From Leifsonia sp. 71-9 (lineage in GTDB: Bacteria; Actinomycetota; Actinomycetes; Actinomycetales; Microbacteriaceae): DNA of 45,207 nt. Made by a program: the position numbers and the translations under genes. Under the pieces are notes generated by a model. That model saw only the letters and a list, made by a program, of their open reading frames with translations. It was not told where the DNA came from and searched no databases. Position 1 is the stretch's first letter; each line of letters starts with the position of its first letter. This document shows, one piece after another, positions 1-45,207 of the stretch. The stretch covers positions 1 to 45,207 of the forward strand of contig NZ_MKVJ01000001.1 in assembly GCF_001898805.1 (NCBI RefSeq), given 5' to 3'.

Positions 1-1
1 C

Positions 2-844
2 GTCGACCCTGCCGAGATCTCGAAGATCCGCATCGCCGACGTCCCCATCGTCGGCGATGCCAAGGACGTCATCGTCGATCTGACCGCCGCGTTCCAGGAC
101 GCGTCCGCGTCGTCCGGAGCGCCCGACCTCGTCGAGTGGTGGACGTATCTGAACGGCCTCCGCGAGGAGTTCCCGCTCGGGTACTCCGAGACGAGCGACG
201 GCCTCCTGGCCCCGCAGTACGTGATCAAGCGCATCGGCGAGCTGACCGGACCGGAGGCGATCTACACCGCCGGCGTCGGCCAGCACCAGATGTGGGCCGC
301 GCAGTTCATCAAGTACGAGCGCCCCAACTCGTGGCTCAACTCGGGCGGCGCCGGCACCATGGGCTACTCGGTCCCGGCTGCGATGGGCGCCAAGGTGGCC
401 CAGCCCGACCGCGTGGTGTGGGCGATCGACGGCGACGGCTGCTTCCAGATGACCAATCAGGAGCTCGCCACCTCCACGCTGAACGACATCCCGATCAAGG
501 TCGCGATCATCAACAACTCGTCGCTCGGCATGGTGCGGCAGTGGCAGACGCTCTTCTACGACGGCCGCTACTCCAACACCGACCTCAACACCGGGCACGA
601 CACCGTGCGCGTCCCGGACTTCGTGAAGCTGGCCGAGGCGTACGGCGCCCTGGGCATCCGCGTCACGAAGGAGGAAGAAGTGGACGCCGCCATCAAGCTC
701 GCCCTGGAGACGAATGACCGCCCGGTCGTCATCGACTTCGTCGTGAGCGCCGACGCCATGGTGTGGCCGATGGTGCCGCAGGGCGTCAGCAACAGCTACG
801 TCCAGTACGCCCGCGACCACAGCCCCGCCTTCGGAGAGGAGTGA
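2..844 (+). CDS. ilvB: Acetolactate synthase large subunit, C-terminal part (5' end outside window)
   Basis: This is the C-terminal 280 residues of the catalytic subunit of acetohydroxyacid synthase. The enzyme condenses two pyruvates, or pyruvate and 2-oxobutyrate, in the first common step of branched-chain amino acid synthesis. The frame is open from base 2. The thiamine-diphosphate domain is visible: the GDG of AIDGDGCF is followed about 25 residues later by [14 protein letters not shown], which is the classic GDG-N25-NN cofactor motif. The C-terminus [10 protein letters not shown] is typical of AHAS large subunits. The stop lies 5 bases before the ilvN GTG, so the two subunits are co-translated, and ilvC follows. 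The start codon, N-terminal domain and promoter lie upstream of the window. Confidence 0.97.
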
Positions 845-849
845 CCCCA

Positions 850-1362
850 GTGAGTACGACACACGTCCTGAGCCTCCTCGTGGAGGACAAGCCCGGCCTG
901 CTGACCCGCGTCGCCGGCCTGTTCGCCCGGCGCGGCTTCAACATCCACTCGCTCGCGGTGGGCACCAGCGAGGTCGAAGGGCTCTCGCGCATCACCGTGG
1001 TCGTCGACGTCGAGGGCCTGCCGCTCGAGCAGGTCACCAAGCAGCTCAACAAGCTGATCAACGTCATCAAGATCGTGGAGCTGGACCCGGCCCAGTCGGT
1101 CCAGCGCGAGCACCTGCTCATCAAGGTGCGCGTCGACAACTCCACCCGCTCCCAAGTGCTGGAGGCGGTCAACCTGTTCCGGGCCCGCGTCGTCGACGTG
1201 GCCACGGACGCGCTCGTGATCGAGGTCACGGGCGACTCCGGCAAGACCCAGGCGCTGCTCAAGGTGCTCGAGCCCTACGGGATCAAAGAGATGGCCCAGT
1301 CGGGCCTGCTCGCGATCGGTCGCGGCTCCAAGTCGATCACCGAGCGCGTCTTCAAGAACTGA
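850..1362 (+). CDS. ilvN: Acetolactate synthase small (regulatory) subunit
   Basis: This is the regulatory subunit of acetohydroxyacid synthase, which activates IlvB and confers valine feedback inhibition. The 170-residue protein opens with an ACT domain (HVLSLLVEDKPGLLTRVAGLF, then GFNIHSLAVG). A second ACT-like C-terminal domain follows, with QSGLLAIGRG near the end. The GTG at 850 is chosen because GGAGAGGAG lies 8 nt upstream. An in-frame GTG at 841 overlaps the ilvB stop and would add only three residues. The length matches the actinobacterial family. Confidence 0.96.
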   Translation: MSTTHVLSLLVEDKPGLLTRVAGLFARRGFNIHSLAVGTSEVEGLSRITVVVDVEGLPLEQVTKQLNKLINVIKIVELDPAQSVQREHLLIKVRVDNSTRSQVLEAVNLFRARVVDVATDALVIEVTGDSGKTQALLKVLEPYGIKEMAQSGLLAIGRGSKSITERVFKN

Positions 1363-1404
1363 CCCGCCCTCCCGGCGGCACCAGCAGTCAGAACTCAGAG
1401 TTAG

Positions 1405-2463
<1,059 letters not shown>

Positions 2464-2505
2464 TCCAGCGCCCGGTCAGTGCCGTCTGACGGCACGCTAG
2501 CCTGA

Positions 2506-2554
2506 GGGGTGCCGCGCTCCTCCGGTTTCGAACGGGAGGGGAGCGCGGCACCCC
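2506..2554 (+). terminator. Long perfect hairpin between ilvC and cutC
   Basis: GGGGTGCCGCGCTCC (2506-2520) is perfectly complementary to 2540-2554. The 15-bp stem encloses a 19-nt loop that itself contains the palindrome GTTTCGAAC. Only TT follows, so it is a weak intrinsic terminator at best. It probably ends ilvBNC transcription or protects its 3' end. It lies just 23 bp before the cutC start, so it would also sit in the leader of any read-through cutC transcript. Confidence 0.6.
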
Positions 2555-2576
2555 TTCGTCGTCGAGAGGAACACCC

Positions 2577-3314
2577 ATGCCCCGTCCGGCCGTCGAGATC
2601 GCCGTCCAGGATCTGCCCGGTGTGCGCATCGCCCTCGCGGAGGGCGCCGACCGCATCGAGCTCTGCTCCGCGCTCGGCCTCGGCGGGCTGACGCCGTCGG
2701 CCGGGCTGCTGCGCGCCGCGGTCGACGCGGCCGAGGCGGCCTCCCGTCCGGACTTCGTGCACGTGCTCGTGCGCCCGCGCGGCGGCGGGTTCGTGTACGA
2801 CGAGGACGAGCTCGCCACGATCGTCGCCGACATCCGGTTCGCGCGCGAGGCCGGTGCCTCCGGCGTCGTGATCGGCGCGTTGGACGACGATGGCGGGGTC
2901 GACCTCGCCGCGGTCGAGCGGTTCGTCGCTGCGGCCGACGGGCTGGCCGTCACCTTCCATCGCGCCCTCGACATCGTGTCCGACCCCGCCGCCGCACTGG
3001 AGGCGCTGGCCGACCGCGGAGTCACCCGCGTGCTGACCTCGGGCAGTGCGTCCCGCAGCATCGACGGACGGGATGTGCTCGCCGCCCTGGCCGAGCGCGC
3101 CGCCGGACGTATCCAGGTGATGGCGGGCGGGGGAGTGCGCGTGGAGGACATCCCCGCGCTGACGGCCGCCGGCGTCGACGCCGTGCACCTCTCGGCGCGC
3201 GACTCGGTGCAGGGTGGGCCCAGCGGACCGGGAGGCGGGGACGCCGCCCACGACATCACCGACCCGTCGGTGGTGCGTGCCGCGGTGACGGCCGCCCGCG
3301 CGGCGCGCGCCTAG
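2577..3314 (+). CDS. cutC: CutC-family copper homeostasis protein
   Basis: This is a TIM-barrel protein of the CutC family, historically linked to copper tolerance, whose biochemical role is still unclear. It has 245 residues. Family signatures include the N-terminal VEIAVQDLPGVRIALAEGADRIELCSALGLGGLTPS, the HVLVRPRGGGFVYDEDE segment, and the C-terminal VMAGGGVRVEDIPAL. The ATG at 2577 follows GAGAGGA by 6 nt. The gene stands alone between ilvC and a convergent DoxX gene, so its context gives no functional hint. Family assignment is secure and function is not. Confidence 0.9.
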   Translation: MPRPAVEIAVQDLPGVRIALAEGADRIELCSALGLGGLTPSAGLLRAAVDAAEAASRPDFVHVLVRPRGGGFVYDEDELATIVADIRFAREAGASGVVIGALDDDGGVDLAAVERFVAAADGLAVTFHRALDIVSDPAAALEALADRGVTRVLTSGSASRSIDGRDVLAALAERAAGRIQVMAGGGVRVEDIPALTAAGVDAVHLSARDSVQGGPSGPGGGDAAHDITDPSVVRAAVTAARAARA

Positions 3315-3324
3315 CGCGGGACCG

Positions 3325-3714
3325 TCAGAGCGCGCACACCACGCAGAGGGCGATCAGCAGCAGCTGCAGCAGCGCACGCGGGATGAGCGGCGTCCCGAAC
3401 GCACCGAACTTCTGCGGGTGCCGGGCCGCGTACGCGTTGGCCGGGAACACCGCGATCAGGAACACGATCAGGCACACGGCCGCGGCGACGCGCGTCGCCG
3501 GGACGAGCAGGCCGATGCCGCCCGCCAGCTCGCAGACGCCGGTGAACGCGACGAGCACGGGAGGGGCGAGCACGCCGGTGCCGCGCAGGCCCGGCGGGAT
3601 CATCGCCGCCATCCCGCGGGCGGGGCCCGGCACGAAGTGCAGGACGCCCATCGCGACGAAGACGACGGCCAAGGCCACTCGGATGACGAGCTGCACGATC
3701 TCGAAGACGGTCAC
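3325..3714 (-). CDS. DoxX-family membrane protein
   Basis: This is a small integral membrane protein of about 129 residues. It has four hydrophobic segments: IVQLVIRVALAVVFVAMGVLHF, LAPPVLVAFTGVCELAGGIGLL, VAAAVCLIVFLIAVFPANAYA and LLQLLLIALCVVC. The GVLHF-P start and the CELAGGIGLL helix are characteristic of DoxX/DUF4870-like proteins, some of which take part in respiratory or redox membrane complexes. GTG at 3714 is chosen because GGGAGAGGA lies just upstream and the membrane segment then begins at residue 5. The frame is open further upstream but that part is hydrophilic and unlike the family. The gene converges with cutC. Confidence 0.8.
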   Translation of the reverse strand: MTVFEIVQLVIRVALAVVFVAMGVLHFVPGPARGMAAMIPPGLRGTGVLAPPVLVAFTGVCELAGGIGLLVPATRVAAAVCLIVFLIAVFPANAYAARHPQKFGAFGTPLIPRALLQLLLIALCVVCAL

Positions 3715-3854
3715 CGCCCCATCCTCTCCCGCCCGGGCGTAACGCGGCGAAAGCACGCCCCGCGCGCCCGCTAGAGTTAAGCCGGACCCGCGCCCCGACG
3801 CCAGTGGCGCTCTTCTCTCCCAAGCCAGCCCTGCATCTCGAAGGAATCTGCCAC

Positions 3855-5447
3855 GTGACAAAGCCGGTCGTCCTGATCGCCGAAGAACTCTCGCCCGCCA
3901 CCGTCGACGCCCTGGGGCCCGACTTCGAGATCCGCAACGTGGACGGCACTGACCGTCCTGCGCTGCTCTCCGCGGTGGCCGACGCGGACGCGATCCTGGT
4001 CCGCTCCGCCACCAAGGTCGACGCCGAGGTCATCGCGGCCGCGCCGAAGCTCAAGGTCGTCGCCCGCGCGGGCGTCGGGCTCGACAACGTCGACATCAAG
4101 ACGGCCACCACGGCCGGCGTCATGGTCGTGAACGCCCCGACCTCCAACATCATCTCCGCCGCCGAGCTCACCGTCGGCCACATCCTGAGCCTCGCCCGCC
4201 ACATCCCGGCCGCGCACAGCGCCCTCGCGCAGGGCCAGTGGAAGCGCTCGAAGTACACGGGTGTCGAGCTCTACGAGAAGACCATCGGCATCATCGGCCT
4301 CGGCCGCATCGGCGCGCTCATCACCGCACGCCTGCAGGCCTTCGGCACCAAGGTGATCGCGTACGACCCCTACGTCACCTCGGCCCGCGCCCAGCAGCTC
4401 GGCGTGCAGCTGGTGACGCTCGACGAGCTCCTCGCCGAGGCCGACTTCATCACCATCCACATGCCGAAGACGCCCGAGACGACCGGCATGATCAGCGACG
4501 ACCAGCTCGCCCTGATGAAGGACACCGCCTACATCGTCAACGTCGCCCGCGGCGGCCTGATCGACGAGGACGCCCTCTACCGCGCCCTCACCTCCGGTGC
4601 GATCGCCGGCGCCGGCCTCGACGTGTTCGTCAGCGAGCCCCCGACGGACTCGCCCCTTCTCGCGCTCGAGAACGTCATCGTCACCCCGCACCTCGGCGCC
4701 TCGACCGATGAGGCCCAGGAGAAGGCCGGCGTCTCCGTCGCGCGCTCGGTGCGCCTCGCGCTCTCGGGCGAGTTGGTGCCCGACGCGGTCAACGTCGCCG
4801 GCGGCGTCATCGACCCGTACGTGCGTCCCGGCATCCCGCTGGTGGAGAAGCTCGGCCAGGTGTTCTCGGGGCTGGCGAACAGCCCGCTCACCAGCATCGA
4901 CGTCGAGGTGCGCGGCGAGCTCGTCGACTACGACGTCAGCGTGCTGAAGCTCGCGGCGCTCAAGGGCATCTTCACCAACATCGTGAGCGAGACCGTCTCG
5001 TACGTGAACGCGCCGCTCCTCGCCGACCAGCGCGGCATCGAGGTGCGCCTCATCACCGACTCCGTGAGCGAGGAGTACCGCAACCTGATCACCCTGCGCG
5101 GCGCGCTCAGCGACGGCTCGCAGGTCTCGGTCTCCGGCACGCTCACCGGCACGAAGCAGATCGAGAAGATCGTCGAGATCAACGGCTACGACGTCGAGGT
5201 GCCGGTCGCCCAGCACCTCATCGTCATGGTCTACGACGACCGCCCCGGCATCGTGGCCGTCTACGGCCGCGAGTTCGGCGAGTCGTCCATCAACATCGCC
5301 GGCATGCAGATCGCCCGCACCTCGGCCGGCGGCAAGGCGCTCAGCGTCCTGACCGTCGACTCGCGCGTGCCGGAGGGCCTGCTCGAGAAGGTGCGCGTCG
5401 CGATCGACGCCGACCTCATGCAGGAGATCGACATCACCGAGTCCTGA
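3855..5447 (+). CDS. serA: D-3-phosphoglycerate dehydrogenase
   Basis: SerA oxidises 3-phosphoglycerate to 3-phosphohydroxypyruvate, the first step of serine synthesis. The 530-residue protein has the actinobacterial long architecture. An N-terminal substrate domain and NAD-binding Rossmann fold (IGIIGLGRIG near residue 150) carry the catalytic Arg of NVARGGLIDE, the Glu of FVSEPP and the His of VTPHLGAS. An intervening allosteric domain follows (about residues 315-450), then a C-terminal ACT domain (HLIVMVYDDRPGIVAVYG) that senses serine. The GTG at 3855 is preceded by AAGGA. A TAGAGT box at 3772-3777 is a possible -10 element. A strong terminator follows the gene. Confidence 0.96.
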   Translation: MTKPVVLIAEELSPATVDALGPDFEIRNVDGTDRPALLSAVADADAILVRSATKVDAEVIAAAPKLKVVARAGVGLDNVDIKTATTAGVMVVNAPTSNIISAAELTVGHILSLARHIPAAHSALAQGQWKRSKYTGVELYEKTIGIIGLGRIGALITARLQAFGTKVIAYDPYVTSARAQQLGVQLVTLDELLAEADFITIHMPKTPETTGMISDDQLALMKDTAYIVNVARGGLIDEDALYRALTSGAIAGAGLDVFVSEPPTDSPLLALENVIVTPHLGASTDEAQEKAGVSVARSVRLALSGELVPDAVNVAGGVIDPYVRPGIPLVEKLGQVFSGLANSPLTSIDVEVRGELVDYDVSVLKLAALKGIFTNIVSETVSYVNAPLLADQRGIEVRLITDSVSEEYRNLITLRGALSDGSQVSVSGTLTGTKQIEKIVEINGYDVEVPVAQHLIVMVYDDRPGIVAVYGREFGESSINIAGMQIARTSAGGKALSVLTVDSRVPEGLLEKVRVAIDADLMQEIDITES

Positions 5448-5465
5448 TCGACCTCGATCGACCGT

Positions 5466-5510
5466 TCGACAGCCCGCCGGAGAAGTTTTTCCGGCGGGCT
5501 GTCGATTTCC
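5466..5510 (+). terminator. Intrinsic terminator of serA
   Basis: A 16-bp perfect stem joins TCGACAGCCCGCCGGA (5466-5481) to its complement at 5490-5505, with an 8-nt loop. The downstream tail is only ATTTCC. It lies 18 bp past the serA stop. Its right arm contains the TGTCGA element of the next gene's predicted promoter. Confidence 0.85.
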
Positions 5511-5526
5511 GCGGTTGACTGACGTC
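5500..5526 (+). promoter_or_regulatory. Predicted ECF42-type sigma promoter
   Basis: TGTCGA (5500-5505) and CGTC (5523-5526) are separated by 17 nt. This matches the -35 TGTCGA / -10 CGA/TC pattern described for ECF42 sigma factors of Streptomyces. It lies about 55 bp before a DGPF/YCII gene whose downstream neighbour is an ECF42-like sigma factor, so autoregulation is expected. The -35 element sits within the serA terminator stem. Confidence 0.7.
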
Positions 5527-5582
5527 GTACTGGTGTTCGCATCGGAAAGAGCGCACCCGCGCTCGAGACGTAAGGAGACATC

Positions 5583-5948
5583 ATGGCCGAGGAGTACGTC
5601 CTGCTCATCAAGGAGCCCAACTGGGATCCGACGGCGATGACCGCCGAGGAGTGGGAGGCCGGGATGGCCGGCCACCGCGCGTTCCAGGAGGCGGTGGCAG
5701 CGGCGGGGGAGAAGATCCTCGCGAGCAACGCCCTGCAGCCCGTGAGCGCCGCGACGAAGATCACCCCGCGCGCCGGCGAGGCGCCCCTGTTCACGGACGG
5801 ACCGTTCGGCGAGACCCGGGAGGTCGTCACCGGCTTCTACGGGTTCACCGCGTCGAGCCCGGAGCAGGCGCGCGAGCTCGCCGCGCTGGTGCCCACGGAG
5901 GGTTGGGTCGAGCTCTACCCGGTGCTCGTCATGGACCGCGTCAGCTGA
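5583..5948 (+). CDS. YCII-related (DGPF) domain protein
   Basis: This is a 121-residue dimeric alpha/beta-barrel protein of the YCII family. The name-giving DGPF motif is present in TDGPFGETREVVTGFYGF (about residues 75-92). YVLLIKEP at the N-terminus and GWVELYPV at the C-terminus are also standard. The biochemical role is unknown. These proteins are the usual targets and partners of ECF42 sigma factors, and the next gene is one. The ATG is preceded by TAAGGAG. It likely forms a two-gene operon with the sigma factor. Confidence 0.88.
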   Translation: MAEEYVLLIKEPNWDPTAMTAEEWEAGMAGHRAFQEAVAAAGEKILASNALQPVSAATKITPRAGEAPLFTDGPFGETREVVTGFYGFTASSPEQARELAALVPTEGWVELYPVLVMDRVS

Positions 5949-5982
5949 TTGTGCCGGTGGTCGCAGCTTGTTTGAATGAGCT

Positions 5983-7230
5983 GTGACCACCGCCATCGAG
6001 CGCGCATACCGCACCGAGGCGGCGCGCATCCTGGGTGCCGTCGCACGATCGGTCGGCGACCTCCAGCTCGCGGAGGACGCGGTGCAGGAGGCGTTCGCGC
6101 GCGCCGTCGCCGAGGCGGCCGCCGGACGTGAGCCCGCGAACCCCGCGGCGTGGATCACCACGGTCGCGCGCCGGATCGCCGTCGATCTGCGGCGCCGCGA
6201 GGCGACGGCGATGCGCGCCCTCCCCGCGCTGGCCGCCGAGGAGGCCGGACGGGAGGCGGCGCAGGCGGCGGAGGCCGACATGCTGAGGGACGACGTGTTC
6301 ACCGGGGACGAGCGGCTCGAGCTCATCCTGCTGGTGTGCCACCCGGAGGTGGCGGAGGAGACGCGGGTCGCGCTCGCCCTGCGGTTCGTGTGCGGGGTGC
6401 CGACGGCGCAGGTCGCCGAGGTGTTCCTGGTGCCCGAGCCGACGATGGCGGCACGCCTGACCCGGGCGAAGAAACGCATCCACGACTCGCGGCTGCGCTT
6501 CGCGGCCGACGATCCTGGCGACCTCTCCGCGCGGCTGCCCGACGCGCTCACGACGGTGTACCTGCTCTACACGATCGGCCACGCGCGCGCCGACGGCCGG
6601 CTGCGGACGGACGCGATCGAGCTGGCACGGGATGCGCGGCGCATCCGACCCGCCGACCCGGAGGCCGCCGGACTGCTCGCGCTGCTGCTGCTGACCGAGG
6701 CGCGTCAGACGACGCGGCTGTCGGAGCTGGACGAGTTCGTCACCCTCGCGGAGGCGGACCGCTCGCGCTGGGACCGCGCGCTGCTCGACGAGGGGGAGCG
6801 CCTGGCGACGGACGCTCTGACCGGGAGCCGCGGGGAGCCGCCGGGGCGGTTCGCGCTGCAGGCCGCCGTCGCCGGGCTGCACGGGATCGCGCCGACGTGG
6901 ACGGCGACCGACTGGCCGGCCATCGCACGCCTGTATGACGGGCTGGTGCAGGTCTGGCCGTCGGCCACCGCGCAGCTCGGGCGGATCGTCGCCCGGGGCT
7001 ACAGTCCCGACGTCGGGCCGGAGGCCGCGCTCACCGAACTGGCGACACGGCCCGAGCTGTTCGAGGGGATCGTCGCCGCGCAGGCGCTCGCCGTGCGAGC
7101 GGACCTGTTGCGAGCGGCGGGGGAGACGTCGAGCGCCGCGGACGCCTACGCGGAGGCGCTGGAGGCGACGACGGACGAGCGCATCCGGCGGTTCCTTCGC
7201 CGCAGGCTCGCGGAGCAGCGGGACGCCTGA
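5983..7230 (+). CDS. ECF42-type RNA polymerase sigma factor with C-terminal helical/TPR domain
   Basis: This is an extracytoplasmic-function sigma factor of 415 residues. Region sigma-2 lies at about residues 5-80 (LQLAEDAVQEAF, WITTVARRIAVDLRRR). Region sigma-4 lies at about 100-165 (LILLVCHPEV, ALRFVCGVPTAQVAEVFLVPEPTMAARLTRAKKRI). A long helical C-terminal extension follows (about 175-415), ending in TPR-like repeats. ECF42 proteins lack a dedicated anti-sigma factor, and this extension is thought to control activity. No anti-sigma gene is present here. The DGPF gene is 34 bp upstream and a matching promoter precedes that. The gene starts at GTG. Confidence 0.9.
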   Translation: MTTAIERAYRTEAARILGAVARSVGDLQLAEDAVQEAFARAVAEAAAGREPANPAAWITTVARRIAVDLRRREATAMRALPALAAEEAGREAAQAAEADMLRDDVFTGDERLELILLVCHPEVAEETRVALALRFVCGVPTAQVAEVFLVPEPTMAARLTRAKKRIHDSRLRFAADDPGDLSARLPDALTTVYLLYTIGHARADGRLRTDAIELARDARRIRPADPEAAGLLALLLLTEARQTTRLSELDEFVTLAEADRSRWDRALLDEGERLATDALTGSRGEPPGRFALQAAVAGLHGIAPTWTATDWPAIARLYDGLVQVWPSATAQLGRIVARGYSPDVGPEAALTELATRPELFEGIVAAQALAVRADLLRAAGETSSAADAYAEALEATTDERIRRFLRRRLAEQRDA

Positions 7231-7281
7231 CGGCCAGGCCCGGGCCTCGGTCTGGCTTCGGTCACGGCGCTGGCCGCCCGG

Positions 7282-7833
7282 TCAGTCGGTCGGGTCGTCC
7301 GCGAGCCGCTTGACGAGCTCGATCACCCGGTCCAGGTCGGTCTCGCCCCGGAGCACCGCGTTCGTGTCGGGGAGCAACGCCGTGTTGTAGTACATCCCGT
7401 CGCCGATGAGCATGATGATCCGCGCGACGAGCGGATCGCCCACCGAGGACTCGAGGATGCCGAGCCAGGCGCGCTGCATCGAGGCGAGCGCATCCCGAGC
7501 GCGGCTGTCCGCGCTCTGCGCCAGCCGGGCGACGGCGACGATGGAGCGCTCGAGGTCGTTGTCGGTGGGGATGGAGGTGCGGATGAAGTAGTCGACCGGC
7601 CCTTCCGGCGCCGTGCGCATCCGCTCGAGGTCGGCCTCGACGTGGTCGCTCAGCCGGGCGAGGACGCCGTCGACCATCGCGTCCTTCGAGGCGAAATGGT
7701 AGAGCAGCCCGCCCTTCGAGACGCCGGCGCGCGCCGCCACGGCGTCGAGGGTCGCCGCGCGCTCGCTCTGCTCGCCGAGCAGCTCCTCGAAGGCGTCGAG
7801 GATGCGGTCACGGGCGGAGGGGGTTTCGGCCAT
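7282..7833 (-). CDS. TetR-family transcriptional repressor
   Basis: This is a 183-residue repressor with an N-terminal helix-turn-helix (DRILDAFEELLGE through VAARAGVSKGGLLYHFASKDAMV, about residues 7-55) and a helical ligand domain. It is divergent from an MFS efflux gene. The 26-bp palindrome between them is the likely operator. The ATG at 7833 is preferred over an in-frame ATG at 7842 because a TAGCAT box (7841-7846, minus strand) lies 7 nt before it, suggesting a leaderless transcript. The ligand is unknown and is presumably a substrate of the pump. Confidence 0.88.
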   Translation of the reverse strand: MAETPSARDRILDAFEELLGEQSERAATLDAVAARAGVSKGGLLYHFASKDAMVDGVLARLSDHVEADLERMRTAPEGPVDYFIRTSIPTDNDLERSIVAVARLAQSADSRARDALASMQRAWLGILESSVGDPLVARIIMLIGDGMYYNTALLPDTNAVLRGETDLDRVIELVKRLADDPTD

Positions 7834-7857
7834 GCCGCCCATGCTAGCCGCTCGGAG

Positions 7858-7888
7858 TTGATTACTGTACCGTCCAGACGGTACAGTA
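7858..7888 (+). promoter_or_regulatory. TetR operator overlapping the efflux-gene promoter
   Basis: TACTGTACCGTC (7863-7874) and its exact reverse complement (7877-7888) form a perfect 12+2+12 palindrome. A promoter TTGATT (7858-7863), 18-bp spacer and TACAGT (7882-7887) overlaps it completely, so bound repressor would block RNA polymerase. The ATG of the MFS gene lies 7 bp past the -10 box, implying a leaderless mRNA. Confidence 0.85.
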
Positions 7889-7894
7889 GGATGC

Positions 7895-9427
7895 ATGTCC
7901 ACGTCGAACATCACCCTGCCCGCGCCCCCCGCCGCCCCGCGCGCCGGCGTGCGCGAATGGGCGGCGCTCGCCGTTCTGATGCTGCCGGTGCTCCTCGTCT
8001 CGGTCGACAACACCGTGCTGAGCTTCGCGCTGCCCGCCATCTCCCAGGCCCTCGAGCCGAGCGGCACCGGGATGCTCTGGATCATCGACGCCTACCCGCT
8101 CGTGCTGGCCGGCCTCCTCGTCTCGATGGGCAGCCTCGGCGACCGCATCGGGCGCCGGAAGCTGCTGCTGATCGGCGCGACCGGCTTCGCGCTCGTCTCC
8201 ATCGGCGCCGCCTTCGCTCCGACGACCGAGCTGCTGATCGCCGCCCGTGCGAGCCTCGGCTTCTTCGGCGCGATGCTCATGCCCTCCACGCTGTCCCTGC
8301 TGCGGAGCGTCTTCACCGATCGCGAGCAGCGCCGGCTGGCCATCGCGGTGTGGGCCTCCGGCTTCGCGGCCGGCTCGGCGCTCGGTCCGATCGTCGGCGG
8401 CCTGCTGATCGAGCACTTCTGGTGGGGCTCCGTGTTCCTGCTGGCCGTGCCGGTGCTCATCCCGCTGCTGGTGCTCACCCCGCTGCTCGTTCGCGAGTCG
8501 CGCGACCCGAACCCGGGTCCCATCGACGTGCCCAGCATCCTGCTCTCCCTGCTGACCATGGCGCCCATCGTCTACGGCATCAAGACGCTCGCCTCCGACG
8601 GCTTCTCCTGGACCGGGGTGCTGGCGATCGTGATCGGCGTCGTCGCGGGCTGGCTGTTCGTGCGCCGTCAGCTGAGGCGCCCGATCCCGATGCTCGACAT
8701 GCGCCTCTTCCGGCGCGGGTCGTTCAGCGGTGCGGTGCTGATCAACCTGCTGAGCGTGGTGTCGCTCGTCGGCTACCTGTTCTTCGTCTCGCAGCACCTG
8801 CAGCTCGTGCTGGGGCTCAGCCCGATCGAGTCGGGCCTGGTGCTCATCCCCGGGCTCGCCACGATGATCGTCGCCGGACTCGTGGTCGTGCCGATCGCGC
8901 GCCGGGTGCGGCCGTCCATCGTCGTGCCCATCGCCCTCACGATCTCGGCCGTCGGCTACCTCGTCGTCGCCCTGTCCGGCGGCGACGCCCAGGCGGGGAC
9001 GCTGATCCTGTCGTTCGTGCTCCTCGGCCTCGGGATCGGCGCGGCCGAGACCGTGTCGAACGAACTCATCCTGACCAGTGCGCCCGCGGAGAAGGCCGGC
9101 GCCGCGTCGGCGGTCTCGGAGACGGCGTACGAGCTGGGCGCGGTGCTCGGCACGGCGACCCTCGGCACCATCCTCACCGCCTCCTACCGGTCGGCGGTCG
9201 TGCTGCCCGACGGGCTGACGGCGGCGCAGGCGCACGCGGCGGGGGAGACCCTCGGCGGGGCGACCACGGTGGCCGGTCAGCTGCCTGCCGGGCTGGGGGA
9301 GCAGCTGCTCGCCTCGGCGCGCGCCGCCTTCGACTCGGGCGTCGGCCTGACGGCCGGGATCGGGGTCGGTCTGATGGTGGCGGCCGCGGTGCTCGCCGTG
9401 GTCTCGCTGCGCAAGCTGCGCGGCTGA
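7895..9427 (+). CDS. MFS drug efflux transporter, DHA2 (EmrB/QacA) family, 14 TMS
   Basis: This is a 510-residue proton-driven multidrug exporter. Transmembrane helix 1 has LPVLLVSVDNTVLSFALPAI, the DHA2 motif D1 with its membrane-embedded acidic residue. The helix 2-3 loop carries motif A (GDRIGRRK). Motif C-like GSALGPIVGGLL lies in helix 5. The number of hydrophobic segments fits 14 helices. Divergent TetR regulation is evident from the shared operator. The substrate cannot be predicted. The start ATG at 7895 gives a normal N-terminus. Confidence 0.93.
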   Translation: MSTSNITLPAPPAAPRAGVREWAALAVLMLPVLLVSVDNTVLSFALPAISQALEPSGTGMLWIIDAYPLVLAGLLVSMGSLGDRIGRRKLLLIGATGFALVSIGAAFAPTTELLIAARASLGFFGAMLMPSTLSLLRSVFTDREQRRLAIAVWASGFAAGSALGPIVGGLLIEHFWWGSVFLLAVPVLIPLLVLTPLLVRESRDPNPGPIDVPSILLSLLTMAPIVYGIKTLASDGFSWTGVLAIVIGVVAGWLFVRRQLRRPIPMLDMRLFRRGSFSGAVLINLLSVVSLVGYLFFVSQHLQLVLGLSPIESGLVLIPGLATMIVAGLVVVPIARRVRPSIVVPIALTISAVGYLVVALSGGDAQAGTLILSFVLLGLGIGAAETVSNELILTSAPAEKAGAASAVSETAYELGAVLGTATLGTILTASYRSAVVLPDGLTAAQAHAAGETLGGATTVAGQLPAGLGEQLLASARAAFDSGVGLTAGIGVGLMVAAAVLAVVSLRKLRG

Positions 9428-9428
9428 C

Positions 9429-9451
9429 GGCGGCGCCCGGGGAGCGCCGCC
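9429..9451 (+). terminator. Hairpin after the MFS gene
   Basis: GGCGGCGC (9429-9436) pairs with GCGCCGCC (9444-9451) around a 7-nt loop. It lies directly after the MFS stop codon and has no U-tract. It is a possible terminator or 3'-end stabiliser. A TAATGT box at 9459-9464 may be the -10 of leuB. Confidence 0.45.
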
Positions 9452-9500
9452 CGGCCGGTAATGTGGGGGTGTCCGCCCGCATCGACCACGCAGGAGTGCC

Positions 9501-10556
9501 ATGTCCCAGACCGTCAAGCTCGCCGTCATCCCCGGAGACGGAATCGGCCCCGAGGTGATCGCGGAGGCGGTCAAGGTCCTGGATGCGGTGAGCGCCGGCA
9601 GCGGGCTCGCGTTCGAGAAGACGCACTTCTCGCTCGGTGCCGACCGCTACCTCGCGACGGGCGACGTGCTGACGGACGAGGACCTCGCGTCGATCTCCTC
9701 CCACGACGCGATCCTGCTGGGCGCTGTCGGCGGCACGCCGGGCGACCCGCGGCTGGCCGGCGCGAACATCGAGCGCGGTCTGCTGCTGAAGCTCCGCTTC
9801 TCGCTCGACCACTACGTGAACCTCCGTCCGACCACGCTGTTCCCCGGCATCGCCAGCCCGCTGGCGAACCCGGGCGAGGTCGACTTCGTCGTCGTCCGCG
9901 AGGGCACCGAGGGCCCCTACGTCGGCAACGGCGGCGCCATTCGCCAGGGCACGCCGCACGAGATCGCGAACGAGGTCTCGGTGAACACGGCGTACGGCGT
10001 CGAGCGCGTCGTCCGCTTCGCGTTCGAGCAGGCCGAGCTGCGCCGCAAGAAGCTCACGCTGGTGCACAAGACCAACGTGCTCACCTTCGCCGGCGGCCTC
10101 TGGAAGCGGATCGTGGACGCGGTCGCCGCCGAGCACCCCGCGGTCGCGGTCGACTATCTGCACGTCGATGCCGCGACGATCTTCCTGGTCACCGATCCTG
10201 CTAGATTTGACGTGATCGTCACGGACAACCTCTTCGGCGACATCCTCACCGACCTCGCGGCCGCGATCAGCGGCGGCATCGGGCTGGCAGCGTCGGGCAA
10301 CATCAACCCCGCCGGCGCATTCCCGAGCATGTTCGAACCGGTTCACGGATCGGCTCCGGACATCGCCGGCCAGCAGAAGGCCGACCCCACCGCCGCGATC
10401 CTCTCCGTCGCACTCCTGCTCCGCCACCTCGGCGCCCAGGAGCAGGCGACCCGGGTGGAGCAGGCGGTGCCCGCCGACCTGGCCTCCCGCAGCGGGGCGC
10501 AGCGTACGACCGCCGAGATCGGCGACGCGATCGCCGCCCGGGTGGCGCAGAATTAG
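9501..10556 (+). CDS. leuB: 3-isopropylmalate dehydrogenase
   Basis: LeuB oxidatively decarboxylates 3-isopropylmalate to 2-oxoisocaproate in leucine synthesis, using NAD+ and Mg2+. The 351-residue sequence has the beta-decarboxylating dehydrogenase motifs: [11 protein letters not shown] at the N-terminus, [14 protein letters not shown] (substrate loop of the actinobacterial type), [22 protein letters not shown] (metal-binding aspartates) and [13 protein letters not shown] (NAD site). The ATG follows AGGAG. The gene is followed 38 bp later by ilvE and is likely co-transcribed with it. Confidence 0.95.
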
Positions 10557-10594
10557 ATCACCGTGCTTCACCGCATGCAGCGCAAAGGACTCTC

Positions 10595-11728
10595 ATGAAC
10601 GCTTCCACCAGCATCACCCTCACCAGCGGCCCCACCGAGACCAGCGGTCTCCTCTGGCAGGTCACGCGCAATGAGGCCGCCCGCAGTGCGGCCGAGCGTG
10701 CGGAGATCCTCGCCGACCCGGGCTTCGGCAACTACTTCACGGACCACATGGTCGACATCTGCTGGTCGGCCAAGGGAGGCTGGCACCGGCCGCGCGTCTC
10801 GCCGTACGGCCCCATCCAGCTCGAGCCGTCGGCTGCGGTGCTGCACTACGCGCAGGAGATCTTCGAGGGCCTGAAGGCGTACCGGCACGCCGACGGGTCG
10901 ATCTGGACCTTCCGCCCGGAGGCCAACGCGGCCCGCATGCAGCGCTCCGCCTACCGTCTCGCGCTGCCCGAGCTGCCGGTCGAGCACTTCCTCGACTCGA
11001 TCAAGCAGCTGGTCGCGGTGGACGGCGACTGGGTGCCGACCGCGCCGGAGACGAGCCTCTACCTGCGGCCGTTCATGTTCGCCAAGGAGGCGTTCCTCGG
11101 CGTGCGTCCGGCGAACAAGGTCGCGTACTATCTGATCGCGAGCCCGGCCGGCGCCTACTTCTCGGGCGGCGTCGCCCCCGTCTCCATCTGGCTCTCCGAC
11201 CGCTGGTCCCGCGCGGGCCACGGCGGCACGGGAGCGGCGAAGACCGGCGGCAACTACGCCTCCAGCCTGCTGCCCCAGGCCGAGGCGGCCGAGCACGGCT
11301 GCGCCCAGGTGCTCTTCCTCGACTCGGTGGAGGGGAAGTACCTCGAGGAGCTCGGCGGCATGAACGTCGTGCTCGTCTACAAGGACGGCACCGTGGTGAC
11401 GCCCGAGTCGGACAGCATCCTCGACGGCATCACCCTCGACTCCATCCTCCAGCTCGCCCGCGACCGCGGTCACACGGTGCAGCGCCGCAAGGTGACCATC
11501 GACGAGTGGCGCGACGGCGTGGAGAGCGGGGACATCGTCGAGGTGTTCGCGTGCGGCACGGCCGCGGTGATCACCCCGATCGGCGAGCTCAAGTCCGACA
11601 CGTTCACGGTGGGCGACATCACCGCGCCCCCCGGCGAGCTGACCATGGCGCTGCGCCAGGAGCTCACCGACATCCAGTACGGCCGCGTGCACGACCGCCA
11701 CAACTGGATGACGCGCCTCGACGGTTGA
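10595..11728 (+). CDS. ilvE: Branched-chain amino acid aminotransferase
   Basis: IlvE transfers amino groups between glutamate and the branched-chain 2-oxo acids, the last step of Val/Ile/Leu synthesis. It is a fold-type IV PLP enzyme of 377 residues. The Schiff-base lysine is in [13 protein letters not shown] (about residue 215). Other family motifs are [22 protein letters not shown] and [11 protein letters not shown]. The C-terminal [11 protein letters not shown] is typical of the large BCAT-II class. AAAGGA precedes the ATG. It sits downstream of leuB. Confidence 0.95.
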
Positions 11729-11781
11729 GGCCGCCGGTACCGGAGGAGTCCTTGCCCGACGCACCGGGCGATCGCAGGCAA

Positions 11782-11823
11782 CGGAGGAGATCCCGCCCGA
11801 ATCGGGCGGGATCTCCTCCGTTT
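11782..11823. terminator. Bidirectional terminator between ilvE and the aminotransferase gene
   Basis: The 19-nt arms 11782-11800 and 11802-11820 are perfect reverse complements (outer part CGGAGGAGATCCCGCCCGA). They form a very stable hairpin followed by TTTG. It separates two convergent genes. The last 15 bases of the right arm are repeated at 11847-11861, ending at the stop codon of the minus-strand gene, giving a second possible pairing partner for the left arm. Confidence 0.85.
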
Positions 11824-11861
11824 GTGGGTGCGGGCGGCGCTCGGCGGCGGGATCTCCTCCG

Positions 11862-12902
11862 CTAGCGACGGCCGAGTGCGTGGAGGGCGGATCGCACGTC
11901 GTCCGGCGAGTTCCAGAGGTGGAAGGCGACGCGGGCGCGACCGGCGCGTCCCGACGCGCGGAGGCCGGCGGCGGTGAGGGCGGCCAGCGCCGTGCCCTCG
12001 CGGTCCGGCCAGCTGACGATCGCGCTCCCGCCGGCGTCCACGCCCAGCCCGTCGGCGAAGGCGGCGGCCAGGCCGGTGGCGTGGGCGTGCACGTCGGCCG
12101 CGTCCAGCTCCTCGAACAGGCTCAGCGCTGCGGCCGTGCCCGGCCAGACCGGCCAGGCGGGGGAGACGTCGAACCGGCGGGCGCTGGAGGCGGGGGCCGC
12201 GAGCGGGCCGTAGCACGAGCTCCACGGGTCCTCCCCGGCGAACCAGCCGGCCTGCACCGGGTTGAGTGCGTCGAGCATCCTCCCGCCCACGGTGAGGAAT
12301 GCGGAGCCGCGCGGAGCGCAGAGCCATTTGTACGCGTGCGTCACGGTCGCGTCGAAGCGCGAGGCGTCGACCGGGAGCCAGCCGAGCGCCTGGGTGAGGT
12401 CGGCGAAGGTCCGCGTCCCGGTGCGGGCGCAGGCGTCGAGCACGGCGTCGGCGTCGGCGATCTCGCCGGTGGCGGACTGCACGAGCGAGAACGCCACGAG
12501 CCAGGTGCGTTCGTCGACCGCGTCCGCCAGCGCCGCAAGCGGAGCCGACCGCACGGACACGCCGCGGTGCGCCTGCGCGTGGAACGGGGCGACCATCGAG
12601 GCGAAATCGCCCTCGGCGCAGAGCACCGTCGCACCGTCCGGGACGGAGGCGGCGATCAGCGCGGCCAGCACGGAGACCTGCGACCCGATGGCGACGGCCT
12701 CCACGGGGACGCCGGCGAGGCGGGCGAAGGAGGTGCGGGCCGCACCCACGGCATCGTCGTAGCCGGCGGGCGACGACTCCCCGGACGCCCAGCGCTCCAG
12801 GTCCGCGCGTCCGGCGGCGACCGTCTCGTGGGACGGGAGCCCCTGCGTGCAGGCGGCGAGATAGCCGGAGCCGGCCGGGAAGCGATCCTGGAGGATGAGC
12901 AT
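11862..12902 (-). CDS. Aminotransferase class V-fold PLP-dependent enzyme
   Basis: This is a fold-type I PLP enzyme of about 346 residues, related to isopenicillin-N-epimerase-like and cysteine-desulfurase-like proteins. The putative Schiff-base lysine is in VTHAYKWLCAPRGSAFL (about residue 191). FADLTQALGWLPVD supplies the cofactor aspartate and following Gln/Ala. No desulfurase active-site cysteine loop is apparent, so an aminotransferase, lyase or epimerase role is more likely. ATG 12902 is annotated. An in-frame GTG at 12935 sits 7 nt after a GATACT box and may be the real leaderless start. The gene is divergent from a LysR gene, its probable regulator. Confidence 0.8.
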   Translation of the reverse strand: MLILQDRFPAGSGYLAACTQGLPSHETVAAGRADLERWASGESSPAGYDDAVGAARTSFARLAGVPVEAVAIGSQVSVLAALIAASVPDGATVLCAEGDFASMVAPFHAQAHRGVSVRSAPLAALADAVDERTWLVAFSLVQSATGEIADADAVLDACARTGTRTFADLTQALGWLPVDASRFDATVTHAYKWLCAPRGSAFLTVGGRMLDALNPVQAGWFAGEDPWSSCYGPLAAPASSARRFDVSPAWPVWPGTAAALSLFEELDAADVHAHATGLAAAFADGLGVDAGGSAIVSWPDREGTALAALTAAGLRASGRAGRARVAFHLWNSPDDVRSALHALGRR

Positions 12903-12955
12903 GAGTCCACCGTGCGGGATCCCGATCCGTCGCACCAGAGCAAGTATCCAATCCG

Positions 12956-12978
12956 AATCATTCGCCGTGGTTATGATT
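12956..12978 (+). promoter_or_regulatory. LysR-type T-N11-A binding site
   Basis: AATCAT (12956-12961) and ATGATT (12973-12978) form an inverted repeat separated by exactly 11 bp, the signature of LysR-type operators. It lies in the divergent gap and overlaps the TATGAT (12972-12977) -10 box of the lysR gene itself. Autorepression plus activation of the opposite aminotransferase gene is the expected arrangement. Confidence 0.75.
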
Positions 12979-12983
12979 GTCGC

Positions 12984-13928
12984 ATGCTGCCCGACGACCT
13001 CGACTCCCACAGCCTGCGCGTCGTGCGCGCGATCGCCGACGAGGGCTCGATCACGCGCGCGGCGGACGCCCTCGGCTTCAGCCAGCCCGCCATCAGCCAG
13101 CATCTGCGCCGGCTGGAGGCGCGCATCGGCCTGCCGGTGGTCTCCCGTGCCGGTCGCGGGGTGCGGCTCACCGAGGCGGGGCGCGTGCTGGCCCGTCACG
13201 CCCTGACCGTCACCACCGCCCTCGACGCGGCCGCGGGCGAGCTCGACGACCTGCGCGGCCTCCGCACCGGGCGGGTGCGCCTGGCGGGGTTCCCGTCCGC
13301 CTCGTCGTCGATCGTGCCGCGCCTGCTCAGCACGATGGAGGCGACGCATCCGGGCGTGCGCATCACCTACCTGGAGGCCGAGCCTCCGGAGGCCGTCGCG
13401 GCCGTCCGAGCGCAGACCGCCGATCTGGCGATCACCTTCAGCTACCCGGGCGACCGCGTCGACCCGCACCGCGAGAGCGCCCGCGGCCTCGCCGTCGCGC
13501 CGCTCTGGCACGACGAGATGCTGGTCGCCCTGCCGGCCGGGCATCCCCTCGCGGCGAACGACCGCGTGGACCTCGCCGATCTCGCCGCGGAGGCCTGGAT
13601 CGGCGGCTGCCCGCGCTGCCGCGGCCACCTCCTGGAGCTGACGGCCGGCCGCGGGTACGAGCCGCGCATCGCCTACGAGACGGACAACTTCGTGGCCGTG
13701 CTGCGCATGGTGGCCGAGGGGATGGGCGTCGCGCTGCTCCCCGGCCTCGCCGTCGGGTCGGCGGGGGCGCAGACCGGCGTGGTGCTCCGCGCGACGGGCA
13801 ACCGCGACCACCGCACGATCAACCTCGTCGGGGCCGCGGGCGCCGACGTCGTCCCGGCCATCGCGACGACGGTGGAGGCGATCGTCGGCCTCGCGGTCGA
13901 CGAGTGGCGGCTAGCATCGGTGGGATGA
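12984..13928 (+). CDS. LysR-family transcriptional regulator
   Basis: This is a 314-residue LTTR. The winged helix-turn-helix is at about residues 6-65 (LRVVRAIADEGSITRAADALGFSQPAISQHLRRLE). The periplasmic-binding-like effector domain follows from about residue 92. The ATG at 12984 lies 6 bp downstream of a TATGAT box, suggesting leaderless translation. It is divergent from the class V aminotransferase gene and shares a T-N11-A site with it. The stop overlaps the next ATG (ATGA), coupling it to a ketopantoate reductase-like gene. The inducer is unknown. Confidence 0.9.
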   Translation: MLPDDLDSHSLRVVRAIADEGSITRAADALGFSQPAISQHLRRLEARIGLPVVSRAGRGVRLTEAGRVLARHALTVTTALDAAAGELDDLRGLRTGRVRLAGFPSASSSIVPRLLSTMEATHPGVRITYLEAEPPEAVAAVRAQTADLAITFSYPGDRVDPHRESARGLAVAPLWHDEMLVALPAGHPLAANDRVDLADLAAEAWIGGCPRCRGHLLELTAGRGYEPRIAYETDNFVAVLRMVAEGMGVALLPGLAVGSAGAQTGVVLRATGNRDHRTINLVGAAGADVVPAIATTVEAIVGLAVDEWRLASVG

Positions 13929-14794
13929 GCGACGACACGGTTTTCGCAGTGGTCGGCCCGGGCGCCGTCGGCGGTCTGCTGGCCTGGCTGCTGCATCGGG
14001 CGGGGCACGACGTGGTGGCGGTGGGCCGCCCGGCAACGGTCGAGGCCATCCGCGCCGAGGGCATCGAGGTGCGCAGTGCGCAGTTCGGCGACGGCGTCGA
14101 GCGCGTGCCCGCCGACACGGTGGTGCCCGCGGGCGCGAGCGTGCTGCTGGCGACGAAGGCCTACGGGCTCGACGCCGTGCTGCCGGACATCGCGGCCTCC
14201 CGGCCCGTCGAGGTCGTCTCGTTCCTGAACGGCGTCGAGCACGTGGACCCGCTGCGCGAGGCGCTCCCCGGCGTGCCGGTCGCGGGGGCGTCGGTCGCCG
14301 TCTCCGCGCTGCGCCTGTCGCCGACGGTGATCGATCACCGCAGCCCGTTCGTGAACATCGAGGCGCCGGCGGCGGCGGCCGGGTTCGCGGCGGTGCGCGC
14401 GCTCGAGGGGGCCGGGCCGCGGGTGCGGGCGCGGGGCACCGAGGCCGAGGTGCTCTGGGCGAAGTTCCGGATGCTCGCCGGGCTCGCCCTGCTCACGTCG
14501 TACTGGCGGCAGCCCGCCGGGAGCGCGCTGAGCGAGGATCCCGAGCTCACGGAGGCCGTGGCCGCGGAGATCGCGGCGTGCTCGACCGCCGAGGGGGTGC
14601 CGGCGACGGCCCTCGACGTCATGCGGGTGCTCGGCAGCGTCCCGGGCGGCATGCGCACCTCCCTGCAGGAGGACCTCGCGGCCGGTGCGCCCAGCGAGCT
14701 CGACGCCATCGGCGGGGCGCTCCTGCGCATCGGCGAACGGCACGGCGTCCCGACGCCCGCCATCGCCCGCATCGTGGCGGCGCTAGGCTCGTAG
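13925..14794 (+). CDS. 2-dehydropantoate 2-reductase family protein (PanE/ApbA-like)
   Basis: This is an NADP-binding reductase of 289 residues. The N-terminal Rossmann motif is [15 protein letters not shown]. The mid-domain has [14 protein letters not shown], the family lysine region, and SFLNGVEH, the Asn-Gly region. The C-terminal helical domain contains [23 protein letters not shown], with the conserved Lys of the KF motif. Ketopantoate reduction in pantothenate synthesis is the classic role, but many paralogues act on other 2-oxo acids. Without pantothenate genes nearby the assignment stays at family level. The start overlaps the lysR stop. A TAGCAT box 7 bp upstream could also allow its own leaderless transcript. 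Confidence 0.83.
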
Positions 14795-14795
14795 G

Positions 14796-15563
14796 GTGAA
14801 GATCGCACGGTTCAGCCACGATGGCGCAATCGACTACGGGATCGTCGACGAGGACGCCCTCGTCGTCCTCGCCGGAGACCCCCTGTTCACCGGATTCGAC
14901 ACCACCGGGGAGCGCGTGCCGCTCGGTAAGGTCGGCGCCCTGCTCGCACCGGTCATCCCGCGCTCCAAGGTCGTCGCGGTGGGCAAGAACTACCGGGAGC
15001 ACGCCGCCGAGATGGGTGGCGAGGCCCCGGAGGAGCCCCTGCTGTTCCTCAAGCCGAACACCTCGGTGATCGGACTGGGCGACGCCATCCTGCTGCCGCC
15101 GCAGTCGCAGCAGGTGGAGTTCGAGGGCGAGCTGGCCGTCGTGATCGGCAAGATCGCCCGCAACGTGCCGGAGGCGAAGGCCCACGAGCACATCTTCGGC
15201 TACACCGTCGCCAACGACGTCACCGCCCGCGACCTGCAGAAGAAGGACGGGCAGTGGACGCGCGCGAAGGGCTTCGACACCTTCTGCCCGCTCGGCCCGG
15301 TGATCGAGACCGAGCTCGACCCCGAGGCGTTCCTGCGCACGCGGGTCAACGGCGAGCTCAAGCAGGAGGCGCGCCTGTCGGAGATGGTGCACGACATCCC
15401 GTCGATCATCGCCTACGCGTCGAGCGTGTTCACCCTGCTGCCGGGCGACGTCATCCTGACCGGCACGCCGGCCGGGGTCGGCCCGCTCGTGGCGGGGGAC
15501 ACCGTCGAGGTGGAGGTCGAGGGCGTCGGGTCCCTCGTCAACCCCGTCCGCGCTCCCAAGTAG
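14796..15563 (+). CDS. Fumarylacetoacetate hydrolase (FAH) family protein
   Basis: This is a 255-residue member of the FAH fold, which covers metal-dependent C-C hydrolases and oxaloacetate/fumarylpyruvate-type enzymes. Visible motifs are [25 protein letters not shown], the metal-binding Glu pair in [23 protein letters not shown], and the C-terminal [17 protein letters not shown]. It starts with GTG two bases after the previous stop. TAGGCT (14784-14789) lies 6 nt before it, suggesting an additional leaderless promoter. It lies just upstream of gltX. The substrate is not predictable from sequence. Confidence 0.88.
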
Positions 15564-15604
15564 GGCTCGCGCGCAGGGCGCTCCCCAGTAGGATTGGGAG
15601 CGGT

Positions 15605-17122
15605 ATGTCAGACAACGCTTCGCACCCCTTCTCCACGGCCACCGGCACGGACGTCCGCGTCCGCTTCTGCCCGTCGCCGACCGGCACCCCGCACGTCGGG
15701 CTGATCCGCACCGCCCTCTTCAACTGGGCGTACGCGCGGCACACCGGCGGCAAGCTCATCTTCCGCATCGAGGACACCGACGCGGCTCGCGACAGCGAGG
15801 AGAGCTACGGGCAGATCATCGACGCCCTCACCTGGCTGAAGCTGGACTGGGACGAAGGAGTGAACGTCGGCGGCCCGCACGGCCCGTACCGGCAGTCGCA
15901 GCGCAGTGACATCTACCGCGACCTGATCGAGCGCCTCGTCGCCTCCGGCCACATCTACGAGAGCTTCGCGACCGGCGAGGAGATCGAGGCGCGCAACGTC
16001 TCGCTCGGCCGCGACCCGAAGCTCGGCTACGACAACTTCGAGCGCGACCTGTCGGACGACCAGAAGGCCGCCTATCGCGCGGAGGGCCGCGAGCCCGCGC
16101 TGCGCCTGCGCGTGCCGGACGACGATCTCAGCTTCGACGACCTGGTGCGCGGCGAGATCACCTTCCCCGCCGGTTCGTTCAGCGACTTCGTCGTGGTGCG
16201 CCCGAACGGGCAGCCGCTCTACACGTTCGTGAACCCGGTGGACGACGCGCTCATGGGCGTCACGCACGTGCTCCGCGGCGAGGACCTCCTGTCGTCGACG
16301 CCGCGTCAGATCGCGCTGTACCACGCGCTCATCGACGCGGGAGTGACGACCTTCGTTCCGCGCTTCGGCCACCTCCCGTACGTGATGGGCGAGGGCAACA
16401 AGAAGCTCTCCAAGCGCGACCCCGAGTCGAACCTGTTCCACCACCGCGACCGCGGCTTCATCCCCGAGGGCCTCGTCAACTACCTGGCGCTGCTCGGCTG
16501 GTCGCTGAGCCACGAGCGCGACATCTTCTCGGTCGCCGAGATGGTGGCGGCGTTCGACGTCGTCGACGTGAACCCGAACCCGGCGCGTTTCGACCTCAAG
16601 AAGGCCGAGTCGATCAACGGCGACCACATCCGGCTGCTGGAGGTCGGCGACTTCGCCGAGCGCACCATCCCGTACCTCGTGAACGCCGGCGTGCTCACCG
16701 AGCCGCTGACCGACCGGCAGCGCACCGTGCTGGCCGAGGCCGCTCCGCTCGTCCAGGAGCGCATGCAGCTGCTCGGCGAGGCGCCGGGCATGCTCGGCTT
16801 CCTGTTCACCGACACGGCCTCCCTCGTGGTCGAGGACGACGCGCGCGCCTCGCTGCCGGCCAACACCGGCGAGGTGCTCGCGGCCTCCCTCGGCGCCCTC
16901 GAGGACATCCCCGTGGCCGAGTGGACGCACGACGCCATCGAGAGCGCGCTGCGCGACGCCCTGATCGAGACCATGGGCCTCAAGCCGCGCGTCGCCTTCG
17001 GGCCGCTGCGCGTCGCCGTCTCGGGTCGCCGCGTGTCGCCTCCGCTGTTCGAGTCCATGGAGATCCTGGGCAAGGCCGACACGATCGCGCGGCTGGACCG
17101 GCTCTCGGCGTCCCTGGTCTGA
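15605..17122 (+). CDS. gltX: Glutamyl-tRNA synthetase
   Basis: This class I aminoacyl-tRNA synthetase charges tRNA-Glu, and in many actinobacteria also tRNA-Gln before amidation. The 505-residue protein has the HIGH-type signature [22 protein letters not shown] near residue 20, [14 protein letters not shown], and the KMSKS-type [13 protein letters not shown] near residue 265. A helical anticodon-binding domain forms the C-terminal third. The ATG at 15605 lies 10 nt past a TAGGAT box, and GGGAG is the Shine-Dalgarno. It is probably expressed separately from the upstream FAH gene. Confidence 0.96.
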
Positions 17123-17131
17123 GGGGGAGCG

Positions 17132-18085
17132 GTGCCGGACCAGAGCGTGCCCGACTCCGTCGAGGTCGTCGTCGTCGGCGGGGGTCCCGCCGGCCTCTCG
17201 ACCGCCCTGAACCTGGCCCGCGCGCGGCGCCGGGTGCTCGTCGTCGACGGCAACCGTCCCCGTCACGCCGCGACGCTGATCGCGCGCGGCTTCCTGACGC
17301 GGGACGGCGTGCCGCCCCTGGAGCTGCGCCGGCTCGGCCGCGAGGAGGTCGACGCGTACGACAACGCGCAGGTCGTCTTCGCCCAGGTCGGCTCGGTGGA
17401 GGTGGAGGGCACCGGCTTCCGCGTGCGCGCACGCGGCGTGCGCGGGGGAGCGGACGTCGACGTCCTGGCCGCCACGCTCGTGCTCGCCACCGGCGTCACC
17501 GAGACCATGCCGGCCATCCCGAGCATCCGCGCCTACTACGGCACCCAGCTGCACAGCTGCGTCGAGTGCGACGGCTTCGAGAAGGCCGACAAGCCGCTCG
17601 CGCTCATCGGCGAGTCCGCCGACCTCGCCGAGCGCGCCCTGCTGCTCACCCAGTGGACCGACGACCTGATCGTGTTCACGAACGGCATCGCGTCCGTGAG
17701 CGCCGACGAGGAGCGCGCCCTCGCCCGGCTAGGCGTCGGCGTCGAGCGGCGCCCGATCGACGACCTGGTGGGCGACAAGGGCGTCATGACCGGCGTGCGC
17801 CTGGCCGATGGCACCGTCGTCGAGCGCGCGGGGGGCTTCGTGCGGCCCGCGTGGTCGCCGGCCCTCGACTTCGCGGCCGGACTCGACCTGGATCGGGACG
17901 GCGACGGCTACGTCGTGACCGACCGGCAGGGCCGAACGTCCCTCCCTGGCGTGTACGCGGCGGGGGAGACGACGGCTCCCGGGCCGCAGCAGCTCATCGT
18001 CGCGGCGGGCTCCGGGGCGGTCGTCGCCTCCGCCGTCAACCGCGATCTGATCGGCATCCAGGTCGACGAGCGCGCCGTTTTGTAG
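17132..18085 (+). CDS. Thioredoxin reductase-like FAD/NAD(P)-dependent oxidoreductase
   Basis: This is a flavoprotein of 317 residues. The N-terminal FAD-binding motif is VVVVGGGPAGLSTALNLARARRRVLVVDG (about residues 11-39). A redox pair C143-V-E-C146 in HSCVECDGF sits where thioredoxin reductases carry CATC. The second FAD motif is TSLPGVYAAGETT. The NADPH domain motif LALIGESADLAERALLL is degenerate. Together these place it in the TrxB-like low-molecular-weight family. Its electron acceptor is unknown, since no thioredoxin gene is adjacent. It starts with GTG 9 bp after gltX and is likely co-transcribed. Confidence 0.85.
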   Translation: MPDQSVPDSVEVVVVGGGPAGLSTALNLARARRRVLVVDGNRPRHAATLIARGFLTRDGVPPLELRRLGREEVDAYDNAQVVFAQVGSVEVEGTGFRVRARGVRGGADVDVLAATLVLATGVTETMPAIPSIRAYYGTQLHSCVECDGFEKADKPLALIGESADLAERALLLTQWTDDLIVFTNGIASVSADEERALARLGVGVERRPIDDLVGDKGVMTGVRLADGTVVERAGGFVRPAWSPALDFAAGLDLDRDGDGYVVTDRQGRTSLPGVYAAGETTAPGPQQLIVAAGSGAVVASAVNRDLIGIQVDERAVL

Positions 18086-18109
18086 TTCGTCGCGCGGGTA
18101 GGCTAGAGT
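18080..18109 (+). promoter_or_regulatory. Candidate promoter of tRNA-Gln
   Basis: TTGTAG (18080-18085) and TAGAGT (18104-18109) are separated by 18 bp. The predicted start is about 28 bp before the mature tRNA. The -35 hexamer overlaps the stop codon of the preceding flavoprotein gene. Confidence 0.5.
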
Positions 18110-18143
18110 TGTTTCTCGTGCCCGGGTCTAGGCCCGAAGCCCT

Positions 18144-18215
18144 TGGGGTATGGTGTAATTGGCAACACGGCGGTTTCTGGTACCGTTGTTCTTGGTTCGA
18201 GTCCAGGTACCCCAG
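18144..18215 (+). tRNA. tRNA-Gln (CUG anticodon)
   Basis: A 72-nt cloverleaf can be folded. The acceptor TGGGGTA pairs with TACCCCA, with discriminator G at 18215. The D arm is GTGTAATTGGCAACAC. The anticodon stem GCGGT/ACCGT encloses TTCTGGT with anticodon CTG. The T arm carries the TTCGAGT loop. The acceptor starting with U-A is typical of glutamine tRNAs. CCA is not encoded. A terminator follows at once. Confidence 0.95.
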
Positions 18216-18222
18216 CAAGATC

Positions 18223-18249
18223 AAGCTCCGGTTCATCCGGGGCTTTTTT
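18223..18249 (+). terminator. Intrinsic terminator of tRNA-Gln
   Basis: AAGCTCCGG (18223-18231) pairs with CCGGGGCTT (18237-18245), with one T-G wobble, around a 5-nt loop. It runs into a TTTTTT tract ending at 18249, a textbook intrinsic terminator and unusually strong for this GC-rich genome. Confidence 0.9.
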
Positions 18250-18425
18250 GCTGTCCGGGGCGACATTCGGCATGAATGCGGCGCGTGGCCCCCGTACTGG
18301 GGGAGACGGAAAACCGGGCGGATGGTTTTTACTGAGCGAGATGCTCGTTGCCAGAGCGAGCCGTACTCGAAAGTGAGCCGCCGTTGCGTGATCGCGCTGC
18401 CGCCTCCGTCCCTGTCATCGACTCC

Positions 18426-20732
18426 ATGAAGGCCGCACCGCCATCGAGGCGACGAACGCTTCTCGCGACGGTCGCGATCGCGGCCCTGTCCGCGGGCGCG
18501 GTCGCCGCCACCGGCCTGCCGGCCTCCGCCAATCCCGGGACCTCCGGGTACGAGGAGGCGTTCAACACGCCCGTCATCGGGGGCCTGGGCGACGTCGCCG
18601 TCGACTCCTACACCGCTCAGGTCTTCGCATCCCGAGGCGGGGCGGTCGACGTCCTCGACGAGGCCTCCGGCGCGATTCTGACCTCCATCCCGCTCCCCGG
18701 CTCCGTCATGGTCTCGCTCGATGTGGACCCGTCGCGCGCCCTGGTGTGGGCGCTCGACTCGAGCAGCAGGACGCTGTCGCGGATCGACGAGCGCACCAAC
18801 ACCGTGACCGGCTCGGTGGTCATCCCCGGGGATCCCCGGGATGTCGCCGTGGACGCCGCGACCGGAAAGGTGTTCGCGACCACCGGGACCCTCGGCACCG
18901 TCGTGCCCGTGGACGAGACGACGCTCGCCGTCGGGACCGCCATACCGGCCGGCGGGATCGCCGGCCGGATCGGCGTGGACCCGGCCGCCGGAACCCTGTA
19001 CGTGGTCAACGGCGTCGGCAACTCGGTCACGGTCATCGACGAGGGCAGCTCCGCGATCTCGGGCGTGGTCGCCATCCCGTCCAACACCGTCGCGATCACC
19101 GTGGACGCCGCGCACCACAAGGCCTACCTCGGCTCCGCCGACGCCAGTGCGGTGACCGTGGTCGACGGGTCGGCCCTGACGACGACCTCGATCGCCGTCC
19201 CCCCGGGCGGTGGCCTGGGCGTCACCGCGCTGGGCATCGACCCCTCCACGCAGACGGTGATCGGCACGAGCGGAAGCGAGATCTTCCGCGTCGACACCGA
19301 GACGGGCGGCGTGCGGTCCTGGAGCGACCAGGGCGCCAGCGTGTCGATTCCCGACATCGCGGTCGACGTCTTCACGAACACCGTGATCTACGGCGCGTCC
19401 AACGCCGTGGTCGGGCACTGGGAGCCCGTCTCGTTCCTGGGCAGCGTCTCGGGCATCGTCCCGGCCGGCACCCCGTACACGCAGCAGGTCAACGTCTGGT
19501 CGTGGGCTCTCGCCTTCCCGATCGGCCTCTCCGTGACCTCGGGGGCGCTCCCGCCCGGTCTGTCCCTGAACGGGGGCGTGATCACGGGAACCGCGACGAC
19601 GCCCGGGAACTACACGTTCAGCCTCAAGGCGACGGTTCCCAGCTTCGGCGACTCCGTCACCCAGACCTACACCCTGCGGGTGGTCGACGTGACCCGCACC
19701 TCCGGCGGCGACCGGTTCGGCACCTCGGTCGAGGTCTCGAAGGCGGCGTACCCCGACCCTGCATCGGTCGGCACCGTCTACGTCGCCAACGGGCTCTCGT
19801 TCCCGGACGCCCTCTCGGGCGGCCCCGCCGCCGCGCAGGACTCCGGCCCGCTGCTGCTCACCGCGCCGGGCTACCTCCCCGACACGGTGAAGGCCGAGAT
19901 CACCCGCCTCCACCCCGCGCACATCGTGGTCGTGGGAGGCCCGAACGTCGTCAGCGCCGACGTCCTCACCGCCCTCGGCAAGCTCTCGCCCGACGTGAAG
20001 CGCGTCTACGGCGGCGACCGTTTCGACACGTCGCGGGCAGTGGCCGCGCACTCCTTCACCTCGGCGCCGGTCGTGTACGTGTCGACGGGCCTGAACTTCC
20101 CCGACTCGCTCAGCGCGGGAGCAGCCGCGGGCGCCAAGCACGCCCCGCTCCTGCTCGTCAACGGCGGCGCGTCGTCCGTGGATGCGGCGACGGCCTCCCT
20201 GCTCCGGTCGCTCGGCACCACCACGATCGTCGTCATCGGCGGCCCGGCGGTGATGTCCCCGGCGCTGGCCGCGGACTTCGGCCGTTTCGGCACGGTGGTC
20301 CCGGTGGCCGGCGGCGACCGGTTCGAGACGTCGCAGCGGATCATCGAGTCGAGCTTCGCGAACAGCAGCCGGGTCATCCTGGCCAACGGGCTGAACTTCC
20401 CCGACGCGCTCAGCGCGTCGGCCTGGGCAGGTAAGTCGGCCTCCCCGCTGTTCATCACCCCCGGCGGCTGCGTTCCGCAGCGGACGCTCGATGACACGTA
20501 CTTCCTCGGCGCGACCCACGTCACGGTGGCCGGAGGCGCGGCCGTGCAGGGCGAGGACGTGGCCGCGCTGACGAGCTGCGGCGGCTGGTCCATCATCGCC
20601 CCGGACTACCCGGCGCTCGCGCTCGGGAAGGCGGCGTCCCAGAAGTCGGGCGGCGAGTCGTCCGGCGACGGCCACGCGATCGGCTCGTCGCTCCCGGTGA
20701 ACCCGCTCACGCACGGCACCGCGGGGCGCTGA
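18426..20732 (+). CDS. Secreted cell-wall protein: beta-propeller, putative Ig domain and three CWB2 repeats
   Basis: This is a large exported protein of 768 residues. The Sec signal peptide (RRRTLLATVAIAALSAGAVA, cleavage near ASA|NPG) is followed by a YVTN/NHL-like beta-propeller (about residues 45-335, repeated GDVAVD, RDVAVDAATGKVFAT, GTLYVVNGVGNSVTVID). A putative Ig-like domain follows (GALPPGLSLNGGVITGTATTPGNYTFSL, about 365-415). Then come three cell-wall-binding type 2 repeats, each with GGDRF-x-TS (near residues 425, 528 and 629), NGLxFPDALS and VVVGGP motifs. CWB2 modules bind secondary wall polymers non-covalently. The propeller may bind proteins or glycans. The ATG at 18426 gives a clean signal peptide but lacks a clear Shine-Dalgarno; an in-frame TTG at 18348 is an alternative. 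Confidence 0.88.
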   Translation: MKAAPPSRRRTLLATVAIAALSAGAVAATGLPASANPGTSGYEEAFNTPVIGGLGDVAVDSYTAQVFASRGGAVDVLDEASGAILTSIPLPGSVMVSLDVDPSRALVWALDSSSRTLSRIDERTNTVTGSVVIPGDPRDVAVDAATGKVFATTGTLGTVVPVDETTLAVGTAIPAGGIAGRIGVDPAAGTLYVVNGVGNSVTVIDEGSSAISGVVAIPSNTVAITVDAAHHKAYLGSADASAVTVVDGSALTTTSIAVPPGGGLGVTALGIDPSTQTVIGTSGSEIFRVDTETGGVRSWSDQGASVSIPDIAVDVFTNTVIYGASNAVVGHWEPVSFLGSVSGIVPAGTPYTQQVNVWSWALAFPIGLSVTSGALPPGLSLNGGVITGTATTPGNYTFSLKATVPSFGDSVTQTYTLRVVDVTRTSGGDRFGTSVEVSKAAYPDPASVGTVYVANGLSFPDALSGGPAAAQDSGPLLLTAPGYLPDTVKAEITRLHPAHIVVVGGPNVVSADVLTALGKLSPDVKRVYGGDRFDTSRAVAAHSFTSAPVVYVSTGLNFPDSLSAGAAAGAKHAPLLLVNGGASSVDAATASLLRSLGTTTIVVIGGPAVMSPALAADFGRFGTVVPVAGGDRFETSQRIIESSFANSSRVILANGLNFPDALSASAWAGKSASPLFITPGGCVPQRTLDDTYFLGATHVTVAGGAAVQGEDVAALTSCGGWSIIAPDYPALALGKAASQKSGGESSGDGHAIGSSLPVNPLTHGTAGR

Positions 20733-20750
20733 GGCCGCTTCTCACGGCAG

Positions 20751-20803
20751 GACGGAGACCCGTCGACCCGCGCCCGACGGCGCCGGGGCGGCGGGTCTCC
20801 GTC
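20751..20803 (+). terminator. Hairpin after the CWB2 protein gene
   Basis: GACGGAGACCCG (20751-20762) is perfectly complementary to 20792-20803. The 12-bp stem encloses a GC-rich 29-nt loop. It lies 19 bp past the stop codon with only a GTTG tail, so it is a probable terminator without a long U-tract. Confidence 0.6.
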
Positions 20804-20837
20804 GTTGCGGGATCGCGTTGGGCCGTTGCGGGATCGC
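20803..20837 (+). repeat. 14-bp direct repeat CGTTGCGGGATCGC
   Basis: Two identical copies of CGTTGCGGGATCGC lie at 20803-20816 and 20824-20837, 21 bp apart, between the terminator hairpin and the SDR start. The second copy abuts the TAGGCT box (20839-20844) of the SDR gene. The function is unknown. It could be a regulator site or a small duplication. Confidence 0.6.
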
Positions 20838-20850
20838 CTAGGCTCGAAGG

Positions 20851-21537
20851 GTGACTTCGACCTCCCGACCCCTCGCACTCGTCACCGGCGCCTCCCGCGG
20901 CATCGGCAAGGCCATCGCCCTCGACCTGGGGCGCACGCACCACGTTCTCGTCGGCGGCCGGGACGCGGCTGCGGTGGAGGCCGTGGTGGCGCAGCTGCCG
21001 TCGGCCGAGCCGTTCGTCGGCGACCTGGCCGGGGGAGGGCTTCCCGAACTGCCGGAGCGGCTCGACGTGCTCGTGCACTCGGCCGGGCTGGAGGACGGCG
21101 GGACGGTGGAGGACACCGACCTGGAGACCTGGCGGCGCCTGTTCGAGGTGAACGTGTTCGCCGTGGCGGAGCTCAGCCGGCGCGCCCTGCCCGCCCTGCG
21201 TGCGGCGGAGGGCCTGGTCGTGGTCATCAACAGTGGCTCGGGGCTGGTGAGCGGCGCGGGCGGAGGTCCGTACGCGGCGTCCAAGTTCGCCGCGCGAGCC
21301 CTGACGGACGCGCTGCGCGAGGAGGAGCGGCCGCACGGCGTGCGGGTCAGCAGCATCCACCCCGGCCGCGTCGACACGGACATGCAGCGGGCGCTCGTCG
21401 CGCGCGAAGGGCACGCGTACGACACGACGTTCACGATCACGCCGGAGATGGTGGCCGCGACCGTGCGGACGGCCGTCGACCTGCCGCCGTCGGGGACGGT
21501 GGAGTCGCTCAGCGTGCGGCCGATGCACCGCCGCTGA
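20851..21537 (+). CDS. Short-chain dehydrogenase/reductase (SDR)
   Basis: This is a cytosolic NAD(P)-dependent oxidoreductase of 228 residues. The cofactor motif TGASRGIG is at the N-terminus, HSAG stands in place of NNAG, and the catalytic Ser (NSGSG) and YAASK follow. A shortened C-terminus ends in SLSVRPMHRR, as in the small classical SDRs. The GTG start lies 6 bp after TAGGCT, implying a leaderless mRNA. The gene stands alone and its substrate is unknown. Confidence 0.87.
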   Translation: MTSTSRPLALVTGASRGIGKAIALDLGRTHHVLVGGRDAAAVEAVVAQLPSAEPFVGDLAGGGLPELPERLDVLVHSAGLEDGGTVEDTDLETWRRLFEVNVFAVAELSRRALPALRAAEGLVVVINSGSGLVSGAGGGPYAASKFAARALTDALREEERPHGVRVSSIHPGRVDTDMQRALVAREGHAYDTTFTITPEMVAATVRTAVDLPPSGTVESLSVRPMHRR

Positions 21538-21570
21538 GCGCGCCGCTGCGGCCGAGGGAGGACGCGGCCG

Positions 21571-22942
<1,372 letters not shown>

Positions 22943-23000
22943 GATTCGACAGTAGTGGGCACTCGGCATACCGAAATACATGCGCGATACGATCGAAATC

Positions 23001-23858
23001 ATGACCCTTCCGCGCTCCGACACCCGTCCTCCGCGCCCGGCGCGCAGCCAGCACGTCTTCGAGGTGGTGCGCACCGAACGGCTGACGCCGCACCTCGTGC
23101 GCGTGGTGGTGGGCGGCCCGGCGTTCGACGCCTTCGTGGCGGAGGCGGACCCGGTGACGCTCGCCAAGACGGACAAGTACGTCAAGCTGCTGATGGCCAA
23201 GCCCGGCCTCGGGCTGCGTCCGCCGTACGACCTGGACGCGCTGCGCGCCGAGCTCGCACCGGAGGACGTGCCGGTGCGCCGCACCTACACGGTCCGCGCG
23301 CTCGACGCCGAGGAGAGGACGCTGGCGATCGACTTCGTGGTGCACGGGGACGAGGGGATCGCCGGGCCGTGGGCGGCATCCGCTCAGCCCGGTGACCTGC
23401 TGGCGCTCTCGGGCCCGGGCGGGATGTACGCGCCGAGCGACGACGCGGCGATCGAGCACCTCCTCCTCGGCGATGAGAGCGCGCTCCCCGCGATCGCGGC
23501 CGCGCTCGAAGCGATGCCCGCGCACGCCCGGGGTCTCGCGCTGATCGAGGTCGGCGGCGCCACGGATCGACTGCCGTTCGCGCACCCGGAGGGCATCGAG
23601 GTGCGCTGGGTGCACCGGGACGGCGCGGTGGCGGGGGAGCGGCTGGTCGCGGCGGTCCAGGACCTCCCGCGCCCGGCCGGCGGCGTGCGTGTCTTCGCCC
23701 ACGGCGAGCGGACCGCGATGAAGGGCATCCGGGCCGTGCTGCAGGGCTGGGGCCTCACCCGCGAGGACTTCTCGCTCTCCGCCTACTGGGCGCTGGGCCG
23801 CGCGGAGGACACCTTCCAGGCCGAGAAGCGGCTGCCGGTCGGCGACCTGTTCGCCTGA
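23001..23858 (+). CDS. Siderophore-interacting protein (FAD-dependent ferric reductase)
   Basis: This is a cytosolic flavoprotein of 285 residues that reduces ferric siderophore complexes to release iron. The FAD-binding RxYT motif is present in VPVRRTYTVRALD (about residue 94). GPWAASAQPGDLLALSGPGGMYAP is the conserved flavin-phosphate region. The C-terminal domain ends SLSAYWALGRAEDTFQAEKR, the family hallmark YWxxGxxE. ATG 23001 lies 7 bp after a TACGAT box, suggesting leaderless initiation. An in-frame ATG at 22980 is less likely. No clear iron box is visible in the short divergent gap. Confidence 0.9.
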   Translation: MTLPRSDTRPPRPARSQHVFEVVRTERLTPHLVRVVVGGPAFDAFVAEADPVTLAKTDKYVKLLMAKPGLGLRPPYDLDALRAELAPEDVPVRRTYTVRALDAEERTLAIDFVVHGDEGIAGPWAASAQPGDLLALSGPGGMYAPSDDAAIEHLLLGDESALPAIAAALEAMPAHARGLALIEVGGATDRLPFAHPEGIEVRWVHRDGAVAGERLVAAVQDLPRPAGGVRVFAHGERTAMKGIRAVLQGWGLTREDFSLSAYWALGRAEDTFQAEKRLPVGDLFA

Positions 23859-23883
23859 CCGCGGACTCCGCCGGCCGCGAGCG

Positions 23884-24579
23884 TCAGACGGCGGGGTCGG
23901 CGGCGCGGTCGCCGTCGTTCGCGTGCGACACGGCGTTGATGCGGTGGGCGGCGATCTCGACGTGGTCGGCCATCGCGGCCTCGGCGCGGGCGGGGTCTCC
24001 GCTGGCGAGCGCGTCGATGAGCGCCTCGTGCGAGCGTGCGTGCGCGACGAGCTCGTCCGCGGCGAGCGAGCCGTTGGCGGCGCGGAGGAACCCGTTGATG
24101 CGGCTGCGCAGCTGCGAGACGGTGGTGAGCAGCGTGCGGTTGTCCGCGAGCTCCCAGAGGGTCTCGTGGAACCGGCTGTCGAGGGCGAACATGCTCTCGA
24201 CCTGCTCCTTCTCGGCGGCGGCGACCATCTGGCGGACGATGCGACGCAGGGTCTGATCGGACTTCGGCGTCCACGACTGCTGCACGCTGCGCGCGACGTA
24301 CTGCTCCAGCACGATGCGCAGGCCCGTGATCTCCTGCAGCTCCTTGTCGGTGAGGGAGGCGACGCGGGCGCCACGGCGCGGCGTGCGCTCGACCAGACCC
24401 TCCTCGCTGAGCTTGGCCAGGGCCTCCCGCACCGGGATGTGGCTGACGCCGAGGCTGTCGGCGAGCTTGCGCTCGACCAGACGCTCGCCCGGCTCGAGCC
24501 GGCCGTTCTGGATGGCGTCGCGGAGCTCGTCGGCGACCTTGGCCGAGATGTTCCGGTCGGAGACGCTCCCGAATGTCAT
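23884..24579 (-). CDS. GntR-family regulator, FadR subfamily with FCD ligand domain
   Basis: This is a 231-residue regulator and the probable controller of the adjoining catabolic cluster. The winged helix-turn-helix occupies about residues 8-75 (ISAKVADELRDAIQNGRLEPGERLVERKLADSLGVSHIPVREALAKLSEEGLV). The helical FCD domain (about 85-215) carries the metal and ligand residues in ALDSRFHETLW, RSHEALIDALASGD and MADHVEIAAHRI. FCD regulators typically sense sugar acids or other carboxylates, which fits the neighbouring genes. AGGAGG precedes the ATG. Its upstream region contains one copy of the 15-bp GCTACATGCTATAGC-like motif, indicating autoregulation, and the same motif precedes its presumed target genes. 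Confidence 0.9.
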   Translation of the reverse strand: MTFGSVSDRNISAKVADELRDAIQNGRLEPGERLVERKLADSLGVSHIPVREALAKLSEEGLVERTPRRGARVASLTDKELQEITGLRIVLEQYVARSVQQSWTPKSDQTLRRIVRQMVAAAEKEQVESMFALDSRFHETLWELADNRTLLTTVSQLRSRINGFLRAANGSLAADELVAHARSHEALIDALASGDPARAEAAMADHVEIAAHRINAVSHANDGDRAADPAV

Positions 24580-24607
24580 CGCACTCCCTCCTGGCGTGGG
24601 TGGTTTC

Positions 24608-24622
24608 GCTACAAGCTATAGG
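24608..24622 (+). promoter_or_regulatory. Predicted GntR operator 1 (gntR promoter)
   Basis: GCTACAAGCTATAGG differs at two positions from the motif copy at 24722. On the minus strand it supplies a TATAGC -10-like box 35-40 bp before the gntR start, so binding would repress gntR. Confidence 0.7.
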
Positions 24623-24719
24623 ACGAGAGGATGGATTCGCGCAATACATCGCTCCGTGTCTCCCGTGAGGGGGACCCGATTGTTTCGAGCGGGTAAAGCT
24701 TTCCGTCTCAGCTCGTCAT

Positions 24720-24749
24720 TTGCTACATGCTATAGCAATAATGCTATCG
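24720..24749 (+). promoter_or_regulatory. Predicted GntR operator 2 (catabolic operon promoter)
   Basis: TTGCTA-N7-TAGCAA (24720-24738) contains GCTACATGCTATAGC (24722-24736), with the core palindrome TGCTATAGCA. A further half-site TGCTATCG follows at 24742-24749. TATAGC or TATCGT could be the -10 box of the operon beginning at 24834. The divergent 254-bp gap holds only this site and operator 1. Confidence 0.78.
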
Positions 24750-24833
24750 TGGGACCGTTCGACGGCGAACCGCTCCCAGCGAAGCCGTCGGCCCGGACCC
24801 CCGGGCACAGCAGATGAGAGAGCGCGAGGAACG

Positions 24834-26108
24834 ATGCAGCACACCCCCGTAGTCGGCCGCCCCGTGCGGATCGCCGTCATCGGCGCCGGCAACCGCGGTC
24901 AGTCGTACGCCAGGTGGGTGCACGCCAACCCGGACCGGGCGCGCATCGTCGCCGTCGCCGACCCCCGGCCGTTCCAGCGCGGCGTGATCGCGGCGGGCGA
25001 CCCGGACGTCCGGCACTTCGAGGACTGGCGCGAGCTCGTCGCCGAACCGGAGCGGGTCGCCGATATGGTCATCGTCTCCACGCAGGACCGCCAGCACGTG
25101 GAGCCGGCGGTCGCCTGCGCCGAGCGCGGCTACGCCATCCTCATGGAGAAGCCGCTCGCCCCGACCGAGGAGGAGTCGCGCCGCATCGTCGCCGCGATCG
25201 AGTCGGCCGGCGTGCTCTTCGGCGTCTGCCACGTGATGCGGTACATGCCCTACACGGATCTGGTGAAGAGCGTCGTCGACTCGGGCGTGCTCGGCGACAT
25301 CATCAACGTGCAGCACCTGGAGCCGGTCGGCTGGTGGCACATGGCCCACTCGTACGTGCGCGGGCCGTGGCGGCGCGAAGACCTCGCCACCCCGATGCTG
25401 CTGGCCAAGTCGAGCCACGACCTGGACTGGATCCGCTACGTGACGGGCAAGCGCATCGCCGCGGTCGCGAGCTTCGGCTCCCGCCACCACTTCCGCCACG
25501 AGAACAAGCCGGCGCTGGCCGCCGACCGCTGCCTCGACTGCCCCCTCCAGGACACCTGCCCGTACGCCGCGCAGAAGCTCTACCTGCCGGTCGTGCGCGA
25601 GGAGGGCGCGGTCTGGCCGGTCACGGTGATCACCGACGACGCGACCGAGGAGGGCGTGATCGAGGCGCTCCGCACCGGCCCGTACGGGGTGTGCGTGTAC
25701 GCGGCCGACAACACGGTCGTCGACAACCAGGTCGTCGCACTCCAGTTCGAGGACGGCACCGCCGGCACCTTCACGATGACGGCCTTCAGCGAGCAGGAGC
25801 ACCGCAAGACCCAGCTCTTCGGCTCCCACGGCATGCTCGACGGCGACGGTGAGCGCGTCAGGGTCACCGACTTCCGCACCGGCGAGTCCACGGTCCACGA
25901 GACCGGGCCGACCGGGGCGGCGAACGCCGGAGGCGACCACGGCGGCGGGGACGGCGGCGTGATGAGCGCCTTCGTCGCGGCCGTCGCCGCCGGCGACCCG
26001 GACCTCATCCGGTCCGGTCCGCGCGAGTCCCTCGACAGCCACCTGGCGGTGTTCGCGGCCGAGCGCTCGCGGCACGCCGGGACGGTCGAGGCGGTCCCGC
26101 GCTACTGA
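24834..26108 (+). CDS. Gfo/Idh/MocA-family oxidoreductase with cysteine cluster
   Basis: This is an NAD(P)-dependent sugar or cyclitol dehydrogenase of 424 residues. The Rossmann motif is IAVIGAGNRGQSYARW. The EKP catalytic-lysine motif is at residues 105-107 (ILMEKPLAP). The C-terminal alpha/beta substrate domain holds HDLDWIRYVTGKR. A C233-x2-C236-x5-C242 cluster in DRCLDCPLQDTCPY, seen in one long subgroup of the family, may bind metal or stabilise the fold. It is the first gene after the GntR operator, with an AGGA ribosome site. It probably oxidises or reduces the imported sugar derivative. The exact substrate is unknown. Confidence 0.9.
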   Translation: MQHTPVVGRPVRIAVIGAGNRGQSYARWVHANPDRARIVAVADPRPFQRGVIAAGDPDVRHFEDWRELVAEPERVADMVIVSTQDRQHVEPAVACAERGYAILMEKPLAPTEEESRRIVAAIESAGVLFGVCHVMRYMPYTDLVKSVVDSGVLGDIINVQHLEPVGWWHMAHSYVRGPWRREDLATPMLLAKSSHDLDWIRYVTGKRIAAVASFGSRHHFRHENKPALAADRCLDCPLQDTCPYAAQKLYLPVVREEGAVWPVTVITDDATEEGVIEALRTGPYGVCVYAADNTVVDNQVVALQFEDGTAGTFTMTAFSEQEHRKTQLFGSHGMLDGDGERVRVTDFRTGESTVHETGPTGAANAGGDHGGGDGGVMSAFVAAVAAGDPDLIRSGPRESLDSHLAVFAAERSRHAGTVEAVPRY

Positions 26109-26167
26109 CAGCACCACTCCATCCTGCGGCACCCGCCGCGAACCCCCACCACGCACGAAGGAGCAGC

Positions 26168-27412
26168 ATGCGGTACACGAAGACGATCACGGCGGCCGCC
26201 GTGGCAGCCACGGCGGCGCTCGCGCTGGCCGGCTGCAGCGGCAGCTCCGGCGGCTCGGACGGATCGAAGAAGACCGTCACCATGTGGATCTACCCGGTGA
26301 TCGCCGACGAGGCGAAGCACAAGGGCTTCTGGGACGAGACGGTGAAGGCCTTCGAGGCCGAGCACAAGGACATCACCGTCAAGTACGAGATCTACCCCTG
26401 GGCCAACCGCGACGAGTCCCTCTCGACCGCGATCGCGGCCGGCAAGGGCCCGGACCTCGTCTACCTGATCCCGGACCAGCTCAGCACCTACCAGAAGTCG
26501 ATCGAGCCGATGGACTCCTACCTGCCGAGCGCGCAGAAGAAGGACATCCTCGACAACGTCGCCGAGTCGGTCACCATCGACGGCAAGCTGATGGCGGCGC
26601 CGATCCTCACCAGCGCGAACGCGCTCATGTGCGACGCGAAGGCGTTCGAGGCCGCGGGCGTCACCGACTACCCGAAGACCTGGGACGACCTGGAGAAGCT
26701 GGCCCCGACGTTCAAGGAGAAGGGCATCTACGTCACGCAGTACTTCGGCTCGCCGGACGTGACGCTCAACATGACCTTCTACCCGCTGCTCTGGCAGGCC
26801 GGCGGCTCCGTCTACAACAAGGACGGCAGCAAGGTCGCCTTCGACAGCACGGCCGGCACGAAGGCGCTGAGCCTGATCTCCGACTTCGCGGCCAAGGGCT
26901 ATATCGAGAAGGACCTCATCTCGACGATGCCGGCCCTCGAGCAGACGGCGCTCGCGACGAACAACGTGGCGTGCACCTGGCAGTCGGGCCCGAGCGACGT
27001 CACGTCGTTCTGGGGCGAGGACGCCATCAAGATCCTCCCGCCGCTGACCGACGAGAAGCAGGTCTCCTACGGCACGGTCGGCTCGCTGGCCATGCTGAAG
27101 GGCGCCAAGGACAAGGAGGCCGCCGGCGAGTTCGCCGCGTTCGCCACGGACGCCGAGAACTCGAAGAAGTTCGACCTCGCGTCCAACTTCTTCTCCCCGC
27201 TGAAGTCGACCGGCGAGCTGTACGCCGACGACCCGATCCAGAGCGCGATCGAGAAGACCATCCCGACCAGCAAGGTCGGCGAGCTGCAGCCGAGCGCCCG
27301 CGCCGTCATGGGCGTGCTCGCACCGGAGATCCAGGCGGCCCTGCTCGGCACGAAGACGCCGGAGCAGGCGCTGAAGGACGCGGCCGCCGCCGCTCAGCCG
27401 CTCATCAAGTGA
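26168..27412 (+). CDS. ABC transporter sugar-binding lipoprotein (CUT1 type)
   Basis: This is an extracellular solute-binding protein family 1 member of 414 residues. The lipoprotein signal peptide MRYTKTITAAAVAATAALALAGCS has lipobox LAGC, so the mature protein is membrane-anchored at Cys23. Family features include VTMWIYPV, FEAEHKDITVKYEIYPW, AIAAGKGPDLVYLIPD and the C-terminal GVLAPEIQAALLGTKTPEQALKDA. Family 1 binding proteins serve oligosaccharides or complex sugars. Two matching permeases follow. AAGGAG precedes the ATG. The 65-bp gap after it contains a strong hairpin. Confidence 0.94.
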   Translation: MRYTKTITAAAVAATAALALAGCSGSSGGSDGSKKTVTMWIYPVIADEAKHKGFWDETVKAFEAEHKDITVKYEIYPWANRDESLSTAIAAGKGPDLVYLIPDQLSTYQKSIEPMDSYLPSAQKKDILDNVAESVTIDGKLMAAPILTSANALMCDAKAFEAAGVTDYPKTWDDLEKLAPTFKEKGIYVTQYFGSPDVTLNMTFYPLLWQAGGSVYNKDGSKVAFDSTAGTKALSLISDFAAKGYIEKDLISTMPALEQTALATNNVACTWQSGPSDVTSFWGEDAIKILPPLTDEKQVSYGTVGSLAMLKGAKDKEAAGEFAAFATDAENSKKFDLASNFFSPLKSTGELYADDPIQSAIEKTIPTSKVGELQPSARAVMGVLAPEIQAALLGTKTPEQALKDAAAAAQPLIK

Positions 27413-27419
27413 CAGACGG

Positions 27420-27454
27420 GACCGGCCGGGGCGCCTCGCGCGCCCCGGCCGGTC
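27420..27454 (+). other. Hairpin between binding-protein and permease genes
   Basis: GACCGGCCGGGGCGC (27420-27434) is perfectly complementary to 27440-27454 with a 5-nt loop. It has no U-tract and lies inside the operon, 8 bp after the binding-protein stop. Comparable intercistronic stems, as in malE-malF, stabilise upstream mRNA and raise binding-protein yield relative to permeases. Confidence 0.8.
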
Positions 27455-27477
27455 CCGGGACCCGAGGAGACGCCCCC

Positions 27478-28431
27478 GTGACCACCACCCCCACCCAGCC
27501 ACGGCCGCCGGCGGTCGGCGGACGACCGGACGGCGACCGCCGCGACGGCCGCCCGCCCGGGCTGACCAAGCGCGTCCTGGCCCGCCGGGAGGCGCGGATC
27601 GCGCTGCTCTTCGTGCTGCCCGCGTTCCTGCTGTTCCTGGCCTTCCGGTTCGGCCCGGCGATCGCCGGCGTCGGCCTGAGCTTCTTCGACTACGACATCT
27701 CGGGCGAGCTCGACTGGGAGGGTCTGAAGAACTTCGAGCGGATGCTCGCCGACCCGACGTTCTGGCAGGCGTTCGGCGTGACCCTGGCCTATTCGGTCCT
27801 GGCCGTGCCGATCTCGCTCGCGCTCTCGGTCGCGATGGCGCTCGGCGTGCGCCGTGCGTTCCGCGGCTCGCGCTTCTTCCGTTCCGTGTTCTTCCTCCCG
27901 GTGATCACCTCCCTCGTGCTGGCTGGCGCCATCTTCAAGTGGATCTTCTCGACCGACGGCCCGTGGTCGGCGATCATGGCCCCGCTCGGGCTCGGCGGTT
28001 CCTGGCTCAACTCGACCGTGCTCGTCATCCCCGCCCTCGTGATCGTCGGCGTGTGGTCGCGGTTCGGCTACGGGATGCTCATCGTGATCGCCGCGCTGCA
28101 GGACGTGCCGCGCGAGCACGAGGAGGCCGCCCTGATGGACGGCGCCGGAGCGTGGAACCGCTTCCGCTACATCGTGCTGCCGCGCCTGAAGCCCACCCTG
28201 TTCTTCCTGGCAGTGATCGAGACGACGGCGTCGTTCCAGGTCTTCGACCTCGTCTACGTGATGACGCAGGGCGGTCCGGCGCACGCCAGCTACTCGCTCG
28301 TCTACATGCTCTACGACCAGGGCTTCAAGTACACCGACTACGGGTACGCCGCCGCGATCGGCGTCGCCCTCTTCGTCATGACACTCGTCGTCGCGCTCAT
28401 CCAGCGCCGCGTCATCGGGAGGCAGAAGTGA
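27478..28431 (+). CDS. ABC transporter permease, CUT1 (MalF-like)
   Basis: This is an integral membrane component of the sugar importer, with 317 residues. After a Pro/Arg-rich cytosolic N-terminus of about 40 residues there are six hydrophobic segments starting with ALLFVLPAFLLFLAF. The EAA loop, which contacts the ATPase, is EHEEAALMDGAGAWNRFRYIVLPRLKP. The GTG at 27478 follows CGAGGAGA. The gene overlaps the next permease by GTGA. No ATP-binding subunit gene is found in the window, so a shared MsmK/MsiK-type ATPase elsewhere is expected. Confidence 0.93.
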   Translation: MTTTPTQPRPPAVGGRPDGDRRDGRPPGLTKRVLARREARIALLFVLPAFLLFLAFRFGPAIAGVGLSFFDYDISGELDWEGLKNFERMLADPTFWQAFGVTLAYSVLAVPISLALSVAMALGVRRAFRGSRFFRSVFFLPVITSLVLAGAIFKWIFSTDGPWSAIMAPLGLGGSWLNSTVLVIPALVIVGVWSRFGYGMLIVIAALQDVPREHEEAALMDGAGAWNRFRYIVLPRLKPTLFFLAVIETTASFQVFDLVYVMTQGGPAHASYSLVYMLYDQGFKYTDYGYAAAIGVALFVMTLVVALIQRRVIGRQK

Positions 28432-29294
28432 CCACCGCGACCCCGCGCCTCAAGCGCGCCCGCTCCTTCCGGGCCCTCGAGCCGACGCGCGGCGGACTCG
28501 TCGTCCGCTACATCTGGCTGTCGATCGCCGCCGTCCTGTGCTTCTTCCCGTTCTACGCGATGGTGGTGCTCAGCCTGAAGCCGGGCCTCGCCGTCCAGTT
28601 CCCGCAGAGCCTGCTGCCGTGGAACCTGTCCACGGCGTCCTACGAGCAGGTGCTCGGCGGGCAGAACCTGCTGGTGTGGCTCGGCAACACGCTGATCTAC
28701 GCGATCGTCAGCGTGGTGGCGGTGCTGCTGCTGTCGGCGATGGCCGGGTACGCGTTCGCCAAGAAGCGGTTCCGCGGCAAGGAGACGATGTTCTGGTCGT
28801 TCCTCGCCATGGTGATGGTGCCCTTCCATGTGACGCTCATCCCGACCTTCATCGTGCTGGCGAAGCTCGGCGGCGTCGACACCTACTGGGGGCTCATCCT
28901 CCCGACGCTGGCGAACGCGCAGGCCGTGTTCCTGATGCGGCAGTTCATCGAGGGGCTGCCCGACGACCTGTTCGAGGCGGCACGGATCGACGGCGCGGGG
29001 GAGTTCCGCATCTTCCTGACGATCGTCCTGCCCCTGTGCAAGCCGGTGCTGGCGACGCTCGGCATCTTCATCTTCCTGTGGCACTGGAACGACTTCCTCT
29101 GGCCGTTGATCATGGCCAAGAGCTCCGACATGTGGACGCTGACCGTCGGCATCGCGTCGCTCCAGCAGCAGAACGTGCCGCTGAGCGTGATGCTGGCCGG
29201 CTCGGTCGTCGCGCTCGTCCCGATCTTCTTCGCCTACGTCGTGGCCCAGCGCTACGTGCAGGAAGGCGTCACCTCCGCGGGGATCAAGGGCTGA
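28428..29294 (+). CDS. ABC transporter permease, CUT1 (MalG-like)
   Basis: This is the second membrane subunit of the importer, with 288 residues and six transmembrane segments. WLSIAAVLCFFPFYAMVVLSLKP is the first helix. The EAA motif is DLFEAARIDGAGEFRIFLTIVLPLCKP. The C-terminus AQRYVQEGVTSAGIKG is the typical MalG-type ending. Translation is coupled to the previous permease by a GTGA overlap. It pairs with the binding lipoprotein two genes upstream. Confidence 0.94.
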   Translation: MTTATPRLKRARSFRALEPTRGGLVVRYIWLSIAAVLCFFPFYAMVVLSLKPGLAVQFPQSLLPWNLSTASYEQVLGGQNLLVWLGNTLIYAIVSVVAVLLLSAMAGYAFAKKRFRGKETMFWSFLAMVMVPFHVTLIPTFIVLAKLGGVDTYWGLILPTLANAQAVFLMRQFIEGLPDDLFEAARIDGAGEFRIFLTIVLPLCKPVLATLGIFIFLWHWNDFLWPLIMAKSSDMWTLTVGIASLQQQNVPLSVMLAGSVVALVPIFFAYVVAQRYVQEGVTSAGIKG

Positions 29295-29324
29295 CGCCCG
29301 CCCCGACCGAAGCGAAAGGCAGAC

Positions 29325-30347
29325 ATGTTCAGCAGTGAGAACGAGCTCGAAGAAGCGCTGGCCACGCCGAGCGCGGCCCTGGTGGCCGACCTCGCGACGT
29401 CGAGCGGCGACCTGGTCGTGCTCGGCGCCGGCGGCAAGATGGGCCCGAGCCTGTCGGTGCTCGCGCGCCGGGCGCTCGACGAGGCCGGGCGCGGCTCCGA
29501 CGCGGTCTACGCGGTCTCGCGGTTCTCGAGCGACGAGGCGCGCCGCCGGCTCGAGGCGGAGCGGGTGGAGGTCGTGCCCTTCGACCTGCTCTCCGACCGC
29601 GACCTGGCGGAGCTGCCGGATGCGCCGAACGTGGTGTTCATGGTGGGCGCGAAGTTCGGCGCGGCCACCAACGCCTCGTGGGCATGGGAGGTCAACGCCG
29701 CGCTGCCCGACCGCGTCGCGCGGCGTTACCGCGACAGCGCCATCACGGCGATGTCCACGGGCAACGTCTACCCCTTCGTCGCGCCAGGCTCGGGCGGCTC
29801 GGTGGAGTCGGACGTGCCGGGACCCGTCGGCGAGTACGCGATGTCGTGCCTGGGGCGCGAGCGCGTCTTCGAGTTCGGCGCCGTGACGCGCGGGACCCGG
29901 GTGTCGATCGTGCGCCTCAACTACGCCGTCGACCTGCGCTACGGCGTGCTCGCCGACATCGGGTCGACCGTGCTGTCGGGGGCGCCGGTCGATCTGACCA
30001 CCGGCGCCGTGAACGTCGTGTGGCAGGGCTATGCGAACGAGGTCGTGCTGCGGTCGCTCGGGCACGCCAGCGACGCCGTCTTCACCGTCAACCTGACCGG
30101 CCCCGAGCTGCTGAGCGTCCGCGGCATCGCGGACCGGTTCGGCGCGCTGTTCGACCGCGAGGTCTCCTTCGTGGGAGAGCCCGCGCCGTCGGCGCTGCTC
30201 AACAACGCCGGGCGCTGCTTCGAGCTGTTCGGCTACCCGACGGTGCCCGCCGGGACGCTGATCGAGTGGCAAGCGGACTGGCTTCGGGAGGGGCTGCCCA
30301 CGTCGGGCAAGCCGACCAAGTGGGCCGTGCGGGACGGGAAGTTCTGA
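29325..30347 (+). CDS. NAD-dependent epimerase/dehydratase-like protein with altered catalytic motif
   Basis: This is an extended-SDR protein of 340 residues. The Rossmann region is LVVLGAGGKMGPSLSVLARRAL (about residues 28-50). STGNVYPF provides the expected Ser/Thr region. At the catalytic site the usual YxxxK reads Y171-A-M-S-C175, so the general-base lysine is replaced by cysteine. WQGYANEVVLRSLGHA resembles the substrate-domain helix of sugar epimerases. The missing lysine suggests altered chemistry or a binding role. It starts 30 bp after the permease and overlaps the next gene (TGATG). A sugar-nucleotide role is not supported, since no transferases are nearby. Confidence 0.8.
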   Translation: MFSSENELEEALATPSAALVADLATSSGDLVVLGAGGKMGPSLSVLARRALDEAGRGSDAVYAVSRFSSDEARRRLEAERVEVVPFDLLSDRDLAELPDAPNVVFMVGAKFGAATNASWAWEVNAALPDRVARRYRDSAITAMSTGNVYPFVAPGSGGSVESDVPGPVGEYAMSCLGRERVFEFGAVTRGTRVSIVRLNYAVDLRYGVLADIGSTVLSGAPVDLTTGAVNVVWQGYANEVVLRSLGHASDAVFTVNLTGPELLSVRGIADRFGALFDREVSFVGEPAPSALLNNAGRCFELFGYPTVPAGTLIEWQADWLREGLPTSGKPTKWAVRDGKF

Positions 30348-31384
30348 TGGGCGCGGAACTCCTCGCCGAGGGCCTCGTCGTCCCGGCGCATCCCCTCGCC
30401 CTCACGGCGGAGCGCAGGCTCGACGAGCGCCGCCAGCGCGCCCTGACCCGCTACTACCTGGCGGCGGGCGCGGGCGGGATCGCCATCGCGGTGCACACGA
30501 CGCAGTTCGAGATCCACGAGCCGGAGCGCGGCCTCCTCGAGCCCGTGCTCGCGCTGACCGCCGATGTGCTCGACCGCGAGGCGGACCGCGACCTGGTCCG
30601 CATCGCGGGCGTCGTCCGACCCACCGTCCAGGCGGTCGCCGAGGCCGAGCTCGCCGCCCGGCTCGGCTACGACGCCGTGCTGCTGAGCCCGCGCCTGGCC
30701 GGGGCGACGGAGGACGCGCTGATCGAGCGCGCCCGCGCGGTGGGCGAGGTGCTGCCGGTGATCGGCTTCTACCTGCAGGAGGCGATCGGCGGTCCGGTGC
30801 TGTCGCGCGGCTTCTGGCGGCGGTTCGCCGACCTCCCCGCCGTGGTCGCCGTGAAGGCGGCGCCGTTCGATCGGTACCGCACGATCGAGCTCGTCCGCGG
30901 GGTGGGGGAGTCCGACCGCGCTGCCGATGTCGCGCTCTACACCGGCAACGACGACGCGATCGTCGCCGACCTGACCGCCGTGCACCGGGTGCGAACCGCG
31001 ACCGGCACGCGGGAGCTGCGCTTCCGCGGCGGCCTGCTCGGCCAGTGGGCCGTGGGCACGCAGGCGGCGACCGGCGTTCTCGCCCTCGCCAAGCGGGCGC
31101 AGGAGGGCGACGGCGCGGCGGCCCTGGAACTCGCCGACCTCGCCGCCGATCTGACCGACCTGAACGCGGCGGTCTTCGACCCCGCCAACGGGTTCGCGGG
31201 CGTCATCGCCGGCGTCCACGAAGTGCTTCGCCAGCAGGGGCTCCTGGAGGGCATCTGGTGCCTGGACCCGGGGGAGACGCTCTCGCCCGGGCAGGCGGAG
31301 GAGATCGAGCGGGTGCGCCTGGCCTACCCGCGGCTCAGCGACGACGCGTTCATCGCCGAGCACCGGGACGAGTGGCTGCGCTGA
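30347..31384 (+). CDS. Dihydrodipicolinate synthase (DapA)-family aldolase/lyase
   Basis: This is a TIM-barrel Schiff-base lyase of 345 residues, longer than the usual ~300 of DapA or KDG aldolase. The likely Schiff-base lysine is K170 in AVVAVKAAPFDRYRT. The active-site tyrosine is Y142 in VIGFYLQEAIGG. AGAGGIAIAVHTTQFEIHEPER is the strand-2 region with the TT phosphate- or carboxylate-binding pair. Such enzymes cleave or form 2-oxo acids such as 2-keto-3-deoxy sugar acids. It overlaps the previous and next genes by TGATG, so it works in the same pathway. Lysine synthesis is excluded by context. Confidence 0.82.
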   Translation: MGAELLAEGLVVPAHPLALTAERRLDERRQRALTRYYLAAGAGGIAIAVHTTQFEIHEPERGLLEPVLALTADVLDREADRDLVRIAGVVRPTVQAVAEAELAARLGYDAVLLSPRLAGATEDALIERARAVGEVLPVIGFYLQEAIGGPVLSRGFWRRFADLPAVVAVKAAPFDRYRTIELVRGVGESDRAADVALYTGNDDAIVADLTAVHRVRTATGTRELRFRGGLLGQWAVGTQAATGVLALAKRAQEGDGAAALELADLAADLTDLNAAVFDPANGFAGVIAGVHEVLRQQGLLEGIWCLDPGETLSPGQAEEIERVRLAYPRLSDDAFIAEHRDEWLR

Positions 31385-32397
31385 TGACCGCTCCCGTCGT
31401 GCTCGTCGCGGTCCCCGCCGCGTTGCGCCCGCAGTTCTTCGCCGACGGCGACGAGCAGCGGCTCGCGGACGCGGCTGCGCGCCTCGGGGGAGACCTGGCC
31501 CTGGCCGAATCCCTCGGGGACGCCCTCGCGCAGCTCGACCTCGCGGCCGTGCGCGTTCTCGTGGTCGCGTGGGGCGTCCCGCCGCTCGACGCGGGCATCC
31601 TGGACCGGCTGCCGAGGCTGGAGGTCGTGGCGCACTGCGGCGCGAGCATCCGGCCGTTCGCGACCCCGGAGCTGTTCGCGCGCGGTGTGCTCGTCACGCA
31701 GGCGGGCGCGGCGATGGCGCGGTCGGTCGCCGAGGTGTCGCTCGCGTTCACGCTCGCCCTGCTCCACCGCCTCCCGCACTTCGACCACGCGCTGCACGCC
31801 GGGGCCGAGTGGGAGGCGGCGGAGAGCGCGCCTGTGCAGCATGAGCTGCTCGACGCGCCGATCGGCGTCGTGGGCGCCTCCCGCACCGGCCGCGCGTACC
31901 TGGCCCTGCTGAGCGCGCTCGGGGCACGCCCGCTGCTCGCGGACCCGACGATCGACGCCGACGAGGCGCTGGCGCTCGGCGCAGAGCCGGTGACGCTCGA
32001 CACGCTGCTCGCGAGCAGCCGCATCGTCGCGCTGCACGCCCCGAGCCTCCCCGAGACCCACCGCATGATCGGCGCGCACGAGCTCGCCCTGATGCCCGAC
32101 GGCGCGGGCCTCGTCAACACGGCGCGCTCGTGGCTGGTCGACGAGGCGGCGCTGCTCGGCGAGCTGCGCAGCGGTCGTCTCGACGCCGCGATCGACGTCT
32201 TCGACGACGAACCGCTGCCCGTCGACAGCCCCTTCCGCGCGCTCCCCAACGCGCTGCTCGTGCCGCACAAGGCCGCCGGGACCCGGGAGGGCCGACTGCG
32301 CCAGGGTGCGACGGTGGTCGGCGAGGTCGAGCGGCACGCCGCCGGCCGTGCCCTCGAGCACGCGGTCACCGAGCAGGACCTGGAGCGGATGGCGTGA
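31384..32397 (+). CDS. D-isomer-specific 2-hydroxyacid dehydrogenase
   Basis: This is an NAD-dependent dehydrogenase of 337 residues that interconverts 2-hydroxy and 2-oxo acids. The substrate domain comes first, then the cofactor segment IGVVGASRTGRAYLALL, where the usual GxGxxG reads GASRTG. The catalytic triad is present: R248 in NTARSWLVDE, Glu in DVFDDEPLP, and His in LVPHKAAGT. It is distinct from serA (no ACT domain) and from the second copy at 44010. It overlaps neighbours on both sides. It probably reduces or oxidises a sugar-acid-derived hydroxyacid in the cluster's pathway. Confidence 0.88.
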   Translation: MTAPVVLVAVPAALRPQFFADGDEQRLADAAARLGGDLALAESLGDALAQLDLAAVRVLVVAWGVPPLDAGILDRLPRLEVVAHCGASIRPFATPELFARGVLVTQAGAAMARSVAEVSLAFTLALLHRLPHFDHALHAGAEWEAAESAPVQHELLDAPIGVVGASRTGRAYLALLSALGARPLLADPTIDADEALALGAEPVTLDTLLASSRIVALHAPSLPETHRMIGAHELALMPDGAGLVNTARSWLVDEAALLGELRSGRLDAAIDVFDDEPLPVDSPFRALPNALLVPHKAAGTREGRLRQGATVVGEVERHAAGRALEHAVTEQDLERMA

Positions 32398-33329
32398 GCG
32401 GGCCGACGGTGGCGTTCGCGGGCGCGGCGCACTCCCATCCGTTCGCGGACGCGGCGAATCTGATCGCGCGGGGCGCCGCGGTGACCGGCGTGTGGGAAGC
32501 GGACGACGCCGACCGGCGCCGCGACTTCGCGACGCGGTTCGGGGCGACCGAGCACGACACGCTCGACCGCCTGCTCGCCGACCGCCCCGATCTCGTCGTC
32601 GCCACGCCCCGGACGCCGCGCGCCCCAGCGGTGATGGCGGCCTGTTCCGCAGCGGGGGTCCCCGTCTTCTTCAACAAGACCGTCGCCGCCTCTGCGGATG
32701 CGCTGACGACGTTCGACGCGGCAGCGGCGTCCGGCGCGCGCGTCGCGTCATCGTCCGTGCTGCGTTTCGCGCCGGCGGTCGTGTCCTTCGCAGCCGGCCT
32801 CGCAGGGAGCCGGGTGCGGGCGGTGGAGGTGGTCGCCCAGCACGACATCGCCGGCTTCCTCGTGCCCGAGCGCGCCTGGCAGGACGATCCGGCGAGCGGC
32901 GGCGGCACCCTGGTCTCGATCGGCGTCCACGCGGTGGACCTCGTCGACGCGGTGCTCCCGGCGTCGGAGGGTGCCGCGCTCGCGGGAGCGACGCTGGTCG
33001 ACGCCCATGCCGCGGCCGGTGACCTCCCGACCCGGTCGGAGGCCGTCGCCGTCGTTCGTGCGGTCACGGCCGGCGGCGTCCCCGTGACCGCCACGGTCAG
33101 CGGCGTCCCCGGACCGGATCGCTACGCGGTCCGCGTCGTGGCCGACGACGGCCTGCACGAGCTGGCGCTCGGCGACGGCGACGACCTCGGCTACGCGGGG
33201 CTCGCCGACGCCCTGATCCGCTTCGCCACCGCTGGGCCGGCACCCGTTCCGTGGCACCGGACCTCGGCCGGCTACCGGGTGCTGCTCGCCGCGGCGGCGC
33301 GCGCCCGCGGGACGGGGGAGGCCGCATGA
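32394..33329 (+). CDS. Gfo/Idh/MocA-family oxidoreductase (variant)
   Basis: This is a 311-residue protein with the two-domain Gfo/Idh/MocA fold. The N-terminal Rossmann region begins VAFAGAAHSHPFADAANLI, with a non-canonical AGAAHSH cofactor loop. The family EKP motif reads N94-K95-T96 in VFFNKTVAAS, so the lysine stays but the flanking Glu and Pro do not. GGGTLVSIGVHAVDLVDAVLP carries the conserved His/Asp helix. It overlaps the previous gene by GTGA and the next by ATGA. It is likely a partner enzyme acting on a downstream intermediate. Confidence 0.85.
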   Translation: MSGPTVAFAGAAHSHPFADAANLIARGAAVTGVWEADDADRRRDFATRFGATEHDTLDRLLADRPDLVVATPRTPRAPAVMAACSAAGVPVFFNKTVAASADALTTFDAAAASGARVASSSVLRFAPAVVSFAAGLAGSRVRAVEVVAQHDIAGFLVPERAWQDDPASGGGTLVSIGVHAVDLVDAVLPASEGAALAGATLVDAHAAAGDLPTRSEAVAVVRAVTAGGVPVTATVSGVPGPDRYAVRVVADDGLHELALGDGDDLGYAGLADALIRFATAGPAPVPWHRTSAGYRVLLAAAARARGTGEAA

Positions 33330-34249
33330 CGGAGATCCGCGTCGCGACGGCCGCCGACGAGTCGGGCATCCTGGCCGTCTGGGACGAGGCCTTCGGCGAG
33401 CCCGACATGGTCCCGCGCTGGCGCCTCGACCCGAACCGCCGCTCCTGGACCCTGGTCGCCGTCGACGGCGATGACGTGCTCGGCGCGGTCTCCCTCGTCG
33501 ACCAACGGAGGCGCAGCGCGAACGGCCGGATCGCCCCCGTGCTCGGCCTGGCCAACGTCGGTGTGGCCGTGCGCGCCCGTGGACGCGGGATCGCGCGCGC
33601 TCTCACGGACGAGTCGGTCGCGTTCGGGCGCCGCGCCGGCTACGACTGGTCTCTGCTGTTCACCGGCACCCCCGGCGTCTACGCGCCGAGCGGCTACGAG
33701 CCGTTCGGCCAGCGACGACGCCGCGTCGGCGCCCTGCTCACGAACACGGAGGCAGCGGGACGACCCGCCCGGCTGCGCGCGGGGGGAGCGGAACTGCTCG
33801 CCGCTCCCGGCATCGCCGCCCTGCACGACCGCGACGCGGACCGGCCCCTGACCGCCGTCCGCGACGCGCTCGGCTGGCGCCGCACGCTGTCCTGGTACGC
33901 GGACTGCCGCATCCACGTGCTCGACGGGGCGAACGGCACCCCGGCGGCGTACGCGGTCACGCGGGTCGGCGACGAGCCGGCGCTGCTGGAGGCGGCGGGG
34001 GACCGAACGGCGCTCGCGGCTCTGGGCCACGTGATCCGCGAGGAGCTCCTCCGCTCGGGAGCCGCGACGGTGTCCATCGAGGTGCCCTCCGGCGAGCCGT
34101 ACGACGATCTCGTCGCCCGGCTCGTCGCCGATGCCGTGCCCGCGCCCGACGACACCGGCATGTTCCACCCGCTCGACGCCGACGCCGCCGTCGTGCGGGA
34201 GACCCTCGACCATCCCCGCGCCTTCCACTGGACCGGGGACTACCTGTGA
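33326..34249 (+). CDS. GNAT-family N-acetyltransferase (Eis-like two-domain)
   Basis: This is a 307-residue acetyl-CoA-dependent transferase. The N-terminal GNAT domain (about residues 1-140) has VGVAVRARGRGIARALTDESV, the acetyl-CoA pyrophosphate loop (R/Q-x-x-G-x-G/A), and LLFTGTPGVYAPSGYEPFG. A second region of about 150 residues, with RDALGWRRTLSWY and MFHPLDA near the end, resembles Eis-like double-GNAT proteins. Its job among sugar-acid enzymes is unclear. It may acetylate an amino-sugar intermediate, or may detoxify. It overlaps the previous gene by ATGA. Confidence 0.8.
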   Translation: MTEIRVATAADESGILAVWDEAFGEPDMVPRWRLDPNRRSWTLVAVDGDDVLGAVSLVDQRRRSANGRIAPVLGLANVGVAVRARGRGIARALTDESVAFGRRAGYDWSLLFTGTPGVYAPSGYEPFGQRRRRVGALLTNTEAAGRPARLRAGGAELLAAPGIAALHDRDADRPLTAVRDALGWRRTLSWYADCRIHVLDGANGTPAAYAVTRVGDEPALLEAAGDRTALAALGHVIREELLRSGAATVSIEVPSGEPYDDLVARLVADAVPAPDDTGMFHPLDADAAVVRETLDHPRAFHWTGDYL

Positions 34250-34292
34250 CCGGCGCCGCCGCCTCACCCGCCATCGATCGAACGGAGCACGC

Positions 34293-35672
34293 ATGACCGA
34301 GCTGGGCGCACGCCTCGCCGTCCCGCGCACCGACGCCCCCGTGGGCGTCGCCCGGCGGGACGTCACACCGCCGACGGGCATCCGGGCGAAGAACTGGGGA
34401 CCGGCCGACTGGGAGCGCTCCGAGGGCGCGCACCGGCCGTTCACCGCGACGGCCCTCGCGCTCGGCGGCGACGAGCCGCTCGTGCTGGTCGCGGTGGACG
34501 GCACGTGGTGGCGACGCGTGGACGACGAGCGCTCCGTGCGCGGCCGGGTGCTCGACGCCCTCGGGCTGAACGAGGAGCGCCTGATCATCGCGCTCTCGCA
34601 CACGCATGCCGGAGCCGTGCTCTGCAGCGCCGACGCCGGCCTGCCCGGTGGCGAGCTGATCCCCGGCTATCTCGATGCGCTCGCCGACGGCATCGCCGCC
34701 GCGGCTCGCGAGGCCCTCGACGCCCGCGCGCCGGGCCACGTCGACTGGACGACGGGCCGCTGCGCCCTCGCCGCCGACCGCGAGCTCGACATCGACGGCC
34801 GCGCCCTGGTCGGCTACAACCCCGACGCGGCGCCGGCCGACGACACGGTGATCGTCGGACGGATCACGGACGCGTCCGGACGACCGCTGGCCACCCTCGT
34901 CAACTACGCCTGCCATCCCACGACCCTGGCCTGGCAGAACCGTCTCGTGTCGCCGGACTACGTCGGCGCGATGCGCGAACTCGTGGAGGCGGAGACCGGA
35001 GCGCCGGTGCTCTTCCTGCAGGGAGCGTCGGGCGAGCTGGCTCCGCGCCAGCAGTACACGGGCGAGACGGGCATCGCGGACCGGCACGGGCGCGCGCTTG
35101 GCCATGCCGTGCTCGCCGCCCTCGCCCTGCTTCCCGCGCCCGCCGCCGAGCTCGAGCTGAGCAATGTGATCGAGTCCGGCGCGCCGCTCGGGATGTGGAC
35201 CGAGACCGCGCAGGAACCCGCGACGACCATCGCCGCCGCACGGGCGGAGGTCGAGCTGGAGCTGAACGAGCTGCCGACCCTCGACGAGCTCGCGCGGCGC
35301 TGGGCGGACATCGACCCGCGCAGCCGCGAGGAGCGCCTCGGCCGCGCACGCAACCTCCGCGACGGCTACATCGACGGCCCGACCGTGCAGCATCCGTTCT
35401 GGGCCTGGCGGCTCGGCGACGCATTGCTCGTCGGGCATCCGGGGGAGGCGTACTCGGCGTTCCAGACGGGCGTGCGGGCCGCGGCCGGGGATCACCCCGT
35501 CGTCGTGCTCAATCTCGCGAACGGTCCGGGCTTCGTCTACCTGCCGACCGATGAGGCCTACCGTCGCGGCGCCTACCAGGCCTGGCAGACCCCGCTCGCA
35601 CCGGGCGGTCTCGACCGGCTGACGTCCGCGGTGGCAGCGACCCTCCAGGATCTCGTGGAGGGGGAGCGATGA
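34293..35672 (+). CDS. Neutral/alkaline ceramidase-fold protein without signal peptide
   Basis: This is a 459-residue protein resembling the N-terminal catalytic domain of neutral/alkaline ceramidases. Likely zinc ligands lie in H103-T-H105 (ALSHTHAG) and H208 (NYACHPT). LFLQGASGELAPR and GPGFVYLPTDEAYRRGAYQ match the family's glycine-rich and Tyr-rich motifs. True bacterial ceramidases are secreted and larger. This one lacks a signal peptide and the C-terminal domain, so it is probably cytosolic and may be an amidase or hydrolase acting on a sugar or amide. It starts after CGGAGC, and its stop overlaps the start of the exported beta-helix gene (ATGA). Confidence 0.75.
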   Translation: MTELGARLAVPRTDAPVGVARRDVTPPTGIRAKNWGPADWERSEGAHRPFTATALALGGDEPLVLVAVDGTWWRRVDDERSVRGRVLDALGLNEERLIIALSHTHAGAVLCSADAGLPGGELIPGYLDALADGIAAAAREALDARAPGHVDWTTGRCALAADRELDIDGRALVGYNPDAAPADDTVIVGRITDASGRPLATLVNYACHPTTLAWQNRLVSPDYVGAMRELVEAETGAPVLFLQGASGELAPRQQYTGETGIADRHGRALGHAVLAALALLPAPAAELELSNVIESGAPLGMWTETAQEPATTIAAARAEVELELNELPTLDELARRWADIDPRSREERLGRARNLRDGYIDGPTVQHPFWAWRLGDALLVGHPGEAYSAFQTGVRAAAGDHPVVVLNLANGPGFVYLPTDEAYRRGAYQAWQTPLAPGGLDRLTSAVAATLQDLVEGER

Positions 35673-37840
35673 CCGACGGTACGCGTCGCGGGCTGCTCGT
35701 CGGGCTCGGCGCGGTGGCGCTGGGCGGCGCCGGGATGCTGTCGCAGGCGCCCGCCGAGCCCGCGGCCGCGACGTCGACCGCCTCCGCCGGCGGCGCGGCA
35801 TCGCCGAAGGTCGTCCGCACCGTCGCAGACCTCGGCCGGGAGAAGGCGCAGACCGGCCAGCTCGCGATCGCGTCCGGCTACCGCGCACCCGGTGACGCCG
35901 GGACGCTGCTGTACGTCGGTGCGCAGCGCTCCGACGCGCGGCCGAACGGCGGCACGATCGTCGCCGGCCGCAACGGGAGCGTGTGGCGGCTGCTGCACGA
36001 CGGCACGGTCGACTTCCGCGTCTTCGGAGTGCTCGGCGCGGACACCCCCGCCGACGACGCGCTCGACGCGCTGCTCGCCGACCCCGCCGTGCAGCGCATC
36101 GAGGCGCGCACCGACCTCCACTTCGTCCGGCGGCACACCTCCGGCCGCTCCGGGATCGAGCTCGACTTCGGCGGTCACCTCGTCACCACCGACGGCATCG
36201 AGCCGAACACCCACGACAACCCGTTCGGCGCCGTGCTGTACTTCACGGGGAAGCCGACCGGGGCGACCATCGAGTACGCGCTCCCGGAGGCGTGGGCCGA
36301 GCTGACCGACGCCGTGGCGGTGCCCGACGCGAACGCACTCCCGCTCGACTCGTGGTGGGCGCTCCAGTCCGACGAGGTCGCGGGAGGCGGGGCGGACGAG
36401 CGCGAGCTCCAGCGCTTCGTGCGCGTCACCCAGCGGATCGACGCGACGCACGTGCGGGTGGACTACCTCAACGGCTGGACGCTGGAGAAGGGGCGCCGGC
36501 TGCGCTGGCGCGGGGTGGCGCCGGTCGAGCGGGTGCGCATCCACGGCATGCGGTTCGTCGGCGCCGGCCCCTTCGACGGGCCGACCGACGGGTCGTTCCC
36601 CGATCCCCGCGAGCTCACCGGGTCGCATCCCGTCGCGTTCGAGTACGCCGTCCACTGCGACGTCGCCGACATCCACGCGTCGCAGACCTGGTGGCCCGTG
36701 ATCATGCGCCGGTGGAACAGCCATTTCGTCACCGAGCGCTGCTCGCTCGAGAACCCGCCGACGGTCTTCTACGGCGGCGCGGGCTACCTCACCCAGCAGA
36801 TCTACTGCCTGTACGGCACCGTGCGCGACTGCCGCAGCTCCAACGCGCGCCACCTCAACGACCTGACGGCGAGCGCCTACTGCCTGGTCGAGAACTGCCA
36901 CGGAGACGGGGACGACCAGGGCGGCAACCCGTTCACGACCCACGGCCAGTACGAGCACGACCTCACCTTCGTCGGCAACTCGGGGCTGATGGACATCGCC
37001 AACTCCGGCGCGCAGTGGGGGACGAGCGCCAAGCGGATCACGGTGCGCGACCACACCTGCTCGTGGTTCGTGGCGAGCACGAAGATCACCGACCTGACCC
37101 TGGAGAACGTGCGCGTGCTCCCGCGCAGCACTTTCGACCCGCAGGCGACGCTGACGATCAACGCCGACGGGGCCCAGCTGCGGGGCTGCACGGCCGGGCT
37201 CTTCGCGGTCGGGCAGCGCAGCTCCCGGTCGAACCGGCCGACCCTGATCGAGGGATGCACGTTCTCGCTGCCGAAGGGGCAGGTGCTCGTGCAGACCCCG
37301 GTGACGGCGCCGGTCACGTTCTCGGGCTGCCGCATCGACGGCGTCGACGGCACCGTGGCACGCGGAGCCGGAGCCCTCCGGTTCGTCGACTGCGCGCTGA
37401 GCGGTCCGGCCGCTGGCGACCCGTTCCAGGTCGCCAGCGCCGAGCTGACCGTGCAGGGCGGGAGTGTGGACGGCGTCGCCCTCGTCGCGACGGCCGCGCG
37501 CGACCAGCGGGTGACCATCGCGGGCACCCGGTTCTCGACCACCCGCACGTCCGCGCCGACCATCGCCCGCGGCGACGGCACCGGCACGGTCTCCTGGCGG
37601 ATCGACGGGATCGCGTCCGACGCGCCCGCCGGGACGCCGCACCTCGCGATCGAGCGCGGGACGAACCACCTCCGCCTCACGGGCGCCGAGCTCACCGGCG
37701 GCGCCCTGAGACTCCCGGCGGCGGGGTTCGGCTCCGGCTCGACCCTGCTCTACGACGGCGCCACCGAGCGCCGCGTCGAGCGGACCCTACCCGAACCGAC
37801 GAACCGCATCCTCGTCGGCGACGTCGTCGTCGCCGACTGA
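35669..37840 (+). CDS. Tat-exported right-handed beta-helix protein, copy A
   Basis: This is a 723-residue protein with a twin-arginine signal (TRRGLLVGLGAVALGGAGML, probable cleavage near residues 30-40) and an extended repetitive body. The first part (about 45-160) resembles tailspike/pectate-lyase-type caps (GGTIVAGRNGSVWRLLHDGTVDFRVFG). The central block (about 368-450) holds YGGAGYLTQQIYCLYG, NARHLNDLTASAY, VENCHGDGDDQ and THGQYEHDLTF. The rest is short strand-turn repeats such as LTLENVRVLP and LRGCTAGLF. Polysaccharide lyase or hydrolase activity is likely by fold, but no family catalytic motif is recognised. Copy B follows 18 bp later. Translation is coupled to the ceramidase-like gene. 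Confidence 0.78.
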   Translation: MTDGTRRGLLVGLGAVALGGAGMLSQAPAEPAAATSTASAGGAASPKVVRTVADLGREKAQTGQLAIASGYRAPGDAGTLLYVGAQRSDARPNGGTIVAGRNGSVWRLLHDGTVDFRVFGVLGADTPADDALDALLADPAVQRIEARTDLHFVRRHTSGRSGIELDFGGHLVTTDGIEPNTHDNPFGAVLYFTGKPTGATIEYALPEAWAELTDAVAVPDANALPLDSWWALQSDEVAGGGADERELQRFVRVTQRIDATHVRVDYLNGWTLEKGRRLRWRGVAPVERVRIHGMRFVGAGPFDGPTDGSFPDPRELTGSHPVAFEYAVHCDVADIHASQTWWPVIMRRWNSHFVTERCSLENPPTVFYGGAGYLTQQIYCLYGTVRDCRSSNARHLNDLTASAYCLVENCHGDGDDQGGNPFTTHGQYEHDLTFVGNSGLMDIANSGAQWGTSAKRITVRDHTCSWFVASTKITDLTLENVRVLPRSTFDPQATLTINADGAQLRGCTAGLFAVGQRSSRSNRPTLIEGCTFSLPKGQVLVQTPVTAPVTFSGCRIDGVDGTVARGAGALRFVDCALSGPAAGDPFQVASAELTVQGGSVDGVALVATAARDQRVTIAGTRFSTTRTSAPTIARGDGTGTVSWRIDGIASDAPAGTPHLAIERGTNHLRLTGAELTGGALRLPAAGFGSGSTLLYDGATERRVERTLPEPTNRILVGDVVVAD

Positions 37841-37858
37841 CCGAAAGGACCCTGCTCC

Positions 37859-40063
37859 ATGACCAGCTCCTCGGTTCCACCCACCGGCACCCGCCGCGGC
37901 CGTCGCTCCGACGCGGCTCCCGTTCCGGACGCGCCCCGCTCCGGCACCCGCCGCGGCCTCCTCGTCGGCCTGGGGGCCGCCGCCATCGGAGGCGTCACCG
38001 CGGTCGGCGGCCTGGGCCCGGCCGACGCCGCCACGGCCGCTGCCGTGCCCGCGACCGCCGCGGCCTCCGGCTCGCTCCGCCAGGTGCGCCTCGTGGCGGA
38101 CCTCGCGAAGGTCAAGGCCAAGGACGGCGAGATCGCCATCGCCTCCGGCTACCACCAGCCCGGCGACGTCGGCGGCCTGATCTACCGGGGCGCGTCCGGC
38201 CAGGGCTCGACGCCCAACGGCGGGACCGTGCTGGCCGGCAAGAACGGCACCGTGTGGATGCTCGTGCACCAGGGCACCGTCGAGTTCCGCCAATTCGGGA
38301 TCATGGGTCCGGACTCTCCGGCCGACGCTGCGCTGGAGGCCATGGTCGCCGACACCTCCATCGCCCGCATCGAGGGGCACACCGACCTCAACTTCGTGAA
38401 GCGCCACAAGCTGGTCCGCTCGCACCTCGAGCTCGACTTCGGCGGCCACCTCATGACGACGGAGGGCATCGAGAACGCCGGCACCGACGACCCGTTCGCC
38501 GCCGTGATGTTCTTCCAAGGCGTCCTCTCGTCCGAGACGCAGACCGCGACGCTGTCGGCGGCCATCCCGGACCTCGGCGACATCTTCGAGGTGGCGGACT
38601 CCTCCTGGTTCGCGGTCGACTCCTGGTACACGGCCGAGGTGAACGCGCTCAGCGGTCGCTGGGAGCGGGAGCTGCAGAAGCTCGTGCAGGTGACGCAGAT
38701 CGTCGACGGCACGCACATCCGCGTCGACTACAAGAACGGCTGGCCGCTGGCGAAGGGCCGCACGATCACCTGGACGCGCGTGAAGCCCGTCGAGGGCATC
38801 CGCATCGCCAACCTCGTGTTCCGCGGCAAGGGCACCGACCAGTACACCGGGTCGCACCCGATCGCGTTCGAGTTCGCGGTGCGCTGCGACGTGGAGAACA
38901 TCGTCGGCTCGCTGACCTTCTGGCCGCTGATCATGCGGCGCTGGAACACCTTCTACTCCACGATCGGCTGCACGCTCTCGAACCCGACGTCCGTCACCTA
39001 CGGCGGCGCGGGCTACCTGACGCAGCAGATCTACTGCCTCTACGGCTACGTGGCCAACTGCCACACCTCCAACGCCCGGCACCTCAACGACTTCACCGCG
39101 AGCGCGTACTCGATGGTCGAGAACTGCCACGGCGACGGGGACGACGAGGGCCCGTTCGTGACGCACGGGCAGTACGAGCACGACCTCACCTACACCGGCA
39201 ACTCGGGCCTGATGACGTTCGCCAACTCCGGTGCGGCGTGGGGCTCGGCGGCCAAGCGCATCACCGTGCGCAAGCACATCTGCTCGTGGTTCGTCGCGCG
39301 GGTGCGGATCACCGACCTGACGCTCGAGGACGTGCGCGTCATCGGCAAGCCCAGCCTGGCCGGGTCCGGGATGCTGTGGATCAACGCCGACGGCGCTCAG
39401 CTTCGCGGCTGCACCGCCGACAGCACCCTGGTGATCACCCAGTCGTCGACGGCCTCCACTCGCCCGACCGTCATCCGCGACTCCTGGTTCGGCTTCGCCG
39501 CGCCGGGCACCCTCACCGACGCGAGCGTGAAGGTGCCCGTGACCTTCGAGAACACGACGCTCGACAACGTCGGCGGCATGAAGATCCTGGGCGCGGGCGA
39601 GGTCACGTTCCGCGGGTCGACGCTCACGGCGAAGGCCGGGTCGGACGCGGTGCAGACGGCCTCGGCGCGCACCCGCCTCACCGGCACGAGGCTCGACGAC
39701 GTCTCGCTGCAGGCGGCCGGGACCGCGGAGCAGACCATCGAGGTGACGGCGGGCAGCGTCGTCACCGGCGCGGGCGGAACGGCCATCGGGCGCGCCGGAG
39801 ACAAGCCCCTCACCCTCCTGCTGGCCGACAGCTCGTTCGCCCGCTCGGAGGCCGGAGGCAAGCACATCTCGCTCACCGGCGGCACGAACCACTACCGCGC
39901 CACCGGCTGCCGCTTCGAGGGCGGCGCGCTCGAGCTCACGTCCGGCGGGTTCGGCGGGTCGTCGACCCTGCTGCACACCGTCAACGTGGAAAGCTCGGTG
40001 ACGCGCAGCGGATTCCCTGCGGACTCCGCGCGCGTCGTGACCGCCGGCAACCTCACCGTCTGA
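37859..40063 (+). CDS. Tat-exported right-handed beta-helix protein, copy B
   Basis: This is a 734-residue paralogue of the preceding gene over its full length. It has the same order of blocks: GGTVLAGKNGTVWMLVHQGTVEFRQFG, YGGAGYLTQQIYCLYG (about residue 381), NARHLNDFTASAY, VENCHGDGDDE, THGQYEHDLTY. The N-terminus is extended and contains GTRRG twice, the second one opening the Tat signal TRRGLLVGLGAAAIGG. Central blocks are nearly identical between copies while the C-terminal third differs, suggesting shared catalysis with different surface specificity. AAAGGA precedes the ATG. It is followed 48 bp later by an SDR gene. Confidence 0.78.
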   Translation: MTSSSVPPTGTRRGRRSDAAPVPDAPRSGTRRGLLVGLGAAAIGGVTAVGGLGPADAATAAAVPATAAASGSLRQVRLVADLAKVKAKDGEIAIASGYHQPGDVGGLIYRGASGQGSTPNGGTVLAGKNGTVWMLVHQGTVEFRQFGIMGPDSPADAALEAMVADTSIARIEGHTDLNFVKRHKLVRSHLELDFGGHLMTTEGIENAGTDDPFAAVMFFQGVLSSETQTATLSAAIPDLGDIFEVADSSWFAVDSWYTAEVNALSGRWERELQKLVQVTQIVDGTHIRVDYKNGWPLAKGRTITWTRVKPVEGIRIANLVFRGKGTDQYTGSHPIAFEFAVRCDVENIVGSLTFWPLIMRRWNTFYSTIGCTLSNPTSVTYGGAGYLTQQIYCLYGYVANCHTSNARHLNDFTASAYSMVENCHGDGDDEGPFVTHGQYEHDLTYTGNSGLMTFANSGAAWGSAAKRITVRKHICSWFVARVRITDLTLEDVRVIGKPSLAGSGMLWINADGAQLRGCTADSTLVITQSSTASTRPTVIRDSWFGFAAPGTLTDASVKVPVTFENTTLDNVGGMKILGAGEVTFRGSTLTAKAGSDAVQTASARTRLTGTRLDDVSLQAAGTAEQTIEVTAGSVVTGAGGTAIGRAGDKPLTLLLADSSFARSEAGGKHISLTGGTNHYRATGCRFEGGALELTSGGFGGSSTLLHTVNVESSVTRSGFPADSARVVTAGNLTV

Positions 40064-40110
40064 ATCACCGCCTGAACCGCCGCACCACGGCACCACTGGA
40101 AGGAACCCCC

Positions 40111-40902
40111 ATGCCCGCATCCGCATCCGAATCCGCCGCCGCTCCCGGCGCGCCCGTCGCCCTCGTCACCGGGGGCGCGGCCGGCATCGGCTGGGAGATC
40201 GGCAAGCGACTGGTGGCCGACGGCTACCGCGTCGTCGCCGCCGACCTCGTGCCGGGGCTGACCGCGACCGAATCGGAGGCCGGCATCGTGCACCGTCGGC
40301 TCGACGTCACGGACCCGGCGGACGTCGAGGCCGTGTTCGGCGGCGTCGTCGCCGAGTTCGGGAGGCTGGATGCGGTCGTCAACAACGCCGGCATCCAGCG
40401 CCACCGCGCGATCGAGGACCTCGCGTGGGACGAGTGGAAGGCCGTCGTCGACGTCAACCTGCACGGCGTCTTCCTCTGCCTCCAGGTCGCCGGCCGGCAC
40501 ATGCTGGCGGCCGGCGGCGGCCGGATCGTCAACATCTCGTCGATCTCGTCCCGCGGCTCGGCGGGCCGGGCGCCGTACGCCTCGACCAAGGCGGCGGTGA
40601 TCGGACTGACCGCGACGGCGGGCGCGGAGTGGGCGGCGCGGGGCGTGCGCGTCAACGCGGTCGCGCCGGGGTACGTCGACACGGGCGTCTTCCGGCAGGG
40701 CGTCGCGGCCGGGACGCTGAGCGAGGAGACCATCCTGGCCCGCATCCCGGCCGGGCGGCTCGCGCAGGCGGCCGAGATCGCCGCGACGGTGTCGTTCCTC
40801 CTCTCCGACCAGGCGAGCTACTTCGCCGGGCAGACCCTCTACGCCGACGGCGGCTTCATGGTCGACTACGGCGTTCCGCTCGCGTCGGTCCCGAAGCCGT
40901 GA
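40111..40902 (+). CDS. SDR-family sugar/sugar-acid dehydrogenase
   Basis: This is a classical SDR of 263 residues with TGGAAGIGWEIGKRL (cofactor), NNAGIQRH, NISSISS and YASTKAAV (catalytic Ser, Tyr, Lys) and the C-terminal GQTLYADGGFMVDYG typical of glucose- or deoxygluconate-dehydrogenase-like members. A short disordered Ala/Ser-rich N-terminus precedes the fold. It precedes and overlaps (GTGA) the enolase-superfamily dehydratase, so it most likely oxidises the sugar or its acid in the same route. AAGGAA precedes the ATG. Confidence 0.88.
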   Translation: MPASASESAAAPGAPVALVTGGAAGIGWEIGKRLVADGYRVVAADLVPGLTATESEAGIVHRRLDVTDPADVEAVFGGVVAEFGRLDAVVNNAGIQRHRAIEDLAWDEWKAVVDVNLHGVFLCLQVAGRHMLAAGGGRIVNISSISSRGSAGRAPYASTKAAVIGLTATAGAEWAARGVRVNAVAPGYVDTGVFRQGVAAGTLSEETILARIPAGRLAQAAEIAATVSFLLSDQASYFAGQTLYADGGFMVDYGVPLASVPKP

Positions 40903-41981
40903 CGCGGGAGCTGCGCACCGCGACGACCGCGCTGCCCCTGCCCGCCCCGCTCCAGCTCGGTGCGATGACGGTCACGCGGCGGGAGTTCGCTGCGGTCCAG
41001 GTCGAGCAGGACGGCGAGACCGGCATCGCCTACGGGCTCACCCGCGAGGCGCCGATGGCGGAGATTGTCGAGCGACTGATCGCCCCGCACGTGCTCGCGG
41101 GCGACCTCGATCCGGAGGCGCTCTGGGAGCGGGCGTTCCGCGGCAGCGCGATCGTCGGCCGGGTCGGTCTGGTCCGGCGCGCGCTGGGGCTCGTGGATGT
41201 CGCGCTGTGGGATCTGCACGCGCGGCTCCTCGGCGAACCGGTGTGGAGCCTCCTGGGCTCCGGTGACGCGCCGCGGCCGACCATGCTCGTCGCGGCCTAT
41301 CCGACGCCCGGCCGCACCGTCGAGAGCCTCGTCGAGGAGGTCGTCGGGCAGGCGCGGGACGGCTGGCCGCAGGTCAAGATCTCCCGCTCGCCCGACCGCG
41401 CCCTCATGCGCGACCTGCTCGCCGAGCTCGACCGCGAGCTGCCGGCCGGCTGCGGGCTCGTCGTCGACGTCGGCTTCGGCTGGGGTGACGCCGACGAGGC
41501 GCTGGACGAGCTCGCCGACTGGGGGAGTCCGCGGCTCGCCTGGCTGGAGGATCCCTTGCTCCCGGAGGACGTCGCCGGCTGCGCGCGCATCCGCCGGGAG
41601 ACCGGACTGACGGTCGCGGTCGGCGACGAGGTCACCGACCCGACCGTCCTGCAGGCTCTCGCCGAGGGCGGAGGCATCGACGTGGCGCGACTCGATGTCG
41701 TCGCCCTCGGCGGGATCACCCCGTCGCGGGCGTTCCTCGCCTGGGCGGCCGACCGCGGCCTCCCCGTCTCGTGCCACATCGGCCCGGAGATCAGCGTGCA
41801 CCTGCCCGGCGTGCAGGTCGAGACGTTCGCGCGCGGACCGCGGCCGAACCCGTACGACCCGTCGCCCGTGCTCGTCACGGGAGGCCCGTCGTTCTCCGGC
41901 GGATTCGCGACCCCGCCGGCCGGGTCCGGGCTGGGCTTCGGCTTCGCGCCCGGTACGTTCGATTTCGGGAGGTCGTCATGA
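40899..41981 (+). CDS. Enolase-superfamily sugar-acid dehydratase (mandelate racemase type)
   Basis: This is a 360-residue Mg2+ enzyme with the capping domain and modified TIM barrel of the enolase superfamily. Metal ligands are D190 (VVDVGFGW), E217 (WLEDPLL) and D243 or E244 (VGDEV). The His-Asp dyad is D266 (RLDVVALGG) with H293 (VSCHIGPE). On strand 2 the usual KxK reads K160-I-S162, leaving one lysine. One-base sites with the His-Asp dyad are found in acid-sugar dehydratases such as L-rhamnonate dehydratase. The likely reaction is dehydration of an aldonate to a 2-keto-3-deoxy acid. It overlaps both neighbours (GTGA, ATGA). Confidence 0.87.
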   Translation: MTRELRTATTALPLPAPLQLGAMTVTRREFAAVQVEQDGETGIAYGLTREAPMAEIVERLIAPHVLAGDLDPEALWERAFRGSAIVGRVGLVRRALGLVDVALWDLHARLLGEPVWSLLGSGDAPRPTMLVAAYPTPGRTVESLVEEVVGQARDGWPQVKISRSPDRALMRDLLAELDRELPAGCGLVVDVGFGWGDADEALDELADWGSPRLAWLEDPLLPEDVAGCARIRRETGLTVAVGDEVTDPTVLQALAEGGGIDVARLDVVALGGITPSRAFLAWAADRGLPVSCHIGPEISVHLPGVQVETFARGPRPNPYDPSPVLVTGGPSFSGGFATPPAGSGLGFGFAPGTFDFGRSS

Positions 41982-42781
41982 GCAGCAGTGCCGCGCAGCA
42001 GCGCAGCGTCGTCGTCACCGGGAGCGGCAAGGGCATCGGCCGCGGGATCGCCGAGCGGCTCACCGCCGACGGCTGGATCGTCGTCGGCGTCGAGCGCTCC
42101 GCCTCCGACACCGTCGAGGCGGGGATCTGCGCGGCGGTCGTCCGCGGCGACTCCGTCGAGCGGGACATCCACACGCGGGCGGCCGACCGGGCGATGGAGC
42201 TCGCCCCGCTCGCCGGCTGGGTGAACAACGCCGGCATCACCGTCCGCACGCCGCTGCACGCCCTCGACGAGCGGGAGGTGCGGCGGGTGGTCGAGATCAA
42301 CGGCCTCGGCTACCTGTGGGGCTGCTCGGCCGCCGTGACGGCGTTCACCGGGCAGACGTCGGGAGGCGCGATCGTGAACGTGGGCTCCATCCACGGCCGC
42401 GCGAGCTTCGTCGACCACGCGGCGTACGAGTTCACCAAGGGCGGCATCGACGCGCTCACCCGCAGCGTCGCCGTGACCTACGGCCCGTTCGGCATCCGCG
42501 CGAACACGGTCGCGCCGGGCGGTGTGCGCACACCGCACCTCGACGCCCAGATCGCGAACGCCGCTGACCCCGAGGCGGAGGAGCGCGGGCTCGCCGAGGG
42601 TCCGCCGCTGCGCCGCATCGCCACGGTCGCCGAGGTCGCGTCGCTCACGGCGTACCTGCTCGGCGACGAGGCGTCCTACATCAGCGGCCAGTCCATCGCG
42701 GTGGACGGCGCCTGGACGGCCTCCTTCGGCCGCCCGGGAGCCGACGCCGCGCTGGCCGAGCGGTACGGGCTCGGCCGCTGA
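41978..42781 (+). CDS. SDR-family dehydrogenase, candidate 2-keto-3-deoxy-acid dehydrogenase
   Basis: This is a classical SDR of 267 residues with TGSGKGIGRGIAERL, NNAGITVRTPL, VNVGSIHG (catalytic Ser) and YEFTKGGIDALTRS (Tyr/Lys). The C-terminal GQSIAVDGAWTASFG completes the fold. It immediately follows the sugar-acid dehydratase (ATGA overlap). By analogy with fuconate and rhamnonate routes it is a candidate for oxidising a 2-keto-3-deoxy acid to the 2,4-diketo acid. That assignment rests on position, not on residues. It is the last gene of the plus-strand run and meets the minus-strand SnoaL gene 18 bp later. Confidence 0.86.
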   Translation: MSSSAAQQRSVVVTGSGKGIGRGIAERLTADGWIVVGVERSASDTVEAGICAAVVRGDSVERDIHTRAADRAMELAPLAGWVNNAGITVRTPLHALDEREVRRVVEINGLGYLWGCSAAVTAFTGQTSGGAIVNVGSIHGRASFVDHAAYEFTKGGIDALTRSVAVTYGPFGIRANTVAPGGVRTPHLDAQIANAADPEAEERGLAEGPPLRRIATVAEVASLTAYLLGDEASYISGQSIAVDGAWTASFGRPGADAALAERYGLGR

Positions 42782-42799
42782 CGCGGCCGGGCCCGACGC

Positions 42800-43135
42800 T
42801 CAGGCCTTGACCATCGACGCGCGCCGGATCAGGCCGTCGCGCACGTCGAAGGTCGCGATCGTCTCGGTCGCCACGCCGTCGCGCACCACGTACTCCTGCG
42901 CGACCACCCACCGCTCGCCGAAGAGCGCGTGCGTCGCGACGCTGCAGCTGAGCCCGGGGTACGAGAGGCGGTCGGCGTAGAAGGCGCGGATGGCGTCCCG
43001 CCCCGCCAGGGGAGCGTCTCCGACGCCGGTCACCACGGCATCCTCGGCATAGGTGGCGACGAAGGCGTCGAGGTCGTGGGCGTTGAACGCGTCGACCTGC
43101 TCGGTGACGACGCGGAGCGCATCCAGTGCGGTCAT
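42800..43135 (-). CDS. SnoaL-like/NTF2-fold small protein
   Basis: This is a 111-residue cone-shaped alpha+beta protein of the NTF2 superfamily. The N-terminal helix pair VTEQVDAFNAHDLDAFVATYAEDAVV, GRDAIRAFYADRL and the strand ERWVVAQEYVVRDG are characteristic. Members include SnoaL cyclases, ketosteroid isomerases and many of unknown function. A possible isomerase or dehydratase role in the pathway is inference. AGGAGG precedes the ATG. It is downstream of and co-directional with the SDR at 43182-43931, 46 bp away, and so belongs to the same GntR-controlled transcript. Confidence 0.8.
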   Translation of the reverse strand: MTALDALRVVTEQVDAFNAHDLDAFVATYAEDAVVTGVGDAPLAGRDAIRAFYADRLSYPGLSCSVATHALFGERWVVAQEYVVRDGVATETIATFDVRDGLIRRASMVKA

Positions 43136-43181
43136 GGGGATCCTCCTGAAGAGATCGAGTGGATGGGCGCGGACGACGATG

Positions 43182-43931
43182 TCAGTCGATCCGGACGCCG
43201 CCGTTGACGTCGTAGGTGGCGCCGGTGACGAACCCGGCGCGCTCCGAGGCCAGCGACGCGATCGTCCAGGCCACGTCGGCCGGCGTGCCGAACCGTCCGA
43301 GCGGGATGGAGGACTCGAGCGCGTCGTGCCCCTCCTGGGTCAGCTGGTCGGTGATCGCGCTCGTCACGGGGCCGGGCGTGACCGCGTTGACCCGGATGCC
43401 CTCGGCCGCCAGATGCCGGGCGAAGCTGCGGGTGAGGGCGAGCAGTGCGCCCTTGCTGGCGGCGTAGTGCATGCCCGTCTGGAGCGCGCCGACCTGGCCC
43501 GCGATCGACGACAGGTTGACCACGCTGCGGTCGCCGGATGCGGCGCGCAGCAGCGGCAGCATCCCGCGGGTGAGCAGGAAGGTGCCGCGCACGTTCGTCT
43601 CCATGACGGAGTCCCACTCGTCGAGCTCGATGTCGTCGTAGTGGCGGTAGGGGCACACGCCGCCGTTGTTGATCAGCACGTGCAGTTCGCCCCAGGCGTC
43701 GGCGACCTCGGCGACGAGGGCGGACACGGAGTCGGGGGAGCGGAGGTCGAGCCGGCTGACGCGGACCTCGGCGGCTCCCGCGGCGCGGCACTCCGCGGCG
43801 ACGCGCTCGGCGGCGGCACCGCCGGAGGTGAAGGTGAGCCAGACGGCGTGGCCCGCGGAGGCGAGTTCGACGGCGGTGGCGGATCCGATGCCGGAGCTGG
43901 CGCCGGTGATGAGGCTGCGTCGGAGAGTCAT
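43182..43931 (-). CDS. SDR-family oxidoreductase
   Basis: This is a 249-residue classical SDR with TGASSGIGSATAVEL, LNLSSIAGQ-type catalytic Ser (NLSSIAG), YAASKGALLAL (Tyr/Lys) and the C-terminal TGATYDVNGGVRID. The usual NNAG reads NNGG. The ATG at 43931 lies directly after a GCTATAGC-containing operator half (43935-43948), whose TATAGC is a plausible -10 box, implying a leaderless transcript under GntR control. It is divergent from the hydroxyacid dehydrogenase at 44010. Role in the pathway: a further sugar or polyol oxidation, substrate unknown. Confidence 0.87.
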   Translation of the reverse strand: MTLRRSLITGASSGIGSATAVELASAGHAVWLTFTSGGAAAERVAAECRAAGAAEVRVSRLDLRSPDSVSALVAEVADAWGELHVLINNGGVCPYRHYDDIELDEWDSVMETNVRGTFLLTRGMLPLLRAASGDRSVVNLSSIAGQVGALQTGMHYAASKGALLALTRSFARHLAAEGIRVNAVTPGPVTSAITDQLTQEGHDALESSIPLGRFGTPADVAWTIASLASERAGFVTGATYDVNGGVRID

Positions 43932-43934
43932 GGG

Positions 43935-44005
43935 AAAACGCTATAGCAAGAACGTGCCGGACGGCGAGCGGACTGGCCTGAAAACGCTAGATGCTATAGC
44001 GTTTT
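43935..44005 (+). promoter_or_regulatory. Predicted GntR operator 3: symmetrical divergent promoter
   Basis: AAAACGCTATAGCA (43935-43948) and its exact reverse complement (43992-44005) frame the divergent gap. The right copy extends to GCTAGATGCTATAGC (43986-44000), one mismatch from the motif at 24722, inside AAAACGCTA-N7-TAGCGTTTT. In each direction TGCTATAGC looks like an extended -10 box 7-9 nt before the start codon, so bound repressor would cover both promoters. Confidence 0.8.
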
Positions 44006-44009
44006 GGGC

Positions 44010-44987
44010 ATGACCTCCGATCTCGTTGTGATCACCGACTGCGATCTGCCCGGCACCGCCGCCGACGACGCGCTCACCGCCGCCGGCCTCCGGGTGCGCC
44101 GAGCCGCCTCGCCGTCGGCCGACGACATCGTCGCCGCCGCGGCCGACGCCTCCGCCCTCATCGTGCAGTGGGCGCCGATCACGGGGGAGTTGCTCGACCG
44201 TCTCCCGAACCTGCGCTTCATCAGCCGGCTCGGGATCGGCTACGACATGATCGACGTCGCGGCGGCGACCGAGCGCGGCATCCTCGTGGCCAACACCCCC
44301 GCCTACTGCCTCGACGAGGTGGCGACCCACACGCTGGCCATGATCCTCGCCCTCGGCCGCGGGCTCGTCTCCTACGATCGCGCCGTGCGCGCCGGGGAAT
44401 GGTCGGCCGTGGATGCGCGCCCGATGGGCTTCCGCCCGTCGGCGACCACGGTCTCCGTCGTCGGGTACGGCCGGATCGGGTCGCTCGTCGCGCGCCGCTG
44501 CGCCGCCCTCGGCTTCCACGTCGTCGTCGCCGACCCGATGGTGCCCGACGCCGACATCCTGGCCGACGGTCTCGAACCGGCCCCGCTGGCCGAGGCCGTC
44601 GCGCGCGCGGACGTGCTCACCCTCCACGCGCCGCTCACCGACGCCACACGGCACCTGGTCGACAGCGCCGCGATCGCGACGATGAAGCCGAACGCCGTGA
44701 TCGTCAACACCTGCCGCGGACCGCTCGTCGACGAGGAGGCGCTCGCCGGCGCGCTCGAGGCCGGCCGCCTGGCCGGCGCCGCGATCGACGTGTTCGAGAA
44801 CGAGCCGCTGCCGGCGTCGAGCCGGCTGCGCGCGATCGACAGCGTGCTGCTCACCCCCCACGCCGCCTGGTACTCGCCGGAGGCGCTCGTCGACCTGCCG
44901 TTGCACGCCGCCGACAACATCATCGACCACTGGGCCGGCCGCGCCGTCCCGGCGATCGTCAACCGGGTCGCCGCCGCGGCCGACTGA
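44010..44987 (+). CDS. 2-hydroxyacid dehydrogenase (CtBP-like / phosphoglycerate dehydrogenase-like)
   Basis: This is an NAD-dependent D-2-hydroxyacid dehydrogenase of 325 residues. The cofactor motif VSVVGYGRIGSLVARRC is near residue 150. The catalytic residues are Arg in NTCRGPLVDE, Glu in DVFENEPLP and His in LLTPHAAWYSPE. The AAWYS segment is typical of the C-terminal-binding-protein-like subgroup. The ATG lies 9 nt past the TATAGC box of the operator, so the mRNA is probably leaderless. It is followed 11 bp later by an FAH-type hydrolase. It may reduce the glyoxylate, pyruvate or hydroxy-oxo acid released by that hydrolase. Confidence 0.9.
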   Translation: MTSDLVVITDCDLPGTAADDALTAAGLRVRRAASPSADDIVAAAADASALIVQWAPITGELLDRLPNLRFISRLGIGYDMIDVAAATERGILVANTPAYCLDEVATHTLAMILALGRGLVSYDRAVRAGEWSAVDARPMGFRPSATTVSVVGYGRIGSLVARRCAALGFHVVVADPMVPDADILADGLEPAPLAEAVARADVLTLHAPLTDATRHLVDSAAIATMKPNAVIVNTCRGPLVDEEALAGALEAGRLAGAAIDVFENEPLPASSRLRAIDSVLLTPHAAWYSPEALVDLPLHAADNIIDHWAGRAVPAIVNRVAAAAD

Positions 44988-44998
44988 GAGGACCTCCG

Positions 44999-45207
44999 AT
45001 GCGATTCCTGCGCCTCGGCCCCGCGGGGGCCGAACGTCCGTTCGTCCGCGCCGACGGCCGGCTCTACGAGCTCGACCCCGTCGCCCCGGACATCGACCCG
45101 GCATTCTTCGCCTCCGACGGCGTCGCGCGCACCGCGGCCGCCCTCGCGGCGGGCGAACTGACCGAGGCCGGGCCGGGGGCCGATGCCCTGCGCATCGGAC
45201 CCCCGGT
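44999..45207 (+). CDS. FAH-family hydrolase, N-terminal part (runs off window)
   Basis: This is the first 69 residues of a fumarylacetoacetate hydrolase-family protein. The start MRFLRLGPAGAERPFVRADGRLYELDP and the following FFASDGVARTAAAL match the N-terminal domain seen in 2,4-diketo-3-deoxy-fuconate or rhamnonate hydrolases and related FAH enzymes. The catalytic metal-binding domain lies beyond the window. AGAGGA precedes the ATG, 11 bp after the dehydrogenase. If the assignment holds, it would cleave a 2,4-diketo acid into pyruvate and a hydroxyacid. Confidence 0.82.
   Translation, partial: MRFLRLGPAGAERPFVRADGRLYELDPVAPDIDPAFFASDGVARTAAALAAGELTEAGPGADALRIGPP

Follow-up and report, generated by a model that had tools for sequence, protein, structure and literature searches.

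The non-phosphorylative route III is described for L-rhamnose (LRA), L-fucose (Fuc) and pentoses in Herbaspirillum huttiense (PMC6336799, PMC11199699), and the L-KDF dehydrogenase holds the carboxylate of the keto-deoxy acid in a clamp of three arginines (PMC11199699).

The window, which is the whole 45,207-nucleotide stretch of DNA analysed here, comes from a Leifsonia-like genome and contains a catabolic island that starts at 23,884, runs to the window end and continues about 1.6 kb further. As predicted from its genes, the island is made up of two modules, each of which is also found apart from the other. Module A contains a CUT1 importer, Gfo/Idh proteins, a couple of epimerase-like (Epi) and DapA-like proteins, a D-2-hydroxyacid dehydrogenase (HADH) and beta-helix depolymerase-like proteins, whilst module B contains a ceramidase-fold protein (Cer), an SDR, an enolase-type dehydratase, a second SDR, a SnoaL/SDR pair, a 2-hydroxyacid dehydrogenase and an FAH protein. 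The reading favoured here, which is probable though well short of certain, is that a GntR-controlled, two-module island serves polymer cleavage, import and conversion of a sugar acid to pyruvate without phosphorylation. Direct support covers the gene content, the operator-like sites and their conservation, synteny, the separability of the modules, the predicted folds of Cer and one beta-helix protein and the conserved residues; we infer all substrates and the direction of every step.

A preliminary description of this DNA had listed most of these components, and each one that it named is present on Pfam, profile or fold evidence, with the second Gfo/Idh-like protein, the DapA-like protein and Cer lying under the gathering score. 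The sugar-acid chemistry proposed there is supported. Neither a sugar kinase, which that description did not see either, nor a KDPG aldolase is found among the window genes scanned, and the known KDG/KDPG routes were set aside. The GntR/FCD regulator, the SnoaL-like gene and the SMP-30 lactonase were absent from the earlier account.

Regulator and operator-like sites

The regulator gene is divergent to the operon, and pattern search places three operator-like sites around the island genes:

23884..24579, minus strand: GntR/FCD-family transcriptional regulator (Pfam GntR 5.8e-21, FCD 9e-24)
24608..24622, plus strand: operator-like site with 1 mismatch, GCTACAAGCTATAGG, directly 5' of the regulator gene
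24722..24736, plus strand: operator-like dyad GCTACATGCTATAGC, 5' of the first operon gene
43986..44000, plus strand: operator-like dyad GCTAGATGCTATAGC, between SDR3 and HADH2

The 15-bp site (≤1 mismatch) occurs at 3 places in 4.48 Mb, each of them 5' of island genes. Within the window the operator pattern has 9 matches, a count that includes both strands of single palindromic places, against 2.08 +/- 1.38 expected, and 0 of 100 shuffles reach 9. A control pattern has 10 matches in the genome, more than the 3 places of the operator pattern; the number of sites in the genome is not enriched, and their location is what counts. The dyad upstream of the first operon gene is identical in L015, G321, G324, L140 and L141, the dyad between SDR3 and HADH2 is found at the matching place in Microbacterium, Leifsonia and L141, and other genera keep sites 5' of the corresponding genes. 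The earlier proposal of a single regulon agrees with these places, all in the island, and with the gene order kept in relatives: the island is apparently co-regulated as one GntR-type regulon, presumably under the control of the divergent regulator.

Module B enzymes

The predicted module B enzymes are those of 'route III', the non-phosphorylative pathway through diketo acids:

40111..40902, plus strand: SDR1, proposed 2-keto-3-deoxy-acid 4-dehydrogenase (Arg153, Arg211 invariant)
40899..41981, plus strand: enolase-superfamily acid-sugar dehydratase, putatively of its own subgroup (Pfam MR_MLE_C 1.7e-26)
41978..42781, plus strand: SDR2, candidate aldose 1-dehydrogenase (Pfam adh_short_C2 5.2e-40)
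42800..43135, minus strand: SnoaL-like protein (Pfam SnoaL_2 2.6e-14; matching place in relatives)
43182..43931, minus strand: SDR3 (Pfam adh_short_C2 8.3e-58)
44010..44987, plus strand: D-2-hydroxyacid dehydrogenase 2, HADH2 (Pfam 2-Hacid_dh_C 3.4e-56, from an upstream TTG at 44004)
44999..45207, plus strand: FAH-family diketo-acid hydrolase, N-terminal part (runs to contig 45744)
contig 45754-46815, minus strand: SMP-30 lactonase, past the window end (PF08450 7.7e-60)

About 70 codons from the 5' end of the FAH gene fall inside the window; the rest is on contig C1 (L005), broken by a short N run. The statement that no lactonase is present was an edge effect, since the SMP-30 gene, a putative lactonase as route III would have, lies just past the window end.

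SDR1 carries arginines at the places of the L-KDF dehydrogenase clamp as described in PMC11199699, the second and third being matched to the paper's numbering by reading through a gapped alignment. Arg153 and Arg211 are present in 13/13 genomes and Arg195 in 12/13 (20 rows, which are 13 genomes and 7 repeats of the same genome). In five FabG chains the Arg153 place is Gln in all, the Arg211 place is Gln in four and Ala in one, and the Arg195 place is Arg in three. SDR2 scores 160.9 of the 215 bits of the NCBIfam glucose 1-dehydrogenase subfamily; the Lra1-type family is absent from the best 25 NCBIfam families for SDR1 and SDR2. Which of the SDRs might be the 1-dehydrogenase is a guess.

In its logic the SDR-dehydratase-SDR-FAH part was earlier likened to the diketo route for L-fucose and L-rhamnose, a likeness that stands. 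That this is simply a known LRA/Fuc-type locus for L-fucose or L-rhamnose, in which the extra genes serve transport or are accessory, is nevertheless unlikely. The set of SDR, SMP-30, enolase, SDR and FAH matches the route, Lra1, the L-rhamnose dehydrogenase, is among the SDR3 matches, and the best PDB match of the Streptomyces FAH homologue is the L-rhamnose-route hydrolase 8gsr (L-2,4-diketo-3-deoxyrhamnonate hydrolase, 4.5e-60). However, the scores fall below the NCBIfam cut-offs: the enolase reaches 55.8 of 393 bits for L-rhamnonate dehydratase, SDR3 159.5 of 400 for RhamDHLra1 and the Streptomyces FAH homologue, used as the window FAH itself is cut, 265.8 of 500 for its best family, NF053535 (diketo-rhamnonate hydrolase). 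No NCBIfam cut-off is reached by the enolase or by any other module B enzyme tested, and no Lra1-type sugar 1-dehydrogenase is recognised among them. In the PDB search of the enolase, rhamnonate dehydratase (2.6e-14) and L-fuconate dehydratase (5.5e-13) are outranked by 21 and 29 rows respectively; uncharacterised racemase-like proteins and L-talarate/galactarate dehydratase match better, and the enolase does not classify as an L-rhamnonate/L-fuconate-type dehydratase. HADH-family enzymes act on D-2-hydroxy acids, and two of them would be unexpected with the L-lactate product of the L-rhamnose/L-fucose routes.

Module A genes

The genes of module A run from the first operon gene on, with Cer of module B standing ahead of the two beta-helix genes:

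24834..26108, plus strand: Gfo/Idh/MocA oxidoreductase 1 (Pfam GFO_IDH_MocA 3.6e-21)
26168..27412, plus strand: CUT1-type solute-binding protein (Pfam SBP_bac_1 3.2e-33)
27478..28431, plus strand: ABC permease A (Pfam BPD_transp_1 6e-17, scanned as a longer reading frame)
28428..29294, plus strand: ABC permease B (Pfam BPD_transp_1 1.5e-16, scanned as a longer reading frame)
29325..30347, plus strand: epimerase-like extended SDR, Epi (weak Pfam, 0.0022; alignment; profile match)
30347..31384, plus strand: DapA-like class I aldolase/lyase (weak Pfam, 0.0028; alignment; profile matches)
31384..32397, plus strand: D-2-hydroxyacid dehydrogenase 1, HADH1 (Pfam 2-Hacid_dh_C 3.5e-41)
32397..33329, plus strand: Gfo/Idh-like protein 2, Gfo2, sub-threshold (Pfam 1.1e-5, under gathering score)
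33326..34249, plus strand: GNAT acetyltransferase-like protein (Pfam Acetyltransf_9 5.3e-15)
34293..35672, plus strand: ceramidase-fold metal hydrolase, Cer, one catalytic domain (predicted fold)
35669..37840, plus strand: beta-helix protein A, bhA (50% identical to bhB; no Pfam match)
37859..40063, plus strand: beta-helix protein B, bhB, depolymerase-like fold (AlphaFold2; no Pfam match)

The best PDB matches of oxidoreductase 1 are 3c1a and 6o15, and it also matches glucuronide-3-dehydrogenase (1.9e-12). Gfo2 and the GNAT protein diverge fast (57% and 50% in G321), so their roles are possibly peripheral.

The Epi gene lies directly 5' of the DapA-like gene in 73/80 loci. In the Epi alignment another residue occupies the position that we take, from the SDR motif, to be that of the usual catalytic lysine. 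The residues expected from DapA and N-acetylneuraminate lyase, a Lys, a Tyr and a Thr-Thr pair, are invariant and correctly ordered in the DapA-like protein (Lys170, Tyr142 and Thr51-Thr52 in 27 aligned sequences), the first two presumably being, by motif order, the Schiff-base lysine and its partner tyrosine. Unlike those class I aldolases it stays under the Pfam gathering score (16.9 of 22.1 bits for PF00701) and forms a near-fixed pair with an epimerase-like SDR; its profile matches include DapA 1xky (1.4e-7), and no close relative was found among solved structures. Epi has a profile match to the oxidoreductase TerB (6d2v, 1.8e-9). TerB carries out a two-enzyme reductive dehydration with its partner TerC/EchC. 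This pair was dropped as a model for the couple because DatC, the relative of EchC, is not DapA-like, being labelled limonene-1,2-epoxide hydrolase in PMC9379647.

The bhB model is a right-handed beta-helix (AlphaFold2 pLDDT 82), whose Foldseek and VIA matches, by fold alone, are phage depolymerases and polysaccharide lyases. This fold is common to bhB and the phage capsule depolymerases/polysaccharide lyases 7w1c, 9k4a, 4ru5 and 8ja4, from which the bh proteins differ in being bacterial, in an RR-type leader, from which their export is predicted, and in an identity of 9-15%. Precomputed Pfam assignments of bh proteins are PF27114 alone, where any, and the NCBI label is 'peptidase C14'.

Conservation and separability of the modules

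The synteny sample was 10 genomes picked because they carry module A, the majority also with module B or bh genes, of which seven Microbacterium and one Leifsonia were compared (G306 and G308 being left out). Both modules stand in one gene order with sites in four Leifsonia (G000, G299, G321 and G324); the full order from GntR to FAH is kept in G324 and G321, and in G299 via the overlapping loci L015 and L122. The order Cer-SDR1-Enol-SDR2-SnoaL-SDR3-HADH2 is found in 7/7 Microbacterium regions, with a few kb of foreign genes inside it in L119 and L123, and FAH in 6/7. SMP-30, coded opposite to the FAH strand, directly follows FAH in 5/7 of these regions and HADH2 in L123, and is present in three of the four Leifsonia; it was not found in G321 or L118.

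Each module is also found on its own. Module B occurs without Epi or DapA-like matches in 2/299 Microbacteriaceae genomes: in G130 SMP-30 comes after HADH2 and FAH has no match, and in G028 matches to HADH2, FAH and GntR are absent within the 19.9 kb examined. In 15 Streptomyces-type loci module A stands with no match to SDR1, Enol or SDR2 within the stretches examined; in all of them an FAH homologue comes after HADH1 (68-72% identity to the window FAH C-terminal part), and FAH therefore does not belong to the SDR-enolase half alone. Of the two converging routes suggested earlier, it is the separability that is borne out, and the proposed comparison of gene neighbourhoods finds the modules together in four Leifsonia, adjoining in the Microbacterium regions examined and apart in G028, G130 and the Streptomyces-type loci. 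The claim that the other half lacks a counterpart holds insofar as none was found described in the open PMC literature, but must allow for FAH in both halves.

These findings could mean that the modules serve different substrates and have only regulator and neighbourhood in common in Leifsonia, and several Microbacterium loci, in which a gene of cluster F6 (which includes the annotated ROK regulator of L094) is divergent to module A and GntR stands at module B, point the same way as the separate occurrences. Against this, the modules share one gene order and sites in the four Leifsonia, still adjoin in the Microbacterium regions examined and both have FAH homologues; separate substrates are rather doubtful.

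The ceramidase-fold protein

Cer misses the gathering score of PF04734 (25.7 of 32.1 bits), and the newer PF04734.19 is assigned to some close homologues. Its predicted fold is that of the neutral ceramidase catalytic domain. Compared with the Pseudomonas aeruginosa enzyme 2zws, it is without the C-terminal domain (459 versus 630 residues; 18% identity) and, as read by eye from the sequence, without a leader at its start. Counted along the alignment, His103, His208, Glu385 and Tyr416, invariant in 15 sequences, face His97, His204, Glu411 and Tyr448 of 2zws, which we take to be the zinc ligands of neutral ceramidase, with Glu385 and Tyr416 falling in a second, insignificant alignment stretch.

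In every locus examined for Cer homologues with a match of 43% or more, sugar-acid genes are nearby; outside the island these include IlvD/EDD dehydratases, and in L156 the homologue has a PfkB kinase beside it, as well as a protein of the KDPG/KHG aldolase family. SMP-30-type matches (32-37% identity) share the stretch with Cer in L156, L157 and L158, with none in the stretches around Cer in L154 and L155. Cer as the only lactonase is weakened by these matches and by the many module B loci in which SMP-30 comes after FAH or HADH2. Among the papers listed from the open PMC literature, none mentions 'ceramidase'.

Neutral ceramidases are amidases, and Cer might instead strip the N-acyl group in an amino-sugar route that degrades an N-acylated sugar of bacterial exopolysaccharide. 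GNAT genes adjoin the Epi-DapA couple in Aquisphaera, Tistrella and Sulfitobacter, although these form cluster F27, separate from the Microbacterium module A GNAT (F31), and L039 has a class-III aminotransferase, an amidohydrolase and a SIS_2 protein, albeit with a Cer match of 29%. Such a route is improbable given that Cer accompanies the aldonate-type enzymes of module B, stands near IlvD/EDD dehydratases elsewhere and has no recognised aminotransferase among the scanned proteins of those loci. More tentatively than the overall reading, and as one joint proposal, single-domain Cer-type proteins may be unrecognised sugar-lactone or sugar-acyl hydrolases of oxidative aldonate pathways, with the Epi-DapA couple an undescribed cross-phylum catabolic unit feeding such pathways.

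Proposed course

In the favoured reading, exported bhA and bhB would, judging from their fold, cleave a polysaccharide outside the cell, probably a bacterial or an acidic one, and the CUT1 importer would take up the product, which the Gfo/Idh proteins and the Epi/DapA-like couple may process in the cytoplasm. Module B would then act as route III: SDR2 or SDR3 would oxidise C1 of the sugar, the SMP-30 lactonase and perhaps Cer would open the lactone, the enolase-type dehydratase would yield a 2-keto-3-deoxy acid and SDR1 would oxidise its C4 hydroxyl. FAH would cleave the 2,4-diketo acid to pyruvate and a hydroxy acid, which HADH2 may oxidise or recycle. Several observations weigh against this reading: the NCBIfam cut-offs missed by the module B enzymes tested, the better enolase matches outside the L-rhamnonate and L-fuconate dehydratases, the opposite strand of SMP-30 and the failure to find it in G321 and L118, the gene matches missing in G130 and G028, the larger number of genome matches of the control pattern, the fast divergence of Gfo2 and GNAT, and the action of HADH-family enzymes on D-2-hydroxy acids.

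The island offers a testable enzyme set for sugar breakdown in common actinobacteria, opens an enolase subgroup to assignment, provides candidates for new exopolysaccharide-cleaving enzymes in the beta-helix proteins and, in Cer, a specific possible role for the ceramidase fold other than in lipids, and supplies, in Epi-DapA, a recurring gene pair for which no function or reaction was found described in the open PMC literature.

Comparison with route III

With route III the island has in common SDR-type dehydrogenases and a predicted lactonase, acid-sugar dehydratase and FAH hydrolase; the SDR1 arginines may correspond to the clamp and the FAH homologue is closest to 8gsr. It differs in that its enolase belongs to another subgroup, in that its enzymes miss every equivalog cut-off tested, and in that it adds a ceramidase-fold protein, a SnoaL-like protein, a third SDR and a D-2-hydroxyacid dehydrogenase and, in Leifsonia, is joined to a module for import with the Epi-DapA couple.

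Gene content and limits of the island

The island is real and conserved, is made up of two modules and is apparently co-regulated. Module A comprises a CUT1 importer (SBP, PermA and PermB), a Gfo/Idh protein (Gfo1), an epimerase-like SDR (Epi), a DapA-like lyase, a 2-hydroxyacid dehydrogenase (HADH1) and beta-helix proteins, whilst module B comprises a ceramidase-fold protein (Cer), SDR1, an enolase-superfamily dehydratase (Enol), SDR2, SnoaL/SDR3, HADH2 and FAH. Gene calling (from open reading frames and codon-position GC content) and naming by Pfam, NCBIfam and PDB searches bore out the components listed in the preliminary description, in content and position, and added three that it lacked:

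23884–24579, divergent: GntR/FCD regulator
within the island: SnoaL-like gene
0.5 to 1.6 kb past the window end: SMP-30/gluconolactonase gene

The FAH gene is cut by the window end, and its remainder, broken by a short N run, extends in contig C1 to 45744. After 45207, short N runs in this assembly break both FAH and an alpha/beta-hydrolase gene, uninterrupted versions of which are present in Leifsonia genome G324 and locus L119. The DapA-like protein is 97% identical to its Leifsonia aquatica match, which suggests a genome close to that species. Outside the island, a further FAH-family gene with an Rv2993c-like N-terminus (14796–15563) lies directly upstream of the gene for a class I tRNA synthetase of the E/Q type, and a large protein (18348–20732) containing three CW_binding_2 (cell-wall-binding) stretches is encoded downstream of a tRNA-Gln gene (18144–18216).

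The two modules together and apart

In Streptomyces-type loci (Streptomyces, Embleya and Actinacidiphila), module A runs, stretch length permitting, in the order beta-helix, Gfo1, SBP, PermA, PermB, Epi, DapA and HADH1. An FAH homologue (68–72% identity, C-terminal part) lies downstream of it in 15 of these loci, and tblastn over the available sequence of these 15 gave no match to SDR1, Enol or SDR2. Conversely, genomes G028 and G130 carry module B with no DapA-like or Epi match; FAH is unmatched in the 9.1 kb contig of G130, and 19.9 kb of G028 contain no match to HADH2, FAH or GntR.

The module B order (Cer, SDR1, Enol, SDR2, SnoaL and SDR3 on the opposite strand, HADH2, FAH) is found in 7/7 fetched Microbacterium regions, save that FAH was not matched in L123; in L119 and L123 the order is interrupted by insertions of a few kb carrying other genes. 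The regions derive from 10 genomes selected because they carry module A, most of them together with module B or beta-helix genes; 8 of the 10 were fetched, so the 7/7 does not estimate the frequency of this order. In Leifsonia, both modules form a single run from GntR to FAH, complete in G324 and G321 and pieced together from two overlapping loci in G299.

Operator-like sites

Reading the spaces between the island's genes gave an operator pattern, GCTANANGCTATAGC. When up to 3 mismatches are allowed, the window contains 9 matches (two palindromic places being counted on both strands) against 2.08 expected, and 0/100 shuffles reached 9. At one mismatch or fewer, the pattern is found at three places in 4,475,219 bases, always inside the island:

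24608: operator-like site upstream of the regulator gene
24722: operator-like site upstream of the first operon gene
43986: operator-like site between SDR3 and HADH2

The reversed control pattern has 10 matches in the genome; GCTANANGCTATAGC is therefore not over-represented, and its significance lies in all three places falling within the island. Since the island itself supplied the pattern, the independent evidence is its conservation elsewhere. The SDR3–HADH2 dyad is present in 7/8 fetched regions (L116, L117, L118, L119, L121, L122 and L123) and was not found in the eighth, L120; it also occurs in G321, G324 and locus L141. From sequence, we infer that the GntR regulator binds these sites, and the island, as first proposed, appears to be one co-regulated regulon.

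Distribution

Window proteins were compared by tblastn with 80 loci, the best 80 of at least 270 DapA-like relatives (L091 and L093 being one contig under two names). In 73 of these, DapA is immediately preceded by Epi; of the remaining seven, two begin right at the end of a contig, three carry Epi at a greater distance upstream (one of them partly masked) and two have no Epi match. By record titles, the 80 loci include Actinomycetota, Acidobacteria, Planctomycetes, Omnitrophota, Hydrogenedentota, KSB1 and Elusimicrobia MAGs. Both genes lie close together on plasmids of Paenibacillus, Mesobacillus, Nitratireductor, Tistrella and Sulfitobacter, with one gene in between in the last three, which are proteobacteria.

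Among 299 sampled Microbacteriaceae genomes, 5 have a match to the DapA-like protein (E 1e-15); Epi is matched in those 5 and in 3 more (8 in all, 1e-30), Cer in 8 (1e-30) and bhB, a beta-helix protein, in 1 (1e-30). Enol is found in 5 (1e-40), two at just 33–34% identity, leaving three likely orthologues. The island is accessory in the genus, with Epi in 5/28 genomes.

Of 7991 candidates scored, 508 are homologues of the beta-helix proteins (E ≤ 0.001), and those named by organism among the 120 matches listed are from Actinomycetota. The beta-helix proteins have no PDB relative by sequence, the profile search giving one chance-level match at 0.3.

The Epi and DapA-like enzymes

His50-Thr51-Thr52, Tyr142, Lys170 and Gly-Asn-Asp-Asp are invariant in the DapA-like protein (27 aligned sequences) and its profile search matches DapA, which make it likely to be a Schiff-base enzyme acting on a 2-keto acid. 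Epi is an extended SDR by its profile match to TerB; the lysine usual at the catalytic position of the motif is replaced in the alignment. Three Microbacteriaceae genomes with no DapA-like match (G048, G205 and G026; loci L159–L161) have an FAH-family match 0.1 to 3 kb away from Epi, pointing to a further use of this SDR; in both settings Epi may be partnered by a keto-acid C–C-cleaving enzyme. A putative ABC system whose binding protein resembles the NMT1/TauA type, as read from sequence, is also near Epi in L159 and L160.

GNAT genes adjoin the couple on three plasmids, in a sequence cluster different from that of the Microbacterium module A GNAT. On Glaciihabitans and Rhodococcus plasmids (L099 and L102) the two genes of the couple are reversed and share their stretch with genes for a CoA-transferase, an enoyl-CoA hydratase and an FAD oxidoreductase; the substrate there may be a different one. 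Genes of one cluster, annotated as L-serine ammonia-lyase in L103, adjoin the couple in L103, L088 and L038; in L103 and L088 an additional DapA-like gene is present, as is one of M20-peptidase type (by annotation in L103, by clustering in L088). Large beta-propeller-like proteins (SGL/Kelch/PQQ matches) are encoded in the neighbourhood of the couple in Streptomyces, Paenibacillus and Mesobacillus (L094, L095 and L100). Searches of open PMC papers gave no description of the couple's reaction and, as far as could be found, neither the module A half nor the Cer protein has a described function.

Module B and the proposed diketo-acid route

The best PDB relative of the Streptomyces FAH homologue is L-2,4-diketo-3-deoxyrhamnonate hydrolase (4.5e-60). 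An SMP-30-type match lies downstream of FAH in L116 (and L104, same genome), L117, L119, L120 and L121, and downstream of HADH2 in L123 and L141; L005, L122 and L132 have a more distant match, and L118, L133/L134 and L140 none. Enol forms its own subgroup of the enolase superfamily, its best NCBIfam match being L-talarate/galactarate (90.6 of 500 bits). Module B was not filed as an L-rhamnose or L-fucose pathway.

PMC11199699 assigns L-KDF dehydrogenase a carboxylate clamp of Arg148, Arg192 and Arg214, and places Ser137/Tyr151 close to the keto oxygen at C4. SDR1 has an arginine at Tyr-3 (Arg153) and Arg211 ahead of a Gly-Arg motif, both kept in 13/13 genomes (20 alignment rows); in five aligned FabG chains the Arg153 place is Gln in 5/5 and the Arg211 place Gln in four and Ala in one. 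Arg195 is kept in 12/13 (Gln in L120) and counts for little, as its place is also Arg in 3/5 FabG chains. SDR1 differs from L-KDF dehydrogenase, as described in that paper, in having Tyr at the place of Thr183. Taken together, FAH, SDR1, the lactonase and the dehydratase give module B the logic of the non-phosphorylative diketo-acid pathway (route III) used for L-rhamnose and L-fucose; one half of the island is probably a variant of this known route.
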